IMG/VR virus record: IMGVR_UViG_3300020442_000005
Span: 124,001-188,000 of that record
DNA from: a virus
DNA: 64,000 nucleotides
Strand: one strand, 5' to 3'
Shown: positions 1-64,000 of the stretch, in pieces
How the letters are laid out: each line of letters opens with the position of its first letter
How positions within the stretch are numbered: the first letter of the stretch is position 1
Notes under the pieces: model-generated
Seen by the model: the letters and a program-made list of their open reading frames with translations, nothing else
Told to the model about the DNA's origin: nothing
Database searches by the model: none
Translations under genes and position numbers: made by a program

Positions 1-2
1 AA

Positions 3-572
3 GGTGGAGGTCTGTTTGCCGCAGACTATCCGTCAAACCAGAATTTGCTTGACGGCATGCCGGTAGAATATAGTGATACCATGGCTGAGTATGACGAAGT
101 GTCTGAGGAAGACCTAGATGAAATAGATCTTGAAAACATATCAGCAGAATATATCAAGCCATCACAGGTATCAAGTCGACAGAAAAACGTATTTGGAGAC
201 GATCTAATAAAGAAAAAAGATCGATCTGTGAAGAATGGATCACTTGAGACGCATATGCCGGATTTCTTAAAAATGACATCAACCGGTCGGGCAGGTAGAA
301 AACAGGATACTTTAAATAATCCATATGATACTGATTTCCTAAAAAATCCTTTTGGTAATCCGTTTACAGAGGGCAAAAAAAGTCTTGCAGATATAATTTT
401 AGGTGAACAAGAAGAACCTGATAATAATTATAATGGTTACAGACCAAGTTTAGATTATGCTATGCAAAGAACGTTGGAGTCAATGAATAAAAAGTTTGGA
501 AAGTTAAAGATACTAAAGGAAGATAAAGAATTAGAACTAGGCTTCGAATTGGAGGAAGACGATAATGACTAG
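3..572 (+). CDS. Partial head-region protein, C-terminal part (unknown)
   Basis: The reading frame is open to the left edge, so this is the end of a longer gene. A TTG at 45 could start an ORF but has no convincing ribosome binding site. The visible part is acidic and low in complexity, with Glu/Asp-rich stretches at both ends, and looks like a flexible tail. It overlaps the next gene by 8 nt. It lies two genes upstream of the prohead protease, where T4-type phages carry portal and small core genes, so a portal or head-associated tail is possible. I recognise no motif. Confidence 0.6.
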   Translation, partial: GGGLFAADYPSNQNLLDGMPVEYSDTMAEYDEVSEEDLDEIDLENISAEYIKPSQVSSRQKNVFGDDLIKKKDRSVKNGSLETHMPDFLKMTSTGRAGRKQDTLNNPYDTDFLKNPFGNPFTEGKKSLADIILGEQEEPDNNYNGYRPSLDYAMQRTLESMNKKFGKLKILKEDKELELGFELEEDDND

Positions 573-1407
573 AAAATCCCACAACAAAAAAAGAAATGTC
601 GGGATTATTTACGAGCAATTGATTTTGACTGTCTCGAAAGGAATTGTAAAAAATAATCCAAAGCTTGTTGAAAGCGCGAAAAGTATTATTAAAAAACATT
701 TTGTACCTGGCACCGAGCTATACAAAGAGCACAAACTCTTTCAAGCGCTTGTCAAACCACATATTGATAATGATTCGTTGGCAACATCAATTTTAGGCGA
801 GGCAAAAAAAGCAGCAAGAGCCCACGATTCGAATCGATTAGAACGTGAAAAATCACGACTCATAAGAGACATAAATCTAACTTTTGGAAAAGGCTTCTAT
901 GGTACACGTATCAAGGAATACAAGGAGTTTGCTACAGTACAGACGTTAATGAACGATTGGCGCCAAAATAGCACTAATATTCAGCGTATTGTTGAATATG
1001 AGCAAAAGGTACACAACATACTTACATCTGAAAAAACAGTAAAAACATTGTCTGAGCATAAATCACCTGATGCTGATAATCTTGTCGTAAAAATAATGAC
1101 AGAAAAATTTAATCAGAAATACGGTTCTAAACTTACTGATCAGCAAAGCATGCTTATAAAAAATTATGTAATGTCAGATAAGAAAATTAATTTTGAATCG
1201 ACACTCAATTCTATACGAGAAAACTGTATTAGAGAGTTAAATCGTTATTCAATCAACTGTGAATCATCAATAGTAAAAAGCAAAATAGATCCTGTCATTT
1301 TAGAACTAAAACAACTGGATACAGCAAATCTAAATGACGAAAACTTTAGCAAATTTATGACTTTGTGTCATTTGCAAAAAGAGCTTAAGGAGAGAACAAA
1401 TGGATAA
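565..1407 (+). CDS. Conserved hypothetical head-module protein
   Basis: A 280-residue basic protein, mostly helical in appearance, with a Lys/Arg-rich start (MTRKSHNKKR) followed by an NVGIIYEQL segment. It overlaps the gene before and the protease gene after by 8 nt each, so all three are probably translationally coupled. It has no signal peptide, membrane segment or catalytic motif that I can see. Its place directly before the gp21-like protease suggests a head assembly role, such as a prohead core component. The function is unknown. Confidence 0.6.
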   Translation: MTRKSHNKKRNVGIIYEQLILTVSKGIVKNNPKLVESAKSIIKKHFVPGTELYKEHKLFQALVKPHIDNDSLATSILGEAKKAARAHDSNRLEREKSRLIRDINLTFGKGFYGTRIKEYKEFATVQTLMNDWRQNSTNIQRIVEYEQKVHNILTSEKTVKTLSEHKSPDADNLVVKIMTEKFNQKYGSKLTDQQSMLIKNYVMSDKKINFESTLNSIRENCIRELNRYSINCESSIVKSKIDPVILELKQLDTANLNDENFSKFMTLCHLQKELKERTNG

Positions 1408-2011
1408 TGCCCTTAGATTATTACAGGAATGGAATGCTTTTTCATACGATAGAGAACAGATACTTGAGGAAAGAGCAACCAATGGCGGCCGGTATGTCAT
1501 GAGAGGCGTGCTGCAAAAATCCAACACGTTAAACCAAAACGGAAGAATATATCCGAAAGAAATATTAGAACGCGAAGTCCGAAATTATCAAAAGTTTATT
1601 GCAGAACGTAGAGCACTTGGTGAATTAGATCATCCAGAATCTTCAGTAGTTGAACTTAAAAACGCATCACACCTTGTAACTGAGGCTTACATGGAAGGGG
1701 ATATATGCTATGGAGTGGTTGAAATCCTTGATACACCGAGTGGAAAAATACTTAAATCACTTGTTGACGCAGGCGTTACTCTTGGTATTAGTTCTCGTGG
1801 TGTTGGGTCTACTCGACGTGAAGGTGACCACCAAGTGGTTCAAGATGATTTTCAGCTTATTTGTTGGGATTTTGTTAGTGAGCCATCTACTCCTGGGGCA
1901 TTCATGATGAAAGAAGGCCGTGAAATAAAAGAATCGGATTTAAAAAAATATTTTAATAAATCTGACAGAGTGGATAGAATACTTAACGATATTTTAGATT
2001 GGAGAAAATAA
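1400..2011 (+). CDS. 21: Prohead core serine protease, gp21-like
   Basis: At 203 residues it is close to T4 gp21 (212). The order of motifs fits the family: RGVLQKSNTLNQNGRIYP near residues 35-52, GELDHPESS with the probable catalytic His78, and GISSRGVGS with the probable catalytic Ser131 or Ser132. In T4 this enzyme is packed in the prohead core, activates itself, and cuts scaffold, capsid and internal proteins after (I/L)xE. It is followed by internal or scaffold-like genes and the capsid gene, as in T4. It is the likely processor of the tagged proteins at 8445-10386 and 46173-54960. The ATG overlaps the upstream stop. Confidence 0.9.
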   Translation: MDNALRLLQEWNAFSYDREQILEERATNGGRYVMRGVLQKSNTLNQNGRIYPKEILEREVRNYQKFIAERRALGELDHPESSVVELKNASHLVTEAYMEGDICYGVVEILDTPSGKILKSLVDAGVTLGISSRGVGSTRREGDHQVVQDDFQLICWDFVSEPSTPGAFMMKEGREIKESDLKKYFNKSDRVDRILNDILDWRK

Positions 2012-2012
2012 A

Positions 2013-2381
2013 ATGGCTTATCAGGATATAGACCGAAGAAGGGAAGGCACAATTGGCTTTCCAAACGTTACTGGATCATTTGACCCAAACGCAATACCGT
2101 ATCAGTATGCGGGTACATACGGTTCTGAAACTCGTGTACAGTTTCCTTTTGAGTCCCAATGGATTCAGATTACTGCAATAACCTCCGATACTGTAAAGTA
2201 TGCTTTTCGTAATGGCGGTACAGGCGGCAGCAACTACGGAGCGGTTGGCGGTAATTCGACAACGCACATTATGTATATTAAAGCATCAGAAATATACGTT
2301 TTGAATGATGCAGCAATAACAGTGGGTATGTCACTTATTCCAAGCGGTACCAACACATACGATATGGACACAAGATACTAG
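2013..2381 (+). CDS. Small head-module structural protein (unknown)
   Basis: A 122-residue protein starting one base after the protease stop, with its ribosome binding site (GGAG) inside the protease gene. It is rich in Gly, Thr and Tyr with alternating hydrophobic residues, suggesting a beta-rich fold, and has no Cys or Lys clusters. Its place between protease and scaffold suggests a minor capsid or decoration protein, but I recognise no family. Confidence 0.5.
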   Translation: MAYQDIDRRREGTIGFPNVTGSFDPNAIPYQYAGTYGSETRVQFPFESQWIQITAITSDTVKYAFRNGGTGGSNYGAVGGNSTTHIMYIKASEIYVLNDAAITVGMSLIPSGTNTYDMDTRY

Positions 2382-2391
2382 GATGGAATAG

Positions 2392-2838
2392 ATGGCAAAA
2401 GTTAAACGTTCAGTTTTAAAACAGTTGATAAAAGAGTGTTTAGTTGAGATATTGGTTGAAGGAATTAGCGCTGACTCAAACATTGCTAATGCATTGGTCG
2501 AGGCGGCAACGCCTCGACCGTCTTCGAAAAATAACGATAATTATAAAAAGGAAGTCGAAAGAATTAATTCTCATCGCAAAAAGCTAGATGAAGTCAGGGT
2601 CAATGATCTGAACGAACAAATAATTAATAATGTTACGGAAGATCCAATGATGGCTGATATTTTTAGAGATACGGCCCAGACGACATTACAAGAACAAGGA
2701 ATGTCAAATAATGCCCGCGACGCTAGAAGGGTTCCAGCTGACGCTGCATCTCAGGCAGTTGCAAATAACGATCTAGAAGATTTGTTTGAGGGAGCTGGAA
2801 ACTGGGCGGCTCTAGCATTTAACAATAAGAGCAAGTAA
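2392..2838 (+). CDS. Prohead internal protein candidate with divergent N-terminal tag
   Basis: A 148-residue hydrophilic protein. Residues 1-25 (MAKVKRSVLKQLIKE... then ILVEG) resemble the basic N-terminal module shared by many proteins here, and contain an LxE-G sequence suited to a gp21-type protease. The rest is polar, probably helical, and rich in Asn, Asp and Ala. The position between protease and scaffold matches T4 genes 67 and 68, which encode core proteins, so a prohead core component is plausible. No enzymatic motif is visible. Confidence 0.5.
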   Translation: MAKVKRSVLKQLIKECLVEILVEGISADSNIANALVEAATPRPSSKNNDNYKKEVERINSHRKKLDEVRVNDLNEQIINNVTEDPMMADIFRDTAQTTLQEQGMSNNARDARRVPADAASQAVANNDLEDLFEGAGNWAALAFNNKSK

Positions 2839-2897
2839 TAATCATTTTACGGCATACTTATTGTTGAGATTAATTTGCTAGTTTAGGAGATATTACC

Positions 2898-3173
2898 ATG
2901 GCAAGAAAAACAAAATCATTTGATCTAAAAGAGTTTATTTTACAAGAAGCCGCAAAACTTTCTGGCAAACCTACACCTGTCAGCAAAGTAAAGGCAAAAG
3001 AATATAAAGCTGGACAAGAAGCTTCTCAGCTTGAAAAGAATGTGAACCATGCCAAGCATCTTAAATTGAAAGAAGCTAAAATCAAGGCTGCTCACAAAAA
3101 ATTGGTACAAGAAATGAGACGTTTGCAAAAAAGAAAAGTTGCGTTAAAGAAAAAAATTATGAAGGACATATAA
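2898..3173 (+). CDS. Small basic coiled-coil head-module protein
   Basis: A 91-residue, very Lys-rich protein with a clear ribosome binding site (TAGGAGATATTACC). Residues 10-18 (FILQEAAKL) contain an LQE-A sequence that a gp21-type protease might cut. The C-terminal half is a highly charged helix, probably a coiled coil, ending in Lys/Arg runs. Small, basic and encoded in the head module, it may be an internal DNA-binding or core protein. That is inference. Confidence 0.5.
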   Translation: MARKTKSFDLKEFILQEAAKLSGKPTPVSKVKAKEYKAGQEASQLEKNVNHAKHLKLKEAKIKAAHKKLVQEMRRLQKRKVALKKKIMKDI

Positions 3174-3199
3174 TTTAAATTGCAAACTGGAGAAAATAA

Positions 3200-3835
3200 A
3201 TGGGCGTCATAAACATAACAGATAAATCTCATCCGGAACAAGCCGGACGAGCACAGGAATCAATGCCATATCCAACTGGAATAGGAATAATTCCAGAGCC
3301 TTCTAATGTGTATGCGTTAGATATCAGGGGCAACGACATATCAGCCGTTGGTTCTGGAAACCAAGGCCGTAATCAGGATGTGTTAAATGCAGCATTCCCC
3401 GCTGAAACACTAGGCCTAAACACATATGATCCACTTGATTTATATAGAAAGCTCCTTGCCGGAGATCAGGCAATGGCTTTAGGTTCAAGTCCGGCGTTAG
3501 GCGCCGAAAAGTACATGGGCGCAAATTACGGCACGCATCACTTAACGCATGACCAGGCGCCAGATTTATCACAGGTTGCTATTGAAGATTTAAATATTCC
3601 TAACGCGTTTGTTCCAGATCTTGCCGCCGGCAAAGCTGGTACCAGTGCTAGTGATTACGCTGGTTCTCTTACGACAAACGGTATTAGAAATTCTTTTCCA
3701 CTTCCACAAAACGCTCAACCCACTGGCCTTGATTTAAATGCAGGAGACGGATCTTTGAATCCTGCTTCTACTCGAACAAGACTTGGTGATTGGACCAGGC
3801 CGACATTAGGAAGATGGAACAGCGATGATGATTAA
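3200..3835 (+). CDS. Hypothetical head-module protein
   Basis: A 211-residue protein of low complexity, rich in Gly, Asn, Asp, Pro and Leu, with no predicted membrane segment or catalytic motif. It is preceded by GGAGAAAATAA. It ends in an acidic tail (WNSDDD) and contains proline-rich turns in its last third. It sits in the run of small genes between protease and scaffold. The function is unknown. Confidence 0.5.
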   Translation: MGVINITDKSHPEQAGRAQESMPYPTGIGIIPEPSNVYALDIRGNDISAVGSGNQGRNQDVLNAAFPAETLGLNTYDPLDLYRKLLAGDQAMALGSSPALGAEKYMGANYGTHHLTHDQAPDLSQVAIEDLNIPNAFVPDLAAGKAGTSASDYAGSLTTNGIRNSFPLPQNAQPTGLDLNAGDGSLNPASTRTRLGDWTRPTLGRWNSDDD

Positions 3836-3849
3836 GGTCGTATAGTTAA

Positions 3850-4350
3850 ATGGCTTTTCCAAAAGATGCTAGATCGGATTTAGGTTTTGCAAGACTAGCA
3901 AAATCACCAATGCAGAGAGGAATGGTTGGCTCAAATAGCTGGCCATTCCTTGATGATTTTGAAGAACCTGAATATACCGACGATGAGTTAGAATTAAAGG
4001 ACATGATACAAAACAAAATGTTACCGCCTGTATCTGACTATGGCGACATGTCCGGACTTGACAGATCTGCGTATCACGATATTATAAAAGTAGAAGCTGT
4101 GGCTTCGGGGCTTTCACCCTTTCCTAACATGTATAAAAAAAGAGATGGCCATTTGGGTAGATCTAGCAAATCCATAGCCAGCACACATGCGCACGGTTTT
4201 AGAGTAGAAAAAGAGTTTTCTGGGCATAAGTATAGTAGTGAGCCTTTACCTGATGAAGATGAGCCTGTATACTCATTAAAAGATTTGGCTTTAAAGCAAT
4301 TAAGAGAATGTATAAAGAATATGATTTTGGATTATTATGAGCAAATTTAA
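3850..4350 (+). CDS. Hypothetical head-module protein
   Basis: A 166-residue protein with an acidic central part and a Gly/Ser/His-rich stretch around residues 100-130. The ribosome binding site is weak (AAGGTCG some 8 nt upstream). Its end overlaps the S21-like gene by 14 nt, so the two are probably coupled in translation. I recognise no family. Confidence 0.5.
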   Translation: MAFPKDARSDLGFARLAKSPMQRGMVGSNSWPFLDDFEEPEYTDDELELKDMIQNKMLPPVSDYGDMSGLDRSAYHDIIKVEAVASGLSPFPNMYKKRDGHLGRSSKSIASTHAHGFRVEKEFSGHKYSSEPLPDEDEPVYSLKDLALKQLRECIKNMILDYYEQI

Positions 4351-4555
4351 TTTTCAAGTGAAAGCAAACCCGAAAGCGAAAGATCAATCGGTCGAGAGCC
4401 AAAAGGTAATTAGAAAGTTTTTGCAAAAGTGGAAAAAATCTGGACTCTTAAAAGAATTAAGAGACCGGCAATATCCAGTGACACGTGGACAAAAGGCTAG
4501 AAAGAAAAAAATGGCCGGGAAAAGACGTACTCAAAGAAGATTGAAAAAAAAGTAA
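4337..4555 (+). CDS. Ribosomal protein S21-like small basic protein
   Basis: A 72-residue, strongly basic protein. Residues 26-47 (RKFLQKWKKSG then LLKELRDRQYP) follow the S21 pattern around RRF...KAGVLAEVRRREFY without a gap. The C-terminus is a Lys/Arg tail, as in S21. S21 belongs to the 30S subunit and helps mRNA binding near the anti-Shine-Dalgarno region; S21 homologues are known from cultured and uncultured marine phages. Here the gene sits inside the head module, overlapping its upstream neighbour, so a basic head protein resembling S21 by chance is the main alternative. Confidence 0.5.
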   Translation: MSKFNFQVKANPKAKDQSVESQKVIRKFLQKWKKSGLLKELRDRQYPVTRGQKARKKKMAGKRRTQRRLKKK

Positions 4556-4605
4556 TCCTTGCAAAATAACAACATAATTATGAAAAGATAACATGGAGAC
4601 AAATC

Positions 4606-6345
4606 ATGAGTGGTAATTTGTATGATCAAGCAATCGCAGACGCAAAAAAACTCAAAGAGTTGGCGGAAAAAAACGCTACCAATAAAATAATTGAGTCAAT
4701 CGCGCCAAAAATTAGATTGCTTATTGAGCAAGAAATCGACGATGAATTAGATTTAAGTGATTCTGATACCAGCGGTCTAGATGACGACATGGAAGATTTA
4801 GATGCAATGCTTGGTTCATCAACTGCTGCTGAATCACTAGGAATGACCGATATGGAGACTGCGGGTATGCCAATGCAGCCGGATCCGATCGAGCCTGTTC
4901 AGCAAATTAATTTAGAAGATGATGATGACGAAGACGAAAAAAACGTCACAGTAAATATTACAGTCGAGTCCAGACTTGACCGTAGAGCAAAAATGTTTAG
5001 AAAGAAAGCCGTAGACTTAGTAATTAAACTTAAGGAAGCAAAAAACACACGGCAAAAAAATAAAATCTTGCGTGAGTTATCAACAATAAAAGAAAGTTTA
5101 GTGCTTACAAATGAAGCTGATAAGAAACTCAACACAGAAATAAACGAAGTTCTTAAGGAGAGCAAAAAAATGTCAAAAAATAAAAAATCATGGATTAACG
5201 AAAACTCTTGGTGGTTGTTTGAAGCTGAAGAGGGTGAAGACGAATTAGATCTCGACCTTGGGGACGAAGACGAAGACGAGGAAGAAGGCGAAGAGGATAT
5301 CGACGTTGGCGCTATTAAGTCGGCTGTAGAAGATCTTGCTGGAGCTATCGGTCTTGAAGTTGCTGAGGGTGGCGAAGACGAAGAAGACGAAGACGAGGAT
5401 GAAGACGAAGAATTAGATCTTGATCTTGACGAAATGGATAAGATGTATGATGCTGATTATAACAATGAAGCTGATTATAACAACGAAGCTGATTATAACA
5501 ACGAAATGCATCACATGAAAGAAGCTGATAAAGATATGGATGAGGCTGATGACATGGATGAAGATGAAATGATTGAAATCAATGAATCTGCTATTCGTAG
5601 AGAACTTGCTCGCATGACTGGCGGCCGCTCTAATCGTCCAACTCGTAGATCACGTATGGCTGAATCACGTCGACGCCGTTTGGCAAGAAGACGCCGTCTT
5701 TCTGAAATGGGTGATCCATTATCAGCACAAGCAAACTTTGGTGGCTCAAGTGAAGTTATCGAAGTAGACGAAGAAACTTTAATTAATGCATTGGCAGAGG
5801 AACTCGGTAGTTCTGACGGTTTAGACCTCAATCCAGATGGAAGTGGAGATGCTTCAAAGATGGCTGGTCACTTTGGCGGAGGATCTGTTGGACGTCAACA
5901 AGTCTCCGAATCACGCCGTCGACGTCGTCAAAGAAGATTGTCTGAATCAAGACGACAACGCCAAGCTGATAATCAAAGAAGAGAACTCATGGAAGCTAAA
6001 AAAGCTGCAGCTGCAGCTAAGAAAGAACTCAATGAGTCAAATCTGTTCAATGCCAAATTACTTTACGTTAATAAGTTAATGCAACAACACGACTTGAACG
6101 CTAAGCAACAACGTGCAATTGTCGAGGCCCTAGATAATGCCAAGACGCAAAGAGAAGCTAAGCTATTATACACTAGCCTAACCGAAAGCCTTCGAAGAAG
6201 AGCTCAGTCTAAGACTGGAACTTCTAGTTTAAATGAAGGATTGGTACGCGGCGGTTCCGCAAGTAGCCCTGCCCGGTCATCAGCACCGGCTAAGTCAAGC
6301 ACGGGTTTGGATCGTTGGGCCACTTTGGCAGGTATCAAGAAGTAA
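4606..6345 (+). CDS. 22: Prohead scaffolding core protein, gp22-like
   Basis: A 579-residue protein directly before the capsid gene, as in T4, but about twice the usual scaffold length. It begins with helices (residues 1-45), continues through very acidic Asp/Glu blocks (about 200-330) and Arg-rich SESRRRRR and AESRRRRL blocks (about 350-460), and ends in a helical region with NLFNAKLLYVNKL (about 485-500), typical of this family. The alternating acid and base blocks suit a reversible core degraded by the gp21-like protease. Three tandem 18-nt repeats lie in the acidic part. The ribosome binding site is TGGAGACAAATC. Confidence 0.8.
   Translation: MSGNLYDQAIADAKKLKELAEKNATNKIIESIAPKIRLLIEQEIDDELDLSDSDTSGLDDDMEDLDAMLGSSTAAESLGMTDMETAGMPMQPDPIEPVQQINLEDDDDEDEKNVTVNITVESRLDRRAKMFRKKAVDLVIKLKEAKNTRQKNKILRELSTIKESLVLTNEADKKLNTEINEVLKESKKMSKNKKSWINENSWWLFEAEEGEDELDLDLGDEDEDEEEGEEDIDVGAIKSAVEDLAGAIGLEVAEGGEDEEDEDEDEDEELDLDLDEMDKMYDADYNNEADYNNEADYNNEMHHMKEADKDMDEADDMDEDEMIEINESAIRRELARMTGGRSNRPTRRSRMAESRRRRLARRRRLSEMGDPLSAQANFGGSSEVIEVDEETLINALAEELGSSDGLDLNPDGSGDASKMAGHFGGGSVGRQQVSESRRRRRQRRLSESRRQRQADNQRRELMEAKKAAAAAKKELNESNLFNAKLLYVNKLMQQHDLNAKQQRAIVEALDNAKTQREAKLLYTSLTESLRRRAQSKTGTSSLNEGLVRGGSASSPARSSAPAKSSTGLDRWATLAGIKK
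5452..5505 (+). repeat. Three tandem 18-bp repeats in the scaffold gene
   Basis: Three consecutive in-frame copies of an 18-bp unit encode ADYNNE three times. The second and third copies are identical, and the first differs at one third-codon base (aat for aac). This looks like recent slippage or unequal recombination in the acidic spacer of the scaffold protein. Confidence 0.9.
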
Positions 6346-6392
6346 TCAACTAATAATAAACAAGACAAATAAACTTTAAAGGAGTATTAATC

Positions 6393-8372
6393 ATGTCTTT
6401 TACATTAAATCAGTTGACCGAAGGTATCCGTCAGCGTCATATGGGCGCTCAACACCAACGGTTGACAGAAAAGTGGAACCGAACTGGTCTACTTAGAGGT
6501 CTTCAAGACCAATCACGCGAGAACATGGCTGTTCTTTTGGAAAACCAAGCCGCTCAAGTTCTTCGCGAAGCAAACACACTCGGTGGTACTACCAACGCAA
6601 CATCTGGAAACGCATCAGGTGATATCCGTGGATTCCAAAACATCGCATTTCCAATCGTTCGTCGTGTATTCGGTGGATTGGTTGCTAATGACCTTGTTTC
6701 TATCCAACCAATGTCTCTTCCAAGTGGACTTTTGTTCTACTTAGATTACACATACGGATCTTCAAACGGTGAAGTTGACACAGGCTCAGGTACTGATGCA
6801 GCTACTTATGCTGCAGGTCAATCGATCTACAACTCTCCAACTGGTAAATCAATCCAAGAAGGATCTTTTGCTGTTGGTGGTCAATACGATTTAGCTGGAT
6901 CTGGTTTCTCTCGTCGTCATGCTGAAGTTGAATTATCAGGTCACTCTGGTGAAACTACTGCTATTGAGTTTGGTATTATTAACCAGTCTGGTAAGTGGGA
7001 AAAAGGTAACATCATCACAGCTGTAGGATCATTGACCGGTGCTTCTGGTCGATTCATGCAGTTTGACCCACAGGTAACTACAGCTCTTGAAAACGGTACT
7101 ATCTCTCACGTACAATTTGCACGTGTTGATGTAGGCTACTTGTCAGGCTCTGGTTTCCAAGCTGATCTTACTCTTATCAAGGATGTAGCTCTTTCTATGG
7201 ATGACGCTTCGACTCTTGAAGAGGACGGTGTGGCTCCTGAAGTCGTACCTGCATCATTTCAAGCTGGAAACGGAATCCGTAACTTGCGTCGCTTGAATCA
7301 GTTGGTAACTATTCCATCTGCCACAAACGTTGTTTCTGCGGCTCCTTTAGCGACTACTAGCACATCAAATGCATTCGTTCTTATGACACTTATCGGTACA
7401 GGTTCTGCTTCTAGAACTGCAACTGGTGCTGGTGGTGCTCTTCACGGTGGTGACGCTGATGATGATTTGAACATATCATTTGTTCTTGGATCAAACCTTG
7501 ACGTTGATAACACAATCGGCGATGCACTTACTATCCCTGCTTTCGAGTCTAACTTGGCTGCAAACGGTGCTTCTGTATCTCCAGTTATTCCTGAAATCGA
7601 CATCAAGATTGAATCTTTGTCTGTAACTGCTGTAACTCGTAAGTTGCGTGCACGATGGTCTCCAGAGCTTGCTCAAGACTTGAACGCATACCACTCATTG
7701 GATGCAGAAGTTGAATTGACTCAGATCCTTTCTGAGCAAATCGCTCTTGAACTTGATCGCGAAATCTTGAACGACTTGTTGACACAAGCTAACGGTGCTA
7801 ACTTCTTCTGGTCACGTGCTCCTGGTAAGTTCGTAAACAAAGAAACTGGCGCTGCTGCTAACAAGGCTTCTTCATTGGCCGGCGGTCCTGCATTCACTGG
7901 TACAGTACGCGAATGGTACGAGACTTTGGTTGAAACCATCATCGACGCTTCTAACACAATCCATCGTAAGACTCTTCGTGGATCTGCTAACTTCATCGTG
8001 GTTGGACCTGATGTTGCTACAATCCTTGAAAGCTCTGTATTGTACAAGCCTGTTTACAGCCTTGACGGTGACGGACAAGTTGGTGCTGGAATGACTATCG
8101 GTGCTGAAAAAGTTGGTTCATTGTCTAACCGTTTCACAGTGTACAAAGATCCTTACTTCCCACGTAACAAGATTCTTATCGGTTACAAAGGTGGATCTTA
8201 CCTTGAAACTGGTTACGTCTATGCTCCATACGTACCTCTGATCGTAACTCCAACAATCTTTGCTCCTGAGGACTTCACTCCTCGTAAGGGTGTAATGACT
8301 CGTTACGGTAAGAAAATGGTTCGTTCGGACTTCTACGGAACTGTAACTTGTTTGGATATGAACATTATCTAA
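6393..8372 (+). CDS. 23: Major capsid protein, gp23-like
   Basis: A 659-residue protein (T4 gp23 is 521) with a strong ribosome binding site (AAAGGAGTATTAATC) and codon use that looks tuned for high expression. The N-terminal 59 residues are Gln/Arg/Leu-rich and end at LRE-A, matching the position and consensus of the T4 gp23 cleavage at Glu65; mature protein would start near Ala60. The middle (about 100-360) looks like an enlarged insertion domain. The C-terminal part holds segments typical of the family, such as FIVVGPDVATILESS, GYKGGSYLETGYVYAPYVP and DFTPRKGVMTRYGKK. It is followed by a strong terminator. Confidence 0.93.
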   Translation: MSFTLNQLTEGIRQRHMGAQHQRLTEKWNRTGLLRGLQDQSRENMAVLLENQAAQVLREANTLGGTTNATSGNASGDIRGFQNIAFPIVRRVFGGLVANDLVSIQPMSLPSGLLFYLDYTYGSSNGEVDTGSGTDAATYAAGQSIYNSPTGKSIQEGSFAVGGQYDLAGSGFSRRHAEVELSGHSGETTAIEFGIINQSGKWEKGNIITAVGSLTGASGRFMQFDPQVTTALENGTISHVQFARVDVGYLSGSGFQADLTLIKDVALSMDDASTLEEDGVAPEVVPASFQAGNGIRNLRRLNQLVTIPSATNVVSAAPLATTSTSNAFVLMTLIGTGSASRTATGAGGALHGGDADDDLNISFVLGSNLDVDNTIGDALTIPAFESNLAANGASVSPVIPEIDIKIESLSVTAVTRKLRARWSPELAQDLNAYHSLDAEVELTQILSEQIALELDREILNDLLTQANGANFFWSRAPGKFVNKETGAAANKASSLAGGPAFTGTVREWYETLVETIIDASNTIHRKTLRGSANFIVVGPDVATILESSVLYKPVYSLDGDGQVGAGMTIGAEKVGSLSNRFTVYKDPYFPRNKILIGYKGGSYLETGYVYAPYVPLIVTPTIFAPEDFTPRKGVMTRYGKKMVRSDFYGTVTCLDMNII

Positions 8373-8397
8373 TCTGATTAGAGTGTTCTAAACAGCG

Positions 8398-8430
8398 GGG
8401 CGGCGTGTCTTTTGACCGCCGCCCTTTTTT
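8398..8430 (+). terminator. Rho-independent terminator after the capsid gene
   Basis: A perfect 8-bp GC stem (GGGCGGCG with CGCCGCCC) closes an 11-nt loop and is followed by six T. It separates the head operon from the small tagged genes downstream. Confidence 0.92.
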
Positions 8431-8444
8431 ATTAAAGGTGCAAA

Positions 8445-8753
8445 ATGAAAATATCAAAAAGACAACTTAAAAGAATTATTAGAGAAGAAAAGGCCCGAAT
8501 CCTTGAAGAAACCAAGTCCTTTGACCGATCGGACGCTCACTACGTTGGCGGCGTAAAAATGACTGGACCAGGCGCTGATACTATTTTTGGCACAAAAAAG
8601 CGTGACGATAGATCGATCGAAAACAAGATCATGAGTATGGGCCCAGAACAACACCGCGATCTGATTGCTTTTATCTTTGAAAAAGCGCAATATACCTTAG
8701 GGCTTGACGGATTAGAGGATGCGATTGCAGAAGCTATGGATAAATTACGATAA
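8445..8753 (+). CDS. Tagged small protein, predicted capsid-internal (1)
   Basis: A 102-residue protein that begins with the shared basic module (MKISKRQLKRIIREE), followed by ILEE, a plausible (I/L)xE cut site near residue 22. The remaining 80 residues are hydrophilic with a helical C-terminal third, and I recognise no fold. The first 26 nt of the gene are identical to those of the gene at 46173. It is the first gene after the capsid terminator. I infer packaging in the head and removal of the tag by the gp21-like protease. Confidence 0.65.
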   Translation: MKISKRQLKRIIREEKARILEETKSFDRSDAHYVGGVKMTGPGADTIFGTKKRDDRSIENKIMSMGPEQHRDLIAFIFEKAQYTLGLDGLEDAIAEAMDKLR

Positions 8754-8763
8754 GAGTTAGAAA

Positions 8764-9174
8764 GTGAAAATTACAAGAAAACAGTTACGGTATATTATCA
8801 AAGAAGCTACTCGAAAAGGAAAATCTAAAAAGAGAGGTTTCAAGATAAAATTTGATATGGGTGATAAACTGGTGTGTCCTCACAGCCCAGAATCAATGCC
8901 AGCTGGTTTCGCTCATCCTCAAGGTCTTTCTGGTGTTATAAAACGAAAAGAAGTCTCGCGGGGTAAAGGTATCATGTACTATAAGCTTATCATCGGTGGA
9001 AAGACTTTTGAGGGCGAGTTTAGTGGTTATGGATATGCTTCACGCGGTATTGACGATTTTGGTCCATTTTCCATGAGACTTAAACAAGAACACCGAAACA
9101 TTCCAATGCCGTTGCATGAACCTCAAATAGTATTCGCCTGGGCAAATGGTGATTTAAAAATTTTTGATGTATAG
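8764..9174 (+). CDS. Tagged small protein, predicted capsid-internal (2)
   Basis: A 136-residue protein with a GTG start at a short spacing from the previous gene. It opens with the shared module (MKITRKQLRYIIKEA), whose IKE-A is a candidate cleavage site at residue 14. The rest looks like a small beta-rich domain (about 30-136) with Gly turns; residues FDMGDKLVCPHSP to KRKEVS resemble the barrel layout of SH3/KOW-like folds, but weakly. No enzyme motif is seen. Confidence 0.6.
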   Translation: MKITRKQLRYIIKEATRKGKSKKRGFKIKFDMGDKLVCPHSPESMPAGFAHPQGLSGVIKRKEVSRGKGIMYYKLIIGGKTFEGEFSGYGYASRGIDDFGPFSMRLKQEHRNIPMPLHEPQIVFAWANGDLKIFDV

Positions 9175-9185
9175 TGAGAAAAATA

Positions 9186-9581
9186 ATGAAAATTACAAAA
9201 AGACAACTTAAAAAAATTATTAAAGAAGAATACTCGCGGTTAAAGCAACAGGGTCTGATTACAGAAACGAGGATGTCATCAGGCAGATTAATTGTTAGTC
9301 AAGTTAATCAGCTTAAGCAAGCATATTTTATTCTAGATCCTGAAAGAAATTACGATCGGCAGTCTATAATAGAACAACAAAAAGTAGTTGAAAGACTTAA
9401 ATCAGAAATGAATCCACGAGATTTTAAAATTGCATCACGGATGGCAGATATATATGTTGAATACTTAGGAACTGATTTTGGAGGCGGTGGCAGGATGACG
9501 CCATACGAAGAGGCGTTGTTTGACGAGGCCGAAGCGCTTGGATCTAAGATTGGTGTATCTGCTCAAGTATTATTCAGGTAA
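9186..9581 (+). CDS. Tagged small protein, predicted capsid-internal (3)
   Basis: A 131-residue protein carrying the full-length form of the module: MKITKRQLKKIIKEEYSRLK, then QQGLITE at 21-27, whose I-T-E matches the gp21-type (I/L)xE consensus. I chose the ATG at 9186 because the module starts there; a GTG 12 nt upstream would add four residues. The remainder looks helical and has no motif I recognise. Confidence 0.65.
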   Translation: MKITKRQLKKIIKEEYSRLKQQGLITETRMSSGRLIVSQVNQLKQAYFILDPERNYDRQSIIEQQKVVERLKSEMNPRDFKIASRMADIYVEYLGTDFGGGGRMTPYEEALFDEAEALGSKIGVSAQVLFR

Positions 9582-9591
9582 GGACACCAAA

Positions 9592-9816
9592 ATGAAAATT
9601 ACAAAAAGACAGTTAAGACAGATTATCAAAGAAGCTACAAGCAAGGACCGGCTTGATTACGAGGCAGGTATTGACATGGGTTTTTCTGATTACAATAGAG
9701 ATATTAGAGATCGTGATTTATCAAAGCATAGTGAATCATTTCGCAAAGGCTATAGATATGGCTATAGCCAAGCAATGCGAATGGCTCAAGACTTTGATGA
9801 TGGTAATCCGTACTAA
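9592..9816 (+). CDS. Tagged small protein, predicted capsid-internal (4)
   Basis: The module (MKITKRQLRQIIKEA) with candidate IKE-A cut site at residue 14 is followed by only about 60 residues, which are rich in Asp, Tyr and Arg (repeated RYGYSQ and DRDLSKH-like pieces). The start at 9592 is chosen for the module and the AAGGA upstream; a longer frame exists but would read through the previous gene. The mature peptide would be among the smallest cargo candidates here. Confidence 0.6.
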   Translation: MKITKRQLRQIIKEATSKDRLDYEAGIDMGFSDYNRDIRDRDLSKHSESFRKGYRYGYSQAMRMAQDFDDGNPY

Positions 9817-9825
9817 GAGACTTTC

Positions 9826-10386
9826 GTGAAAATTACAAGACGTCAGATTAGACATGTTATCATGGAAGCATTACAACCAAAAATGTTACCTGATGGTTGG
9901 AAAATGCAGATACATGCTGGTGATTCTCTAAGTGCTGAGGGTCATTCTTTACTAGTGGTCCTTCTAAACAGTAACGGAAGAACTATAGGAAAAGTCGGCG
10001 CTGATAGGCATTGGACCGATAACCGTTGTATTGCAGACGTGTTTGAGGTTACAGGATCTGAAGTTCGTGGTGGTTATGGACCAACACTATATGATGTTGC
10101 AATAGAGTGGGCAACACTGAATGGTCTTGGATTGGTAGCAGACCGCTCAGGTGTGTCTGCAGAAGCAGAAAGAGTATGGCAAAAATATCTTACAGCCAGG
10201 CCCGATGTATCAGCTCACCGGTTACCTGATGGATATTGTGTTGGGCCCGAGGCAGAGTATGGCGGCGGAGAATGGTATCTTCACAGATACACAAAAGAGG
10301 AAAACCTAATTCCTGCTATGGCTAGATTTGGTCAGCTAGAAATAATATATGACGATGAAATTGAGGACATGAATCTGTACATGTAG
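9826..10386 (+). CDS. Tagged protein with possible GNAT-like domain
   Basis: A 186-residue protein with a GTG start. The module (MKITRRQIRHVIMEA) ends in IME-A at residue 14. The rest is a compact alpha/beta domain; around residues 75-120 the order ADVFEVTGSEVRGGYG then PTLYDVAIEWATLNGLGLVADRSG resembles the strand, glycine loop and helix of acetyl-CoA binding in GNAT acetyltransferases. The match is weak and no catalytic residue is certain. If correct, this would be a second tagged enzyme beside the ADP-ribosyltransferase at 50903. Confidence 0.55.
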   Translation: MKITRRQIRHVIMEALQPKMLPDGWKMQIHAGDSLSAEGHSLLVVLLNSNGRTIGKVGADRHWTDNRCIADVFEVTGSEVRGGYGPTLYDVAIEWATLNGLGLVADRSGVSAEAERVWQKYLTARPDVSAHRLPDGYCVGPEAEYGGGEWYLHRYTKEENLIPAMARFGQLEIIYDDEIEDMNLYM

Positions 10387-10400
10387 TCCTTAAATTAATT

Positions 10401-10428
10401 TATAAAAACAAAATATATTTGGTATAAT
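10401..10428 (+). promoter_or_regulatory. Bipartite promoter, TATAAA-N16-TATAAT
   Basis: TATAAA at 10401 and a perfect TATAAT at 10423 have starts 22 bp apart, the same spacing as in at least six other promoters of this window. Transcription would begin near 10435, just before a structured leader. Confidence 0.7.
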
Positions 10429-10447
10429 GTCTGCGTAACCAATAATT

Positions 10448-10505
10448 ATGATTAAGCCCCTAGCATGGACATAAGGCGGACCCCACACGCTCGCTAGGGA
10501 ATCAT
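10448..10505 (+). ncRNA. Structured 5' leader (long hairpin)
   Basis: ATGATT (10448-10453) pairs with AATCAT (10500-10505), and CCCTAGC (10458-10464) pairs with GCTAGGG (10493-10499), giving 13 bp with a 4-nt bulge on the 5' side. The 28-nt interior is GC-rich for this genome (contains GGCGGACCCCACACGC) and can form a short inner GGCG/CGCT helix. It would sit about 12 nt from the transcript start and 40 nt before the ATG at 10546. It could protect the 5' end of an abundant mRNA or act as a control element. I do not recognise a known riboswitch class. Confidence 0.6.
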
Positions 10506-10545
10506 GTGGACAAGTAATCTCAAACAAACTTTAAGGAGAAAAATT

Positions 10546-11049
10546 ATGCCAAAAGTAATCGTAACCGATACCAAGGGACTTCATCAAGTTACCGGTACAG
10601 GTGTTGAAGGCTTGGAAGCCATTAAATTTAGTAGCAAAATTGCAGTTGGAGTTACCCAAACAAATTATGATACAGCAGCAATTTCAATTCCTGCGAATGC
10701 TCTGATCACTGATTTGGGTTATATTTGTGTCGACGCGCTTGATGCAAATACATCCACAACATTGACTTTCTCATTTGGTACCGCAGCTGGAGGCGCTCAG
10801 TTAGTGACCGCAACACAGCTTAACCAAACAAATACTGATATCGCTGCAGGCGTTACACAGTCAATTCAGCTTGGAAACATACCTCACGCATCAGGTGCGG
10901 CGATTCCTTATAAGGCTGGTGCTGCATATTTTAGCGCAACTGCAAGAGACATATTCATGCGTGTAACCGTTGGTGGCGCTAACATGTCGAATGCCGGATC
11001 AGTTATTGCTTTTGTTAAATACTGTATAGTGCCAAGCGCATCATTGTAA
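10546..11049 (+). CDS. Putative decoration or other abundant structural protein
   Basis: A 167-residue protein; the ATG at 10546 has a strong ribosome binding site (TTTAAGGAGAAAAATT), whereas an earlier ATG at 10504 lies in the leader hairpin. The composition is Thr/Ala/Gly-rich with alternating hydrophobics, suggesting an all-beta capsid decoration or fibre-like protein. It has no catalytic motif. The gene is a complete unit of its own, with promoter, structured leader and terminator, which suits a protein made in large amounts. The structural role is inferred. Confidence 0.55.
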   Translation: MPKVIVTDTKGLHQVTGTGVEGLEAIKFSSKIAVGVTQTNYDTAAISIPANALITDLGYICVDALDANTSTTLTFSFGTAAGGAQLVTATQLNQTNTDIAAGVTQSIQLGNIPHASGAAIPYKAGAAYFSATARDIFMRVTVGGANMSNAGSVIAFVKYCIVPSASL

Positions 11050-11072
11050 TAGAACAATAAAGTAACAACATG

Positions 11073-11103
11073 CCACCCTTCCTTGATTGGTTGGGTGGTT
11101 TTT
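11073..11103 (+). terminator. Rho-independent terminator
   Basis: CCACCC (11073-11078) pairs with GGGTGG (11093-11098) around a 14-nt loop, followed by TTTTT. It closes the single-gene unit at 10546. Confidence 0.85.
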
Positions 11104-11173
11104 GTTAGATTTTATAAAAGTAAAACATACTTATAAAAGATAGCGTTTAATATACTCAGAACAGGAGAGAGAA

Positions 11174-11449
11174 ATGGCTACATCAAAAAAGACAACTAAG
11201 GCTGAGACCGTTGCTGCTCACGGACACGCTGAGCTCGAAGCAAAAGTCGCTGGATTAGAAAAGTTAGTTGCAGAACTTAAAAAAGAATTAAAAGAGCATT
11301 GCGCAAAATCCGAAAAAGAACATAAGGCTTTAGCTGACAAGTGTGATGCATGCTGCGAAGCAAAAGTTTCTGCTAGTGCTGCTGATCCGCGGGTTGATGC
11401 AATGTGGAAATGGCTGAGAAAAGACCGAATTTTCCGCTCAGAAAACTAA
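11174..11449 (+). CDS. Small coiled-coil protein with Cys cluster
   Basis: A 91-residue protein with ribosome binding site AGGAGAGAGAA. Residues 15-65 form a Lys/Glu/Ala/Leu coiled coil (HAELEAKVAGLEKLVAEL). Cys residues near 43 and then CDACC near 58-62 could bind a metal or form disulfides. The C-terminus (VDAMWKWLRKDRIFRSEN) is amphipathic. It lies between two strong terminators and so forms its own unit. The function is unknown. Confidence 0.6.
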   Translation: MATSKKTTKAETVAAHGHAELEAKVAGLEKLVAELKKELKEHCAKSEKEHKALADKCDACCEAKVSASAADPRVDAMWKWLRKDRIFRSEN

Positions 11450-11482
11450 TAATAATCACCAGCCATGTGTAAACAATACAGG

Positions 11483-11512
11483 ATATCGGCCATAATGGCC
11501 GATATTTTTTTT
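11483..11512 (+). terminator. Rho-independent terminator with long T tract
   Basis: ATATCGGCC (11483-11491) pairs with GGCCGATAT (11497-11505) around ATAAT, followed by a long T tract interrupted by one A. It isolates the tail operon starting at 11647. The 130 nt after it hold a direct repeat (GGCGTGT twice near 11535) and no certain promoter. Confidence 0.92.
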
Positions 11513-11646
11513 TATTTTTTTTAATTTAGGTTAATGGCGTGTGGCGTGTAAGTTTTATTGGTGAAAGTTTATCCTAATAGAAACTAGTTCAAGGTTGTTT
11601 GGGTTTTATACACATAATTATAAACGAACATGAACGGAGATAAAGC

Positions 11647-12819
11647 GTGGCCACATTTACAAACACAGTAGATCCAACTCCTTTTGGGATATTTGATTCT
11701 GATACAGATTTTCAATCCGATGCAGATTCAATGATTACATTTGTAAAAAGAAAGCTAGGTGATGACGTCCTAAGCGTTGAGTTGACCTCCAAGCAAATAT
11801 GGATGTGTTTTGAGGAATCTGTTTTCGAATACAGCAAATACATAAACGAGTATATGACTAAGTCGCAGCTTGGTAATCTTATGGGAATGGCAACCGGCTC
11901 TCTTTCCGGTTCAGAAAATAAATTACCTCGAGAGACATTAGAGTTTCTTATGCGAAAAGCCGAACCGTATGCTTCGCACGCGGCACTCGGAGGGTCTCAC
12001 AACATAATCTCCGGATCTATTACGTTAACAGGATCCCAGCAAGACTATGATATCCATACAGATCTTCTTAATGGAGACGGCGATTCAATATATTCCGCAC
12101 AATCCGCTGGCTCAAAAACAAAACTTCGTATATTTGACATTTATCATTTTTCAGCTCAGGCAGCTTATAGATTTTTTGATACAACGTCTGCTATAAATTA
12201 CTTGAATAACGAGTTTTCTTTTGAGTCTTTTACTCCGGAAACTGTGTTCTATGTCCTGCCTGTATTTGAGGATGTATTACGACAACAGCAGATGGATACA
12301 TCTAACAGAGTGCGAAGATCACAGTATACCTACGAACTGATAGGCACAAAACTACGCATATTTCCAAAGCCAACTGCACGAGTTAATGGCCAAAAGCTTT
12401 GGGTGCGCGTAGGATATGCTATGGATGGTCTAAATCCAGCATATCAAGATGATACTATTTTTGGGGTATCGGGACCACAAAACGTACCATTTGGAAATAT
12501 TGAATATGCAAAAATTAATTCAATGGGCAAACAGTGGATCCGCCAGTTTACTTGCGCATTGGCAAAAGAAGTGCTAGGGCAGGTTAGAGGAAAATTCGGA
12601 TCTGTGCCAATACCCAATGGCGACGTATCGTTAAACGGTGGCGACCTAAAATCAGAGTCTTCAAGCGAACAAGAACGATTACGCACGGAGTTAAAAGAAA
12701 TGTTAGATGGTCTCACGTACGACAAGCTGCTTGAAGCACAAGCAAATGAAGCTGAGACATTGACAAGATTGTTAAAGTTAGTTCCTATTCCATTCGGTAA
12801 GTCAATAATGATAGGATAG
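11647..12819 (+). CDS. Probable neck / head-completion protein
   Basis: A 390-residue protein with a GTG start supported by CGGAGATAAAGC. The N-terminal part (FVKRKLGDDVLSVELTSKQIWMCFEESVFEYSKYIN, residues about 29-64, read here in pieces) is a helical arrangement seen in large-phage head-tail connector proteins. The middle is beta-rich. It is the first gene of the tail operon, before a second connector and a tail-completion candidate, where T4 gp13/gp14-type neck proteins would be expected. Assignment rests on position and overall look, not on a catalytic motif. Confidence 0.5.
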   Translation: MATFTNTVDPTPFGIFDSDTDFQSDADSMITFVKRKLGDDVLSVELTSKQIWMCFEESVFEYSKYINEYMTKSQLGNLMGMATGSLSGSENKLPRETLEFLMRKAEPYASHAALGGSHNIISGSITLTGSQQDYDIHTDLLNGDGDSIYSAQSAGSKTKLRIFDIYHFSAQAAYRFFDTTSAINYLNNEFSFESFTPETVFYVLPVFEDVLRQQQMDTSNRVRRSQYTYELIGTKLRIFPKPTARVNGQKLWVRVGYAMDGLNPAYQDDTIFGVSGPQNVPFGNIEYAKINSMGKQWIRQFTCALAKEVLGQVRGKFGSVPIPNGDVSLNGGDLKSESSSEQERLRTELKEMLDGLTYDKLLEAQANEAETLTRLLKLVPIPFGKSIMIG

Positions 12820-12829
12820 GAGACTATAC

Positions 12830-13474
12830 ATGGCAAGATTATTTATAACAGCAAGAGAAATCGATTTTATTTCTGACATAACAAAAGAACTTACAAAAGA
12901 TATAATCGGTCAAGTGATATACTACTACAAACCTCGTGTAGATTTATCAAATTCCAACAACGTATATGATGAAATGACGGAAAGGGTGTTTGATCCACCA
13001 GTAGAAATAGATTGTACGGTTCAATGGAATCCATCGGAAAAAACAACGGATCGATATGGCCACCAGTCGCTTTCATCAATTGAAATATATCTACACTATC
13101 GAGATTTATTAGACCGTGGACTAGTCGTTGAGGAGGGTGATTTCTTTCAATTCGGCGACACATTCTACGAAATGACGACCGTCAATCGTGATAAGATTAT
13201 GTTTGGACAAGTTGAACATATAACCGGTTACAAAATAGTTGCCAAGCAAGCAAGAAAAGGACTGATTGATAAACCTGTTAACGGACCAACCGGTGAGCAA
13301 TTTACAGATGCCGGATCCGTGCAAGATACATTCGCACAACAGCGCGGTGACGTATCTAAAGGTGACAAAAGACAACTGGTGTCTGATGGTGTACTAGATA
13401 GCCCGATCGGAAACGCTCAGACGGTACGAAAGGACGGTAGTGCAAAGTCTTCATTCTATGGAGATGAATCATGA
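12830..13474 (+). CDS. Probable neck / head-tail connector protein
   Basis: A 214-residue protein with a fair ribosome binding site (GGAGACTATAC). Residues 20-140 look like a beta-rich connector domain (DCTVQWNPSEKTTDRYG, then EEGDFFQFGDTFYEMTTVNRD), comparable with gp14-like neck or head-closure proteins. The C-terminal 60 residues are polar and probably flexible. It overlaps the next gene by 4 nt (ATGA). Confidence 0.55.
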   Translation: MARLFITAREIDFISDITKELTKDIIGQVIYYYKPRVDLSNSNNVYDEMTERVFDPPVEIDCTVQWNPSEKTTDRYGHQSLSSIEIYLHYRDLLDRGLVVEEGDFFQFGDTFYEMTTVNRDKIMFGQVEHITGYKIVAKQARKGLIDKPVNGPTGEQFTDAGSVQDTFAQQRGDVSKGDKRQLVSDGVLDSPIGNAQTVRKDGSAKSSFYGDES

Positions 13475-14631
13475 TATACAAGAATCAAAAAATAGACGCA
13501 GCATTATACAATGTCGAAGACTTTCAAGAACTTCCATCTTGTGGTGTTGAAGATCTAGATAAGGCCGTATACGATTTGTTTGCAAATAAGCTTCCATTTT
13601 ATTATCGAACAAAAGATACTCAGAAAAGAATGCCGGCAATATTTGCTTCTGGTGAACGTGCGGTCATGTTAAAAAAGAGGCGTGCACTAAGAGATAACAC
13701 AGGGGCTTTAATCTTACCGGTTATATCCGTGCTTAGAACAGGCTTAGAGCAGGATCCTGAGGGATACGGACTTACTCCAACCGGCGATGAAATTATTATT
13801 AAGAAAAAAATATATAAAAATAACGCTGAATATAAAAGAGAAAAAAACTTTGAGGGATTGCGAAACGCTGACTATACTATAAAAGAAGAGGTTTTAAACG
13901 GTCATTTTTCTAAAAGAGAATATTACCTTGGAGACAGTTATCCATCCATCAGAAAGAATACAAATAATATATGTGAATATTACACAATGCCTGTACCCAG
14001 GTTTTTTAAATGTACATACGAAATTACTTTCTGGTGTCAGTTTCAAACACAGTTGAACAATGCCTTAGAAGCTTTGATGGATTTCTATAACACTCCTGCA
14101 CGCGCATTTATGCTGGAGTCAGAAAAAGGATACAAGTTTACAGCAAACATCGATGGTGCGATAAGCCAAGATAACAATACCGACTCTTTGACTGACACAG
14201 AAAGAATTGTAAAAGCATCAATCACTCTCAACAGTTATGGGTACATAATTAATCCGGATTACCCAGGTTCTGTTTCTTCTATAAAGAGATACGTCACGCA
14301 GCCAAAAGTTGTTTTTGAGACAAATATAGGCACAGTACCCACTATTTTAAAATCTTCTGGGTTAACGAGCAATGATCCTAATAATTATGTAGAGGAAGAT
14401 TGGGCCAATGAATTTGACAATTTACCAGGCTCAGGACTAGGTACCACGGTTTTGAACACAGAAAATGAGGCGGATGTGACAATAGGAACCACTAATAAAT
14501 TAGTTACAAATCGATACGTGTTAGAAACAAAAGATCCAAATACAGGAAAAGTTACAACCGAAGAATATATTATCAAAGATGTTAATAAAAGAAACGGTGA
14601 AATTGTGTTAAGACAAATAAGGGTTTTATAG
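13471..14631 (+). CDS. Probable tail completion / sheath terminator protein
   Basis: A 386-residue protein between the neck genes and the sheath genes, where T4 gp3/gp15-type tail-end proteins act. It contains a segment resembling tail-terminator folds (PRFFKCTYEITFWCQFQTQ near residues 176-194, followed by a helix and a strand). Residues 300-386 are polar with a KRNGEIVLRQIRVL end. It starts inside the stop of the preceding gene. The assignment is by position and general fold pattern. Confidence 0.5.
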   Translation: MIYKNQKIDAALYNVEDFQELPSCGVEDLDKAVYDLFANKLPFYYRTKDTQKRMPAIFASGERAVMLKKRRALRDNTGALILPVISVLRTGLEQDPEGYGLTPTGDEIIIKKKIYKNNAEYKREKNFEGLRNADYTIKEEVLNGHFSKREYYLGDSYPSIRKNTNNICEYYTMPVPRFFKCTYEITFWCQFQTQLNNALEALMDFYNTPARAFMLESEKGYKFTANIDGAISQDNNTDSLTDTERIVKASITLNSYGYIINPDYPGSVSSIKRYVTQPKVVFETNIGTVPTILKSSGLTSNDPNNYVEEDWANEFDNLPGSGLGTTVLNTENEADVTIGTTNKLVTNRYVLETKDPNTGKVTTEEYIIKDVNKRNGEIVLRQIRVL

Positions 14632-14674
14632 TCCAGAAAACATATTTAATAAAGAACAATAGGAGATTATTCAA

Positions 14675-17600
14675 ATGGCTGAACAAACATTCAAAAGTGC
14701 AGGTTTTTTCGATTTCGAAACAGAAATAAGCCGGTCGACGTCAGCAGCATCAGGAGTTCCGCTCGCTGTTATCGGTACTGCAGAAAAAGGCCCTGCTTTC
14801 AACCCTGTTTATTTTGGTTTGCCCGCTGGCGCTTCAACAGTTGGAGAGCAGCTGCGCAACTTTACCGAAAAATTTGGAAGTATCAGTCCCACACAATTTG
14901 GTCCATATGCTGTTAAAGCTTGGTTCGAACAGGGAGTGAGTTTTTCAAACATTACTAAATCTTGTCAATACCTTCGTGTTCTTGGTGCCGGTGCTAACTC
15001 ACAGCCTGGCGACTTCACAAACACCGGAACATACGGAATAGTTAAGTCTGCCGGGTTTAAGGTTAATCACCCTAATCCTTTTGCGTTGCTCGACGGTGCA
15101 GGAGGGCCATCAGTTAGTGGCGATCACCGTATTACTCACGGTGGCCAAAGATCAGTTCCAGGTACAACATATTTCTTGGCAGCAAGACATGAAGTACCAG
15201 CTACATCGGACACAGCGCTTCCACACTTTACTGATAACGATTCATTTAAGGGCGTTTCGTCCTCTGGTGCAGATGACGTTAACCTCATTAGAGCAATGAT
15301 TTTCACGCCAACTGGATCTGCATTATTAGTGGCTGACTATGATTCCGTTAATATTGAAACTCCAACAAATGGTATTGGCGCAGGAATTTTTGCAGCTGGA
15401 CAAGCTGGTTTGGCTTCTGGATCGGTTTCAACTAAATCAACTAGTTTATTTAAGCTGCTTGTTTCATCATCTGACGGAGCTACATTTGCTACAACCGATG
15501 GAAATGCTGGAGTTAAAATATTTACATGCTCATTAAATCCAGATGAAGATGAATATATCGGAAACGTTTTGAATACGGATCCACTTCTCATGGCTTCTCA
15601 AGGACATTATCTATACATTGATTGGCCTGTAACAAACGTTGTTGCTCCGGTAAAAACTGATATCTCTACGATTGCTTTATTGTCAGGATCTTCAGAAGAT
15701 CCAGGTGTTGGACTGTCAGCAGCTGATGATGTACCGGCAACGTTGTTAAACCAGTATCAAAACATGTTTGGAAGATTTGATACAAGATACAGTACTGCAA
15801 AAACACCGTACATCATTTCACAACCATTTGGAAAAACAGAGCATAACTTGTTTTACTTTGAAAATCTTTCTGACGGTGCCGCTGGAAACACAAACTATTA
15901 TATATCGATAGAAAACGTAAAAGCATCAACAGACCCAGCCAATTTGTATGGAACGTTTGACGTTGTTCTTCACTCATTTCCCGATACTGCTGGAGCAACA
16001 TCAATTCTAGAACGTTACTCTAGAGTAAGCCTAAATCCGGATGCTAAAAACTATATCGGTAAAGCAATCGGCGATTTCAAATCAACATACAACTTTGATA
16101 CTACTGTAGATAAAAGAAGATTCTCTAACTCTGGTGCAAATCCATTAAAATCTAACAGAATCCGAGTTGTCGTTGCTGAGAGTGTAAAAAGAAAATTGAT
16201 TCCACCGATTGCATTGCCATTTGGTTTCCGTGGTATTCCTACAATTAAGACATCGCCATCCATAAGAGATTGTGGTTCAGCCTCAGACGCTGAAGCGGCT
16301 GTTACAGAAAACATCGCCTTGGGTGACGTACCAAGGCTTGCACCGTTCTTTACCGGTTCGATTGCTGATTTTGCTGCCAATGATATAAAGGTAAAAGCCG
16401 GTCTGACCGGTTCGATTGTGCCTCCATTGCCTTTCCGGTTTAAGCAAGCTAAAACAGGTGACCTTAAGTCATCTCCTTCGTTTATTGGTCAGCCTGGTCC
16501 TCAAACTGCGACAGATGCAACATTGAACTGGGGCGTGCAATTTGAAAACCAAAGATCTGAGACAAAACCTTGGGAAGCAGGCAGTGCTGACTTGGATCGA
16601 ACAAACGGTATTATCAAATCATATGCTAAGTTTCAGGGTATCTCAAAGCTAAACACCGTTTATACCGGATCAGCTGTAGATAAATTTAATAACAATAAGT
16701 TTACGTTAGCAAGAGTTGCGCTAGTAAATCAGTTAAATGCTACTAACCCGTTACAAGACATCACCGGTTCGGCTTCCGATCATATCAAAGATGCAGCATA
16801 CATTCGTAACGGCGTGGTCGATGGTGCTGACTATACTGTATATGATAGAGTGCTCGATGGTGATCGTATATCACTTGCAACGCTGTTAGCAAAAGATAAA
16901 AAGAAATACAACAAGTTTTCTTCATATGCCAAGTTCAATACTATATTTTATGGTGGATTTGATGGTTTAAATATTTTTGACCGCGACGCGTATGAAATGA
17001 ACGATAAAGCTAGCTCAACAGAGGCTGGCGGCTTTGCTCGTGACATTGTCGGAGGAACCGGAATCACAGGTTCTGATAACGGCACTCTTATGGGTAAGGG
17101 AATAAACAACAGTATTATTCAGTCATACCGTTCAGCAATCGATATTATTAATGATCGATATCAGTCAATACACCACATATTGAACATTCCAGGTATACGT
17201 GAACCATTAATCACCGATTACGCTTCTGAAAGAACAGAAGATTATCAAATGGCCATGTATGTAATGGATATTCCAAACTACGATGAATCTGGTAACCGAC
17301 TATTTATTGACAGTACCGTTGTTCCATCTGTTGTTAAAACTGTAAGCAAGTTTGAGGCAAGAGACTTAGACAATAGTTATACTGCGACATATTTCCCAGA
17401 TGTAATAATCGACGATCCAATTAACGGTAATCGAAGAACAGAAGTTCCGGCATCGATCGCCGCTGTGACTGCATACTCCTACAGTGATTCATCAAAAGGT
17501 GGCTCTGTATGGTTTGCACCAGCTGGTTTTGACAGAGGTTCTTTGAGCCCGGTTAAAAATACAACAGTACGCCTGACGACACTAGACCGTGACGATTTGT

Positions 17601-18022
17601 ATGAAGCAAAGATCAATCCAATCGCAAACTTCCCCGTTGTAAATCCAGGTTTTGTCGAGTATAAAATTTGGGGCCAAAAAACATTGCAACTTAGACAATC
17701 CGCGTTGGACAGAGTAAACGTGAGAAGAATGTTACTTGAAGTAAAAAGACAAATCCTTCAGATATCACGTCGACTCTTGTTTAAGCGCAACAACCCGCAG
17801 CTTCGCACAAGATTCATCAGTGCTCTTTCGCCAAAATTATCTTTTATACAATTGAATCAGGGAATTGAGTCGTTTAGAATAATTATGGATGATAGTAACA
17901 ATACTGCGTTAGACCAAAAAAATTACAAACTAAACGGAAAGGTAATCATTGTGCCAACAAGAACGATTGAATTTGTTAGTATTGATTTTATTATTGATCC
18001 AGACGGCGTAACATTTCAATAA
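14675..18022 (+). CDS. 18: Tail sheath protein, paralog A
   Basis: A 1115-residue contractile sheath protein, much longer than T4 gp18 (659). The N-terminus has SGVPLAVIGTAEKGPAF (about residues 28-44), typical of sheath handshake domains. The C-terminal third has YGGFDGLNIF, IPGIREPLITDYA, SVWFAPAGFDRG and the closing strand region GKVIIVPTRTIEFVSIDF that joins neighbouring subunits. The middle (about 90-480) is an enlarged surface part. It is followed 20 nt later by a second sheath gene with the same landmarks. Confidence 0.9.
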   Translation: MAEQTFKSAGFFDFETEISRSTSAASGVPLAVIGTAEKGPAFNPVYFGLPAGASTVGEQLRNFTEKFGSISPTQFGPYAVKAWFEQGVSFSNITKSCQYLRVLGAGANSQPGDFTNTGTYGIVKSAGFKVNHPNPFALLDGAGGPSVSGDHRITHGGQRSVPGTTYFLAARHEVPATSDTALPHFTDNDSFKGVSSSGADDVNLIRAMIFTPTGSALLVADYDSVNIETPTNGIGAGIFAAGQAGLASGSVSTKSTSLFKLLVSSSDGATFATTDGNAGVKIFTCSLNPDEDEYIGNVLNTDPLLMASQGHYLYIDWPVTNVVAPVKTDISTIALLSGSSEDPGVGLSAADDVPATLLNQYQNMFGRFDTRYSTAKTPYIISQPFGKTEHNLFYFENLSDGAAGNTNYYISIENVKASTDPANLYGTFDVVLHSFPDTAGATSILERYSRVSLNPDAKNYIGKAIGDFKSTYNFDTTVDKRRFSNSGANPLKSNRIRVVVAESVKRKLIPPIALPFGFRGIPTIKTSPSIRDCGSASDAEAAVTENIALGDVPRLAPFFTGSIADFAANDIKVKAGLTGSIVPPLPFRFKQAKTGDLKSSPSFIGQPGPQTATDATLNWGVQFENQRSETKPWEAGSADLDRTNGIIKSYAKFQGISKLNTVYTGSAVDKFNNNKFTLARVALVNQLNATNPLQDITGSASDHIKDAAYIRNGVVDGADYTVYDRVLDGDRISLATLLAKDKKKYNKFSSYAKFNTIFYGGFDGLNIFDRDAYEMNDKASSTEAGGFARDIVGGTGITGSDNGTLMGKGINNSIIQSYRSAIDIINDRYQSIHHILNIPGIREPLITDYASERTEDYQMAMYVMDIPNYDESGNRLFIDSTVVPSVVKTVSKFEARDLDNSYTATYFPDVIIDDPINGNRRTEVPASIAAVTAYSYSDSSKGGSVWFAPAGFDRGSLSPVKNTTVRLTTLDRDDLYEAKINPIANFPVVNPGFVEYKIWGQKTLQLRQSALDRVNVRRMLLEVKRQILQISRRLLFKRNNPQLRTRFISALSPKLSFIQLNQGIESFRIIMDDSNNTALDQKNYKLNGKVIIVPTRTIEFVSIDFIIDPDGVTFQ

Positions 18023-18042
18023 GAATAACAGGAGAAACTTAA

Positions 18043-21000
18043 ATGCTTATTAACATTAATGAAGTTGATAATTCAAGTCCAACAGTCGTTGAGACGTTTG
18101 CTGGAATTCCGGCTGCAATTATAGGCACTTCACAAACTGGTCCGGCTTTTGTACCGCAGCTAGTTAATTCAGAAGAGACCTTCATCGAAACGTTTGGAAA
18201 CATTTCTTCGGAACATTTTGGCTCTGTTGCTGTAAGAGCTTGGTACAGTGAAGCTCAAGCAAATGCCGGCTTAGTGTATCTTCGCGTTCTTGGCGTTGGT
18301 GACGGAAAAAAACGTACAACAAACAGCCGAGTAGCAAATGCTGGATTCGTGGTTGGTGCAAACAATGTTCGAACCGAAGCTGAAAAAGCGCTATATTCAT
18401 CAGTGACAGTTGGATCTTTACAAAACAACCCATACGCTAACGAAACAGCCGCTTCTGACGGCGGTGCCGAAGCAACAGTCGTGCTTGCAGATCCTGTCTC
18501 ACCAGATACCCATAACCAAACACTTATAGTCACCGTTGGCGGATCTGTAGTATTGACGATCACTACTGATGATGGTACGCCATATACGGCAACTCCAACA
18601 CTATCTGGTGCGACCCACACGCTCGGTATTGCCGGAACGCAAAACGCAACATCCATATTTGCTGCTTTGGCACACTTACTCAACCAGCTGGATGGTTTCT
18701 CAGCTACAGCAAACGGAGCAACAGATGTTACTGTAACTGCAGACGCCAAAGCGGATCTTACTAGCGATATAACGCTGACTGGTACATATATTTCTGGTGG
18801 ACATTTTAGTTCTACATCAACTCTAGGTCGCCGAGCTCGCGTCGCACCTGCAGCGCCTGGTCGAATGTATTTCTTATCAACAATCATGTCTCAGTCTGAT
18901 GGCTCAACCTATCTTACTGATGCGGGCCTTACGGGGTATCGCGATCCTATTTTAAGAGCCGTGCTTCTTGTAGCATCAGGTGTGCAATTACAAGTGTCTG
19001 GTTGGCGCCCTGGAGACTCTGGCGAACAAGACCTTTCAGGATCTTCTGTCGCTCAGGACTTCCTTAGTGGTAATCTTGGGCAAGATGCTGGTAACTGGAT
19101 TGGCGCGTCTAGAGGCAACGGTGCTGTACAGCTTATTCTAAACGGTCTTAAAGACGTTGATTCAAGAGTTATTAACTTTAATTTAGACCCAGATACTTCG
19201 GGTTATTTAGATGGTATTAATACAGAGCCAGATCGATTTGATGAACTTGGCCATTATTTATACGCTCACTACCCTGTACCTAGTGCATTGGCTATAGCAG
19301 CAACCGCTTCTCTTGGCCCTAATACCGCTCATGGATCAATTCACAGCTTTGTTCAAGGTGGAGAAACATACTACCATAATGTTCTTTTGACGACTGGATC
19401 TGCAGCTCGTAACACATATGGAGAAAGTGGATATAAACCAAATTACGAAGGCTGGGAAGATAGATTTTCTACACCGTTTACACCATGGGTCATTTCACAA
19501 CCGGTTGGTGGTGTTGAAACAAAGTTGTTTAGATTACATGCGTTAGACGACGGTCAAGGAACAGAAGATCAGTTCTTTGCTGAAATAAGTAACATTATTT
19601 ATCCGGCAGACTCAGCTGACTATGCTACTTTTGATTTAACTGTTCGCGGCTATGGCGACAACGTATTGAACACTGACACTACTCAGGCTAGCCCTACTGA
19701 TAACAACAGATTTATACAGAGCTACCAGGGTCTGTCTCTCGATCCAAATGCTGACAACTATATTGCAAGAGAAATTGGTGACTATCATCGTTATTACAAT
19801 TTCGATGTAAATACCAATGAACAGAAATTAGTGTTAGCTGGAATGTACGAAAATCAGAATCGTTACTTTAGGGTAGAGGTTACTGACGATGTTGCAAATG
19901 GTAAGATTTCAAAATCTCTTGTACCTTTCGGATTCCAAGGAATGCATCACTTAGTGACGTCTGGATCTAATGCGATGCTTTCGGACATCGAACTTGGACA
20001 TACTTGGAATAATGCTTATACTCACACAACCGCTCTCGAGGGCGCAAATGCAATCGGGATTCTTTCTGGCAACATGGCTGGAATAGGAATGGGTATGATT
20101 GTTCCTCCGGTTCCGTTGAGAACAAAAAATAAAAATGACGCAAATTCCACAACAGTTTATCCATGGGGAGTTCGTTTCGATCGCCCGGGCAAAGGATTCT
20201 TATATACCGATACGGGAGACTCGGTGGCAAAGAGTTTAACAGGAAACACGCAGGGATCTGTTGCGGATCAATACGTAAACAACTCGAACAATCTTTGGGC
20301 TTCTGGTAAAAATCTGGACTTAGTAAGACAACTAAATAAATTCTATCCATCCTATTCAACTTCTCCAATGTGGGTTGGAGATAACGCCGGCGTTGCAAAC
20401 TCTTCTGAAGGAGCTGTATTGGATTCAAATGAATTTAATAGAAACAAGTTTACTCTTGGAAGAGTCTATGTAGCAACAAAAACAGTCAATTCAGTCGTCC
20501 AACCTGATGATACAAGATGGCACCAGGCGCATTACATTCGTGACGGAGTCGATCCATCAACGGCTGGATTTAGATTTTTAAAAGCCACTGATCTTAAAGA
20601 AACATTTGCAACACAAAATTATACATCGTTCGTGCTGCCGTTTCAGGGTGGATTTGATGGTTTAAATATATTCAGTGATAACAAATACAAAATGAATCAT
20701 TGGGCTGCGCACTTTGAGCAAAAGAATTCAAGCACTCAAGGCGGATTACTAGGATCAACTGTTGCTGCGTATAGAAAGGGTATTGAAATCATTGCAGAAA
20801 AAACTGATGTTGATATCAATGCATTGGCAATTCCTGGACAGAGATCAACATTTATTACAGATCATGCTGCAAACAAAATGGAAGAGCGTTTTGATGCGAT
20901 TTACCTTATGGATATTGAACTTTGTGATCAATATGGAAACGGCGATGATCAGATAATGTTCGATGGTAATCCAGGAGAGAGTCTAGATGTTTCTAGGGTT

Positions 21001-21741
21001 GTCAATACGCAAAGAACAATCGAGAGATTTTCGGGTCGTGGATTAAGCAACTCTTTTGCAGCTGCATATTATCCAAACGTTTCATTGGCATTTCCTGAGC
21101 AAGGAGCTTTTGGAGGGCCTGGTCCTGTTAACTCATATGATCAGATGCCGCCTTCCATTGCAGCATTAGCGGCTTTTGCAAGAACTGATAGACTTGAAGG
21201 TGCATGGGGTACTCCTGCAGGATATGACAACGGTCGACCTTCTGCGATTACAAATACACAGACCCAACTAGTTGCAAGTGACACAAAAGAGTTATCTGTT
21301 AACTCAATCAACCCAATCGTTATTTATAACGATCAGGTAGCTCCTGTACTTTTGTCACCAACTGATCTCGGCGTACAGGGAACAGCAATTATTGCCGGCC
21401 AAAGAACGTTGTTAAATAAAAATTCTGCATTGTCCAGGCTTGATGTACGAAAGTTGATGGTCTATATCAGACGAAAAACTCGAGACATTGCTTACAACTA
21501 CATATTTGAACCGAACCAAAGCTCTGTTCTTACTAAATTCTCTCAGGAAGTTGAAAGCTTGCTAGAGACTTTGGCAACAGCTGGTGCAGTTCAGCAGTTT
21601 AGAGTTGTGATTGATGAAACAACGACTTCACAAGCTGACATAGAAAACAATACAGTTCGTGGTAAAGTTTTTGTTCAACCTTATAAGAGTACTGAAATAA
21701 TTGCAATAGATCTTAACATAAATAATACCGATCAGGCATAA
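18043..21741 (+). CDS. 18: Tail sheath protein, paralog B
   Basis: A 1232-residue paralog of the preceding gene. Shared landmarks are GIPAAIIGTSQTGPAF near the start, QGGFDGLNIF, IPGQRSTFITDHA, AWGTPAGYDNGR and the C-terminal GKVFVQPYKSTEIIAIDL. It carries an extra beta-rich insertion at about residues 140-270 (repeated VTVTADAK-like strands), probably a surface domain. Two full sheath genes could form a mixed sheath, or one could form a special ring. Ribosome binding site: AGGAGAAACTTA. Confidence 0.88.
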   Translation: MLININEVDNSSPTVVETFAGIPAAIIGTSQTGPAFVPQLVNSEETFIETFGNISSEHFGSVAVRAWYSEAQANAGLVYLRVLGVGDGKKRTTNSRVANAGFVVGANNVRTEAEKALYSSVTVGSLQNNPYANETAASDGGAEATVVLADPVSPDTHNQTLIVTVGGSVVLTITTDDGTPYTATPTLSGATHTLGIAGTQNATSIFAALAHLLNQLDGFSATANGATDVTVTADAKADLTSDITLTGTYISGGHFSSTSTLGRRARVAPAAPGRMYFLSTIMSQSDGSTYLTDAGLTGYRDPILRAVLLVASGVQLQVSGWRPGDSGEQDLSGSSVAQDFLSGNLGQDAGNWIGASRGNGAVQLILNGLKDVDSRVINFNLDPDTSGYLDGINTEPDRFDELGHYLYAHYPVPSALAIAATASLGPNTAHGSIHSFVQGGETYYHNVLLTTGSAARNTYGESGYKPNYEGWEDRFSTPFTPWVISQPVGGVETKLFRLHALDDGQGTEDQFFAEISNIIYPADSADYATFDLTVRGYGDNVLNTDTTQASPTDNNRFIQSYQGLSLDPNADNYIAREIGDYHRYYNFDVNTNEQKLVLAGMYENQNRYFRVEVTDDVANGKISKSLVPFGFQGMHHLVTSGSNAMLSDIELGHTWNNAYTHTTALEGANAIGILSGNMAGIGMGMIVPPVPLRTKNKNDANSTTVYPWGVRFDRPGKGFLYTDTGDSVAKSLTGNTQGSVADQYVNNSNNLWASGKNLDLVRQLNKFYPSYSTSPMWVGDNAGVANSSEGAVLDSNEFNRNKFTLGRVYVATKTVNSVVQPDDTRWHQAHYIRDGVDPSTAGFRFLKATDLKETFATQNYTSFVLPFQGGFDGLNIFSDNKYKMNHWAAHFEQKNSSTQGGLLGSTVAAYRKGIEIIAEKTDVDINALAIPGQRSTFITDHAANKMEERFDAIYLMDIELCDQYGNGDDQIMFDGNPGESLDVSRVVNTQRTIERFSGRGLSNSFAAAYYPNVSLAFPEQGAFGGPGPVNSYDQMPPSIAALAAFARTDRLEGAWGTPAGYDNGRPSAITNTQTQLVASDTKELSVNSINPIVIYNDQVAPVLLSPTDLGVQGTAIIAGQRTLLNKNSALSRLDVRKLMVYIRRKTRDIAYNYIFEPNQSSVLTKFSQEVESLLETLATAGAVQQFRVVIDETTTSQADIENNTVRGKVFVQPYKSTEIIAIDLNINNTDQA

Positions 21742-21775
21742 TTAGAAATATACCAAACACTTAGGAGAAAATCAA

Positions 21776-22264
21776 ATGGCTGAAACATTAGACGTCGCGA
21801 GCATGCTTCCCAGGAAGTTCGAGCCAAAATACAATAATAGATGGGTTTTTGCCCTCGAAGGAATAGACGCTTACCTTATAAAGTCTGCAAATAGACCTTC
21901 AATTTCAATTTCACCTGTCACTATTGACTATATCAATTCACAAAGACACGTTGCTGGAAAAGCAACTTTTGGTGATCTTTCTGTCACGCTTCATGATCCT
22001 ATCGCTCCATCTGGCGCACAACAGGTCATGGAATGGTGTCGGACACACTTTGAATCAGTTTCAGGTCGTGCCGGTTACGCAGATTTCTATAAGAGAGATG
22101 CTCAGCTTAAGCTTATCGATCCGATCGGTACCGTCATCGAACTATGGGACATGAAAGGATGTTTCTTGACATCTGCTGATTTTGGTGGTGTGAGCTATGG
22201 TGGTCAAGACCCAATGGAAATATCATTGAGTATGAAATTTGACAATTGTGTTTTACAATACTAA
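21776..22264 (+). CDS. 19: Tail tube protein, gp19-like
   Basis: A 162-residue protein, the same size as T4 gp19 (163), directly after the sheath genes. Family landmarks include PRKFEPKYNNRWVFALEG near the start, ANRPSISISPVTIDYINSQ, a VTLHDPIAPSGAQQVMEW segment, and the C-terminal YGGQDPMEISLSMKFDNC. It would polymerise as rings inside the sheath. Ribosome binding site: TAGGAGAAAATCAA. Confidence 0.93.
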   Translation: MAETLDVASMLPRKFEPKYNNRWVFALEGIDAYLIKSANRPSISISPVTIDYINSQRHVAGKATFGDLSVTLHDPIAPSGAQQVMEWCRTHFESVSGRAGYADFYKRDAQLKLIDPIGTVIELWDMKGCFLTSADFGGVSYGGQDPMEISLSMKFDNCVLQY

Positions 22265-22290
22265 TTTCCACTATTAATTTATACAATATA

Positions 22291-22323
22291 GGCATTCCTT
22301 GTATTATATATCAGGGAATGTCC
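22291..22323 (+). promoter_or_regulatory. Hairpin after the tube gene
   Basis: GGCATTCC (22291-22298) pairs with GGAATG-CC (22315-22323, one bulged T), giving 8 bp around a 16-nt AT-rich loop. No T tract follows, so it may be an mRNA processing or stability element rather than a terminator. Confidence 0.45.
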
Positions 22324-22355
22324 TATAGACATGTAAACATATTAGTGAGGAAATA

Positions 22356-23216
22356 ATGAGTCAAAGAAAAGGTAACGATGTATTTGCTGGCCAAGGCGCT
22401 GACGGCAAAATAGGTCAAGGTTGGCAGGGCGAATCGCATGATATTTTAAAGGACACTTTTGGCCTTACGATTCCAACTGAGTTAGCTCCGCTTCCGTCCA
22501 AGGGCATTGTGTATCCCGAAGGTCATCCATTGCATATGAAAGAAGCAATTGAGATACGTGCTATGACAGCGCGAGAAGAAGATATTCTAACAAACCGTGC
22601 ATACATCAAACAGAAATCTGTTATCAATGAATTGATTAGGTCTTGCCTTATTGACAAACGTATAAATCCAGAGGATATGATTGCCGGTGATAGAAATGCT
22701 GTCATGACATCTCTAAGAATTACAGGGTACGGTCCCGATTACAGCGTTGAAGTCGATTGTCCTAACTGTGGTGAGAGATCAAAGCAAGAGTTTGATCTTT
22801 CCGGCTTACCAATCAAAAATTTCAACGAGCCGCCAATCGCCGTTGGTTCGAACGCGTTCGAATTTGAATTGCCCATTACGAAAGCGACTGTTAGATTTAA
22901 ATACTTGAACGGACACGAAGAGAAAGAGATAAGCATCACTGAGGAAAGATTAAAGAAAAAAGGTATCAACCGGAAAAACTTGGTGACACAAAAGTATCAA
23001 TATCAATGCGTCGCAATTAACAACATTGAAGATAAAGTAAAGGTACAAAAGTTTTGTCAGAATATGCCGGCAAGAGATTCACTAGCTTTAAGAAAGTTTA
23101 TGGATTCGAACGAGCCTGGTATTGAAATGAAATCACACATGGTTTGCCCTCATTGTTACGAGGAGTCGGAGGTGCGCCTTCCTATTGGCGCAAGCTTTTT
23201 TTGGCCTGACGCATAA
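22356..23216 (+). CDS. 26: gp26-like baseplate/tail assembly protein with zinc ribbon
   Basis: A 286-residue protein related to the T4 gp26 baseplate family (LPSKGIVYPEGHPL, AMTAREEDILTNRAY, SVINELIRSCL near residues 46-110). Two CxxC pairs, CPNC at about 135-138 and CPHC at about 264-267, could form one zinc ribbon. It sits between tube and tape measure and overlaps the next frame. The last codons contain seven consecutive T, at which slippage could produce a fusion with the downstream gp51-like ORF. Confidence 0.75.
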   Translation: MSQRKGNDVFAGQGADGKIGQGWQGESHDILKDTFGLTIPTELAPLPSKGIVYPEGHPLHMKEAIEIRAMTAREEDILTNRAYIKQKSVINELIRSCLIDKRINPEDMIAGDRNAVMTSLRITGYGPDYSVEVDCPNCGERSKQEFDLSGLPIKNFNEPPIAVGSNAFEFELPITKATVRFKYLNGHEEKEISITEERLKKKGINRKNLVTQKYQYQCVAINNIEDKVKVQKFCQNMPARDSLALRKFMDSNEPGIEMKSHMVCPHCYEESEVRLPIGASFFWPDA

Positions 23217-23445
23217 CGATAAAGAAATATATTTAGAGCCGATATTTTATTTGGTTTATTATATGGGTATGACCTATGGAGAAGCATACAATCTGCCTAT
23301 ATGGAAAAGAAATTGGTATTTAGAGAGAGTAGTAACAGAGATTAAAAAAGCTAATGGTGATTCAAAGAATACCTCAAATGAGCATCGTGGATTATCAAAT
23401 AAATTGCGTCCAGCAGGACCGCAGAGAACAAAAAGATTTACATAA
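23185..23445 (+). CDS. gp51-like assembly factor in overlapping frame
   Basis: An ORF of 86 residues whose first 32 nt overlap the gp26-like gene in the +1 frame. The only upstream start is a TTG with no ribosome binding site; the likely protein body begins at HNDKEIYLEPIFYLVYYMGMTYGEAYNLP. In T4, gp51 acts with gp26 in hub assembly. Its location before the tape measure gene and its weak start suggest it may be made by frameshifting (+1 or -2) on the seven-T run at about 23196-23202, as in other tail assembly chaperone pairs. That route is inferred. Confidence 0.6.
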   Translation: MAQAFFGLTHNDKEIYLEPIFYLVYYMGMTYGEAYNLPIWKRNWYLERVVTEIKKANGDSKNTSNEHRGLSNKLRPAGPQRTKRFT

Positions 23446-23484
23446 TTGATTATTAACTAGTTTGGAGTAAACTAACTAATTTTG

Positions 23485-23565
23485 TTTCCGGGTGTTAGTG
23501 TAATAAAGCATTTAACAAAAATTATATCTAAAAGGCCTAAGGTGAACAACGCGTATACCCGGAAG
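23485..23565 (+). ncRNA. Long-stem structured element, not a tRNA
   Basis: TTTCCGGGTGT (23485-23495) pairs with ATACCCGGAAG (23555-23565), 11 bp including two G.U pairs, enclosing 59 nt with an internal AGGCCT palindrome. It lies in the 158-nt gap before the gene at 23604. At first it suggests a tRNA acceptor stem, but no anticodon arm or T arm can be drawn. It may be a leader or processing structure. Confidence 0.4.
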
Positions 23566-23603
23566 TCGCGTTTAGTAACCACTCTTTTTCTTGGCGGTAT
23601 ATC

Positions 23604-23891
23604 ATGAATAAAAATAACGAAGTGATCGAAGGGCTCGTGGTTTTGGAATATCTTAATATAGGCATAATGCCTTTCTATCCAGGTCAACCAGGTATAACAA
23701 CCGCCGACAGAAAGACTAAAAGAAAGTTTCGAAAAATGTGGCGAAAAGTTGCAACGCTATATAATTCAATCGAGTACTATTCTCTGTTAGAAGGCAAGAA
23801 ATATCCTTCCAAGTCTAAAATGTACAAAAGAAAAATGATTGTGCATACTTACATTACAACCCAAGTTAAAAAGAAATACGGTCTTTATTAA
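23604..23891 (+). CDS. Small basic hypothetical protein
   Basis: A 95-residue protein rich in Lys, Tyr and Arg, with a helical basic centre (DRKTKRKFRKMWRKVATLYN) and an aromatic C-terminus. The start has no clear ribosome binding site (GGCGGT only), so its translation may depend on the structured element upstream. I recognise no family. Confidence 0.5.
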   Translation: MNKNNEVIEGLVVLEYLNIGIMPFYPGQPGITTADRKTKRKFRKMWRKVATLYNSIEYYSLLEGKKYPSKSKMYKRKMIVHTYITTQVKKKYGLY

Positions 23892-23894
23892 TTT

Positions 23895-23922
23895 TGTAGT
23901 TTTCAAATTTTCTTACTATAAT
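23895..23922 (+). promoter_or_regulatory. Promoter, variant of the 22-bp spaced class
   Basis: TGTAGT at 23895 precedes a perfect TATAAT at 23917 by 22 bp. The overlapping reading TTGTAG, a 17-bp spacer and TATAAT also fits a bacterial sigma70 promoter. The predicted start is about 12 nt before the ATG at 23942. Confidence 0.6.
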
Positions 23923-23941
23923 GATATAGATAGGAGATTAT

Positions 23942-24175
23942 ATGAAGTACCAATGTAGATTTAAACCTGGTGATAGAATAGCTGTTTGGGTTACACACAG
24001 ACAAGATGTGTATGAGGGCGATTTCGGAACTGTTATTGAAACAATTCCACCTGTTACAAAAAACTCAAACGTTTGGCTAGTCACCGCAATTCTAGATACC
24101 GGAATAAAACTATCGGAATACCACGAAGGCGTATTTGTTCATGAACGAAATTACGATCCCAACATACCGTTCTAG
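23942..24175 (+). CDS. Small SH3/KOW-like protein (unknown)
   Basis: A 77-residue protein with GATAGGAGATT upstream. FKPGDRIAVWVTHRQDVYEGDFGTVIET looks like the opening strands and turn of a small KOW or SH3-type barrel (a conserved xPGDxVxV then GxxGTVxx pattern). It resembles the small proteins at 24184 and 55830 in layout. A nucleic-acid or protein adaptor role is possible; nothing more can be said. Confidence 0.55.
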   Translation: MKYQCRFKPGDRIAVWVTHRQDVYEGDFGTVIETIPPVTKNSNVWLVTAILDTGIKLSEYHEGVFVHERNYDPNIPF

Positions 24176-24183
24176 GAGTATCT

Positions 24184-24555
24184 ATGATTGATTCTATGGA
24201 AGCTTCCATCGATGATTGTTGTTACTACTTATTGCGCAATGAAAAGCGTCCTAGGTTTGGTACAATCGTCAGAGTAATAAAAAGGGAATCAGCTGTTGTT
24301 GTAGTCGATGCACACAGTGGCGGCACTTACGTAGTGTGGGAAAAAAATGCAGCCTGGGACGAGAAAGAATTAAAAGGGCAGAAATGGGAAAAGCCGCATA
24401 ATTATATTCGTGAAATACCTGAGGAGGAGCAAGATGAAAAAGAGCCTGCTAAAAGAGTCAGTAATGTTCGTGACGGGAAGAAGAAAACAACTAAACGTAA
24501 ACGGACCAAAAGAAAAGGTACAAGCGTTTCTAAACGTTCTAGTCGCAAGTCGTGA
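24184..24555 (+). CDS. Small barrel protein with basic tail (unknown)
   Basis: A 123-residue protein with TAGGAGTATCT upstream. Residues 20-60 (RPRFGTIVRVIKRESAVVVVDAHSGGTYVVW) form another short barrel-like pattern. The last 40 residues are an extremely basic tail of KKTTKRKRTKRK type. That tail overlaps the next gene by about 120 nt in another frame, so codon choice there is constrained by both proteins. Confidence 0.55.
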   Translation: MIDSMEASIDDCCYYLLRNEKRPRFGTIVRVIKRESAVVVVDAHSGGTYVVWEKNAAWDEKELKGQKWEKPHNYIREIPEEEQDEKEPAKRVSNVRDGKKKTTKRKRTKRKGTSVSKRSSRKS

Positions 24556-24676
24556 TCTGTATGAAGCATTACATCAGGAAAATATTACCTTGACAGAAAT
24601 AAAAGAGCTTTCCGCAAACAAGGATGAGCTAGCCAAAAGATATAAAGACCAAACAGGGAAAGTTTGGCCACTGTAA
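24434..24676 (+). CDS. Small hypothetical protein overlapping its neighbour
   Basis: An 80-residue protein. The ATG at 24434 follows a strong GAGGAGGAG ribosome binding site; an upstream in-frame ATG at 24410 lacks one. The protein looks helical (KEKVQAFLNVLVASRDLYEAL) with a C-terminal ELAKRYKDQTGKVWPL. Its first 122 nt overlap the end of the preceding gene in a different frame. Confidence 0.55.
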   Translation: MKKSLLKESVMFVTGRRKQLNVNGPKEKVQAFLNVLVASRDLYEALHQENITLTEIKELSANKDELAKRYKDQTGKVWPL

Positions 24677-24727
24677 ATTTTATGTTTTAAGATACTTATA
24701 CTATATTAAAGTTGGAGTATCTAACGT

Positions 24728-27700
24728 ATGGCACTTACACCCGAAGAATTAGAATCGCAGATAGCCCTGCAAGATAGATTAAACGAATCTATCGCACGTA
24801 ACGTTGAGTTGAAGAGACAACTCAATGAAACAACAGAGACCCAGTCTGAAGTGCAGGCTAATTTTTTTGCAGCTTTCGAGGAAGGCTCTGAAAAAACAAC
24901 GAAGGCTGCAAGTAGCCAGGAAGATTTAGCCGGCGCGCTTGATGAAGTTGCCAACAAACAAAAAGACGTTGGCGATTCTACTAGTTTTATGGACAAGGCA
25001 ATGATGTTTTTAAATAAAACGGTAATGTCTGCCAAAGCCGGCTTTCGAAGCCTTATGGGTGTTTTAAAGCCATTGTATAGTTTCATAACACTTAATCCTG
25101 TTTTTGAAATACTAGGTAACAATCTGCAAAATGTATCAGCCGCTCAAACCGGCGCATTTGAAGCCGCTCAGCAATTTAAAGAGACTCTTGGCACGTTGCC
25201 GGCTACGATTGATAAATTTAATAAATTTGTAGAGGCATCGGGAAGAACGATAGCCAAAACGGGAAGATCACTTTCATCGATTGCTGGTATTGAATATGGT
25301 GATATTACCAAAAAGTTTCTTGGGTATGCCAGTGAAATGGGTATCGGGTTTGATCACTTTGTTGATCATGCCAAAAACGCAGCTGGTGAAATAATATTAT
25401 TCAAGGAAGGTCTTCAAATGTCAATTGACACTTTAGAAGATTTGACTTTTAGATTTGGAGAAGACTCTTTTGGAGATTTTGCAAAACAAATAGTTGGAGG
25501 ATCGGACAAACTCGGACTAAGTCTACAAAACGTGTCAAAGAACTTTCAGGCGGGTATTAAGGACGCAAGCAACTTTGGATATATGACAAGAAAAGAATTA
25601 TCTGCAACCTCATTGTTTGCAACAAAGCTTGGCATGGAAATGTCTGAACTTACCTCGTTTGCTGACGGATTTGATACTTTTGAAGGTGCTGCTGAAAAAG
25701 TAGGAAAATTAAGTGCGGCCTTCGGTATTCAGCTCGATACCATGGATTTAGTGATGGAAGATAATCCTGCTAAAAAGCTGGATATGGTACGTGAGGCTCT
25801 CGAGAAAAGTGGACAATCGATCGAGAACATTCTTGGGGATCGAAGACAAGCTAAATATCTAGCGGACACTTTAAATTTACCTATCGAACAACTAGAAAAG
25901 CTTTCATCAATATCAACTGATGAATTTGGATTTTCTGACGCGTTTGATGCTGCAGCCGAATCTCAAGAAGAACTAACTGAAATGGACGCGTTAAAGACGA
26001 TATCAGACCAAATGCGCGAACTAAACAATGCATTGAATCCAATGCAAAATTCCGCAAAAACGTTTTTTGGCTCCTTCATACAGGGTTTCACAACCGCAGC
26101 TGAAAAAGGTGGTATATTTAAAGAACTGACAGTGGCATTCAAGGAACCTCTCGATAAGTTCTTTGCGGTTGGATCTAAGGTTTATAATCTTATTTCTGAC
26201 CTGTTTAAAGCAGGTGATGAAGCTGGCGAAGGTGCAGGTCCATTAAGAGGTATGGTTGAGCCGTTTTTTACATATTTTAATCAAATGTCAGACGTGGCTG
26301 ATAAACTGATAGGAGATGACGAGAATCCTGGTATTCTTACAAAAGTTTTCGACAATATTAAAGCATTTTTGAGTGGCGACGACGAAGCATTTAAAGATGG
26401 AAATATATTTACTATGCTGTTTGAGCCTTTCAAAGAGGTCGATAAACCAACAATATTTACTGAGGGTATTCAAAAGGGTCTAATAAGATTAGCTGAATTG
26501 ACAATGGATTCACTGGCGCAGGCTTTTAGGTTTGTGGGATCACAATCAGTATCTTGGGTTTCTTCGCTTATAGACCGATCGACGGATGATGTTGCAGGCG
26601 GAAAAGGCGGTACAGAATCTTCGTTTATGAAGTTTGGCAAAGAGATTTTTTCTTCTATAGGAGATATGTTTACCGATCTCATGGAAGCCGGAGCGGGACT
26701 ATCTGCATATCTGGTGGGAGGAACTTTTCAGGGAAAAACCATTCCATATGAAGAGTCACTTATTGGAAAAATGTTTGGCGATACCACTGAGACTTTAGAC
26801 GAAGGTTCGCCATTTCAAGATTTGCTAGGTAGCTTGCTTGGTGGATTAATGAAAATGTTTGGCGACTCACAGTTAGGAGACGCATTCCAGGCTGGAGGCA
26901 CGGATCTATCTTCAAAGTTTGATCTTTTAATACTCAAGTTAAAAGCTGGTTTTTATGTTGCTATGGAATCTTTAAGTAGAGAACTTGCAAGCTTTGGTGA
27001 AGACGGCCTAGCGCAATTCGGAGATGTTGGCGTCATGGATGAGTTAAATCCGTCTGTGATATTGTATAAATCACTTGCCAAATTGGGTACCTCCCCGGCA
27101 TCGAAAGGACTAACGGGAATGTTAGCTAGAAAAGGAGCCCAGGCACGAAAGGAATTAAAAAAGGCTTACGCAGAGATAGAAAACGCCCAATCTATGTTTG
27201 ACGTTCTTGGAGACAAAGGAAAGTCTGGATTTTTTGTTTTAGATCCTTCAAAAGAGGATCCAACAAAAACATTATCATTTAACATGATGGAAGGTCTGAA
27301 AGAGGGTGTCGATGCCGGTACGCCACTGGTAGTGGGTGCCATGGAAGAAGCAATGGAAAAAACCAACCAAGCAGGTAAAGACACAGCTGGAGTCAAATCA
27401 CCGTCCGTGATTTACGAAGAAATGGGTCGACATATGGCCGATGGATTGATTGCTGGTTTCTTCGGCGACGAAACATTAATTCAAGGATCGGGACCAAAAG
27501 GTTTTGTTCGAAGATTCGAACAAAGAATGATTCAAGTACAACAAGATATTGAGAAGCAATATCAGGATATAAGCAACTCTGCGGTCATAGCAATTGAACA
27601 AAAACTTGGTCGGGTAGGTGAGATATTATCTGGTGAAAAACCATTGTCAGTTGTTGTTGATAATAAAAAGCTTCAAATTGCAATTGCTCTAGACGTTAAG

Positions 27701-27841
27701 ATGGATACTCATACTGTAGCGACTAGCATAGCCAAGGCCCCGGGCGGATCATATTTCTATGTTAACATGCAAAGAAAAGACGATGGATCAGACGCTTACC
27801 AAACCCTTGAATCTAACGGAGGATTTTTACCAACGCCATGA
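24728..27841 (+). CDS. Tail tape measure protein
   Basis: A 1037-residue protein in the expected place between tail assembly factors and baseplate genes. The first 70 residues are coiled coil, and the middle is a mix of helices and Gly/Phe-rich repeats (DKFFAVGSKVYNLISDLFK, FKEVDKPTIFTEG). Near residues 895-920 it has AGVKSPSVIYEEMGRHMADGLIAGF, a segment typical of tape measures. At about 0.15 nm per residue the tail would be near 155 nm, which is an estimate only. It overlaps the next gene by 4 nt. Confidence 0.85.
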   Translation: MALTPEELESQIALQDRLNESIARNVELKRQLNETTETQSEVQANFFAAFEEGSEKTTKAASSQEDLAGALDEVANKQKDVGDSTSFMDKAMMFLNKTVMSAKAGFRSLMGVLKPLYSFITLNPVFEILGNNLQNVSAAQTGAFEAAQQFKETLGTLPATIDKFNKFVEASGRTIAKTGRSLSSIAGIEYGDITKKFLGYASEMGIGFDHFVDHAKNAAGEIILFKEGLQMSIDTLEDLTFRFGEDSFGDFAKQIVGGSDKLGLSLQNVSKNFQAGIKDASNFGYMTRKELSATSLFATKLGMEMSELTSFADGFDTFEGAAEKVGKLSAAFGIQLDTMDLVMEDNPAKKLDMVREALEKSGQSIENILGDRRQAKYLADTLNLPIEQLEKLSSISTDEFGFSDAFDAAAESQEELTEMDALKTISDQMRELNNALNPMQNSAKTFFGSFIQGFTTAAEKGGIFKELTVAFKEPLDKFFAVGSKVYNLISDLFKAGDEAGEGAGPLRGMVEPFFTYFNQMSDVADKLIGDDENPGILTKVFDNIKAFLSGDDEAFKDGNIFTMLFEPFKEVDKPTIFTEGIQKGLIRLAELTMDSLAQAFRFVGSQSVSWVSSLIDRSTDDVAGGKGGTESSFMKFGKEIFSSIGDMFTDLMEAGAGLSAYLVGGTFQGKTIPYEESLIGKMFGDTTETLDEGSPFQDLLGSLLGGLMKMFGDSQLGDAFQAGGTDLSSKFDLLILKLKAGFYVAMESLSRELASFGEDGLAQFGDVGVMDELNPSVILYKSLAKLGTSPASKGLTGMLARKGAQARKELKKAYAEIENAQSMFDVLGDKGKSGFFVLDPSKEDPTKTLSFNMMEGLKEGVDAGTPLVVGAMEEAMEKTNQAGKDTAGVKSPSVIYEEMGRHMADGLIAGFFGDETLIQGSGPKGFVRRFEQRMIQVQQDIEKQYQDISNSAVIAIEQKLGRVGEILSGEKPLSVVVDNKKLQIAIALDVKMDTHTVATSIAKAPGGSYFYVNMQRKDDGSDAYQTLESNGGFLPTP

Positions 27842-28179
27842 GTGATAAAAAAATTAAAAATTCTGAAAAGACAGAAAAAACGTTTGAGGAAAAGGTTCTT
27901 GATAATTTTCCGGAAGATTTTAAGCCAGATTACAAACCACAGAGTTTTGATCCGCTCAATGATTCCGGAAAAAAAATAATTGAGCAAACCGGTGCCAAGG
28001 ATATATTTAAAAAATTAATGATCGAGGAAAGTGACAAAGTTGGATTTGATCTATTTTGGGATGCATTAGTAGACAAGAAAGCAAAAGACTTTGAAAGATT
28101 GCGTGAAACGCTGCTTGATGATAACATTCGGCGTGAGCTTTTAAAAAAAATCATAGAGGTAGCTAAACATGGCAAATAA
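27838..28179 (+). CDS. Small acidic-basic helical tail protein
   Basis: A 113-residue, charged and probably all-helical protein starting in the stop codon of the tape measure gene and overlapping the following baseplate gene by 11 nt. This coupling suggests a small baseplate or tape-measure partner. No motif is recognised. Confidence 0.55.
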   Translation: MSDKKIKNSEKTEKTFEEKVLDNFPEDFKPDYKPQSFDPLNDSGKKIIEQTGAKDIFKKLMIEESDKVGFDLFWDALVDKKAKDFERLRETLLDDNIRRELLKKIIEVAKHGK

Positions 28180-31100
28180 AAATACATCAAGCCCAACACG
28201 CGACTCTACTGGAAAAGTTAAAATGCCAGGCGCAGATTTAAATCCCGAAAGAAAGCGTACCATTGGCGATTACCTAAAAAACCTAACTGCAGGTACTCCA
28301 GATCCAGAAAAGCCTAATTCGCAAACTATCGATACAAGTTTTAAAAACAATTTTCCTATCGATAACAATGCACAAACTCAAGAGGTTGATGCGGCGTTTG
28401 TTGATAACCTTCCAAATCAATCAAAATTTTTTGATAACTTATCTAATGAGGCAACTACTATTTACAACGATATTAGTTCCGGAGCGTTTTTTGATATCGA
28501 TCCAAACACGGGCGGAAACCAATTAGAAACAATTGCAGGTGAAATCGGCACAGATGGCATTGATCAACAAGGATTAAAAAATGACCAGGTTTTTGGACAC
28601 GAAATAGCAAAAGACCGCGTTGTGCGCACAATCTCTCAGCAGGTATCTAAGGTACTAACCAATAATAGATTTTCGCCTAGATTTTCTATCGAAGGCGAAC
28701 AAAGTGGCGCCGACCGCGATTTCGACCGAAACGTTGGAAGATTCAGAAGCACAGCGACAAACGAGACTCTCGAGGGATTTGAAGAAAGAAACGAAGAAAT
28801 AAAAGAGCAGGTGTATTTTTCAAACAGCAACATCGGTGGTATAGCAAGAAACTCAGACTCGCCACTAGACAACAGGGAACGTCTACAAAGACTTGGAGCA
28901 GAGGCTGTTATTGCAGCAAGTGGCTATGTCGGCAATCCTCCAGAGCCAGGTGCAAAACTTGATGCAGATGACAACGAAATTAGTACAGGGTTGCCGGGTA
29001 TATGGGCATCTACATTTGCCGCCTTTGACTTAGGGTCGCTTACTATTGAAAATGTTGGTGGTACTGGTTATGGTCTGAAAGCTGGTGTTAATGACGGTTT
29101 GACAGACGGAACAAGAAGAATTTCAGAACGATCTACAAACCCAACTAGAGAATGGCTCGAGCGACGCCGAGATCCAGACCGCAAGCCAGCAATAAATCTT
29201 GAGTATATTGATAGCCAAGGCAGACCTAGCCAAGCAGTTGATCAAGAACAGGGTAGTCTAGAAAACCATTCTTATACCGTTATGAACTCTATGATTGCTC
29301 AATTTATACAAAAGGGATTATTTTCAAATCCTCAATATATAAATAGTCTGACTTTTGCCGCGGCTATATTTGTCGAAAACTTACTACTTGCAGCAGTGTT
29401 CGATGCTTTATTGGCAGCTGAGTTTGCCGCACAAAGGGATCAAAGAAGAAATCTTAAAGCCCAATATAACAAAGACACACCGTTGTTGTCAAAAGGTAAA
29501 GCGCGAGGAAACGCTGTTGATCTCACCGAATTTCTTGGCGATGGTGCGCAAAAAACCGGCGATATATTGGAGCTTCTTGGGATTCCTAACGTACAAGATT
29601 TATTATCTGGTCCACGTTTGGTTGAATTTGTAATGAATTTTATGGGCATAAACAAACCAATACAGACAAAAACAAATTTCACAGTAAAAGACTTTAAGGT
29701 CGGGGATATAGTATCTTTTGTTCCATCATATCTCATTGGTTCTTTGCAGACAACTATTTCTGCTCTTAAAGATCCAATGTCTGCTGGGTTCTTTTTTAAT
29801 CTTTATCGACAGATAGCTCGAAAATCTGCCCTTTCTGCAGCTCCTGATCCAACCGGAGAAGGTGAACTAGCGTTCATAGAGTATTTTATGGAACTACGGC
29901 ACCAAGCTAACTTTAGGTTTTTTATTACTATGGTGAATCTTGGCGATAATGCAATTGGTCAGTTTACTATGAAAATGCAGCACTCCGGTGGACCTGCAAT
30001 ATTCAACAAAACTCGTGCTGAGTGGGGTGGTCTTTCGATGAATCCTGGCTCTGTGCGCTTTTCTCCATCCATGTTTTTGATTCCAAAGTCTTTTCGAAAT
30101 TTCCGAAAGCAAATTGGCGAGCCAGACGTGTTTATATCGGGCGTGTCCGAGACTGCAGCCGGTGGAGCAGATCAATTTCAAGGAGCAGATAGAAAACTAA
30201 CCAACGCACAAGCCGCACAAGTGGAGGCAGTGCTCGAGCAAGAATATATGCCGTTCTACATTAAAGATATGCGCACAAATGAAATTATCTCATTTCATGC
30301 GTTTCTTGATACATTAAGTGACGGCTTCACCGCGACTTACGGTTCTACCACCGGCCTAGGAAGAATCGAGCCGGTAAAAACATATGAGTCATCATCTAGA
30401 TCGATTGGTGTTTCTTTCACAATGATTGCGTTTTCTAAAGAAGATATGGATATGCTTTACTGGAAATTAAACAAGCTTGTTACTCTTATGTATCCACAGT
30501 TTTCCAAGGGTACCCAACTTATTAACGGTGAAGATAAATTTTATATGCCGTTTTCACAGATACAAACAGCGTCTCCAATGGTAAGAATGAGGATAGGTGA
30601 TATTCTTACTAACAACTATTCTAACGCCTCTGCGGCTAGATTGATAGGCGTTGGATTTGATGATGGGTTTGATATAAACGCAGATTCTAGTGCAGAAGCT
30701 GTAAAGACCAAACAAATCGATCCGACTTGGAGAGATACGTTGACCCCAACAGATGATGGTGGGTTTTCTAGACCAATGACTCTTTCCTTTCAAACAAACG
30801 CAGCTGTGTTATCCCAGGGAGATATTATAGAAATAAGCCCAGGTCGGATTTCTAGTTTTGGTAAAATCGCTACACCCGGAACAAAAGTTATTCCACCCAC
30901 GATAAAAAAGACAAAGCATATTATCGGCGTCCCGGCAAAACCTCAGTTTTTAAACCAGGAAGTCTTTACAACACGCTCGACAATTAGAGAAGATCGTGAA
31001 GAGGAAACTATAACAGATACTATCGTAACCGGTGATACATTTAAAATTATTGGATTCGAAGCCTCTGAAAAATGGCAAGAATCCGGAAAAATAAAAGTAA

Positions 31101-31654
31101 GTGGAGTACGTGTTTGGGTAGTCAAAGAAAGTATTGGTAATAGGATTTCATTCATGACCCTGAAGCAGGGTATTAACGATATGGGAGTATCGCGCAATAC
31201 TGGTACCACCAGTTCCATGGAGCTTCCTGATACAGAAGAAAGGCAAGCGACTAAAGAAAAATTACTAAAACCATCTAAAAATGCCCCCGGGGGGATATGT
31301 TTTGCCATAAGATTGTCTGAAATTGAAAAAATAGTAACAGCATCACCCGATGCACCGTTTGAAAAACTTGATTTTATAAAAGGCAACACTGTAACGCGTG
31401 CATTCCATAACAATTCTGGTGAAGGTATGGCCGGATTTATCGATAATCTGCAGATTGATTGGCAGTTAGGCACGTATAACTGGGATATTACTCCTGGATC
31501 ACGCGCGCCTATGGGATGCAAAATTACACTTGGTTTTAATCCAATACACGATATTACTCCTGGTATTGATGCTGATGGATTCAATCGTGCACCGGTATAT
31601 AAAGTAGGTAATCTTTCTCGATCTGTCCATGACGGCGGATTATTAGACGAATAA
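28169..31654 (+). CDS. Large baseplate structural protein
   Basis: An 1161-residue protein. The N-terminal 400 residues are polar and low in complexity. A hydrophobic helical stretch lies near 395-425 (FAAAIFVENLLLAAVFDALLAAEF, read in pieces), then mixed domains. The C-terminus has a beta domain with FIDNLQIDWQLGTYNW, APMGCKITLGFNPIHDITPG. Similar closing domains occur in baseplate proteins of large myophages, and the LysM-like gene follows. The exact T4 counterpart is unclear. Confidence 0.55.
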   Translation: MANKNTSSPTRDSTGKVKMPGADLNPERKRTIGDYLKNLTAGTPDPEKPNSQTIDTSFKNNFPIDNNAQTQEVDAAFVDNLPNQSKFFDNLSNEATTIYNDISSGAFFDIDPNTGGNQLETIAGEIGTDGIDQQGLKNDQVFGHEIAKDRVVRTISQQVSKVLTNNRFSPRFSIEGEQSGADRDFDRNVGRFRSTATNETLEGFEERNEEIKEQVYFSNSNIGGIARNSDSPLDNRERLQRLGAEAVIAASGYVGNPPEPGAKLDADDNEISTGLPGIWASTFAAFDLGSLTIENVGGTGYGLKAGVNDGLTDGTRRISERSTNPTREWLERRRDPDRKPAINLEYIDSQGRPSQAVDQEQGSLENHSYTVMNSMIAQFIQKGLFSNPQYINSLTFAAAIFVENLLLAAVFDALLAAEFAAQRDQRRNLKAQYNKDTPLLSKGKARGNAVDLTEFLGDGAQKTGDILELLGIPNVQDLLSGPRLVEFVMNFMGINKPIQTKTNFTVKDFKVGDIVSFVPSYLIGSLQTTISALKDPMSAGFFFNLYRQIARKSALSAAPDPTGEGELAFIEYFMELRHQANFRFFITMVNLGDNAIGQFTMKMQHSGGPAIFNKTRAEWGGLSMNPGSVRFSPSMFLIPKSFRNFRKQIGEPDVFISGVSETAAGGADQFQGADRKLTNAQAAQVEAVLEQEYMPFYIKDMRTNEIISFHAFLDTLSDGFTATYGSTTGLGRIEPVKTYESSSRSIGVSFTMIAFSKEDMDMLYWKLNKLVTLMYPQFSKGTQLINGEDKFYMPFSQIQTASPMVRMRIGDILTNNYSNASAARLIGVGFDDGFDINADSSAEAVKTKQIDPTWRDTLTPTDDGGFSRPMTLSFQTNAAVLSQGDIIEISPGRISSFGKIATPGTKVIPPTIKKTKHIIGVPAKPQFLNQEVFTTRSTIREDREEETITDTIVTGDTFKIIGFEASEKWQESGKIKVSGVRVWVVKESIGNRISFMTLKQGINDMGVSRNTGTTSSMELPDTEERQATKEKLLKPSKNAPGGICFAIRLSEIEKIVTASPDAPFEKLDFIKGNTVTRAFHNNSGEGMAGFIDNLQIDWQLGTYNWDITPGSRAPMGCKITLGFNPIHDITPGIDADGFNRAPVYKVGNLSRSVHDGGLLDE

Positions 31655-31667
31655 CTAGAGTTGTAAA

Positions 31668-31952
31668 ATGAGATATAGAAACGATAGAACAATCAAAGGC
31701 GGAAGCACAAAAGAGACAAACAAGGCCGCAATAAGACTTCGTCGTGCTTTTGATGAAGGCAGAATTTCAGTTCGGGTTATTGTCATTGGAAGTTCATTAC
31801 GGCTTGATCAAGTTGCTTTTCAATACATGGGTGAGCCTAGTTTATGGTGGGCAATAGCAGCATTGTCTGATATAGGTTGGGGAATGCAATTGCCAGAGGG
31901 GACAAGACTAGTTGTGCCGACTAATCTACAGCAAATCGAGGAGTTGTTTTAA
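31668..31952 (+). CDS. LysM-like baseplate wedge protein (gp53 / tail X type)
   Basis: A 94-residue protein. Residues 40-92 (SSLRLDQVAFQYMGEPSLWWAIAALSDIGWGMQLPEGTRLVVP, read in pieces) match the pattern of the LysM-like domain of T4 gp53 and the P2 tail protein X: a helix with two Trp, then LPxGTxLxVP. Such domains join wedge and hub in contractile tails. It touches the next gene, sharing the A of the TAA/ATG junction. Confidence 0.65.
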   Translation: MRYRNDRTIKGGSTKETNKAAIRLRRAFDEGRISVRVIVIGSSLRLDQVAFQYMGEPSLWWAIAALSDIGWGMQLPEGTRLVVPTNLQQIEELF

Positions 31953-34939
31953 TGGCAAACAACAGAGATAAATTGATAGGCTTGATGAATAAAATTAGAA
32001 AATATCACGATCTGAATGATCGATCAAACATTCATAAGCTTATCATTGGAGAAGAAAATCTTCCGGACGATGATGCTCTTGAAGACATTGATCTTATTTA
32101 CGATAATATAGTTCAGCGTTCAGATGCTTTGTTGCCGTGGGCAAGTTATGCCAAAGAAGATGGTACAGCAGTTTCTGGTTATGCAATTAATTTAAATGAA
32201 AACTTACCTGACGACACGCCCGACCATATAAAAAATGCGTTTAAATATTGCGGCAATTGGACCGGTGATCGAGTAAAGCATGCAGATGTACCAAAGCTTT
32301 TAAATGGTGGGTTTTTATATAACAAGGCAGTAAGTTTACATTCAATTATTTATGGAGTGCATACTCCTGATGATCTTGAGAAAGATCAGATAGACTGCAA
32401 GGGACCAATTAGTAAGACAAACCCAGTCGTTAACATTGTAGAGGCTAAAGCAGAGTGGTTGCAACCAGGTGTAACCGACACGAATCTTGTCAAGTTTTTT
32501 GCGCAAGGTATACCATCAGTAGAAATGTCGCAAGCCGTACCGTATTTTGATTTAAAGATTATTGATATCACAAAAGACTCGGTCATTACCAGAGGCAACC
32601 AATCTTTTGCTGGCGAAGGAATGTCCGTGGTTAAATTCATTAAAGGGTTTGGCGCTATAAATAATGTTGATAAAAAGCTGCTAGAAGCTCAGTTACCGGT
32701 TGATGAAAACAAAAACCGAAATGAAAAAACTAAAGAAAATGACCCCTCGTTTACCCCATCTGTTGCGGGAATGGAACTGTTTTGCCTTCCACAGACATAT
32801 CAAGGCCCATCGGCTAGATATATTGACTCAAATCAAGCTGGACTTAGAGATCCAAACAGAAAAAATTCAATAATCGATCCTTTTCGGCCGTTGATGACGG
32901 TTCAAAGTTTTACCTACAATGTAGACACCACATATGTAACAATGCCAACAATTAGAGGATCGCTTCAAATCGTATTGCATGATCGATCCAGACTGCATGA
33001 AATAGCACCGTTGATTCGGCCAGACGCTAATGGCGATCAAGAATTTTTAATAGAATTTGGTTGGTCACACCCAAATAAAGATAGCGTATACGGACAGTTT
33101 TTAAATGCGTGTCGACAAACTAGAAAATTTATTGCATATTCATCATCTTATACCTTTGACACAAATGGTCATGTCAACATAGATCTCAAATTGATATCTA
33201 AGGGAGGAACAACTTTCGCAAACGAATTAGCATCTGCAGCACCGGGTAGCGGTGCGGTTGATATTTACAGAGAACTTGAATCATCAATTAAGGTTTTAAG
33301 AGAAAGATTAGCGAAGATAGAAAATAGAGACACCTTAGAAAGTTTAAATCAAAGATTTGCATTAGGAAAGTTTACTCAAGCCGGCGATACGGTAACCATA
33401 AGTCAAAAAGATTTGGATACTATTCAAGCAAGTATTACAAAATATAAAGCTGCAGCCCCAAATGCAAGTGAGGCGCTATCAGACGTCCTTACTGCTATTG
33501 ACGAAGCAACCAAAAAAGTCGAAAGCTATCGCGACAAAGTGGATGAAGCATTTGAAGATTTCAAAACACTAGTAAATGCAAAAATTACTAAGAGCTATGA
33601 TAAAGATTTTAAAAAAGGTTCCAGAGACGCACATGATCCATGGGCTGAATGTTGGCCAGAAGTTCTAAAAGATATCGGCGATGCAAAAGGCACTGCCAAA
33701 GTTGCCGGCTTCTCTACTGACGATCACATAAGTGTTGGTCGACTTTTGTCAATTGTATGTCTGCCCGTGTTAATGAAACAAAAAAAATGGGAGGCTATCG
33801 ATTTTGTTTATTATCCCTGCAATAAAGATTCCTATGGTTTCAGCAAATTTCCAACAATTGCATCCTTACCGGTAAAAAAAGCCGAGTTTTTAAAGCAATT
33901 TAAGCTATATAGGCAGACAACTGCAGCAAACCCACCGTTGTTGTCTGTAGTGAGCTTTATTTTAAAATTTGTTGTCGATTACAAAGCCAACGATAGCGGC
34001 TGGGGATTAGGAGGAGCGTTGTCTGCGACCGTTGATAAAAACGGAAAAGTAAGAACAAAATACGGAGGTAACGACAAAAAAGTATATACTGACAGAATGA
34101 CCGCAGCAGCCATGGCACTGTATGGTGAACCAAGAAAAGTAAAAGCTCCATCGTTCAAACTTGACGTGGAAACGGTTGCGTTTAAAGGTGATGAGACAAA
34201 ATCAATTCTTCGCATATCAATAACCGATGCGGCAAAAGACTGTTATAGAACATATACTGACTTAGTTAGGTCAATAACTAGTGACAGCGTAGGAATCATA
34301 TCCGCAGCTATCAAAGAATCAGAGAGTGAGGCTGGGAGAAGCCCTACAGAGATAACTGCCGTCAAAAACGCAATTGATAAGCTAGATAGTTTACAATTTA
34401 TTAAAAAAATTGAAAAAGTCAGTACTGCGACCGATGCCAACGCTTTGCTACTTAATGGAGACAGGTATGTTGTTACAGCCGGCGCTGGGCAGGTAAAACA
34501 TTTTCTTTCAACCATTATGCCGACATTTAAATTTGGTACTGAGTTTTCAATTATCAAATCAGTAGCCGTTTCATCAAATACCGATGCCGCATTAGGAATG
34601 ATTAACTTAAAACGCAGCATACAAGATGCTGATCGTCCCGAAGGAACAGATGGTGAAGGTGATGTGATATTTGAAGTGCTACCTAGCACCTTAGGTTTAC
34701 AGACAATTGGCTGTCCGTTCTATCGCCACATGCAGCAATATTTTTTCGACTACCAAACAAATACAACCATTGACAATGTATACATCGTTACAGGAGTTGA
34801 ACACAGTCTGTCACCGGGAAGCTATGAGTCGAGTTTAAAGCTAGCCAAAGTAGACTTTTATGGTACTTTCGAAAATCTTGCCACCAAGCTATCTGATTTG
34901 CAGCATGCCGCGCAAGCAGCAATAGATGCGAATAAATAA
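31952..34939 (+). CDS. Large baseplate-associated protein
   Basis: A 995-residue protein following the LysM-like gene. A central domain (about residues 310-430) reads PLMTVQSFTYNVDTTYV, then IRGSLQIVLHDRSRLHEIAPL, EFLIEFGWSHPNKD and FIAYSSSYTFDTNGHVNIDL, a beta-rich pattern like hub or wedge domains with a hinge. A coiled-coil region (about 430-540) follows. The C-terminal 100 residues resemble hub domains (QTIGCPFYRHMQQYFFDYQTN, VEHSLSPGSYESSLKL). Probably a baseplate hub component. Confidence 0.55.
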   Translation: MANNRDKLIGLMNKIRKYHDLNDRSNIHKLIIGEENLPDDDALEDIDLIYDNIVQRSDALLPWASYAKEDGTAVSGYAINLNENLPDDTPDHIKNAFKYCGNWTGDRVKHADVPKLLNGGFLYNKAVSLHSIIYGVHTPDDLEKDQIDCKGPISKTNPVVNIVEAKAEWLQPGVTDTNLVKFFAQGIPSVEMSQAVPYFDLKIIDITKDSVITRGNQSFAGEGMSVVKFIKGFGAINNVDKKLLEAQLPVDENKNRNEKTKENDPSFTPSVAGMELFCLPQTYQGPSARYIDSNQAGLRDPNRKNSIIDPFRPLMTVQSFTYNVDTTYVTMPTIRGSLQIVLHDRSRLHEIAPLIRPDANGDQEFLIEFGWSHPNKDSVYGQFLNACRQTRKFIAYSSSYTFDTNGHVNIDLKLISKGGTTFANELASAAPGSGAVDIYRELESSIKVLRERLAKIENRDTLESLNQRFALGKFTQAGDTVTISQKDLDTIQASITKYKAAAPNASEALSDVLTAIDEATKKVESYRDKVDEAFEDFKTLVNAKITKSYDKDFKKGSRDAHDPWAECWPEVLKDIGDAKGTAKVAGFSTDDHISVGRLLSIVCLPVLMKQKKWEAIDFVYYPCNKDSYGFSKFPTIASLPVKKAEFLKQFKLYRQTTAANPPLLSVVSFILKFVVDYKANDSGWGLGGALSATVDKNGKVRTKYGGNDKKVYTDRMTAAAMALYGEPRKVKAPSFKLDVETVAFKGDETKSILRISITDAAKDCYRTYTDLVRSITSDSVGIISAAIKESESEAGRSPTEITAVKNAIDKLDSLQFIKKIEKVSTATDANALLLNGDRYVVTAGAGQVKHFLSTIMPTFKFGTEFSIIKSVAVSSNTDAALGMINLKRSIQDADRPEGTDGEGDVIFEVLPSTLGLQTIGCPFYRHMQQYFFDYQTNTTIDNVYIVTGVEHSLSPGSYESSLKLAKVDFYGTFENLATKLSDLQHAAQAAIDANK

Positions 34940-34941
34940 AT

Positions 34942-34969
34942 TATAAAAAGCGCCTGAGCGGCATATTAT
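34942..34969 (+). promoter_or_regulatory. Bipartite promoter, TATAAA-N16-TATTAT
   Basis: TATAAA at 34942 and TATTAT at 34964, starts 22 bp apart. The predicted transcription start falls at or within a base or two of the ATG at 34976, so the message may be leaderless. Confidence 0.55.
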
Positions 34970-34975
34970 TACTAC

Positions 34976-36028
34976 ATGATAGTATTTACAAACAAATTAT
35001 TTGGGACAGCAAATCACTTGATATATCGCGATGGTTACGAGTGGATTGATGATATCCCCACCGGCGCATTCGTTTATGACGGTATGCATAAATATTCAGT
35101 TTCAGAGTGGTTTAGTATCACAGGTAGCGCAGTGCCACTACTGGTCGACGAAAAATATAAAAAAATGGCTGATGAGCTAAATTTAGAAAACCCATGTTGG
35201 CATAAACTTTTAGGCAACGCATTTAAGAACAGTTTAAAATCAGTATCTGAATCAACAGCTAGAATGATTGAAAATTGTAGTTATAAAGATTATGAACAAA
35301 CTTGGCGTGAGTGTCAAGATTTCATGTGGTCTATGAAGCCCGTAAAAATAAACAGGGCAAGATACGCATCATTAAAAGCGTTAAACGTTAACTTACCAGG
35401 ATTCAATCCTGTCACCGGTTCTCTTGATCCTGTACTGTATGACAGAAAAACAAAGACTGGACGTCTAAGAGTAATCCAGGGTCCTTCGGTTTTAACAATA
35501 AAGTCTGAACATCGAAACATAATAAAAGGATGTCGGCAGATAGATTTTAAAAACATGGAACCGCGATTGTTGTTGGCTTTTCTAGGTAAAGAGATAGAGG
35601 GTGACCTGTACAGCAAAATACAAAAGGATCTGAACCTGAAAGGTGATCGATCGTATGTAAAAGTATCAATTATTTCTTCTTTATATGGTTCTCGTGTAGT
35701 ACCTGAAATATCAAAATATTTTGCTATACCATTTTGGATAGAAGAGCTTGAAAAAGATATAAACGACGGTTGGATAAGAAATTACTTTGGTCGACCCATC
35801 AATGTCGAGAATGTAACTGGCCATCATCTTTTAGCTCTTTGGTTACAATCTTCGGCCGCTGACGCAGCACTATTAGCGTTCAGTAAATTTTTCAAATCAC
35901 GTCCGGACTTAACTCCCCATTGGCTTATTCACGATGCATGTATATTTAGTGGCGATGGCGATATACCAGAATACTTATATATAAACGACGATATAAAACT
36001 ACCAATTGATTGTACGGTGATAAAATGA
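34976..36028 (+). CDS. Compact family A DNA polymerase palm protein
   Basis: A 350-residue protein with the landmarks of Pol I family palm and fingers at the right spacing: TGRL at 161-164; motif A with D190, E195 and R197 (IDFKNMEPR); motif B with R225, K229 and Y237-G238; FGRP near 271; QSSAAD near 291-296; motif C H319-D320, where the usual Glu is Ala321. It lacks any 3'-5' or 5'-3' exonuclease domain. Together with the separate flap nuclease at 40150 it could do the work of a split Pol I. No Shine-Dalgarno is visible before the ATG. It might be active in repair or primer replacement, since a DnaE-like replicase is also encoded. Confidence 0.75.
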   Translation: MIVFTNKLFGTANHLIYRDGYEWIDDIPTGAFVYDGMHKYSVSEWFSITGSAVPLLVDEKYKKMADELNLENPCWHKLLGNAFKNSLKSVSESTARMIENCSYKDYEQTWRECQDFMWSMKPVKINRARYASLKALNVNLPGFNPVTGSLDPVLYDRKTKTGRLRVIQGPSVLTIKSEHRNIIKGCRQIDFKNMEPRLLLAFLGKEIEGDLYSKIQKDLNLKGDRSYVKVSIISSLYGSRVVPEISKYFAIPFWIEELEKDINDGWIRNYFGRPINVENVTGHHLLALWLQSSAADAALLAFSKFFKSRPDLTPHWLIHDACIFSGDGDIPEYLYINDDIKLPIDCTVIK

Positions 36029-36579
36029 CACTTCTTGATTTACTAGTTGAAAAAAGTTCAAAGAAAAAAGACGGCTATCGAGTTGTCCCGGGCCCGGCAA
36101 GGGCACTATTAGCAGGTCGGCCAAGTAAAAACATTAAAGATTTAAAGTTGCGTGTTGCATCAGACCCAAGTGGACTGCTAGACGATTTAGGAATCGAACC
36201 CAACTCTATAAGTGAAAACGACGATTCAATTTTATTTTTACATGAAGCGTTTGAGCAAATGATATCAAATGCGACCGGTAACGAAAAAGCACGGCTACTG
36301 CAAGATTTATTTGATCAGCCGGAATTAGTTCAGTCTCGGCTTACGGGAAGAAAAGCAATTTTAATAAAGTTATCGGGTGAAGGCATCAGGTTAGCGCAAG
36401 CTGATGCACGTCGTTTTTTGCGGACATACGCCTTCTGGTTTTCTTCTACGACAGAAGCACTTCAAATTACAAATAGCCAGCTAAATCTTAATCTTACTGT
36501 TAACGTAAAATTCCAATACATAGAGGGCGAAAACGCTATCTTAGTATTTAAATCACGAAGAGCGTGGACCAGCTTGTAA
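36025..36579 (+). CDS. Hypothetical protein
   Basis: A 184-residue protein whose ATG overlaps the polymerase stop (ATGA), so coupled translation is likely. It is mixed charged, with a helical middle (SILFLHEAFEQMISNATGNEKARLLQDLF) and a C-terminal beta part. No motif is recognised. Coupling to the PolA-like gene suggests a replication partner, which is inference. Its last codons carry the promoter for the next gene. Confidence 0.55.
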   Translation: MTLLDLLVEKSSKKKDGYRVVPGPARALLAGRPSKNIKDLKLRVASDPSGLLDDLGIEPNSISENDDSILFLHEAFEQMISNATGNEKARLLQDLFDQPELVQSRLTGRKAILIKLSGEGIRLAQADARRFLRTYAFWFSSTTEALQITNSQLNLNLTVNVKFQYIEGENAILVFKSRRAWTSL

Positions 36580-36602
36580 ATAATATTACGTCGGGATATA
36601 AT
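36575..36602 (+). promoter_or_regulatory. Bipartite promoter, TGTAAA-N16-TATAAT
   Basis: TGTAAATA at 36575 and a perfect TATAAT at 36597, starts 22 bp apart, overlapping the stop of the gene before. Read as TTGTAA with a 17-bp spacer, it also fits sigma70. It stands 27 bp before the ATG at 36624. Confidence 0.7.
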
Positions 36603-36623
36603 ACAAATACATAAGGAGGTATT

Positions 36624-37160
36624 ATGTCTGATATTGAAATATTACAAAAAAACTACGAAACATTTACAACAGTACTACAAAAACTTGAGAACAAAGGCTT
36701 GATCGATTTTGTTGAAGAACTTGGCGATGACTTGGTCATGTCTCCGGCTGCAGCCCAAAAAGATGAATATGGATGTTTTTCCGGCGGCATCATCGATATG
36801 GCGCTTAAACTTTCGCAAAGTATGCGAAAATTAGATATGGTTGCCGGATACAATGCCAATGTTGAAAGCATTTATAAAGTTGCGTTTTTGAGAGCAATTG
36901 CAGAGTGTGGCGATTCAAAAGAAAGAATGTTTGAACCACATGACTCAGATTGGCATATTGAGAAACTTGGTCTTTTATATAAAAGAAACCCAAAGTTGAA
37001 CGGTACAACGTGGACAACAAGAGCAATTGAAATTGCAACAGTCAAACAAATCAACCTAAATAGTGAAGAAGTTATGGCACTACTAACGGCTGCCAATGAG
37101 CATCCATACAATGATTTGGCAAGATTATTAAAATCTGCAAATACTTTACTGGTTAAGTAG
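36624..37160 (+). CDS. HD-hydrolase-like protein, possibly degenerate
   Basis: A 178-residue protein with a strong ribosome binding site (TAAGGAGG). Residues about 86-135 (FLRAIAECGDSKERMFEPHDSDWHIEKLG, then LLYKRNPKL) resemble a phage HD-domain family whose usual form reads LLHDLGKIG...SDWHREKLG..Y.YNP. The HD pair at the start is missing here (IAECGD), while DSDWHxEKLG is kept. It may be a degenerate nucleotide hydrolase or an adapted binding protein. The family call is tentative. Confidence 0.45.
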   Translation: MSDIEILQKNYETFTTVLQKLENKGLIDFVEELGDDLVMSPAAAQKDEYGCFSGGIIDMALKLSQSMRKLDMVAGYNANVESIYKVAFLRAIAECGDSKERMFEPHDSDWHIEKLGLLYKRNPKLNGTTWTTRAIEIATVKQINLNSEEVMALLTAANEHPYNDLARLLKSANTLLVK

Positions 37161-37204
37161 CATAATTATAACTGATAAACTGTAGTAAGATCAAGGAGAA
37201 ACTA

Positions 37205-37546
37205 ATGTTGCTAACAGAATCCAGTTTAAGAAGAATCATTCGCCGTGCATTGATTGAAGCCAAAGATCAAAACTCCGATGGAAAAAACGATTTTAGAGAC
37301 GTCAAGATTGCTCGAATGAAAGCATCAGGAATGTCACAAAAACAAATCAAGGCAAAGCATGCTGATTTGTATGAAGACGAAGAAGAAGTCGATTTAGAAG
37401 ACGATGCTTTATTAGTTGAACCGGACATGACATCTGAAGATGAGCGTAATCAAGAGGTTGATGAAATGTCAACGTTGGCTGGTGGTGCAATCAGAGGTTT
37501 TCAAGCTCCTCTTGGTTACGACAACAAAAAAATGAAAGGTTATTAG
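37205..37546 (+). CDS. Divergent tagged protein with Ca-binding-like loop
   Basis: A 113-residue acidic protein. Residues 1-20 (MLLTESSLRRIIRRALIEAK) look like a divergent copy of the basic module with LIE-A as a candidate protease site. Residues 21-32 (DQNSDGKNDFRD) fit a DxNxDGxxDxxD calcium loop like those of EF-hand and dockerin-type proteins. An acidic stretch (EDEEEVDLEDD) follows. It is preceded by AAGGAGAAACTA. It lies apart from the other tagged genes, in the replication region. Confidence 0.55.
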   Translation: MLLTESSLRRIIRRALIEAKDQNSDGKNDFRDVKIARMKASGMSQKQIKAKHADLYEDEEEVDLEDDALLVEPDMTSEDERNQEVDEMSTLAGGAIRGFQAPLGYDNKKMKGY

Positions 37547-37579
37547 TTTACAAAAATTTAAAAGACTGATAATTTTTAA

Positions 37580-37597
37580 TACGTCAATAAAGACGTA
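37580..37597 (+). promoter_or_regulatory. Small hairpin before the gene at 37630
   Basis: TACGTC (37580-37585) and GACGTA (37592-37597) form a 6-bp stem with a 6-nt AATAAA loop. No T tract follows; the role is unknown. Confidence 0.35.
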
Positions 37598-37629
37598 ACA
37601 CACAACTCATTACACACAGGAGAAAAACA

Positions 37630-37857
37630 ATGAGTAACAATCCATATTCATTACGCGCGGGCTTACTGAAACAAGCTGAGGGTATTCTTATGCAAAGATG
37701 GCAGACTGAAAACGACAGAGTTCGTGAATCTTTGCATTTAAAGAGAGATGCAGATCCATCTTTCAATATTGACACAGTTACTTTCCCCAAGTTTCCAACA
37801 ACTGATGAAATTATTGCAGAGGCAGAAAAGCTATATAGTTTTGTCCAAAAGAAATAA
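37630..37857 (+). CDS. Conserved phage hypothetical protein
   Basis: A 75-residue protein with ribosome binding site AGGAGAAAAACA. MSNNPYSLRAGLLKQAEGIL at the start and a C-terminal FPTTDEIIAEAEKLYSFV resemble a small protein often found near replication genes in T4-type phages. The function is not known to me. Confidence 0.6.
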   Translation: MSNNPYSLRAGLLKQAEGILMQRWQTENDRVRESLHLKRDADPSFNIDTVTFPKFPTTDEIIAEAEKLYSFVQKK

Positions 37858-37873
37858 ATGTTTGTACATTTTG

Positions 37874-37914
37874 ATTAATCGATGTAGATTAACAGTGTTG
37901 GCAACCTGCCGACA
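37874..37914 (+). promoter_or_regulatory. Two-hairpin leader of the SSB gene, possible operator
   Basis: TTAATC/GATTAA (37875-37880 and 37887-37892) and TGTTGGC/GCCGACA (37896-37902 and 37908-37914) form two adjacent hairpins. About 40 A/T-rich unpaired nucleotides follow before the ATG at 37956. This resembles the layout of the T4 gene 32 autoregulatory leader, where gp32 binds a folded element and spreads over unstructured AU-rich RNA. Confidence 0.45.
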
Positions 37915-37955
37915 AAAATCAATAATAAAACATTTAAACATTTGGAGTAATAATC

Positions 37956-38759
37956 ATGGCTATTGATTTTGATGCAATTCGCAAAAAACTAAACGCTCTT
38001 TCCGGCGCTAACTCGAAACGACGAGTAATGTGGCGTCCACCAGAAGGAGAAACTGTCAACGTACGTATTATCGGATTTACAGATAATGACGGTAATCCTT
38101 TTAAGGAACGTTGGTTTTACTACAACATCGGCAATAATCCAGGTCTTCTTACTCCTCACCAATTTGGCAAGCCAGATCCTATTCAAGAGTTGATTCAAAA
38201 CTTGAAATCAGAAGGCACCAAGGAATCTTACGAAATGGCTAAAAAGCTGTATCCTAAGATGCGTACATATGCTGCAGTTATTGTACGCGGAGAGGAAAGT
38301 GAAGGAGTTCGACTTTGGGCATTCGGTAAAACTGTTTATCAGTCATTACTAAATATCATGCTCGATCCGGATTATGGCGATATTACAGATATCCATGAAG
38401 GTCACGATATTAAGGTAACATGTACAAAGCAACCTGGAAAAATGTTTGCAATGACTGACGTAATGCCGAGACCAAAGGCAACTGCGTTAGGTACAAAAGA
38501 TCAAATCAAAAATTGGACTTCTGATATTCCAAACTTAGATGACATCTACAGCCTTAAAACATACGAGCAACTTGAAAACATTATTAACGCCTGGTTAAAT
38601 GGCGACAATGAAGAAGATGGCGACGACGAACCAACTCAACGAGAGCAGGTAAAAACTTCAACGCCACCTAAATCAAAAACTCGTGGGCCAACAAACAAGA
38701 GCTACGGAGATAATATCGACGATGCTTTTGCAGATCTAGATCAAGACCTAGGCTTCTAA
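37956..38759 (+). CDS. 32: Single-stranded DNA binding protein, gp32-like
   Basis: A 267-residue protein (T4 gp32 is 301). The N-terminal basic part (DAIRKKLNALSG) corresponds to the cooperative-binding segment. The OB-fold core reads MWRPPEGETVNVRIIGFTDNDGNPF, WFYYNIGNN, then MRTYAAVIVRGEESEGVRLWAFGKTVYQSLLN. The C-terminus is acidic (NGDNEEDGDDE, DDAFADLDQDLGF), the usual partner-binding tail. I see only one Cys, so the T4 zinc site is absent. Ribosome binding site: TGGAGTAATAATC. It is followed by a terminator. Confidence 0.88.
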   Translation: MAIDFDAIRKKLNALSGANSKRRVMWRPPEGETVNVRIIGFTDNDGNPFKERWFYYNIGNNPGLLTPHQFGKPDPIQELIQNLKSEGTKESYEMAKKLYPKMRTYAAVIVRGEESEGVRLWAFGKTVYQSLLNIMLDPDYGDITDIHEGHDIKVTCTKQPGKMFAMTDVMPRPKATALGTKDQIKNWTSDIPNLDDIYSLKTYEQLENIINAWLNGDNEEDGDDEPTQREQVKTSTPPKSKTRGPTNKSYGDNIDDAFADLDQDLGF

Positions 38760-38783
38760 GATCAAAGGCTATAGTGACCGCAT

Positions 38784-38811
38784 GAAAGGGAGATTTATTC
38801 TCCCTTTCTTT
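38784..38811 (+). terminator. Rho-independent terminator after SSB
   Basis: GAAAGGGAG (38784-38792) pairs perfectly with CTCCCTTTC (38800-38808) around a 7-nt loop; the T tract is short (TTTG includes only two to three T). The recA promoter starts at its end. Confidence 0.7.
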
Positions 38812-38838
38812 GTAAATAGAGCTTTGTATGAGTAATAT
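38811..38838 (+). promoter_or_regulatory. Probable promoter of recA
   Basis: TGTAAATA at 38811 and TAATAT at 38833, starts 22 bp apart, as in the other promoters of this class. The -10-like part matches only four of six positions. A TATACT lies slightly downstream (38842) as an alternative. Confidence 0.45.
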
Positions 38839-38871
38839 AGTTATACTAAAATTAGATTAAGGAGATTAGTT

Positions 38872-40068
38872 ATGGCAAAAAAGAACAAGGAACAAGATTT
38901 TACTTCGGACCTTATTAAATCTTTGAATAAAGACCACGGCGCACGCGTTGCATACAATTTATCTGTTGATGATTCGCCAACACATGTTGATCGATGGGTA
39001 TCGACAGGTTGTCATCAGCTTGACTACATTGTTTCTGGTCGACCAAACGGTGGATTGCCAGTAGGTAGAATTGTTGAAATCTTTGGTCCACCATCAATTG
39101 GAAAATCACACATCGCAATACAAATTGCAAAACACACGCAGGAAATGGGCGGGATCGTAGTATATATTGATACTGAAAACGCAACATCAGTCGATAATTT
39201 GGCGTTGTTAGGAGTTGATATTTCGAAGAGATTCGTATACGTCGACACCCATTGTACGGAAGAGGTACTAAGCATTGCAGAAAAAACTATTGTGAAAGCA
39301 AAAGCACTGCAAAAAGATGTACCTATTACGATTATTTGGGACTCCGTTGCTGCTACATCACCAAAAGATGAGTTGTTAGGAGACTACGACAAGCAAACTA
39401 TAGGACTGAATGCCCGCGTTATCTCAAAAGGAATGAGAAAAATTACAGGAATCATTGCAAATGAAAAAGTTTTATTTATTTGCTTAAATCAAATCAGAAC
39501 TAAAGTTGGAGTTATGTATGGAGATCCTACTACTACACCCGGGGGTAAGGCAATCCCTTTTCACTCGTCTGTACGAATCAAATTGGGAGCAGGACAACAA
39601 ATCAAAGACAAAAAGGGTAACATTATTGGGATTAATGTTTCGGCGAAAACGATAAAAAATAAAGTAGCTCCTCCGTTTCGTACTGTTAATTTCGAAATTC
39701 ATTTCGGAAAAGGCGTATATGAACACGAGCAAGCCTTTGATGTTCTTCGTAGATTCTGTAAAGACAATGGGCCAGTTTCCTTTGGTCCATATCAAATCAC
39801 TGTTGAAGGAACTGGAGCTTGGAAGACATTAATTGTCGTAGAAGAAAAGACCGGTGAAACCAAAATAGAGAAAAAGTTTTATAAGACTGATTTTGGCGAA
39901 GTATGGCAAGACGATCAGTATAAGCCTTATGTAAACGCAGTATTTTGCGCCGCATATGCAGATATAGTCGGAGATTCATTTAAATCTGCGGATATTAGTG
40001 CTGATTCGTACGAAGAAATGCGACAGATATCAATGGATCTTGGCGATGACTTTGTAGATCCGGAATAA
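38872..40068 (+). CDS. recA: RecA-family recombinase
   Basis: A 398-residue strand-exchange ATPase. Walker A is GPPSIGKS (72-79), followed by IVVYIDTENA; the Walker B-like strand is ITIIWDSVAA; the DNA-binding loop region reads LFICLNQIRTKVGVMYGDPTTTPGGKAIPFHSS. This is closer to bacterial RecA than to T4 UvsX. It would act with the SSB upstream in recombination-dependent replication and repair. The C-terminus is acidic. Ribosome binding site: TAAGGAGATTAGTT. Confidence 0.88.
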   Translation: MAKKNKEQDFTSDLIKSLNKDHGARVAYNLSVDDSPTHVDRWVSTGCHQLDYIVSGRPNGGLPVGRIVEIFGPPSIGKSHIAIQIAKHTQEMGGIVVYIDTENATSVDNLALLGVDISKRFVYVDTHCTEEVLSIAEKTIVKAKALQKDVPITIIWDSVAATSPKDELLGDYDKQTIGLNARVISKGMRKITGIIANEKVLFICLNQIRTKVGVMYGDPTTTPGGKAIPFHSSVRIKLGAGQQIKDKKGNIIGINVSAKTIKNKVAPPFRTVNFEIHFGKGVYEHEQAFDVLRRFCKDNGPVSFGPYQITVEGTGAWKTLIVVEEKTGETKIEKKFYKTDFGEVWQDDQYKPYVNAVFCAAYADIVGDSFKSADISADSYEEMRQISMDLGDDFVDPE

Positions 40069-40080
40069 AGCAAATTTATA

Positions 40081-40100
40081 ATTCACATTACTGTGTGAAT
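40081..40100 (+). repeat. Inverted repeat after recA
   Basis: ATTCACA and TGTGAAT form a 7-bp stem with a 6-nt loop. It is preceded by a TATAAT at 40077 and has no T tract. It could be a weak hairpin, an operator-like site or an mRNA end. Confidence 0.4.
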
Positions 40101-40120
40101 CCATAAAAAACTTATTAAAT

Positions 40121-40126
40121 TATAAT
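40121..40126 (+). promoter_or_regulatory. TATAAT box before the flap nuclease gene
   Basis: A perfect TATAAT 29 bp before the ATG. The upstream CATAAAAAA (40102) is 19 bp away rather than 22, so it fits the common promoter class poorly. The ribosome binding site that follows is unusual: CCTGGGGGGAAAATG. Confidence 0.4.
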
Positions 40127-40149
40127 ATAACTAGTTTCCTGGGGGGAAA

Positions 40150-41115
40150 ATGACTGATGGACCTATTCTTTTAATCGATGCTTACAATGTTTTTGCACGC
40201 GCGTACTGTGTTGTGCCACTGATGTCGTCACACGGGCATCATTTGGGCGGAACAATTGGATTTATGAAATCATTATCAATGTATATTGAAAAATTTAAGC
40301 CTTCTCGCGTAATTGTGTGTTGGGAAGGAGGCGGTTCAGCCAGAAGAAGACAAATTCTTCCAGAATACAAACTGAATCGTAAACCCATTAAGTTAAACCG
40401 ATCGGATATCTATGAGGATATACCAGATACGGCCGAAAATTTTAATTATCAAGTTGCTTTACTCACGAATCTGTTAAAACACATTCCAGTTCAACAAGTT
40501 TACGTCGGAGAATGTGAAGCTGATGATATTATCGGATATATTTGCCGATATGAGGTACCAGACCAAGAAAAGATCATTGTTTCTATGGATCAAGATCTTC
40601 ATCAGCTGTTATCTCACAACGTTGTGCAATATTCTCCGGCATCTAAAAAAATGTTAGACCAGAATTATGTTCTAGAAAGATATGGAGTAAGTACAGAAAA
40701 TTTTATTACTGCAAGATGCTTTATTGGTGATAGTTCTGACGGTATATCAGGCATAAAAGGTTGTGGTTTTAAGTCATTAGTAAAACGTTTTCCAGAACTA
40801 AAAAGTCCGGAGTTTGTTAGCGTCGACGACATAATTAAATTGTGCGAAACAAGAAACGAACAGAAAAGCTACAGTATGTTTCGAAACATTCTTGCTCAAC
40901 CTGACATACCTAGAAGAAACTGGAAACTCATGTACTTAGACAATTCGAATCTATCAGCAGAACATGTAAAAAAACTTAAATATTCTGTACAAAACTATGA
41001 ATTGAGTAAAAATAAGTTTAATCTTATAAAGGATCTAGTTTCTGAAGGTCTAGACATGCCACGCGGATTTGACGTGGACAGACTATATCTTCGCATTAAT
41101 TCTTGTATCAAATAA
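40150..41115 (+). CDS. 5'-3' exonuclease / flap endonuclease
   Basis: A 321-residue protein of the family that includes T4 RNase H and the 5' nuclease domain of Pol I. LLIDAYNVFARAY gives the first acidic ligand (D10); VIVCWEGGGSARRRQILPEYKLNRK, then ECEADDIIGY, MDQDLHQLL and ARCFIGDSSDGISGIKGCGFKS supply further acidic residues and the helix-hairpin-helix region. It would remove RNA primers and flaps. With the exonuclease-free PolA-like protein at 34976 it may form a split Pol I. Confidence 0.85.
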   Translation: MTDGPILLIDAYNVFARAYCVVPLMSSHGHHLGGTIGFMKSLSMYIEKFKPSRVIVCWEGGGSARRRQILPEYKLNRKPIKLNRSDIYEDIPDTAENFNYQVALLTNLLKHIPVQQVYVGECEADDIIGYICRYEVPDQEKIIVSMDQDLHQLLSHNVVQYSPASKKMLDQNYVLERYGVSTENFITARCFIGDSSDGISGIKGCGFKSLVKRFPELKSPEFVSVDDIIKLCETRNEQKSYSMFRNILAQPDIPRRNWKLMYLDNSNLSAEHVKKLKYSVQNYELSKNKFNLIKDLVSEGLDMPRGFDVDRLYLRINSCIK

Positions 41116-41127
41116 CCAGAGGTAAAA

Positions 41128-42549
41128 ATGGGTAGTGTAAAAGTTGCTGCAGCAGTGGCAAATACCAACTTTAGTATGATCGGCTATGGAAAGGCCTTTC
41201 AAGAAAAAATATTTCAAGGCATGGCAACAGATAAAGAATGGGCTCAGCAAATGCATGAGGTGATGAGTCCGGAATATTTTGATTTAAAATATCTGCAATA
41301 TCTAACTAGTCATTATTTCAAGTATTTCGATGATTACAGATGTTTTCCCACCATGCAGCTTCTTATTCAGATAGTAAGGGACGAACTTGCCAGCGATACG
41401 GCTGATCAAATGCTCAAAGATCAGATCGTTGCTTTCCTTCAAAGAATGAGAATGAATCAGCATCCGGAAGATCTGCCTTATGTAAAAGAAAAATCTTTAC
41501 AGTTTTGCAAAAGACAAGCTTTTAAAGAAGCGTTAACTAATGCTGTTGAGCTAGTCCAGGGAGAACAGTTCGAGGAAGTAGTCGATTTGATGCGAACCGC
41601 TGTTTCTGTTGGAATGCCTCAGTCGATCGGTCACGAGTTCTTTAACGATGTTGAAGCTAGATTCCAGGAGATAACAAGGATCACAACGCCAACTGGAATC
41701 CCGGAGCTAGATCAGAAAGATGTCCTAGATGGTGGCCTTGGCCGCGGAGAGCTTGGTGTAGTAGTTGCACCAACCGGTGTTGGGAAATCACACTGGCTTG
41801 TAAATATGGGAGCCGAAGCATTGCGTCGAGGAAAGACTGTTGTTCATTATACTTTTGAACTCTCAGAAACACTAACCGGTAAAAGATATGATGCTAACAT
41901 TACTGACATTCCAGTCTCTGACTTGATTGACAAAAAAGAAGAAGTTCTTAGGCACTATGAAGATAACGAATATGGAAATTTGATTATCAAGTATTATCCT
42001 TGCAGATCTGCAAGCGTCAATACAATTAGAAACCACCTAGAAAAACTAAAATTGCGAAACTACACTCCTTCAGTCGTAATAATCGATTATGCCGACGTCA
42101 TGAAATCAACAAAGTCTTACGATGCTTTGCGATTAGAATTACAACTTATCTATGAAGAGTTAAGACAACTGGCGGCTGATTTTAACGTACCTGTTTGGAC
42201 AGCTTCTCAATCTAATCGATCAGGCGCTAACGCAGACATGGTTGGTTTAGAAAACATGGGAGAGTCTTATGGTAAAGCGCAAGTGTCAGACGTCGTGCTT
42301 GGATTGAGCAGAAAACCTGAGGAAAAAGCGACTGGCTATGCAAGACTTTTTGTTGCCAAAAATAGAGCTGGAATGGATGGCATTAATATGGTCATCAAAA
42401 TCGACACAGCGAAGTCAACCTTTAAGACCGTCTCGGCAGACGAAAAAGAAGAATATGATATATTGACGAATCCAAAAGAAAAAATGAAACAAATATGGAA
42501 TAAAGTCCAGACAGCAAAAAAGGAGTTAAACAATGGCCAGACGACGTGA
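41128..42549 (+). CDS. DnaB-family replicative helicase (gp41-like)
   Basis: A 473-residue helicase. The N-terminal 190 residues are helical, and the RecA-like C-terminal domain has Walker A APTGVGKS (about 214-221), THYTFELSET-like segment, and a Walker B region VVIIDYADVMKS. A Q/N-rich LTASQSNRSG segment follows the usual motif order. It would unwind the fork for the DnaE-like polymerase. No primase was identified in this window. It overlaps the reductase gene by 17 nt. Confidence 0.85.
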   Translation: MGSVKVAAAVANTNFSMIGYGKAFQEKIFQGMATDKEWAQQMHEVMSPEYFDLKYLQYLTSHYFKYFDDYRCFPTMQLLIQIVRDELASDTADQMLKDQIVAFLQRMRMNQHPEDLPYVKEKSLQFCKRQAFKEALTNAVELVQGEQFEEVVDLMRTAVSVGMPQSIGHEFFNDVEARFQEITRITTPTGIPELDQKDVLDGGLGRGELGVVVAPTGVGKSHWLVNMGAEALRRGKTVVHYTFELSETLTGKRYDANITDIPVSDLIDKKEEVLRHYEDNEYGNLIIKYYPCRSASVNTIRNHLEKLKLRNYTPSVVIIDYADVMKSTKSYDALRLELQLIYEELRQLAADFNVPVWTASQSNRSGANADMVGLENMGESYGKAQVSDVVLGLSRKPEEKATGYARLFVAKNRAGMDGINMVIKIDTAKSTFKTVSADEKEEYDILTNPKEKMKQIWNKVQTAKKELNNGQTT

Positions 42550-45040
42550 TGAATACACGCACGATGATGTATATGCAGCAACACTTGATTATTTCAATGG
42601 TGACACCCTAGCTACAAGCGTTTTTGTAAACAAGTACGCGTTGCAAGATGAAGACGGAAATTTTAAAGAATTATCACCAAATGACATGCATAAACGTTTG
42701 GCAACCGAATTTGCAAGGATTGAATCCAAATATCCTAATTCAATGTCTAGACATGAAATATTTGGATTGTTTAAAGATTTTAAATATGTAGTGCCGCAAG
42801 GTTCACCCATGAGCGGAATTGGAAATGAAGCAAAAATACAATCTTTATCGAACTGCTTTGTTGTTGAATCCCCCGCTGATTCTTACGCGGGAATTCTTAA
42901 GACAGATCAAGAGCAAGTTCAAATTATGAAACGTAGAGGCGGTGTTGGATTTGACATTTCCACCATCCGTCCTAAAGGCATGCCAACCTCAAATGCTGCC
43001 AAAACTACCGATGGCATCGAAGTATTTATGGATCGATTCTCTAACTCTTGCCGTGAGGTTGCGCAAGGAGGTCGTAGAGGAGCTTTGATGCTTTCCATAT
43101 CAGTTCATCATCCTCAAGTTATGGACTTCATTAGGATTAAAAGAGATCTTAAAAAAGTGACAGGCGCAAATATATCCGTTCGAGTTTCTGATGAGTTCAT
43201 GAATGCTGTAAAGAACAACGAGTCATATGTACAACGATGGCCTGTTGATTCTAAAGATCCTGAAATTAAGAGCACTGCTGATGCCACCGAAGTTTGGAAC
43301 GAACTAATTGAAGGCGCACATGCATCAGCGGAGCCGGGTGTTCTTTTTTGGGACACTGCGACACGTATGACTCCATCAGACGCATATACTGATGACGGAT
43401 TTGGTTCTGTGTCGACCAATCCCTGTGGAGAGATTATTCTTTCTCCATACGACAGCTGTCGACTAATGTTGGTAAATCTTACTTCGTTTGTAAAAGATCC
43501 ATGGACTGAAAATGCCGAGTTTGATTATGGGCATTTTCGATCAATTGCCAGAAAGGCTCAGCGTCTTATGGATGATATGATCGATTTAGAGGTTGAGCAA
43601 ATCGATAAAATCCTGGCAAAAATTGATAAGGACCCTGAGACTGATGAAGTAAAGTATTACGAAAGAAGTTTGTGGCACCAGATTAGACAAGTTGCTTTAA
43701 AGGGAAGAAGAACAGGTCTAGGAGTTACGGGCCTTGGTGATGCCATTGCAATGCTTGGTGAAACCTATGGAGATGAGAAAAGTATTAAAACTACAGAGCA
43801 AATCTACAAATGGCTTTCTCTTGCTTCATATGAAGAGTCAATCCAGCTTGCAAAAGAACGCGGCGCGTTTGAGATATTTGATCATGAAAAAGAGATTGGT
43901 CACGAATTTTTAACTCGGGTTATTGATGAATTGACTCCAGAGGTACAAGACGATTATCGTGTATATGGTCGACGCAACATTGCGAACACAACAACAGCTC
44001 CTGCAGGTTCAGTCTCCTGCCTCACTCAAACAACATCTGGAATTGAGCCGGCTTTTATGCTTCATTACACGCGTCGTAAGAAAGTGCAGAACGATGAAGA
44101 AGTAATGTTTGTTGATGACTTGGGTGATGAGTGGACAGAGTTTACTGTTTATCACCATGGATTTAAACAATGGATAGACGCCTCGGAAGATCCTAATATT
44201 GAACAGATCAGTACTGAAAACTTGGTACAGATGAGCCCTTATGCAGGTGCTACAGCCAATGAAATAGATTGGCGAGCAAAAGTAAAACTGCAGTCAGTTG
44301 CACAAAAGTGGATCTGTCATGCCATCTCAAACACTACAAATCTTCCAAGTGACATTGACGTAGACACAGTGAAAGATATCTACATGATGGGTTGGGAGTT
44401 AGGCTGTAAAGGAGTGACGGTTTATCGCGATGGGTCTAGATCTGGAGTTCTTATTTCGGACGACGATAAAAAAGAACAAAAGCCTAAACTTGAGGATGGT
44501 AGACACGCGCCAAAAAGGCCTGAGACTCTAGAGTGTGAAATACATAACACATCAGTAAAAGGCGAACGTTGGGTGATTTTAGTCGGGTTATTAGATGGTA
44601 AGCCATATGAAGTGATTGGCGGACAAGCAGATATGATCGAAATACCAAAAAAATACACAAGCGGTAAACTAACAAAGAGGTGTTTTAAAACTCAGCCAAA
44701 CAAATACGATTTAGCATTTGGAGAAGAGGGAGACGAAGTAATTGTTAAGGACGTAGTTTCAGTTTTTGATAATCCAAATTATGCAGGATACACACGCACC
44801 ATATCTCTAGCGTTACGCCATGGGGTTCAAGTCCAATACTTGGTAGAGCAAATGCAAAAGGATAAAGAAATGGATATGTTTTCATTTTCAAAATCTATTG
44901 CGCGTTGTCTTAAAAAATACATTGCCGACGGTTCAAAAGCAACGGTAAGTGTTTGTACAAACTGCGGTGCAGAGAATACAATAATATACCAAGAAGGTTG
45001 CCAAACTTGCACTTCATGCGGCTTTGGCGTTTGCGGATAA
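42533..45040 (+). CDS. nrdJ: Class II (B12-dependent) ribonucleotide reductase
   Basis: An 835-residue single-chain reductase that makes deoxynucleotides using adenosylcobalamin. Landmarks: SLSNCFVV (about 105-111), RRGGVGFDIS, GGRRGALM, the active-site NPCGEI (about 296-301), and TAPAGSVSCLTQTTSGIEPAF. The C-terminus has a Cys-rich tail (CTNCGAEN, CQTCTSCGFGVCG) including the redox pair. No small subunit lies nearby, as expected for class II. It supplies precursors along with ThyX and the dCMP hydroxymethylase. Confidence 0.88.
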   Translation: MARRRDEYTHDDVYAATLDYFNGDTLATSVFVNKYALQDEDGNFKELSPNDMHKRLATEFARIESKYPNSMSRHEIFGLFKDFKYVVPQGSPMSGIGNEAKIQSLSNCFVVESPADSYAGILKTDQEQVQIMKRRGGVGFDISTIRPKGMPTSNAAKTTDGIEVFMDRFSNSCREVAQGGRRGALMLSISVHHPQVMDFIRIKRDLKKVTGANISVRVSDEFMNAVKNNESYVQRWPVDSKDPEIKSTADATEVWNELIEGAHASAEPGVLFWDTATRMTPSDAYTDDGFGSVSTNPCGEIILSPYDSCRLMLVNLTSFVKDPWTENAEFDYGHFRSIARKAQRLMDDMIDLEVEQIDKILAKIDKDPETDEVKYYERSLWHQIRQVALKGRRTGLGVTGLGDAIAMLGETYGDEKSIKTTEQIYKWLSLASYEESIQLAKERGAFEIFDHEKEIGHEFLTRVIDELTPEVQDDYRVYGRRNIANTTTAPAGSVSCLTQTTSGIEPAFMLHYTRRKKVQNDEEVMFVDDLGDEWTEFTVYHHGFKQWIDASEDPNIEQISTENLVQMSPYAGATANEIDWRAKVKLQSVAQKWICHAISNTTNLPSDIDVDTVKDIYMMGWELGCKGVTVYRDGSRSGVLISDDDKKEQKPKLEDGRHAPKRPETLECEIHNTSVKGERWVILVGLLDGKPYEVIGGQADMIEIPKKYTSGKLTKRCFKTQPNKYDLAFGEEGDEVIVKDVVSVFDNPNYAGYTRTISLALRHGVQVQYLVEQMQKDKEMDMFSFSKSIARCLKKYIADGSKATVSVCTNCGAENTIIYQEGCQTCTSCGFGVCG

Positions 45041-45062
45041 TCAATAAACAAAGGATATAAAA

Positions 45063-45683
45063 ATGCATTGGACAACCAACATCGATCCAAAAGTAAGAGA
45101 ACTAGAATTACGACACAACCCTGTGATGATACGAGTTAATAAATTCACAGAGGAAAGCGCCGCTGAATTTGCAACAAAAATGGCTATGGCACATAACACT
45201 GGACAATCTGTTATCCCGGTCGTTATTGATTCATATGGCGGACAGGTATACAGTCTTATGAGTATGATAAGTTCTATAAATGCCTCAGAAATCCCGGTAG
45301 CAACTATTGTAGAAGGAAAAGCAATGTCCTGTGGAGTAATATTGTTTTCATGCGGCCACGAAGGATTAAGATTTGTCACTCCAGAAGCTACTTTGATGAT
45401 TCACGATGTATCTTCGGGTGCGTTCGGAAAAAACGAGGAAATTCAAGCATCCGCAAAAGAAACAAACCGACTCAATAAAATGATTTATACTATTCTTGCT
45501 GATAACTGCAAAAAACCACGTGATTATTTTACGAAAGAAGTAAAAAGAAGAGGCCGCGCGGATTGGTATGTAACTCCAAACAAAGCTGTGAAAATGGGTT
45601 TAGCAGATCACGTGGGGCTTCCTAAACTTCAAATTGACGTCGACGTACAAATTAATTTAGCAATCCCAGATAAAGATGCATAA
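45063..45683 (+). CDS. clpP: ClpP-like serine protease
   Basis: A 206-residue protein of the ClpP fold. IDSYGG near 56-60 is the oxyanion-loop strand, GKAMSCG places the catalytic Ser89, LMIHDVSSG gives His114, and ADWYVTPNKAVKMGLADHVG gives Asp167. ClpP normally degrades proteins fed by ClpX or ClpA; neither is seen here, so it may use the host unfoldase. A ClpS adaptor is encoded at 56749. Ribosome binding site: AAAGGATATAAAA. Confidence 0.85.
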   Translation: MHWTTNIDPKVRELELRHNPVMIRVNKFTEESAAEFATKMAMAHNTGQSVIPVVIDSYGGQVYSLMSMISSINASEIPVATIVEGKAMSCGVILFSCGHEGLRFVTPEATLMIHDVSSGAFGKNEEIQASAKETNRLNKMIYTILADNCKKPRDYFTKEVKRRGRADWYVTPNKAVKMGLADHVGLPKLQIDVDVQINLAIPDKDA

Positions 45684-45706
45684 TTAATAACAATGGAGTT
45701 ATTCGT

Positions 45707-46171
45707 ATGTCGACATCAATTTTAAAATGGGTTCACATGCACAAAGCATACGTGGAGTGGTTTCACTCCGCGCACTTGTTATCAAAGGGATCAAGTTTTG
45801 CTGGTGACCATGTAAATCTTTATGGAAAAATATACCAAGAAGCTTTTGAGCAATACGACGGTATTATAGAACGTGTGATTGGTATTACAAACAACGAAGA
45901 TTGCGCCTGTCCATCTAGTATCAATATGGGTGCATTGGGTATTTTACAAAAGTACCCATCTCCATCAAACGTTCCTGCCTTGAATATTGCTACGTCTGCA
46001 TTGCAGCTCAACAAAGACTATTGTCATTTTTTGAATGACCTTGTTTTAAATCTTAGGCAATCAGGAAAAATTACTTTGGGAACAGAAGATTTAATCGCTG
46101 GAACATGTAATACTATTGAAGGGTATACTTATTTGTTGCAGCAACGCGTCAAAGAATCAATTGGAGTTTAA
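45707..46171 (+). CDS. Dps/ferritin-like protein (tentative)
   Basis: A 154-residue helical protein with ribosome binding site TGGAGTTATTCGT. His23 and His35 are 12 residues apart with SKGSSF between, and Asp51 and Glu55 lie in DGIIERVIGI. This echoes the Dps ferroxidase layout (H-x11-H, then DxxxER). The usual Asp four residues after the second His is Tyr39. A second helix pair (GTEDLIAGTCNTIEGYTYLLQQRV) fits the C-terminal helices. It would bind iron or protect DNA. It comes just before the tagged cluster. Confidence 0.5.
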   Translation: MSTSILKWVHMHKAYVEWFHSAHLLSKGSSFAGDHVNLYGKIYQEAFEQYDGIIERVIGITNNEDCACPSSINMGALGILQKYPSPSNVPALNIATSALQLNKDYCHFLNDLVLNLRQSGKITLGTEDLIAGTCNTIEGYTYLLQQRVKESIGV

Positions 46172-46172
46172 A

Positions 46173-46574
46173 ATGAAAATATCAAAAAGACAACTTAAGA
46201 GAATCATCAGAGAAGAATACTCACGCCTCAAGAGTCAAGGACTTATCAACGAAATGTCGGGTGTTGCATTTCCAGATCCGGAATTAGAGCAAGATACTCC
46301 GTATGATCGACTTATGGATGGTGCAGAAAATGAACCATACGATGGATACGTAGAAAAAATGGCACTTGCCCATGTTGAGAGCCAAGCTGGTAGATTAAAC
46401 TTTGATGAATATGCAGACTTTGCTTGGGATTATGGATACCGAACTGATGACGACTTAGATCAACTTGAAGAATGGTGGGAAGCAGCAATCGAGGAAAGTC
46501 GTGGTTATTCCTTCCGCGATTCTTTTGGCGATGGATATGGCCCTGGAGAGCGAAGACCGACAAGGCGAAGATAA
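46173..46574 (+). CDS. Tagged small protein, predicted capsid-internal (5)
   Basis: A 133-residue protein starting with MKISKRQLKRIIREEYSRLK and SQGLINE, whose I-N-E (residues 25-27) suits the gp21-type protease. The cargo part is acidic, with Asp/Glu/Tyr/Trp-rich helices (YADFAWDYGYRTDDDLDQLEEWW) and an Arg-rich end. I chose the ATG at 46173, where the module begins; the longer frame would intrude on the previous gene. It shares one base with the next gene (TAATG). Confidence 0.65.
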   Translation: MKISKRQLKRIIREEYSRLKSQGLINEMSGVAFPDPELEQDTPYDRLMDGAENEPYDGYVEKMALAHVESQAGRLNFDEYADFAWDYGYRTDDDLDQLEEWWEAAIEESRGYSFRDSFGDGYGPGERRPTRRR

Positions 46575-46951
46575 TGAAAATTACAAGAAGAAAATTAAAG
46601 CAGATTATCGAATCCGTTATGAACGAAGCTGTTCAAGATCCAGAATATGACAGAGAATATGACCTTGTTCAAAATAACATTAAAACACAACGTGGTTTTC
46701 TAGGATTTGCAATGCGAAGTTTGGAATCTAGTTATGGAAATCGATTTTATAATCATGGAAGGGGCAACATTGGAATATATCTTACACTTATAGGACAACA
46801 CGTAAGAGATGGACAAGACTCAAGAGGTGGCACCGTCGAAGGTCATATCGCATCAATAGAAGGCAAGCTCGCAGAATATCCCGATCTTCTCACACCAGCA
46901 GGGCGAGGACGACTGGATGCGTTGCTGGACCACTTAAAACAAAACTATTAA
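46574..46951 (+). CDS. Tagged small protein, predicted capsid-internal (6)
   Basis: A 125-residue protein. The module MKITRRKLKQIIESVMNEA carries MNE-A as a possible cut site (residue 18). The rest is helical (GFAMRSLESSYGNRF, LTLIGQHVRDG) with no known motif. The start at 46574 is where the module begins, directly after the previous stop. Confidence 0.65.
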   Translation: MKITRRKLKQIIESVMNEAVQDPEYDREYDLVQNNIKTQRGFLGFAMRSLESSYGNRFYNHGRGNIGIYLTLIGQHVRDGQDSRGGTVEGHIASIEGKLAEYPDLLTPAGRGRLDALLDHLKQNY

Positions 46952-46965
46952 TCAGGGGAAAACGA

Positions 46966-47232
46966 ATGAAAATTACAAGAGCAAAATTAAAGCGGATTAT
47001 TCGTGAAGAAAAAGCACGCATTTTCGAGATGCATCACGGGCGTCCTCATGGAGATTTGGATAGTCTCGTTGAAGACACTCTTGAATATATTTCAGATGGT
47101 GCCTTTTCTAATGGTATGCAGATAGTACAATATGTTCGAGATGCAGGTCGCGATTATGGCCTTTCTGCAAGTGATCAGGATAAAGCAATTGCAAGAATTA
47201 TTAACGGTATGATGGCTGGCCCAAGATTTTAG
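46966..47232 (+). CDS. Tagged small protein, predicted capsid-internal (7)
   Basis: An 88-residue protein with a clear AGGGGAAAACGA ribosome binding site. The module (MKITRAKLKRIIREEKARIFE) has IFE-M at about residue 21. The cargo is about 65 residues, probably two or three helices (VEDTLEYISDGAFSNGMQIVQYV), with no family recognised. Confidence 0.65.
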   Translation: MKITRAKLKRIIREEKARIFEMHHGRPHGDLDSLVEDTLEYISDGAFSNGMQIVQYVRDAGRDYGLSASDQDKAIARIINGMMAGPRF

Positions 47233-47241
47233 GAAAATAAA

Positions 47242-47757
47242 ATGAAAATATCAAAAAGACAGCTTAAGAAGATAATACAAGAAGAATACATCGCCTTGAA
47301 AAGACAGGGTTTAATTACTGAATACGGTCTTGGCGATGAGTTTGACGGAATGCGCAATCCAGGCAGACGTGCACAAGATAGATCTATACCCGGAAGTATT
47401 GCTCGGGTTGATTGGATTAAACTCCACCATGACCCTTATTATGATAATAACCCACCAGAATGGCTCGGAAACCCAAAAGAAGAGTTGGATGCATTCCTTG
47501 ACTTAATAATTTCTGCCGAGCTTGAGAATGTACTGGATGGCTTAGGAATGTCAGAACTATATAGACCAGCGATGGATGAGATCGACTACGAAGGAATTTT
47601 CCACGGCGGCAAAACAATCATGAAAATACTTGAAAATGTTTTTCCTTATTCTGATGGTTCATATTTATACAGAGCCTTAGAAAGATGGGCTGCTGAGCAT
47701 ACAAGTTCAGGAAAAATACATTCTGGCGAAATCCGGTATACCCAGCCGCAGAGATGA
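47242..47757 (+). CDS. Tagged small protein, predicted capsid-internal (8)
   Basis: A 171-residue protein with the full module: MKISKRQLKKIIQEEYIALK then RQGLITE (ITE at 25-27). The cargo looks compact and helical with a polar N-terminal part (DEFDGMRNPGRRAQDRS) and an ALERWAAEH helix near the end. It overlaps the next gene by 4 nt. Confidence 0.65.
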   Translation: MKISKRQLKKIIQEEYIALKRQGLITEYGLGDEFDGMRNPGRRAQDRSIPGSIARVDWIKLHHDPYYDNNPPEWLGNPKEELDAFLDLIISAELENVLDGLGMSELYRPAMDEIDYEGIFHGGKTIMKILENVFPYSDGSYLYRALERWAAEHTSSGKIHSGEIRYTQPQR

Positions 47758-48161
47758 TAAACGTAATGAGCAAGATATTAACAAAAGCCTTTTGGGATTC
47801 TGTATGGAATTGGTGTAAGATCAACTGGAAATTTCTTGTTGGTTTTGCAATACCCTGTATTTTGCTGATTGCGGTTAATAGACGTAAGGCATTCAAGTTG
47901 CTTGAAAAAGGCATTGAGTTCCGTAATCAACAGTTAGATGTAGCACAGAGAGCTTCGGATCTCGAGTCCGATGGGAAGGTCAAGAACGCTAAGGAATTTG
48001 CTGATCGTGTAGAGGAGGTGACAACCAGACACGAGGAGGCTCTTCGCAAGCTTGGTGAAAACGTCCAAGACCGGCGTGAAGAATTGGGTGGGTCTGATGC
48101 TGCTGTTGTAACGGACGCTTTGGCGGATCGCTTTAATTTGAAGAATGGAGACAACAAGTGA
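47754..48161 (+). CDS. Membrane-anchored coiled-coil protein
   Basis: A 135-residue protein with one membrane segment at about 26-42 (KFLVGFAIPCILLIAVN) and a long charged coiled coil after it (about 45-120). The ATG at 47754 overlaps the previous stop; an ATG at 47766 is the alternative. This could be a spanin- or holin-related protein, given the endolysin at 49417, or an inner-membrane anchor. It is not tagged, although it lies within the tagged cluster. Confidence 0.55.
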   Translation: MINVMSKILTKAFWDSVWNWCKINWKFLVGFAIPCILLIAVNRRKAFKLLEKGIEFRNQQLDVAQRASDLESDGKVKNAKEFADRVEEVTTRHEEALRKLGENVQDRREELGGSDAAVVTDALADRFNLKNGDNK

Positions 48162-48835
48162 ATGCTAAAAAACTAAGAAAAATTATCGCTGAAGAGTTAG
48201 CGGTTATCTCAAAATCAGCAATTGACGACACTGTAATGAATATTCTAAGTGATGAAGGTGGCGCAGCTGGACTCGATCCAATCGAAAAAGCTTTAAAAGA
48301 TTTAGAAAACGATCAGATGGAACTTCCGGAAGAAAGTATCGAAGAATTAATATCAAGTGTTGCAGGCGTTAAACGCCATCGCGATGGTGACTATATAGAC
48401 ACAACTCAACTTGAAGGAAAAGCATATTTTACAAAACGCAGATTAAATCAGATAGTCAAAGAAGAATACAAACGCTTAAAGGATGAGGGACTAATATCAG
48501 AAACCTTTAAAAGTAAGTCAACTTTTGGCGGCAGATCCCCAGAATATAAAATGCGAATGCCTAAGTTGTACGGTACACAAATGCAAGATGCAAGACGGGG
48601 TAACCGACTACCACCAGAAAGTTCAAATTGGTTTAGATTTGCAAAACATTTGGATATCGGTATACTAGATCTAGATGAAGTAGCACATGAACTTCGTTTT
48701 AAAAATTTTGAACACATGGACGCAGCTGTGTCACCACGTGGTCTAAATCAATCAGAAGCTGATCGAGTTGCTGATATAATGTATGATTTATACATGATTG
48801 AAGATATCGATGTATACGACGCTTTGGAGAAATAA
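48158..48835 (+). CDS. Tagged protein with a second internal tag copy
   Basis: A 225-residue protein with a GTG start overlapping the previous gene by 4 nt. It starts with a divergent module (MNAKKLRKIIAEELAVI) and has a second copy inside (about 91-115: FTKRRLNQIVKEEYKRLK then DEGLISE). Between them is a short acidic linker domain. The internal copy and its ISE site suggest a fusion of two tagged genes, or two cleavable cargo parts in one polyprotein. The C-terminal part is helical and not recognised. Confidence 0.6.
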   Translation: MNAKKLRKIIAEELAVISKSAIDDTVMNILSDEGGAAGLDPIEKALKDLENDQMELPEESIEELISSVAGVKRHRDGDYIDTTQLEGKAYFTKRRLNQIVKEEYKRLKDEGLISETFKSKSTFGGRSPEYKMRMPKLYGTQMQDARRGNRLPPESSNWFRFAKHLDIGILDLDEVAHELRFKNFEHMDAAVSPRGLNQSEADRVADIMYDLYMIEDIDVYDALEK

Positions 48836-48838
48836 AAA

Positions 48839-49366
48839 ATGAGTATATCAAAAAGAGAAATCAGGCGAATAGTAGAAAAATCATCTTGTGGTCGGCGCCG
48901 TGTACGAGAAATGGACGATGCGGCACCTGGAATCGGTACGTCATACGAAGACGTTCGTGAACTAGCCAAGTATCACGCTCTTAATGGCGACAAAGACCAA
49001 ATGCTTTATCGCGATAACCCTGATTACAAAGATGCATATGATGAAATGACAATGAAGGAATCTAAAATAAATTTACGACTTAGAACAAAAATTAGACGTC
49101 TTACCGAATCGATGAAAAACCTTTACGGTGACATACAGAATGAAATACTGTATATTGGCCAAGAGCAGGGCGGTGAAATAGTTGTGCAAGATGTCGTTGA
49201 TTATTTGCAAAATTATGCAAATGACCCATTGGGAGATCCGCGAGCTGATTATGTTAGTAGCATGCCATATGAAGAAGTACGGCAAATAATGTTTGATATG
49301 GTTGACGCCGGAATGCTTACCGATGGCTATGAAGATTTCTTCTATGTCCATCCGGACTACATGTAA
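48839..49366 (+). CDS. Divergent tagged protein
   Basis: A 175-residue protein. The start MSISKREIRRIVEKSS is a divergent copy of the module and lacks a clear (I/L)xE site nearby. The cargo is acidic and helical, with a Tyr/Asp-rich end (TDGYEDFFYVHPDY). It follows the previous gene at a 3-nt gap. No motif is recognised. Confidence 0.5.
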   Translation: MSISKREIRRIVEKSSCGRRRVREMDDAAPGIGTSYEDVRELAKYHALNGDKDQMLYRDNPDYKDAYDEMTMKESKINLRLRTKIRRLTESMKNLYGDIQNEILYIGQEQGGEIVVQDVVDYLQNYANDPLGDPRADYVSSMPYEEVRQIMFDMVDAGMLTDGYEDFFYVHPDYM

Positions 49367-49416
49367 TATGCGGCTGCAGGCCCGTTAGAGACTGCAAAAT
49401 ATAAAAGGAAATAAAA

Positions 49417-50313
49417 ATGGCTGTTGACAAAGAGTTTTATAACGAAGCATCGGCTTCAAAGCTTGGCTGGGAACCTGAATGGTTTATTCCCGGCCATAAT
49501 CTTTTTGATAAAAAATTAACAAAAGCTATCAAAGAATGGCAAACCACACGTGGTCTGTATGCTGACGGCATGTGCGGACCTGGTACGTTTCGACATATCA
49601 ATGCTGAAATAGAATCACAGCGTGAGCTAGACGCTTTAGGTTGGGTATCAGATTCTTCAGATGTAATTTGGTGGGGAGATAAGCCCATAAAGATCGACTG
49701 GCCTTCTAACAAGGTACACACGTTTAAGGATGAAGGTTTTCCTTATCCTATTAGCAAGGGCGTTACAAAAAACTCTCGTAAAAGAAAGATTAATTCTTTC
49801 GTGACGCATTGGGACGTATGCCTTAGTTCCATGAGCTGCGCAAAAGTTCTAGCCAAGCGTAATGTATCCGTGCATTTCTGTATTGACAACGATGGCACGA
49901 TCATTCAGCTTCACGATCTTAATGACTCTTGTTGGCATGCTGGCAACAGCAAAGTAAACCGTACAAGTGTCGGCGTTGAGATTTCAAACGCATATTATCA
50001 AAAATATCAAGGATGGTATAAAAAGAACGTAGGTAAGGAAAGACCAATCATGTCTGGTGCGTTAGCACAGAATAAACCTCTTAAAGACTTTACTTGGTTC
50101 TACCCAGAACAGATTGAGGCTCTTAAAGCCTTATACAAAGCAATCCACGAGGGATGTGATGTGCCTCTTCAGTCTCCGGCAAATAAGTGGGCTTTCGATA
50201 GCTCGGCAGCTGGTGGAAGCTGGAAAGGTTTTATGAATCACTTTCACTGTTCAAAAAAGAAGATTGACTGTGGTGGATTAGATATTGAAAAACTTTTAGA
50301 AGAAATTAAATGA
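49417..50313 (+). CDS. Endolysin: N-acetylmuramoyl-L-alanine amidase
   Basis: A 298-residue lysis enzyme that cuts the bond between MurNAc and the peptide. Residues about 20-65 (AIKEWQTTRGLYADGMCGPGTF) look like a peptidoglycan-binding domain. The catalytic amidase_2/T7 lysozyme-type domain follows: H131 in VTHWDV, then HFH with H276 and C284 eight residues apart, as in T7 lysozyme (H122, C130). Its ribosome binding site is AAAAGGAAATAAAA. It lies among the tagged genes but has no tag itself, so it is likely a lysis protein. The last 4 nt overlap the next gene. Confidence 0.88.
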   Translation: MAVDKEFYNEASASKLGWEPEWFIPGHNLFDKKLTKAIKEWQTTRGLYADGMCGPGTFRHINAEIESQRELDALGWVSDSSDVIWWGDKPIKIDWPSNKVHTFKDEGFPYPISKGVTKNSRKRKINSFVTHWDVCLSSMSCAKVLAKRNVSVHFCIDNDGTIIQLHDLNDSCWHAGNSKVNRTSVGVEISNAYYQKYQGWYKKNVGKERPIMSGALAQNKPLKDFTWFYPEQIEALKALYKAIHEGCDVPLQSPANKWAFDSSAAGGSWKGFMNHFHCSKKKIDCGGLDIEKLLEEIK

Positions 50314-50885
50314 AAATTACAAGAAGACAACTAAGAAGAATTATCAAAGAAGCAAGTGCTTCGTACGGTGAAAGATTGTATCGCGATATTGTTGGACACG
50401 AATTCCAACCGGATTATGTGTATCGACCGGTCCAACAGATGATGGGCCAGGCCCAACCTCAAAATCTAATAAAGTATCGTTCAGTCAACGAGGTAATGAA
50501 AGCAATTGCAAATTACTATCGTAAGAAATATGGACCAGATGATGCAAAAGCTTACATTCGTGCTAATCCAACCATTATAGATTTTTTAGAAAATGATTCT
50601 GAAGCTTTAAAAAGTATGCATCCCAGACGTTTTGGAGGAGATTCGTTTGGAAGACCTGGAATCTTATATTACAGCCCCTCTGAAATTAGCCTTTCATGGG
50701 GTAACGTGGATGCAGTTGCTGAGGCTGGTCAAGATTTCCAACGGCTCCCGGGAGACCTTGCACAGATTGCAGAACAATTATACAATGAAGATCGATTACT
50801 TCCCGCGTTTTTACACTTGATCACCGGTACACAGCCAAGAAATCATGTCAATCGCGCCAATGGTTACGGAAGTATTTCAAACTAA
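50310..50885 (+). CDS. Tagged protein, predicted capsid-internal (9)
   Basis: A 191-residue protein that starts inside the endolysin stop. The module (MKITRRQLRRIIKEASASYG) has IKE-A at residue 14. The cargo of about 170 residues has a helical middle (AKAYIRANPTIIDFLENDSEAL) and a polar C-terminal half; no catalytic pattern is recognised. The coupling to the endolysin gene may be accidental. Confidence 0.6.
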   Translation: MKITRRQLRRIIKEASASYGERLYRDIVGHEFQPDYVYRPVQQMMGQAQPQNLIKYRSVNEVMKAIANYYRKKYGPDDAKAYIRANPTIIDFLENDSEALKSMHPRRFGGDSFGRPGILYYSPSEISLSWGNVDAVAEAGQDFQRLPGDLAQIAEQLYNEDRLLPAFLHLITGTQPRNHVNRANGYGSISN

Positions 50886-50902
50886 TAAGGAAGATAAACA
50901 AA

Positions 50903-51760
50903 ATGAAAGCAAACTCTGCGCGCAAGTTAAGACATTTGGTTCGTCGTATCATCGTAGAATCACAAAGCTTGGATAATCAGATTCTCAGTAGATCTGATTA
51001 TATGCGTGGATTGATGTTATTTATTGAAAATAACCCGGGAACTACTACAGACGAAATGTTTGATTCTCCGGTTGCAAATGCAATTATTCCAATTGGTATA
51101 AGAGAAAGAGCAATATTGCTTTGGGTAAAGAAGCTAATCAAGGATGGTTTTATTATTTCAAAAAGATATAGGCTTTATTCAACTGGCAAAGCAGATTATG
51201 TAAATCACAATGTTGTTTTAGAAAACGTTATTATGGAAAGCGCCAAGTTCTCAAGTTATGATGCTTTCACAAGACAGGAAAATCTTGACCTTCGAATGAT
51301 GGAACATGATAAAGGTCATATCGATCTAGAAAACAATTCTGCAATTGCGAAAGCTTTTCAAGTATATTCGGAAACAACAACAGTTTCTTTGTTTCGCGGA
51401 ATATACAACACCGAAACACGGATGCTTTCAAATATGCAGCCAGGCGACACATTCCAATTTGGTCGTGTAACTTCACTATCAGAAAACTTTGAAATTGCAA
51501 AAAAGTTTGCAATAAATAAAAAAATCGTTGAGCTAGTACCAGGCACGAAAGGTTGTTTTAGTTTTGTCGATTTTCTGGTCGACTACTATGATGGATGGAA
51601 GCGAAAGGATCCTATGGACTACGAAATGCAGGATGGTGAATGGCGCAAAGGATCGGCGGAAAGAGAGGCCGAATGGTTCGTATCCGGGGATACACAATTT
51701 CAGCTTTTAGACGTTGCAGAAAGAGATGGAATGACCGTGTACAAGATCAAAACTCTTTAA
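50903..51760 (+). CDS. Tagged ADP-ribosyltransferase, Alt-like effector
   Basis: A 285-residue protein. Residues 1-20 (MKANSARKLRHLVRRIIVES) resemble the basic tag with IVE-S as a cut site. Residues about 30-100 look like a winged helix (ERAILLWVKKLIKDGFIIS). The C-terminal part has the three ART signatures: FRG (Arg165), TSLSENFEIAKKF (STS-like, 190-202) and EREAEWF with E255-x-E257. ADP-ribosyltransferases transfer ADP-ribose from NAD to a protein target. In T4, Alt is packaged, processed and injected to modify host RNA polymerase. This gene looks like its counterpart in the tagged family; the target is unknown. Confidence 0.68.
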   Translation: MKANSARKLRHLVRRIIVESQSLDNQILSRSDYMRGLMLFIENNPGTTTDEMFDSPVANAIIPIGIRERAILLWVKKLIKDGFIISKRYRLYSTGKADYVNHNVVLENVIMESAKFSSYDAFTRQENLDLRMMEHDKGHIDLENNSAIAKAFQVYSETTTVSLFRGIYNTETRMLSNMQPGDTFQFGRVTSLSENFEIAKKFAINKKIVELVPGTKGCFSFVDFLVDYYDGWKRKDPMDYEMQDGEWRKGSAEREAEWFVSGDTQFQLLDVAERDGMTVYKIKTL

Positions 51761-51769
51761 AATAATACG

Positions 51770-51797
51770 TATAAATACTCTTACTAATGGTTATAAT
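51770..51797 (+). promoter_or_regulatory. Bipartite promoter, TATAAA-N16-TATAAT
   Basis: TATAAATA at 51770 and a perfect TATAAT at 51792, starts 22 bp apart, in the gap before the methylase gene. The start would be 29 bp before the ATG at 51821. Confidence 0.7.
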
Positions 51798-51820
51798 AGA
51801 GAAAATCATTAGGAGTTTTT

Positions 51821-52786
51821 ATGATCAATTATCTTTATCGGCCAACAAACCTGCAAGTCTCCAGTAAAATCGTTCATCAAGGCGATAGGGTGCCATTTAA
51901 GTGGGCCGGCGCTAAAAATAGGATGTTTAAAAAATACATTTCAACTGGATTCTTTCCGGCAAAGCAACCAAAAATATTTGTTGACATGTTTGCAGGTACT
52001 GGTGCGGTTGGACGTTGGATAGCTCAAAATTATCCAAATACGACGGTAGTTCTAAACGAAACTTGTGGTGAATTAGTTGGTATGTATAAACAGCTTAAGA
52101 CCAAGAATTATAATGCGTTCATTGCAGCATATAGTAAGCATGTTAAAGCATATGCAAGTTATTCTACTGTTGAAGATCGTAAAAAATATTATTACGGTGT
52201 TAGAAACCAATACGCGTTATCCTATCAAAACATGACTCCAGCAGAAGAAGCTGCAGCTCTTTTCTATATGCTACAAACGGGCTTCAATGGAATATGGCAG
52301 ACATCAGACAACTTTAACAATAGATACGCGTCGCCCGCTGGACTAATGACTTGGAAGCCTTCTGGCGATCTATTTGATATTAATAGAATAAAAAAATATT
52401 CAGAGTTTATTGATCGCTGTGTATTACTTAATGATGACTTTGAAGCAACTTCGTGCTTTATGGGTTCCGATACCTGGTTTTATGCTGATCCACCATATCG
52501 TGTTTCAAAAGCAAAATATGCATCAGCAGGTGATTTTACAAACAACGATCAAATTAGATTATGTAATTTTCTTAATGATGCACACAAGGCAAATGATATG
52601 TGTTCAATGAGCAACAGAGAAGATTCAGATAAGCAAATTGGAAAAGAAGTTGGTACAATAACTAAGGGTTGGTTTGCTGATAAATTTAACGATGACTGGA
52701 ATGTTTCGTATTATGATGTTAAATACACAGCTGGCCGACACAACTTAGGTCAAAAAGGAAAAGAAGTTCTTATTAAAAATTATTAA
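51821..52786 (+). CDS. dam: Dam-type N6-adenine DNA methyltransferase
   Basis: A 321-residue enzyme of the D12/Dam class. PFKWAGAKNRM is motif X, FVDMFAGTGAVGRW the AdoMet-binding motif I, and YADPPYRVSKAKYAS the catalytic motif IV (DPPY near 222-225). It transfers a methyl group from AdoMet to adenine in DNA, probably protecting phage DNA from host restriction. Its own promoter lies upstream and the ribosome binding site is TTAGGAGTTTTT. Confidence 0.83.
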   Translation: MINYLYRPTNLQVSSKIVHQGDRVPFKWAGAKNRMFKKYISTGFFPAKQPKIFVDMFAGTGAVGRWIAQNYPNTTVVLNETCGELVGMYKQLKTKNYNAFIAAYSKHVKAYASYSTVEDRKKYYYGVRNQYALSYQNMTPAEEAAALFYMLQTGFNGIWQTSDNFNNRYASPAGLMTWKPSGDLFDINRIKKYSEFIDRCVLLNDDFEATSCFMGSDTWFYADPPYRVSKAKYASAGDFTNNDQIRLCNFLNDAHKANDMCSMSNREDSDKQIGKEVGTITKGWFADKFNDDWNVSYYDVKYTAGRHNLGQKGKEVLIKNY

Positions 52787-52797
52787 ATGGAGTCAAA

Positions 52798-53550
52798 GTG
52801 ATATTTGATCTTTACGGTGATGGAATAGGCACAGTAGAATACGTACAACACATGGGCGAAGACATAACTATTGTGAACAGCGCAAGAGTTAGCTTTGGAA
52901 AACACAAGGAGACGATGGATGAAAAAGACAGAAAACTTATCAGATATCTCATCAAGCACAGACACACATCAACCCTCGAACACAATATTGCTACGTTTAG
53001 GTTTGTGGTACCTCTGTATGTGCGTAGCCAGCACCATCGTCATAGAACTTGGTCTTATAACGAAATTAGTCGTCGATATACTGCAGAAAATTTGAGATTT
53101 TATGAGCCACAAAAATTTAGAACACAACACAAATCAAACCGACAAGCCTCCAATCATGATGAGTTGGATCCGATTATGGGATACTTTGAAGATGGCGGAC
53201 CTAACTACGCAAGCGCATCTATTAGAAGTCATCATCGCAACAGTGTATGTTTATACAACTCATTAATGGAAAAGGGCGTATGCAGGGAACAGGCAAGAGG
53301 CGTTTTGCCACAGAACATGTACACCGAATATTATGGAACAGCTAACTTAAATAATCTTCTAAAATTTTGCGGGTTGCGTCTTCATGATGGTGCGCAGCTT
53401 GAAATACAAAAAGTTGCTGAGGGTATAATTGGCATATGCAAAAATCTTTGGCCTATCACAATCGAAGCATACATTGCTAGTTTGGAAGACCGAGCACTAG
53501 CTGAAAGGCTAGAAAATATCGAGATTATTAAGGCCAAACCGCATAATTAG
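52798..53550 (+). CDS. thyX: Flavin-dependent thymidylate synthase ThyX
   Basis: A 250-residue enzyme with a GTG start and TGGAGTCAAA before it. The ThyX signature RHRTWSYNEISRRY is present (about 79-92), and TLEHNIATFRF precedes it as in the family. It makes dTMP from dUMP using FAD and methylene-tetrahydrofolate. The thymidylate-synthase-fold protein at 63508 is a dCMP hydroxymethylase, so ThyX provides the dTMP activity. Confidence 0.88.
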   Translation: MIFDLYGDGIGTVEYVQHMGEDITIVNSARVSFGKHKETMDEKDRKLIRYLIKHRHTSTLEHNIATFRFVVPLYVRSQHHRHRTWSYNEISRRYTAENLRFYEPQKFRTQHKSNRQASNHDELDPIMGYFEDGGPNYASASIRSHHRNSVCLYNSLMEKGVCREQARGVLPQNMYTEYYGTANLNNLLKFCGLRLHDGAQLEIQKVAEGIIGICKNLWPITIEAYIASLEDRALAERLENIEIIKAKPHN

Positions 53551-53608
53551 AAATAGAGTTTTCTTTTGTTGTGCGTTGCGTATCTACATTTATTTTAGGG
53601 GATATCCT

Positions 53609-53932
53609 ATGACCGGTGATAATAATGGATGGAATGAATATTCACGTATGGTTTTAAAAGAGCTCGAAGTATTGGCCGCTGGAATCAATGGCTTAAAAAC
53701 AGAAATCGAAGGTTTAAAACGTGAGATTACAGAGATGAGAGCAAGAGAAGACAAAGTTTCAGAATTGGTTGATTGGAAAAAAAGAGTCGATGAAGTCGCG
53801 TCACCATCTCAATTGAGAGACTTACAGGACCAAGTATCAGCTCTTCAAGACTTTAAAATAAAGGCAACCACAGCATTTATTGCAGCCCAGATGGTCGTTG
53901 CAGGTGCTTTTACATTGTTAAAGCTAATCTGA
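53609..53932 (+). CDS. Small coiled-coil membrane protein (holin-like?)
   Basis: A 107-residue protein. I start it at the ATG at 53609, after TAGGGGATATCCT; an upstream TTG would add 11 residues. NGWNEYSRMVLKELEVL is followed by a charged coiled coil (about 20-80) and one C-terminal membrane segment (about 86-107, FIAAQMVVAGAFTLLKLI). The layout resembles small holin or haemolysin XhlA-like proteins. It has no tag. Lysis function is a guess. Confidence 0.55.
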   Translation: MTGDNNGWNEYSRMVLKELEVLAAGINGLKTEIEGLKREITEMRAREDKVSELVDWKKRVDEVASPSQLRDLQDQVSALQDFKIKATTAFIAAQMVVAGAFTLLKLI

Positions 53933-53982
53933 CACATACTTATATACTGAAATGCTAAATCGATATTTTTAAAGGAGCTATC

Positions 53983-54279
53983 ATGAGAATATCAAAAAGA
54001 CGCTTACGCATGATTATTAAAGAAGAATATACAAAACTTAAAAGACAAGGGTTGTTGAGTGAATCTAGATTCAGCAGCAGAGGATCTTCGTCTAGATTAA
54101 CAGTATCTCAGCTCAGAAGACTGATCAGAGAAGCGCTCGATGAAGAAGATGATTCTGAAGAGGAAGATGATAAACCAGGTCCGGGTGAGGACGCTGAGGG
54201 CCGAATGGGTGCTGGTGATCCTAAAAACGCAAAGAAAAACCCAAGAAAGAAAAAACCCAAAGCGCAAGACATGAGATAA
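53983..54279 (+). CDS. Tagged protein with two tag copies
   Basis: A 98-residue protein. MRISKRRLRMIIKEEYTKLK then RQGLLSE (LSE at 25-27) is followed by a second short copy near 40-52 (LTVSQLRRLIREALDEE, RE-A). After that come an acidic part and a highly basic end (KNAKKNPRKKKPK). The ribosome binding site is AAAGGAGCTATC. Two tags in tandem point to duplication or shuffling of the module. Confidence 0.6.
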   Translation: MRISKRRLRMIIKEEYTKLKRQGLLSESRFSSRGSSSRLTVSQLRRLIREALDEEDDSEEEDDKPGPGEDAEGRMGAGDPKNAKKNPRKKKPKAQDMR

Positions 54280-54301
54280 ATCCTTCAATCCGGAGAAACC
54301 A

Positions 54302-54652
54302 ATGAGAATATCAAAAAGACATCTTAAAAGAATCATCAAAGAAGAATATACAAAATTAAAACGCCAAGGACTTATTAGTGAAGGTTTTCGCGATATGCGC
54401 GGTGGCCATGGCCGTCAAATGAGCTTGCAAGATTACGAAGAGCAAGACCCAAACATGATGGAAGACAATTATGACGCTGCAGTGGAAGAGTGTATGGCTG
54501 CTATTCCAGGAATGATGAAAAAGATTATTTCAATGGGAATGGGACACACTGTAATGAATGACATTTATCATATCTGCGCGCCAATCTGCAAAAGCTACGG
54601 CGTTGATGCTGACGAAGTTTCAGAAGAAATTATGGAAAGACTTGGATACTAA
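54302..54652 (+). CDS. Tagged small protein, predicted capsid-internal (10)
   Basis: A 116-residue protein with the full module: MRISKRHLKRIIKEEYTKLK then RQGLISE (ISE at 25-27). The cargo has an acidic helical part (DNYDAAVEECMAAIPGMMKK) and a small Cys-containing segment (CAPICKSYG). Ribosome binding site: CGGAGAAACC. No enzyme family is recognised. Confidence 0.65.
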   Translation: MRISKRHLKRIIKEEYTKLKRQGLISEGFRDMRGGHGRQMSLQDYEEQDPNMMEDNYDAAVEECMAAIPGMMKKIISMGMGHTVMNDIYHICAPICKSYGVDADEVSEEIMERLGY

Positions 54653-54654
54653 AG

Positions 54655-54960
54655 ATGAAAGTGACCAAGAGACAGATAAAGCGTATTATTCGTGAAGAAT
54701 ACAATAAGATGCGTAGAGAACAGCGTATTGTTACTGAAAGCTATTTTAAAAACCTTTTAGTAGAAATAGAGGATCATCTTTTGTATTTGGCTGACATGCA
54801 TGCCGGTAGTGTACCTATTGAAAAGGTTGTACGGCCATTAAAAAGAAAGTTTAAGCATTTCTCTGGAATGACAAGGGCTACAGTTTTTGCAGAGCTTATG
54901 GAAATGCAGCCCTATTTTAGCGTGATACGGATTGATGGTGACAACATAATTTCTTACTAA
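54655..54960 (+). CDS. Tagged small protein, predicted capsid-internal (11)
   Basis: A 101-residue protein with the module (MKVTKRQIKRIIREEYNKMR then REQRIVTES, with VTE as a possible cut site). The remaining 75 residues look like a mixed helical domain (VEIEDHLLYLADMHAGSVPIEKVV). It starts 2 nt after the previous stop. Confidence 0.65.
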   Translation: MKVTKRQIKRIIREEYNKMRREQRIVTESYFKNLLVEIEDHLLYLADMHAGSVPIEKVVRPLKRKFKHFSGMTRATVFAELMEMQPYFSVIRIDGDNIISY

Positions 54961-54968
54961 AAACTTTC

Positions 54969-54996
54969 TATAAAACGCAAATGACTCCTGTATAAT
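54969..54996 (+). promoter_or_regulatory. Bipartite promoter, TATAAA-N16-TATAAT
   Basis: TATAAAAC at 54969 and a perfect TATAAT at 54991, starts 22 bp apart, 36 bp before the glycosylase ATG. It separates the tagged cluster from the repair and modification genes. Confidence 0.7.
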
Positions 54997-55026
54997 CTAA
55001 TACAACTGATTATATAGGAGTTTTTT

Positions 55027-55833
55027 ATGCCTGAAGGACCTGAAGTCAAACGGATTGGTGAAGGATTAGCCCGAGCCATTTCTGGTAAAACACTTATAGA
55101 AGCCAACATATTGTCTGGCAGATATGCAAAAAAACCACCATCCGGGTGGGAACACATCAACGCTTCAATTCCGCTGCGCGTTATTGGCGCTGGTGTACAC
55201 GGAAAGTTTTTGTATTGGTTGTGCGATAATGAAACCTTCTTTTATTCAACTCTTGGAATGACTGGTTCTTGGAATAAAAAAGCAAAGAAGAATGCACGAT
55301 TGGAGTTCAAATTTTCTGATGGAAGTTCAGTGTATTATAACGACACTAGAAATTTCGGTACATTCAAGGTCGTTAAAGGAAAGCAAAACCTTATTGACAA
55401 ACTTACTGGTCTAGGTCCAGATATGTTAGCTGAGGATGTAACCGACCAAAAGTTTACCGAACGCCTAAGAAAAAAATCTAACTGGGGTATAACAAAAGCA
55501 CTCATGGACCAGTCAGTAATTTGTGGTGTTGGAAATTATATAAAAGCTGATTCGCTTTGGCTAGCCAAGATTAATCCTCACAAAACAGTGTCCGAATTAA
55601 CGGATGGTGAGTTGTCTATATTAAATCGTTCAATCAAAAAAATCATTAGAGAATCTTATGAATCTGGTGGTGCAACGATTAAGTCATACTCTGGTTTTGA
55701 TGACGAGGATGGCGAGTATGGTAGACGTTTTTTGGTTTACGGCCAGGACACCGACCCTGATGGAAATGAAGTTATCAGGGAAGAAACAGCTGATAAAAGA
55801 AATACTCATTGGGTCCCGGTAGTACAAAAATGA
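55027..55833 (+). CDS. Fpg/Nei-family DNA glycosylase, zinc-less finger form
   Basis: A 268-residue base-excision repair enzyme that removes oxidised bases and nicks DNA. The N-terminal PEGPEV (Pro2 nucleophile, Glu3) and GVGNYIKADSLW, the helix-two-turn-helix region, are clear. The C-terminal finger has no Cys pairs; instead GQDTDPDGNEVIREE and KRNTHWVPVVQK stand where the zinc ribbon would be, as in zinc-less members such as NEIL1. It may repair injected or modified DNA. Ribosome binding site: ATAGGAGTTTTTT. The stop overlaps the next ATG. Confidence 0.83.
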   Translation: MPEGPEVKRIGEGLARAISGKTLIEANILSGRYAKKPPSGWEHINASIPLRVIGAGVHGKFLYWLCDNETFFYSTLGMTGSWNKKAKKNARLEFKFSDGSSVYYNDTRNFGTFKVVKGKQNLIDKLTGLGPDMLAEDVTDQKFTERLRKKSNWGITKALMDQSVICGVGNYIKADSLWLAKINPHKTVSELTDGELSILNRSIKKIIRESYESGGATIKSYSGFDDEDGEYGRRFLVYGQDTDPDGNEVIREETADKRNTHWVPVVQK

Positions 55834-55994
55834 AAATTGGCGATCTGGTAAGAGTTGTGGAGTCTCATATTAGCGCGGGTGACTCCGGAGTGGTAGTTGA
55901 ATGCACAAATAAGGCAGTAAACGTTTATTGGGCAGCTGCAGATGCAACATACTGGATAGAAAAAATATATCTCGAGGTCATACATGAAAATTAA
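55830..55994 (+). CDS. Very small SH3-like protein
   Basis: A 54-residue protein beginning at the ATG that overlaps the glycosylase stop. MKIGDLVRVVESHISAGDSGVVV looks like a short barrel with a GDxVxV turn, similar in layout to 23942 and 24184. It overlaps the next gene by 11 nt. Whether it is an independent small adaptor cannot be decided from sequence alone. Confidence 0.5.
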   Translation: MKIGDLVRVVESHISAGDSGVVVECTNKAVNVYWAAADATYWIEKIYLEVIHEN

Positions 55995-56580
55995 AACTAT
56001 CTTAGCGGATCCACCATGGAAACTTTGTACCGGCGGGTCAAAGTCGCTAGCCGTGCATACACATTATCCAGTCCAGAAAAAAGACGAAATAATTCAAACA
56101 ATGAAAGATTGGCTTGACCAATACGATATTGCAGACGAAGCTCATCTATATCTATGGACCGTCAATTCATATTCTGCTGGTTACAGTCGAGGCATATTGG
56201 ATGCTGTTGATGTATGTAATGCGCTAGGATTTAAGCCGATAACAAATATAGTATGGACTAAGCCTCAATCAAATCCAACCCCATATGGTCAAAGAGCTGT
56301 TGAGCTATGTTTATTTGGAGCGCGTTGGAGAAAAGGTATGCATAGGGAAGTGATGTACAAGGGGACTCAAAACCCCGAATGTGTTGCAAATCCTGGATTA
56401 GTCAAGAGTGTCGATTGGTTTACGGCAGATAGACGTGACCACTCGCGAAAACCCGACGAGTTCTATAATTATATTATGAACCGTTCACAAGGACCCTATC
56501 TAGAGCTCTACAGTCGAACCACTCATCCAGGCTGGAATGTAGTAGGAAATCAAACTGATAAATTTAAAATAGGAAATTAA
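55984..56580 (+). CDS. MT-A70-family N6-adenosine methyltransferase
   Basis: A 198-residue AdoMet-dependent methylase. The catalytic DPPW is at 9-12 (ILADPPW), followed by LYLWTVNS and VWTKPQSNPTPYGQRAVELCLFG, and HSRKPDEFYNYI near the end, all typical of the MT-A70 family. It may methylate adenine in DNA or RNA. With the Dam-type enzyme at 51821 this makes two adenine methylases of different classes. Its start lies within the preceding small ORF. Confidence 0.78.
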   Translation: MKIKTILADPPWKLCTGGSKSLAVHTHYPVQKKDEIIQTMKDWLDQYDIADEAHLYLWTVNSYSAGYSRGILDAVDVCNALGFKPITNIVWTKPQSNPTPYGQRAVELCLFGARWRKGMHREVMYKGTQNPECVANPGLVKSVDWFTADRRDHSRKPDEFYNYIMNRSQGPYLELYSRTTHPGWNVVGNQTDKFKIGN

Positions 56581-56581
56581 T

Positions 56582-56746
56582 ATGAAGTCAAAAGACGAAC
56601 TTTCACGTGATTTTGTAAAAATTAATCGATTGCACCGTGACTTGAAGTGGATGGTTTATGATCCAGAATATGATAAGCAAGAATTAAAAGATGCCGTCAA
56701 AGTACTGGCAGAAATTAAAGAAATCATTAGAAAAAAACTGGAATAG
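56582..56746 (+). CDS. Very small hypothetical protein
   Basis: An ORF of 54 residues beginning one base after the methylase stop (MKSKDELSRDFVKINRLHRD) and ending 2 nt before the ClpS start. It is helical and charged, with an end of KEIIRKKLE. The tight fit between neighbours supports it being real. Confidence 0.55.
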   Translation: MKSKDELSRDFVKINRLHRDLKWMVYDPEYDKQELKDAVKVLAEIKEIIRKKLE

Positions 56747-56748
56747 AT

Positions 56749-57087
56749 ATGTCACAAAAAAAGAGAAAAGACGCAGATGGATCTTCTGGCGTAGATCTAT
56801 TGGATAAGGATAAAGCTAAGAACAAGGTTAGGCCACCTAGTAAATATAAAGTCGTGTATCACAATGATAACTTTACGCCAATGGATTTAGTTGTCTTGTC
56901 ATTAATACATTTTTTTAAGCGAGAACCTACCGCTGCTTTTCAAATCATGATGCATGTACACGAAAAGGGAAGAGGTGTCGCTCAAGGAGGACTATCGCGA
57001 GAAATTGCTGAAACAAAATGCGATCGCGTGGTACAATGGTTTAAGTCACAAGGATATCCCTTGTTGGCAACTTTCGAAAAGGAATAG
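56749..57087 (+). CDS. clpS: ClpS-like N-degron adaptor
   Basis: A 112-residue protein. After a polar 30-residue N-terminus comes PPSKYKVVYHNDNFTPMDLVV, LSLIHFFKR, MMHVHEKGRG, AETKCDRVVQWFKSQGYPLLATFEKE. The residues that bind N-terminal amino acids in E. coli ClpS are kept (NDxxTxM, and His66 in VHEKG); one Asp is Asn. ClpS delivers N-end-rule substrates to ClpAP. Here it may redirect host ClpA or act with the phage ClpP-like enzyme. No ClpA is in the window. Confidence 0.83.
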   Translation: MSQKKRKDADGSSGVDLLDKDKAKNKVRPPSKYKVVYHNDNFTPMDLVVLSLIHFFKREPTAAFQIMMHVHEKGRGVAQGGLSREIAETKCDRVVQWFKSQGYPLLATFEKE

Positions 57088-57097
57088 GAGAGAAAAA

Positions 57098-57364
57098 ATG
57101 GCTAATACATCATTAACTTTAGACGATAAAACTATCGGACAAATCGCAAAATGCGTGCAAGTTGCAATTTTAACTGGTACAGACGTTGTAGATCATTTAC
57201 GTCAGTTACAGCTTACTGTAAATACAGAAACATCAAGTATTACTGTTACTGATGAATATTTATCTGTATTCAATGCAAATATTGAAAAAATGTTACAAGA
57301 GGCTGCAGAAAAGGCAACGGAACAGGCGCAAAATGAACCACAACAACTAAGTTTATTTGAGTAA
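57098..57364 (+). CDS. Small hypothetical protein
   Basis: An 88-residue protein with a good ribosome binding site (TAGGAGAGAAAAA) at the ATG at 57098, preferred to a longer frame reaching into clpS. It is acidic and helical (NANIEKMLQEAAEKATEQAQN) and ends in QQLSLFE, which resembles a sliding-clamp-binding motif (QxxLxLF, the beta-clamp consensus). A clamp-associated role is possible but unproven. Confidence 0.55.
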   Translation: MANTSLTLDDKTIGQIAKCVQVAILTGTDVVDHLRQLQLTVNTETSSITVTDEYLSVFNANIEKMLQEAAEKATEQAQNEPQQLSLFE

Positions 57365-57370
57365 ATAATA

Positions 57371-58090
57371 GTGAAGGCTAGGCAGAAAAAGAGAATTAAG
57401 GATACCGCAGCATTAGTAAAAAACGTAAAGGAAATGCATGATGATATGCATTCCTTGTATATCGAATATGATTTGGACCTTAAGGATTTCTTTTTAAGCC
57501 TGGCTGGAGCTGATAACAATAAACAACAACCCAAGCCAAAAACAGGTCAAGAAAGCGAAACGTTTGAATCTCATGATATATCGGTGTCTAAAGAAAATCA
57601 GACATATGATGAACAGCCGGGCGAAACATCAAAATCAAAGAAAGCTCCCCCAAAATCAAAGGGACGTCCACCAAAGCGAAAAATTAAAGAAGTCTATAGA
57701 GCAATAATGAAATTGTGCCATCCGGACAAAATGAAAATGGAAGATCTGGAAGAAAGAGAGTATTATCGACGAAAGGCAGCTCTCAAAATATGTTCAGATG
57801 CTTATCCAAAGAATGATTATGAAGCCCTGATATTTGCGGCCGCATTGGTTGAAATATATGTACCTGGAGTTTCAGAAAAAGAATACATCGATAACCTTAA
57901 TAGCCTTTACTCAAAATACAACCAAAACATATCCAGGATTCAGACTAGTGTAGAATGGGCTTGGGGAACAAACTGGGATACTCTTGAATCAAGATATAAA
58001 ATTATCTCAATGCTTTGCGCAGCAAGAGGTATTCCATTGCCTGAAAAGATACAGGTTATTGAAAAATTAATCGAACATGAAACAAAATAA
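57371..58090 (+). CDS. J-domain protein with low-complexity N-terminus
   Basis: A 239-residue protein with a GTG start. Residues 50-100 are polar and proline/lysine-rich (SKSKKAPPKSKGRPPKRK). Then KEVYRAIMKLCHPDKMKMEDLEE places the HPD triad at 117-119, the hallmark of DnaJ J-domains, with helices on both sides (YYRRKAALKICSDAYPKN). It would stimulate host DnaK ATPase, perhaps in replication or assembly. The C-terminal part is unknown. Confidence 0.68.
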   Translation: MKARQKKRIKDTAALVKNVKEMHDDMHSLYIEYDLDLKDFFLSLAGADNNKQQPKPKTGQESETFESHDISVSKENQTYDEQPGETSKSKKAPPKSKGRPPKRKIKEVYRAIMKLCHPDKMKMEDLEEREYYRRKAALKICSDAYPKNDYEALIFAAALVEIYVPGVSEKEYIDNLNSLYSKYNQNISRIQTSVEWAWGTNWDTLESRYKIISMLCAARGIPLPEKIQVIEKLIEHETK

Positions 58091-58172
58091 ATAAAAATCC
58101 GTGTGAACCCTTGCAGAATGGGGTAAATTATATATGTAAGGAGAAACCTTGCAGGTTCATCATGGAGTAATT

Positions 58173-58538
58173 ATGACCAAAAAACTGACAATGTTTGACC
58201 GCGCTAAGCGCACCTCTTTGGGTAGCCTTTGGCGCACCGGCTTCGTTACGGAGTACGGCGCAGAAGACAAGTTTGCAGCTGCTGTGGCTGCTCATGACAG
58301 CGCTTGGCTCGAGCACAAGGAACTTTGCGCCGAGCAAAAGATTAAGCGTTTAGAGGATAAAGGCGTGACAGCAGATCAAAAGCTGCTTTCAAAAGAACTT
58401 GAACAGCTTGAAAAAAGCATCGCCCACTCAGCATACCGTAACGACGGTTGGCTGAATGCAAGACAGCTTGAGCTCAGTCAATACGGAATGGTGATTGACA
58501 TCATCGCGTACCGCGCCCTTTGTAAACTTCAAAAGTAG
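58173..58538 (+). CDS. Hypothetical protein of higher GC content
   Basis: A 121-residue, mostly helical protein. I start at the ATG at 58173 (GGAGTAATT before it); an earlier ATG at 58149 would add eight residues. Codon use is visibly more GC-rich than in neighbours (gcgcacc, ggcgcag), which may mark a recent acquisition. The leader (58100-58172) holds two short hairpins with repeated TTGCAG. No family is recognised. Confidence 0.55.
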   Translation: MTKKLTMFDRAKRTSLGSLWRTGFVTEYGAEDKFAAAVAAHDSAWLEHKELCAEQKIKRLEDKGVTADQKLLSKELEQLEKSIAHSAYRNDGWLNARQLELSQYGMVIDIIAYRALCKLQK

Positions 58539-58548
58539 GAGAAAGAAT

Positions 58549-58890
58549 ATGTATCGCACACACGAAGAAATATACGGTATCACGGAAGAACAAATGAATG
58601 AAAGACATGCAAAAAACGAATTGCTTGGTCAAATTGAACAACAATCCAAAGTTGCTGGCAGTCATGACCGCCTCCATAAACAACATCTACCAACATGGAC
58701 AATCAAACACGCTCAAGAGGCTTACAAGCGATCAGCCAGGGTACTTGACTTGATCTCAAGTGTAGAAACCTCTCCAGAACTCACTGAAGGAAACAAGCTG
58801 TGGATTCAGACACGCTTTGAGTTAGCTCAGCAGCTCATGGAAAAATATTCTTGGGTAGCAACAAGACTTGACGAACCTTATAAATCATAA
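58549..58890 (+). CDS. Hypothetical protein
   Basis: A 113-residue helical protein. The start at 58549 is chosen for AGGAGAAAGAAT; the longer frame begins inside the preceding gene. Alternating acidic and basic helices (HAQEAYKRSARVLDLI, RFELAQQLMEKY) but no known motif. Confidence 0.55.
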   Translation: MYRTHEEIYGITEEQMNERHAKNELLGQIEQQSKVAGSHDRLHKQHLPTWTIKHAQEAYKRSARVLDLISSVETSPELTEGNKLWIQTRFELAQQLMEKYSWVATRLDEPYKS

Positions 58891-58906
58891 TCATCGAGGA
58901 GAAAAA

Positions 58907-59146
58907 ATGACAGAAAAACAATTTCAGAAAAAAGCACTTGCAGTCATCAAGGCAACACCCGGGCTTACACGAATGGAATGGTTCGAAGCAACCTGTGAAA
59001 AGGATAATCAAAACTGTTTGACATGGCATCAGTTTAAGTTCCAGGTGGCATTGCAGCTTATTCTCGGCGGCCATGTGAAGGCTGAAGGAGACAAGTTCTT
59101 TCATGTATTACATAAACAAACACCAGATACAAAGGATGCAAAATGA
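58907..59146 (+). CDS. Small hypothetical protein
   Basis: A 79-residue protein with CGAGGAGAAAAA upstream of the ATG at 58907. The body (KALAVIKATPGLTRMEWFEATC ... QVALQLILGGHVKAEGDKFF) has the helix-turn-helix-strand layout of a small winged-helix domain, so a DNA-binding role is possible. It overlaps the next gene by 4 nt. Confidence 0.5.
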   Translation: MTEKQFQKKALAVIKATPGLTRMEWFEATCEKDNQNCLTWHQFKFQVALQLILGGHVKAEGDKFFHVLHKQTPDTKDAK

Positions 59147-59616
59147 AACGCGTATTATTTGCTCACGGAAAAGAGGGTAGCCCTAATGGGACAAAAGCAA
59201 TGATGCTAAAAGACAAATTTGACGTCACTATTCCTAAACTTACAAACAGCTATGAGATGGTTGATTTTCTTGAAGATTTAGACATTATCGAAAATATCGG
59301 CAAAGAAGTTGACGTCATGATTGGAAGTAGTCGCGGTGGAGCACTAGTGGCTCAGGCCAGAAATGACGTGCGCAAAATTTTGATATGTCCTGCATGGAAA
59401 AAATTCAAAACACTTTTGCTTCCGTATCTCACCGCGGACGATATCATTATTCACAGTAAGGCCGATGATTTAGTGCCTTTTGAGGATAGCGTCCTCTTAC
59501 GAGACACTTACGGATGTACACTGATAGAAGCCGGTTATGATCACCGCATGGGCGATGATGAAACACTCGCATTGATCGAAGAAACAGTTAGAAAAGTACT
59601 TGAAGGAGAATTATAA
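59143..59616 (+). CDS. Small alpha/beta hydrolase
   Basis: A 157-residue protein with the fold signs of a short alpha/beta hydrolase: VLFAHGKEGSP at the start, nucleophile Ser63 in IGSSRGGAL, an acid in HSKADDLVPFED (about Asp109), and His134 in YDHRMGD. It resembles small bacterial esterases such as YqiA. The substrate is unknown. The ATG overlaps the previous stop. Confidence 0.68.
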   Translation: MKRVLFAHGKEGSPNGTKAMMLKDKFDVTIPKLTNSYEMVDFLEDLDIIENIGKEVDVMIGSSRGGALVAQARNDVRKILICPAWKKFKTLLLPYLTADDIIIHSKADDLVPFEDSVLLRDTYGCTLIEAGYDHRMGDDETLALIEETVRKVLEGEL

Positions 59617-59789
59617 TGACACAACCATGGGATCCAGAATACAGAAGACCTCGAAAAAGAAAACGTACAAGTTTACGCTACAGAGTTAAGAGAAAAATAA
59701 AAACAGGATTGTTTGCTTTAGGGCTTGTCTCTGTCTGCTATATGGCAGTAGCAAAGCACACAATTGCGGCAGCTAATTCTGTAAAATAA
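59616..59789 (+). CDS. Very small basic membrane protein
   Basis: A 57-residue protein that starts in the stop codon of the hydrolase gene. The first 30 residues are very basic (RPRKRKR, RYRVKRKIK), followed by one membrane segment (about 31-50, GLFALGLVSVCYMAVAK). By the positive-inside rule the N-terminus would be cytoplasmic. The role is unknown. Confidence 0.5.
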   Translation: MTQPWDPEYRRPRKRKRTSLRYRVKRKIKTGLFALGLVSVCYMAVAKHTIAAANSVK

Positions 59790-59842
59790 CGCAGCAGCAT
59801 GTAGAATGACATGTCTGTTTAAATTAAATTTAGGAGTAATTT

Positions 59843-62800
59843 ATGAGTAGAACCCCGAAAAACTTTGTTGGTCTTCACGCCCATGATGGCTTTAGTACCT
59901 TCGATGGATTAGATTATCCGCAAGATCATATTGATTTCGTGATTGAGAATGGCATGAATGCGTTGGCAATCACAAACCATGGCCACATGAATTCATTTGC
60001 ACATGCATATTTGCATTCTCAAAAAGTAAATAAATCTGGAACGCCTTTTAAGTTCATTCCAGGGTGCGAAATGTACGTACATCCTGATTTGCAGGTTTGG
60101 CAGGCTCAATATGATTTGGCTCGTGCGAACAAGAAAGGTGACGATGTTGAAATCGCCAGATTAAAGGATCTTTTAAAAGAGCTGGATGCGCTAGCGTCTT
60201 CTGACGACAACGTTGCTGAAAGCGATACAGACGATGCTGGACTTACGGTTGAAAACGAAGAGGAAACAAAGTCAGGTAAGTTTTACGATCCAGTAAAAAG
60301 ACGGCACCACTTGGTTGTTTTGCCAAAGACCTCTGTCGGCTTGCAACGGCTTTTCCATTTGGTTTCTAGAGGGTATAAAGAGGGATTCTATCGCTTTCCA
60401 CGAGTCGATTATAATATGATCCGTGAAGCTGCAGAAGGCGGCCACATTATATTATCTACAGCATGCTTGGGCGGTCCGCTGTCGTATGAAGTATTCAGAC
60501 ACTTTCAAGACAAAGAGTTTGATGATTTAGTTCCAGAGTTGCTTGATGATTCTGCAACTATGGACAAAGTGATGGCGAGTGTAGAGACCGGCTACAATCA
60601 GCTGGTTGCATCTGTCGGTCCGGACAATCTTTACCTTGAATTGCAGTTTAACAGACTGAACGCACAGCATTTAGTTAATCGTGCACTCATTACTTTTGCG
60701 AAACAAAATAATCTAGAACACATGTTAATCGTGACTTGTGACTCTCATTATTCTCGCCCGGGACACTGGAAAGAAAGAGAGTTATACAAAAAACTAGGTT
60801 GGCTTGGCCACAAGAGTTTCGATCCATCCCAACTTCCACAGTCAATTGATGAGCTCAAGTGTGAGCTGTATCCTAAGAACGCAGAGCAGGTCTGGGACAC
60901 TTACAGAAAAACAACTGTAAACTATGAATGGTATAACGATGAAATCGTCTGTGACGCGATAGAGAGAACCCATCAAATTGCTTTTGATGTGATCGAGGAT
61001 ATTCATCCTAATACAGACATGAAGCTGCCGTCTTATACAATACCGAAGGGTAAAGATGCGAACACAGCAATGATAGAAGCGTGTAAAGCTGGTCTTATTA
61101 AAAAAGGCTTGCATCGTGACAGAAAATACGTTGATCAACTTAAGCATGAATTGAGAGTAATCTTTGACAAAGAGTTTGCAGAATATTTTATCACAACAAA
61201 AGCGATTATTGACCTTGCCAAAAAGCATATGTTTGTCGGACCGGGCCGCGGCTCTGGTGCTGGATCTCTAGTAAATTATGTTCTTGGAATTACAGATGTA
61301 GATCCTCTAAAATATGGTCTACTATTCTCGAGATTCATGGATCCTAACAGATCAGATTATCCGGATATTGACACGGACATTGGTGACCGCGATAAACTTC
61401 TTCACTTGATGCGTGATAAGTTCGGCCATGACAACATTGTACCCATTTCAAATTATAACAGGTTTCAGCTGAAGTCATTAGTAAAAGACATTTCAAGATT
61501 TTATGGACTTGATTTCTCATACGTGAACAAGGCACTAGCTCCACTTGAGCGTGATATAAAACAGGGACTACGTAACGATGGTGTAGAGCTAAATGGTCCA
61601 GTTCAGCCAACGTTCGAATGGGCTATGAAGTATTCTCCAGCTTTCCAAGAACTAATCGATAATCACCCTGAGATTGCTGAACCGATCGGAGTATTGTTTA
61701 AACAGAACAAGGCGCTCGGTCGACATGCTGGCGGTGTCATCGTCTCAGAAAACATTGCTGAGAGAATGCCGCTTATTATGGCAAAAGGTGAACTACAAAC
61801 ACCGTGGGTAGAAGGCGCGTCATACAAACACTTAGAGCATTTTGGTTGGGTTAAGTTTGATCTGCTTGGCTTAGAAACTCTTCGTATCATGGAACGCACT
61901 ATCGAACTTATTCTCAAACGTAAGAAAGGTTACACCGATGTTACATTCGGACAAATCAAATACTGGTTTGATCACAACATGGGTAACGATGTGATCGATT
62001 GGGATGACCAAGAAGTGTACAAGGTCTATGAAGAAGGTCGTTGGGCTGGCATCTTCCAGTGTACTAACAACGGCGCGCAAAGATTGTTTCAACGAGCAAA
62101 GCCAAAATCCATCCTTGATATTGCTGCTTTGACTTCAATCTATCGTCCTGGTCCGCTTGCTATGAGCATTGACAAGAAATACGTTAAGGCCAAAAACAAT
62201 CCGGAAGATATCAAATATGATCATCCCATTCTTGAGGAAATACTTTCAGAAACCTATGGAATGCTAGTGTTTCAGGAACAGACAATGGCCATCGTAAATA
62301 GGCTTGGCCAAATACCTTTGGATGAGTGTAACTCAATTCGTAAAATGATGAAACCACAGCAGTCCTCTGCAGAAGCAACGCGTAAAGCGAAAGCACTCAA
62401 AAGCCGTATTGTTGATGGGTTTATGGCATCCGGACTAGATCCATATCAGGCTGACAAGCTATACGCAAACATTATGAAGTTTACGGCGTATTCTTTCAAC
62501 AAGTCTCATGCTGTGGCATACGCTATGGACTCTTACTATTGTGCATGGCTGATGACATACTATGAAGAGGAGTGGCTCTGTGCATATCTAGAATCCATGG
62601 AAAAGAATGCAGACAAGCGTAACAAAGCATTCAGTGAAGTAAAAGCCCTGGGGTATGAAATCGTTCCAATCGATATTAATTATGCAACCGATTCTTGGGC
62701 TATCTTAGATGGAAAGAAGTTTATGCCTTCGTTCTCGTCTTGTAAAGGTATTGGAGATGCTGCCATTCATGAGATAATTGCTTTGCGTAATAAGCAGAAG

Positions 62801-63448
62801 GGCAAGCGTTTTTCTACCATCGAGTCTATCATGTACGACAAAGATATGGTTTGGCAGCTTTCCAAGTTTAATAAGAAGGCAATGGAGGCTCTGGTGAATA
62901 TTAAGGCCTTCGATTCTATGAATATAGTTGGCTTATCAAGTCGATTTGAGAATTACAATCATATGCGTGAGGCACTCATCCCGGGATGGCAAAAGTGGAA
63001 AAAGCGCCTGAAGAGTGATCCAAAGAGAGGCTATAACGATATGTTAGCGTCAATTGAGTCGACCGCAGGAACACCGGCGTTTACCAGGAAAGAAATCATC
63101 CAGAATGAAATGAATCATTTAGGATCTGTATCTATCGAAACATTGATACCGCCAAGATATATTGCACGATTCAACGAGGAACAATGGTCTCCAGTTGACG
63201 AGTTTGATAACCCTAACAAGCCCTATTGGTTCGTTGTTGTTCAGGCTGTAAAGAAAAAGACAAAGACTGGAAGAAATTATCTTCGATTGAAAATCATGGG
63301 ATCAAACGGAAAACAGTACTGGTGTAATTGCTGGGGCTGGAACGGTGTCGACACTGTGGATCCATACACGGTTTGTGTAGGTTACATTAGTGAAAACTCT
63401 TTTGGTAAGTCTACAAAATGGTCAAAAATGGAAATATTCCTTGGTTGA
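59843..63448 (+). CDS. dnaE: DNA polymerase III alpha-like (C-family) replicase
   Basis: A 1201-residue polymerase of bacterial DnaE type. The PHP domain opens the protein (HAHDGFSTFDGLDYP, ITNHGHM, GCEMYV, then TCDSHYSRP near 305), with the usual Asp of TDHG replaced by Asn. The palm has GRGSGAGSLV (about 465), catalytic PDIDTDIG (two Asp near 508-510) and VKFDLLGLETL (about 670). A helix-hairpin-helix and a C-terminal OB-like region (YWFVVVQAVKKKTKTGRNYLRL) follow. No DnaQ-type exonuclease is inserted. Preceded by TTTAGGAGTAATTT. It would be the main replicase. Confidence 0.9.
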   Translation: MSRTPKNFVGLHAHDGFSTFDGLDYPQDHIDFVIENGMNALAITNHGHMNSFAHAYLHSQKVNKSGTPFKFIPGCEMYVHPDLQVWQAQYDLARANKKGDDVEIARLKDLLKELDALASSDDNVAESDTDDAGLTVENEEETKSGKFYDPVKRRHHLVVLPKTSVGLQRLFHLVSRGYKEGFYRFPRVDYNMIREAAEGGHIILSTACLGGPLSYEVFRHFQDKEFDDLVPELLDDSATMDKVMASVETGYNQLVASVGPDNLYLELQFNRLNAQHLVNRALITFAKQNNLEHMLIVTCDSHYSRPGHWKERELYKKLGWLGHKSFDPSQLPQSIDELKCELYPKNAEQVWDTYRKTTVNYEWYNDEIVCDAIERTHQIAFDVIEDIHPNTDMKLPSYTIPKGKDANTAMIEACKAGLIKKGLHRDRKYVDQLKHELRVIFDKEFAEYFITTKAIIDLAKKHMFVGPGRGSGAGSLVNYVLGITDVDPLKYGLLFSRFMDPNRSDYPDIDTDIGDRDKLLHLMRDKFGHDNIVPISNYNRFQLKSLVKDISRFYGLDFSYVNKALAPLERDIKQGLRNDGVELNGPVQPTFEWAMKYSPAFQELIDNHPEIAEPIGVLFKQNKALGRHAGGVIVSENIAERMPLIMAKGELQTPWVEGASYKHLEHFGWVKFDLLGLETLRIMERTIELILKRKKGYTDVTFGQIKYWFDHNMGNDVIDWDDQEVYKVYEEGRWAGIFQCTNNGAQRLFQRAKPKSILDIAALTSIYRPGPLAMSIDKKYVKAKNNPEDIKYDHPILEEILSETYGMLVFQEQTMAIVNRLGQIPLDECNSIRKMMKPQQSSAEATRKAKALKSRIVDGFMASGLDPYQADKLYANIMKFTAYSFNKSHAVAYAMDSYYCAWLMTYYEEEWLCAYLESMEKNADKRNKAFSEVKALGYEIVPIDINYATDSWAILDGKKFMPSFSSCKGIGDAAIHEIIALRNKQKGKRFSTIESIMYDKDMVWQLSKFNKKAMEALVNIKAFDSMNIVGLSSRFENYNHMREALIPGWQKWKKRLKSDPKRGYNDMLASIESTAGTPAFTRKEIIQNEMNHLGSVSIETLIPPRYIARFNEEQWSPVDEFDNPNKPYWFVVVQAVKKKTKTGRNYLRLKIMGSNGKQYWCNCWGWNGVDTVDPYTVCVGYISENSFGKSTKWSKMEIFLG

Positions 63449-63453
63449 AAAAT

Positions 63454-63481
63454 TATAAACTTATGATTTTTTGATTATAAT
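63454..63481 (+). promoter_or_regulatory. Bipartite promoter, TATAAA-N16-TATAAT
   Basis: TATAAACT at 63454 and a perfect TATAAT at 63476, starts 22 bp apart, 32 bp before the next ATG. Confidence 0.7.
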
Positions 63482-63507
63482 GTAGCAAAGATCTGAAGGG
63501 AGAATTG

Positions 63508-64000
63508 ATGAAAACAGTATCTGATGTACGCAATATGTTTGCGCAAAAATACCTCAACAATGAATTTGTTGTCGACAAGTCTGGTTGCAAAATGCTTGAA
63601 GTGCTTGGTGTATCTTTCATTGCTGATGATGAAACCATATTTGGAAAAGTAAACTATGCGTACATTAAGAAAGAACTAGACTGGTATTTAAGTCAATCTC
63701 TCAATGTTTATAACATACCTGATACCCCTACAATCTGGAAGCAAGTTGCGACAGCTGAAGGCCAGATTAATTCCAACTACGGATATCTTATATTTTCTGA
63801 CGTCAATGGCCATCAATACGATTATGCCTTGAAGGCTTTGCTAGCTGATGAAAACACACGTCGTGCTTGCATGATTTACACTCGGCCTTCTATTCAAACT
63901 GAATACAACACGGCTGACATGTCAGATTTTATTTGCACCAATGCGGTAACTTACTTCATAAGAGATAATCGATTGAGCTGTGTTGTGCAGATGCGTTCGA
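63508..64000 (+). CDS. 42: dCMP hydroxymethylase, gp42-like (cut by window end)
   Basis: The first 164 residues of a thymidylate-synthase-fold enzyme, cut by the right edge. The order matches T4 gp42 closely: FVVDKSGCKMLEVLGVSFIADDE, FGKVNYAYIKKELDWYLSQSL, IWKQVATAEGQINSNYGYLIFS, RRACMIYTRPSIQTEYN, and DMSDFICTNAVTYFIRD with catalytic Cys143 (Cys148 in T4). It converts dCMP to 5-hydroxymethyl-dCMP, a precursor of hydroxymethylcytosine DNA. Ribosome binding site: GAAGGGAGAATTG. Confidence 0.85.
   Translation, partial: MKTVSDVRNMFAQKYLNNEFVVDKSGCKMLEVLGVSFIADDETIFGKVNYAYIKKELDWYLSQSLNVYNIPDTPTIWKQVATAEGQINSNYGYLIFSDVNGHQYDYALKALLADENTRRACMIYTRPSIQTEYNTADMSDFICTNAVTYFIRDNRLSCVVQMRS

Follow-up and report, generated by a model that had tools for sequence, protein, structure and literature searches.

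In phage T4, the internal proteins IPI-III and Alt carry a capsid-targeting sequence (CTS), a short N-terminal peptide that ends in (L/I)xE and is the target of the gp21 protease, and this conserved tag precedes diverse cargo, including an ADP-ribosyltransferase (as outlined in PMC3012670, PMC9026906 and PMC9958956). According to PMC9026906, the T4 CTS comprises the first ten residues of the protein and gp21 cuts after L/I-X-E. A related process operates in giant phages of the phiKZ/SPN3US type, where a protease related to gp21 cuts several inner head and ejection proteins behind a Glu motif; the first 15 residues of gp53 and gp54 of SPN3US are identical (PMC5694885). Another known route is that of the phage polyvalent proteins, reported to be packaged and injected with host-directed domains such as ADP-ribosyltransferase and GNAT (PMC5512222, PMC7824862).

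The system outlined here was found in a window of 64,000 nucleotides (positions 124,001 to 188,000 of the IMG/VR virus record IMGVR_UViG_3300020442_000005) and, to judge from its sequence, is the T4 CTS system in a greatly expanded form. It shares with T4 the short N-terminal peptide ending in (L/I)xE, the gp21-type protease and the diversity of the cargo behind a conserved tag. However, the T4 CTS has about 10 residues and occurs on few proteins, while the present tags have 14-28 residues and head about 23 ORFs in this one genome; moreover, unlike T4, the group as a whole has two tag classes, and some of its proteins carry several tags. Cutting of propeptides at a Glu motif by a gp21-type protease, predicted here, is also a feature of the phiKZ/SPN3US type, but several of its propeptides exceed 100 residues and the available portion of PMC5694885 describes no tag common to many proteins. 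The phiKZ motif is S/A-X-E (as given in PMC9026906), in contrast to the [IL]xE motif and T4-type head found here, and the tag profile had zero matches in the six phiKZ-type records searched, out of seven found, which places the tags outside the phiKZ-type ejection-protein propeptides. Polyvalent proteins, as far as these sources describe them, are multidomain, whereas here many small proteins have one address each and multi-tag fusions are rare. No description of an expanded tag system of this kind was found in the literature searched.

A shared N-terminal peptide in one giant phage

Nearly the same short peptide heads about two dozen otherwise unrelated proteins of one giant phage, and it recurs on many proteins of uncultured relatives. 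A search with a tag profile of 24 columns (A2), built on 90 tags of which part come from this very genome, placed the 14 genes singled out as clear in the original prediction at ranks 1-14 among the 242 window ORFs of at least 50 aa (whole-protein E values 1.1e-12 to 0.0044), each at its predicted coordinates and with the motif at its start. A degenerate start pattern matches nine times in the window (0.17 expected), and a stricter one 14 times over the whole 273-kb record (0 in the reversed control). At E<=1e-3 the profile matches the record 24 times, over six regions and 23 ORFs, and at E<=10 it does so 31 times; the earlier count of about 18 tagged proteins is thus too low for the genome. 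The tag ends also proved to be as predicted: the long form terminates at residue 27 in GLI[TNS]E or GLLSE, and the short form at residue 14 in I[KM]E↓A (the arrow marks the putative cut).

All tagged genes of the window lie on the plus strand, and those of this paragraph match the A2 profile. Directly behind the capsid gene stand a long-form cargo of 102 aa (8445..8753) with a candidate site RILE↓E at residue 21 or ILEE↓T at 22, a short-form one of 136 aa (8764..9174; IIKE↓A, GTG start), a long-form one of 131 aa (9186..9581; LITE↓T at 27), a short-form one of 74 aa (9592..9816; IIKE↓A) and a protein of 186 aa (9826..10386; VIME↓A, GTG start). The next group comprises a long-form cargo of 133 aa (46173..46574; LINE↓M at 27), a variant of 125 aa (46574..46951; VMNE↓A at 18, E 2e-4), a cargo of 88 aa (46966..47232; RIFE↓M at 21) and a long-form one of 171 aa (47242..47757; LITE↓Y at 27). 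The best profile match of the window (E 1.1e-12) is a short-form protein of 191 aa (50310..50885; IIKE↓A). Two further cargoes of 116 aa (54302..54652; LISE↓G at 27) and 101 aa (54655..54960; IVTE↓S at 28) follow a double-tagged protein of 98 aa (53983..54279), whose first tag ends in LLSE↓S at 27 and whose second, internal one matches at residues 42-58. The other double-tagged protein (48158..48835, 225 aa) has a weak N-terminal tag (0.042) and its strong match in an internal tag at residues 92-111 (domain E 3.1e-5) ending in LISE↓T. Its halves match two separate proteins elsewhere (L010 and L111), each with its own tag, and it looks like a fusion of two cargoes.

The four divergent genes that had been added to these 14 fared unequally. 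The product of 2392..2838 ranks 15th (E 0.0059, match at residues 9-24) and its tag is upheld, but it is a conserved gene of the head cluster. The profile gave no such support to 37205, 48839 and 50903 (E 1.2, 2.2 and 4.2, respectively). The first of these (37205..37546, 113 aa, ALIE↓A at 18) has behind its tag a stretch common to the well-tagged protein L066, and the tag assignment of the second (48839..49366, 175 aa) is doubtful. The third (50903..51760, 285 aa) has an N-terminal extension ending in IIVE↓S at 19, and an Alt-type ADP-ribosyltransferase domain is recognized in it (phrog_832, E 2.9e-8); no Pfam family matched at E<=0.01. It is predicted to be a T4 Alt-like ADP-ribosyltransferase. 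In a fold search with its low-confidence model, ADP-ribosyltransferase structures lead with low TM-scores. The extension is missing where a homologue is seen (L161, G012), a point against the targeting reading, and a sequence search of solved structures with the Alt-like pair found none. In the AlphaFold model of the 9826 product, residues 1-18 have a pLDDT below 50 and the body behind is better modelled; its Foldseek TM-scores are also low, and a GNAT-like fold is a weak prediction from this model. Close relatives of the 9826 and 50903 cargoes were not found in viral contigs. All 10 recognized cytosolic enzymes of the window start without the tag, in contrast to the Alt-like protein, whose extension has a candidate cut site; this contrast speaks for the targeting reading.

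Head genes and the predicted cleavage site

The genome encodes both a gp21-type protease and a gp23-type capsid protein. The gp21-like protease predicted at 1400 (1400..2011, plus strand), the putative tag cutter, is borne out by phrog_207 (E 1.7e-49) and shows 48.6% identity with the protein annotated as prohead protease in Flavobacterium phage immuto. The major capsid protein (6393..8372, plus strand; phrog_138, E 5.7e-73) has the expected LRE-A at residue 59, i.e., a predicted cut VLRE↓A, and 17 of 17 distinct members of its family have a predicted site of the form [VILA]L[RK]E↓A/S/Q. The cut-site form of the tags matches this capsid site, a correspondence that the sequences support. Protease and capsid genes co-occur in the same 16 of 31 records. 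A tag frequent in genomes without a gp21-like protease would speak against its being cut by one: such contigs are 15 of the 30 tag-bearing ones, but the same 15 also lack a T4-type capsid gene and are taken to be contigs that do not include the head module, and all 16 tag-bearing records with such a capsid gene have the protease. The reverse does not hold, since 13 of 22 records selected by their protease had no tag match at E<=1e-3, and the tag is thus not universal with the protease.

In 60 of 80 loci (by regular expression), the protease gene is closely followed by a small gene with a tag-like motif at its start. Among 1189 ORFs of the 80 protease loci, the 14 best tag-profile matches (E<=0.01) all belong to small genes of two kinds that follow the protease, and none of the profile rows shows the signature of either kind. 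In the window these are 2392, with the tag-like N-terminus MAKVKRSVLKQLIKECLVEILVE↓G, and 2898..3173 (plus strand), whose copy of the motif is weak (E 8.4, not significant); in some relatives, genes near the latter position start with LTPxILRRIIxEEK. The 2392 product is proposed to be a prohead-core protein; instead of being a cargo, it may be kin to the protein from which the address came. A small head-cluster gene behind the protease would be a possible source of the tag. No late promoter was recognized, which counts against the targeting reading: the T4-type late promoter TATAAATA occurs 7 times in the window (5.05 expected), and a promoter scan confined to 45500-55200 gave 38 hits (28.5 in shuffles).

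Evidence for cleavage comes from an either/or pattern within the tag. When residue 15 is Glu, a second [ILM]xE ends at residues 20-28 in 153 of 199 tags; when it is Ala or Ser, in 4 of 68 (Fisher p 1.6e-26). This comparison covers residues 15-28, i.e., outside the pattern by which the loci were fetched, and leaves aside the 21 of 288 tags with another residue 15. The pattern persists when each locus is taken by itself (MH odds ratio 45 over 26 informative loci) and when similar tags are collapsed (53/16 vs 3/39); second sites occur in 112 of 668 untagged control ORFs; 46 of the 199 long forms have none. In a held-out set of 48 tags, from which every sequence whose residues 21-60 exactly repeated those of an earlier one had been removed, the second site was present in 23 of 30 tags with Glu15 and in 1 of 11 with Ala or Ser15; among its sources are a gene of the head cluster (L189) and several MAG contigs, and one such contig (PBIO01000025) equals in length the already used IMG/VR record G016. 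Compared with shuffles and untagged controls, the tags end at a gp21-type L/I-X-E site, and Q, S and A are the most frequent P1' residues (76/175). In the cargo bodies [IL]xE is slightly short (observed/expected 1.02 vs 1.12 in controls), and because this shortage is only slight it gives no independent support to exposure of the cargo to the protease.

Spread of the tag and diversity of the cargo

The tag recurs in at least 116 stretches of viral contigs, with 288 cargo-distinct tagged proteins. The pattern used to retrieve these loci leaves few of residues 1-14 free in at least one tag per locus, and the conservation of this core is thus partly built in. Glu14 occurs in 288 of 288 proteins, a count that the fetching pattern favors; a later regular expression left position 14 open (E, Q, A, K or R). 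The cargo behind this short propeptide-like stretch is highly divergent. Proteins with a relaxed tag number 501 and fall into 333 clusters, and the 14 window cargoes show no match to one another at E<=0.1. Among 104 complete, cargo-distinct tagged proteins of at least 120 aa, out of the 288, at most 21 match a Pfam family at E<=0.01; at this threshold 21 Pfam and 14 PHROG families were found, with one member per family. The system is larger than originally described and has a second tag class, MxLLREYIRxLLxE, which differs in sequence from the first and has the same end. It occurs, e.g., on a phosphatidylserine decarboxylase domain. Tags and cargo have been exchanged: one cargo is found behind different tag classes, and relatives of 9826 mostly carry the other class. 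Multi-tag fusions are rare (13/433).

In cultured phages, tblastn with the 27-residue tag gave no match in INPHARED at E<=10, BLAST being insensitive for so short a query; despite this, the profile found one isolate, Flavobacterium phage vB_FspM_immuto of the host Flavobacterium sp. LMO8, whose protein immuto35A_190 has the N-terminus MKKSQLRQIIKEALDAS. P-SSM4, Mosig, RM378 and LR756511 had zero profile matches at E<=10, which again shows that the tag does not always accompany the protease. Against the targeting reading, a stretch of the immuto cargo is similar to a protein of phiM12 whose gene lies close to a primase gene, which is not an obvious head context. A literature search found no virion proteomics of this nearest isolate or of phiM12.

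Proposed function of the tag

The module is probably a T4-like capsid-targeting propeptide that is cut by the gp21-type protease and whose cargo is packaged and may then be injected. In the proposed model, the basic N-terminal helix (MKITKRQLRRIIKE...), resembling the N-terminus of the small head-cluster proteins, would dock the tagged protein into the scaffold core during head formation. The protease would then cut after [IL]xE at residue 14 if the next residue is Ala or Ser, and otherwise usually after the second site at residues 20-28. The freed cargo would remain in the head with the DNA and may enter the host at infection, acting as a take-over or anti-defense factor by analogy with T4 Alt and internal proteins. 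Targeting and cleavage are supported by the sequence patterns; that the tagged proteins dock, are cut and are packaged is what we infer from them, and injection and an effector function, which rest on the T4 analogy, are the least certain steps. The original cargo-loading proposal is partly supported: the sequences bear out a swappable N-terminal address, a gp21-type cut site, unrelated cargo and T4-type phages with the protease.

The cargoes could instead be structural or DNA-condensing internal head proteins that are targeted and cut in the same way but are not injected effectors. The similar N-termini of the small head-cluster genes would fit this, as would the many scanned cargoes (most of the 104) that match no known family; however, a cargo as variable as that of the 333 clusters is unlike structural parts, and enzyme-like domains are present (the Alt-like ADP-ribosyltransferase, weakly the GNAT-like fold and, behind a second-class tag, phosphatidylserine decarboxylase), which makes this explanation unlikely. 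Still less probable is that head or other assembly factors bind the tag as a docking helix that is never removed, its [IL]xE ends being just part of the helix. An [IL]xE does lie within the conserved core (1-14) even in long forms, but the either/or pattern of the two sites and the likeness of the P1' residues to the capsid site speak against it. Least probable of all is that a repeated N-terminal module without any head function was propagated by duplication or recombination and serves, for instance, in targeting to the host membrane or elsewhere or as a leader for translation. Possibly in its favor, tag codon choice is more alike than codon usage predicts: the similarity is 0.56-0.70 within genomes (0.37-0.46 predicted) and 0.56 between genomes (0.37 predicted). 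Against it stand the constraint on the protein (the invariant Glu14, with the bias noted above), the common end of class-2 tags of other sequence, the resemblance to head genes and the lack of matches in the phiKZ-type records searched. Import into a phage nucleus and a family of coiled-coil paralogues were likewise considered as readings and set aside.

Beyond the capsid-targeting propeptide, a more tentative proposal, to which we give somewhat less than an even chance, is a general cargo-loading code, in which a prohead-core-like address is set on an open-ended and rapidly exchanged arsenal of injected effectors of dozens of kinds. With two or more address classes, MKITKRQLRRIIKE and MxLLREYIRxLLxE among them, cargo could be sorted according to its place or its copy number, and the protease would split multi-tag chains into single effectors.

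If the capsid-targeting reading is true, the T4 internal-protein scheme is scaled up several-fold in these phages, with a possible origin of the address from a head-core protein. The tag would be a sequence handle picking probable virion-borne, perhaps injected, proteins among the orphan genes of T4-type giant phages, and hundreds of candidates could be listed by a simple pattern. It would also provide natural tags by which proteins could be brought into phage heads, and what giant phages inject besides DNA would become directly testable.

A shared N-terminal tag and its spread among viruses

The short N-terminal peptide shared by otherwise unrelated proteins of this phage (class-1 tag) was searched with a 24-column profile built from 90 diverse tags, some of them from this very genome. 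Among the window's 242 ORFs of 50 aa or more, all searched, the 14 in which the original prediction had seen the tag clearly (8445, 8764, 9186, 9592, 9826, 46173, 46574, 46966, 47242, 48158, 50310, 53983, 54302 and 54655) are all present as described and occupy ranks 1–14 (E 1.1e-12 to 0.0044). Of the four genes proposed as divergent carriers, 2392 follows directly (E 0.0059), whereas for 37205, 48839 and 50903 E is as high as 1.2, 2.2 and 4.2, respectively. In the entire IMG/VR virus record of 273,025 bases, from which the window takes bases 124001–188000, 24 profile matches at E≤1e-3 (31 at E≤10) are spread over 23 ORFs in six regions. Two of the 24 are internal tags (48158, 53983); in 48158 the internal tag matches strongly and the N-terminal one weakly. 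A strict start pattern matches 14 times in the record and its reversed control not once. Profile ranks, record-wide matches and this control together establish that a shared tag on unrelated proteins is real. None of the ten proteins in the window recognised as cytosolic enzymes begins with a tag (RecA, exonuclease, DnaB-type helicase, ribonucleotide reductase, ClpP, two methyltransferases, ThyX, Fpg and DNA polymerase III alpha); Fpg (55027) has a weak match (E 0.013) at residues 204–212, away from its start. As a point against capsid targeting, no late promoter was recognisable by motif counts in the window or by a promoter scan of 45500–55200. The adjacent, very long ORFs at 14675–18022 and 18043–21741 appear by eye to encode related tail-sheath-like proteins.

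Searched with a degenerate DNA pattern covering tag residues 1–14, viral contigs gave at least 116 matching stretches, but prokaryote genomes totalling 257 billion bases gave only eight, on five MAG contigs. One of these five is exactly as long as an IMG/VR virus contig. The fetched loci yielded 317 unique tagged ORFs, 311 of them of at least 45 aa and 288 once similar cargo was removed; a relaxed motif gave 501 unique proteins in 333 cargo clusters, including 253 singletons. No two of the 14 window cargoes match each other by BLAST at E≤0.1, and known families are rare (at most 21 Pfam and 14 PHROG matches at E≤0.01 among 104 complete tagged proteins of at least 120 aa). In seven further phage records searched at E≤10, the profile found one match in the cultured Flavobacterium phage immuto (E 1.5e-6; protein immuto35A_190, MKKSQLRQIIKEA), twelve in uncultured LR756508 (four at E≤1e-3), one weak match in Microcystis phage Mel-JY01 (E 0.056) and none in RM378, Mosig, P-SSM4 and LR756511. 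Six of the seven phiKZ-type records found were searched and gave no match at E≤10. Parts of immuto35A_190 (L140:487-1245) match proteins from phages of Sinorhizobium, Methylophilales and others; in phiM12 a stretch resembling its cargo sits inside a 602-aa protein near a primase gene, which counts against a head role.

Predicted cut sites and the prohead protease

In T4, gp21 is described as cleaving after L/I-X-E (PMC9026906), and tag residues 12–14 (IKE/IRE) already form a site of this type. A further [ILM]xE with Glu at residues 20–28 depends strongly on residue 15: leaving aside the 21 of 288 tags with another residue there, it occurs in 153/199 tags with Glu15 and in 4/68 with Ala or Ser (Fisher p 1.6e-26). 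Over the range 17–30, a site is found in 162/199 Glu15 tags against 48.5 ± 5.6 with residues 16–32 shuffled, and in 28/76 tags with A, S, G, T, C or N at residue 15, mostly at 18–19, against 15.5 ± 3.1. Because tags are akin to one another, the association was re-tested; it holds when loci are treated as strata (Mantel-Haenszel odds ratio 45, 26 informative loci), on tags collapsed by residues 1–13 (53 with and 16 without a second site for Glu15, 3 and 39 for Ala/Ser15; p 1.2e-13) and on held-out tags (23/30 vs 1/11; p 1.5e-4). Untagged control ORFs have a comparable site in 112/668. Among 175 long-form sites ([ILMV]xE), 123 have Leu at P3, and the commonest P1' residues, Gln, Ser and Ala, together account for 76. 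The capsid proteins of tag-bearing phages carry [VILA]L[RK]E, with Glu at residue 59–71, and the next residue is always Ala, Ser or Gln (17/17 distinct sequences); immuto, Mel-JY01 and LR756508 have IVSE, LISE and LLKE, respectively, each before Ala. Two findings count against the cleavage reading: 46 of the 199 long tags lack a second site, and the shortage of [IL]xE in cargo bodies is slight.

Among the 80 matches listed, 30 tag-bearing contigs are 59.6 kb or longer; the gp21 family phrog_207 was found in 15 of these 30, including all 13 of at least 142 kb. Exactly these 15 and the window record (16/31) carry the T4-type capsid family phrog_138, so that no record has the capsid gene without the protease. 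The other 15 contigs, among them G014 with 28 tag matches at E≤10 and G016 with 24, would be the kind of case that refutes the original prediction, but they lack both genes and are taken to be contigs that do not include the head module. However, many protease-bearing relatives lack the class-1 tag: only nine of 22 protease-selected records of at least 40 kb have a match at E≤1e-3 (three further ones had already been counted); either only some phages of this group have the tag, or the rest use tags that have diverged. Three records (G002, G006, G017) contain two T4-type capsid genes near each other.

Small head-cluster genes and the cargo

Behind the protease, no more than about 1 kb away, 60 of 80 protease loci have a small gene that by regex starts like MKLTKSDLKQIVKECLVEILSEG, 2392 being the window copy; a second kind starts LTPxILRRIIxEEKxKL. 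Searched against the 1189 ORFs of these loci, the cargo-tag profile, none of whose rows bears the signature of either kind, gave both as its best matches (14 at E≤0.01: 11 of the first kind, three of the second). In the window both are flanked by the protease on one side and an acidic 579-aa ORF (4606) on the other; this ORF has no PHROG match and is presumed from its position to be the scaffold gene. The simplest reading of these sequences is that cargo would have copied the docking end of core proteins, although descent may run either way, or the likeness may reflect convergence.

Among the cargoes, 50903 has a match to the T4 Alt family (phrog_832, E 2.9e-8) but none in Pfam; ADP-ribosyltransferases are the top structure matches (TM 0.17–0.42) of its low-confidence model (pTM 0.42). 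Its N-terminal extension, MKANSARKLRHLVRRIIVES, is absent from the homologue in viral record G012. This speaks for a removable module, and equally shows that the homologue manages without one. For protein 9826 the predicted fold is GNAT-like (pTM 0.76; best structure match E 0.008, none ≤0.001), with pLDDT <50 in the tag. ADP-ribosyltransferase and GNAT domains are listed among phage host-take-over factors (PMC7824862). Most relatives of 9826 carry a second tag class, MxLLREYIRxLLxE followed by S, T or A, which a regex finds in 35 ORFs of 78–563 aa, a few doubtful (L066, L105, L113, L115, L154 and other loci), some with enzyme domains. One, L115:3331-4455, has a phosphatidylserine decarboxylase domain (PF02666, E 9.6e-17) and is possibly an unexpected virion cargo. 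Two to four tags per chain occur in 13/433 tagged proteins: 48158 looks like two joined tagged cargoes, and the 418-aa ORF L097:3696-4949 has four consecutive tags, each preceding a different stretch. The window ORF 37205–37546 contains a stretch like DQNxDGKNDFxDV, common to tagged proteins of other contigs and resembling an EF-hand loop by eye.

Comparison with known systems

The T4 capsid-targeting sequence likewise precedes a diverse protein set in which, as reported, only the targeting sequence is conserved (PMC3012670); its required part in IPIII is given as the first ten residues (PMC9026906). A small parallel is reported for SPN3US, where two paralogues have identical 15-residue N-termini (PMC5694885). 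In the open-access literature, class-1 tag strings had no match, class-2 strings only an unrelated one, and a topical search found no description of such a tag system. New here are the scale, the sequence class, the two address types, the multi-tag proteins and the link to the N-termini of head-cluster genes. In all, the tag system is real and, judged from sequence, best accounted for by a scaled-up, T4-like scheme of capsid targeting and cleavage, which by analogy would probably deliver its cargo into the host.

Follow-up and report, generated by a model that had tools for sequence, protein, structure and literature searches.

A highly diverged, nuclease-free family A DNA polymerase encoded with a standalone flap nuclease in large DnaE-bearing phages

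The window analysed here, a 64,000-nucleotide stretch spanning positions 124001-188000 of a 273,025-base virus record (IMGVR_UViG_3300020442_000005), carries at 34976-36028 (+ strand) a real gene whose product is a strongly diverged member of the family A DNA polymerases. The product, here termed mini-PolA, is a 350-residue polymerase domain without an exonuclease domain. We favor, with a probability of roughly 60%, the reading that mini-PolA is a competent, proofreading-free, minimal family A polymerase and that Pol I function is spread over separate genes, serving to fill gaps and mature Okazaki fragments behind DnaE. The record comes from a large tailed phage of 273 kb, related to T4, and not a bacterium, since the record holds T4-type head genes (Gp23, prohead protease) together with phage replication genes. 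A ribonucleotide reductase is encoded in the window.

Translation of 34976-36028 confirmed the open reading frame, its length and the position of every residue named in the original prediction. Matched to E. coli Pol I residue numbers, the conserved elements follow one another on the + strand: TGRL (35456-35467; aligned to Taq TGRL), in which R163 corresponds to R668; motif A, DFKNMEPR (35543-35566; aligned to Taq DYSQIELR), with D190 (D705), steric gate E195 (E710) and R197; motif B, or O helix, RSYVKVSIISSLYG (35648-35689), with R225 (R754), K229 (K758), I233 (position 762) and Y237 (Y766), modeled by AlphaFold as a helix over residues 225-237; QSSAAD at residues 291-296 (35846-35863; aligned to Taq QGTAAD), with Q291 (Q849); and motif C, HDA at residues 319-321 (35930-35938), with H319 (H881), D320 (D882) and A321 replacing E883. 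These motifs had been described as lying at Pol I spacing, which holds inside the motifs (5, 4, 8 and 1 residues, as in E. coli Pol I) but not between them. The intervals equivalent to R668-D705, E710-R754, Y766-Q849 and Q849-H881 measure 27, 30, 54 and 28 residues in mini-PolA versus 37, 44, 83 and 32 in E. coli Pol I. Because the inter-motif stretches are 4 to 29 residues shorter than in E. coli Pol I, the fingers/palm core of mini-PolA is trimmed. Ahead of its first pair of long, thumb-like helices, the chain has only ~80 residues. The chain gave no nuclease match, in agreement with the earlier claim that both exonuclease domains are missing; the absent 5'-3' nuclease domain is encoded separately at 40150. 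Purifying selection acts on mini-PolA (pN 0.11 versus pS 0.80 in comparison with its nearest complete relative), expressed as pN and pS and not as dN/dS because synonymous sites are saturated.

Taken alone, window mini-PolA matched nothing in Pfam, PHROGs, the PDB or GenBank phages in single-sequence searches, and PF00476 had no match anywhere in the 273,025-base record. An alignment scan of GTDB genomes with window mini-PolA returned no annotated relative, and single-protein scans with distant family members recovered only themselves. A profile of the 34-member mini-PolA family matched Taq Pol I (E=3.8e-12), aligning TGRL, motif A, motif B, GR, QxxAAD and HD, and PF00476 matched 20 of the 34 relatives (best 1.2e-13). 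In this profile alignment, D190 and D320 are paired with the Taq catalytic Asp residues, a pairing by alignment and not by atom-level superposition. Structure prediction, suggested along with the original prediction, gave a Pol I palm/fingers fold (AlphaFold pLDDT 92.8, pTM 0.89) whose top Foldseek matches in the PDB were all Klenow-type Pol I (E=2e-8, probability 1.00), with a match to phage PolA as well. TM-scores were moderate (0.4-0.6) and rmsd mostly large, making the overall superposition loose, as expected because a trimmed domain is compared with a flexible multi-domain target; identity in the structural matches to Pol I was ~11-18%. Collectively, profile, predicted fold and co-conservation bear out a family A palm devoid of nuclease domains, and the relationship to family A is far beyond chance.

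The active site is strongly conserved. Among 43 distinct members, R163, D190, E195, R225, K229, Q291, H319 and D320 are invariant, as is R273; position 766 is Tyr in 40 and Phe in three, and the motif B Gly is kept in 42. Invariance of the first eight residues argues that mini-PolA should be catalytically competent. As judged from sequence, all residues for two-metal nucleotidyl transfer are present, with E195 the predicted steric gate for rNTP exclusion. In reading HDA, the window protein departs from the HDE criterion of family A at motif C. This was originally regarded as the peculiarity of one protein and is instead the family norm, the third residue being Ala in 35 members, Gly in four and Glu in four. 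That 39 of the 43 members have Ala or Gly where Pol I has E883 could signify a catalytically dead protein with a structural or regulatory task, a reading we consider highly improbable: four members are HDE, and both metal-binding Asp, the steric gate and the motif B Arg/Lys, Gln and His are invariant in 43/43. Moreover, the PolA of phage vB_Tt72 is naturally HDS and retains 76% activity when converted to HDA (S616A), compared with 4% for D615A (PMC9324360), indicating that HDA need not inactivate. Active-site invariance and these mutant data led us to reject a pseudo-enzyme. At position 762, all members of the mini-PolA family have Leu, Ile, Met or Val and none has Phe or Tyr, the residues found there in two outgroup PolAs. 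Leu762 is reported to make Taq PolA slower but more accurate (PMC6302109), and a residue of this type is more in keeping with an accessory enzyme than with a replicase.

The history of motif C was approached with a mini-PolA tree of 208 columns rooted on two phage PolA outgroups. HDE members form one clade (support 0.945) adjoining the root, a position suggesting that Glu was lost once and that Gly then arose twice; long root branches and weak deep nodes make this order tentative. T7-type RNA polymerases have HDS, without Glu, at motif C. The resemblance of HDA to HDS, together with a marginal PF00940 match in one member (E=0.08), might point to mini-PolA being a primase or RNA polymerase, which we judge extremely improbable in light of the invariant steric-gate Glu, the PF00476 matches to 20 of 34 members and the DnaG-type primase that the phage carries outside the window (locus L023, 14743-15675 of its own record; phrog_47 1.9e-52). 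A T7-type single-subunit RNA polymerase was rejected on the invariance of E195 and on PF00940 being marginal in one relative only, and a primase of Toprim or AEP fold on the predicted Pol I fold and the separate DnaG primase.

Genes downstream of mini-PolA, all on the + strand, encode a gp32-like SSB (37956-38759; PF08804 6e-12, phrog_1192 9e-27), a UvsX/RecA-like recombinase (38872-40068; phrog_97 1e-72), a FEN-type 5' nuclease (40150-41115; PF02739 1.9e-30) and a DnaB-like replicative helicase (41128-42549; phrog_19 2e-76). The standalone nuclease, correctly anticipated at 40150, is the proposed functional partner of mini-PolA. Also as anticipated, Pfam and PHROGs matches identify DnaE at 59843-63448 (+), a complete gene for a family C polymerase of the PHP-DnaE type that carries both the PHP and the catalytic motifs and is likely the main replicase. 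The interval between mini-PolA and SSB holds two open reading frames on the + strand without family matches. The first (36010-36579) overlaps the end of mini-PolA and was rejected as a hidden exonuclease or clamp, its model (pLDDT 81) having no significant PDB match. The second (36624-37160) is conserved, with a PGG...LHDIG...DSDWHREKLG pattern in the alignment of relatives that, by eye, suggests a degenerate HD-domain protein. Neither a ligase nor a T4-type clamp was found in the phage's own record; an ATP-dependent ligase was present in 3 of 12 records searched.

The remainder of the record displays an unusually rich metabolic and stress gene load in loci L018-L020 and L025-L026, comprising PrkA with SpoVR and DUF444, PhoH, SHMT, GroEL, SOD, UvdE, QueF and a sigma-70 factor. 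B12-dependent methionine synthase, SAM synthetase and AdoHcyase make up a near-complete methyl cycle. UvdE and MutM-like repair genes are present, as is a tmRNA gene (L018, 9008-9366) with tag peptide ANNNDNFEVALAA; six tRNA genes lie elsewhere in scanned loci. Within the window, 50903-51760 weakly matches a phage RNA polymerase ADP-ribosylase (phrog_832, 2.9e-8) and is a possible host-takeover gene.

Scans of IMG/VR yielded 14 mini-PolA relatives, similar in size where complete, and the window DnaE used as bait yielded 77 further viral loci. In a set of 50 DnaE records, for which longer records were chosen and which includes some near-duplicates, a family profile search found mini-PolA in 40, the phage's own record counted. 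All 10 records without mini-PolA are at most 70.5 kb, and each of the 29 records longer than 71 kb has it. These counts show constant co-occurrence within one lineage and not independent events, because the members of one viral lineage inherit their synteny. The mini-PolA group consists of widespread large phages, mostly aquatic. Across the 40 mini-PolA records, PF00476 matched at the mini-PolA locus only, from which we conclude that they hold no second family A enzyme. One relative has its UvsX-like gene in two ORFs around a ~1.45 kb insertion (L007, 5243-8025), the pattern expected of an intron or homing element. In several relatives (loci L079, L090-L093, L095, L103, L105 and L106) the DnaE match is 4.4-5.0 kb long rather than 3.6 kb, which suggests inteins or introns in the polymerase gene.

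That mini-PolA always accompanies DnaE in long records would fit a role as main replicase, or a share in bulk synthesis with one polymerase per strand; PMC7824862 suggests division of strands, or repair, for some two-polymerase jumbo phages. We nonetheless find such a role improbable for a protein of 350 residues with no proofreading domain, no recognised processivity factor and a slow-type residue at position 762, in a phage with a complete DnaE gene that retains its PHP and catalytic motifs.

The tie to the flap nuclease is equally regular. A FEN-type nuclease was found in 49 of the 50 DnaE records, and in 40/40 mini-PolA records it lies downstream of mini-PolA on the same strand at a distance of 3,497-5,981 bases (median 3,949), the gene order being mini-PolA, SSB, UvsX, FEN-type nuclease and then DnaB. 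Many relatives (G002, G005-G013 and others) have a second, shorter FEN-type nuclease (~270-330 residues) ~20-65 kb from the first; the phage's own record has one only. Twelve relatives encode a DnaQ-like exonuclease 684-805 bases downstream of mini-PolA and, as far as placed, form one clade of the mini-PolA tree. This 3'-5' exonuclease lies two genes past mini-PolA (for example L157, 2407-3294, and L158, 2288-3136, of records G039 and G013), and the copies inspected by eye have DEDD-type motifs. PF00929 and PF01612 were without match in the phage's own record, where no DnaQ-like exonuclease was found. In the 12 relatives, all three Pol I activities therefore stand side by side as separate genes, as these gene positions show; the exonuclease might instead serve DnaE.

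Divergence sets mini-PolA apart from its neighbors. Its identity to relatives is 24-48%, versus 45-80% for SSB, RecA, DnaB and ribonucleotide reductase and 39-71% for the nuclease, so that mini-PolA diverges faster than replisome neighbors and could have a different or variable task. An active family A polymerase might thus be devoted to extending recombination (D-loop) 3' ends that UvsX and the gp32-like SSB generate, to lesion bypass or to repair synthesis, in each case without proofreading. We consider this unlikely, albeit deserving of weight. Several features of mini-PolA agree with a recombination or repair task: it evolves faster than the replisome core, shares a module with SSB and UvsX and lies just ahead of them, has no proofreading domain and no DnaQ partner in its own record, and is accompanied by UvdE and MutM-like repair genes. 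Against such a task, the flap nuclease accompanies mini-PolA as constantly as SSB and UvsX do, and a Leu762-type motif B is reported to make PolA slower and more exact, not more lax (PMC6302109).

Gap filling beside a separate flap-cutting nuclease, as a step in finishing DNA, is probably the work of mini-PolA, judging by its motifs and neighbors. DnaE would perform bulk synthesis of the genome and DnaG would make primers. The flap nuclease (40150) would remove RNA/DNA flaps while mini-PolA would extend the upstream 3' end, filling the gap or displacing the flap, and the resulting nick would be sealed by a host ligase, proposed because no ligase was found in the phage's record. mini-PolA would thereby take the polymerase part of the Pol I job, in Okazaki maturation and in gap filling during repair and recombination. 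A role in gap filling or primer replacement had been predicted originally; it is strengthened by the flap nuclease pairing, which recurs in 40/40 records, and continues to draw on gene context. Of the companion claim that Pol I functions are split into two genes, the separateness of polymerase and 5' nuclease stands and a physical split of one Pol I gene is unsupported; the parts may have been assembled independently and not from one split gene. According to PMC13082043, B. subtilis DnaE and FEN are able to process Okazaki fragments without Pol I, so mini-PolA need not be required for this processing. More tentatively, and with less confidence than in gap filling itself, we propose that PHP-DnaE, a nuclease-free family A polymerase and a standalone flap nuclease, joined by DnaQ in one clade, constitute an arrangement beyond the jumbo phage schemes described in the papers cited here, with Glu lost once near the family base and the enzyme turned to a special task, which may be recombination-dependent synthesis and not Okazaki gaps alone.

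These families offer Pol I activities naturally on separate chains, which allows a direct test of whether nuclease and polymerase must be coupled within one chain, and their natural HDE/HDA/HDG series does the same for the question of whether the third carboxylate of motif C is needed. Small proofreading-free polymerases like mini-PolA may find practical use. Because Pfam, PHROGs and single-sequence PDB searches all miss mini-PolA in this phage, a second polymerase of a widespread group of large phages, most of them aquatic, would be annotated as hypothetical.

Among known systems, the Klenow-type Pol I domain (Taq, Bst and E. coli PolA; PF00476) shares with mini-PolA its fold, motifs A, B and C, TGRL, QxxAAD and the order of elements; mini-PolA differs in lacking both 3'-5' and 5'-3' exonuclease domains, in its trimmed inter-motif regions, in HDA for HDE and in Ile at position 762. 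The PolA of uncultured phage MedDCM-OCT-S28-C3 is split between two neighboring genes, each annotated as part of a DNA polymerase (BAQ93998/BAQ93999), but, unlike mini-PolA, occurs in an Autographiviridae context with HDE and Tyr at 762; it weakly matched one mini-PolA relative (E=0.8). RM378, considered as a split family A precedent, was rejected, its "DNA polymerase" piece being by eye a B-family-type exonuclease part and its "similar to DNA polymerase I" a standalone 5' nuclease. Phage vB_Tt72 PolA is, like mini-PolA, a phage family A enzyme without the motif C Glu, and is active as HDS, but has 703 residues and a strong 3'-5' exonuclease domain (PMC9324360). In bacteria missing canonical Pol I, a standalone 5' nuclease is usually found, according to PMC12926913; the PolA1-like and FEN combinations described there are cellular, whereas mini-PolA is viral and also without the 3'-5' exonuclease fold. 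Four replication schemes are laid out for jumbo phages, PHP-DnaE phages (subgroup 3.2) included, and the available sections of that paper mention no family A companion for the latter (PMC7824862). Marine jumbo cluster PGC_A is marked by a PF07733 DnaE (PMC9123017). Both resemble our phage in having their own DnaE-type polymerase, a likeness of polymerase type, and as described there differ from it in that here DnaE is joined with T4-type SSB, UvsX, DnaG, FEN and mini-PolA. The moraphage lineage was rejected as the same group since it uses PolB (PMC12619734). The mini-PolA branch may already be included in the 2023 family A reclassification (Czernecki et al.). What is new here is a combination of known parts: a minimal, undetected branch of family A in an unusual partnership.
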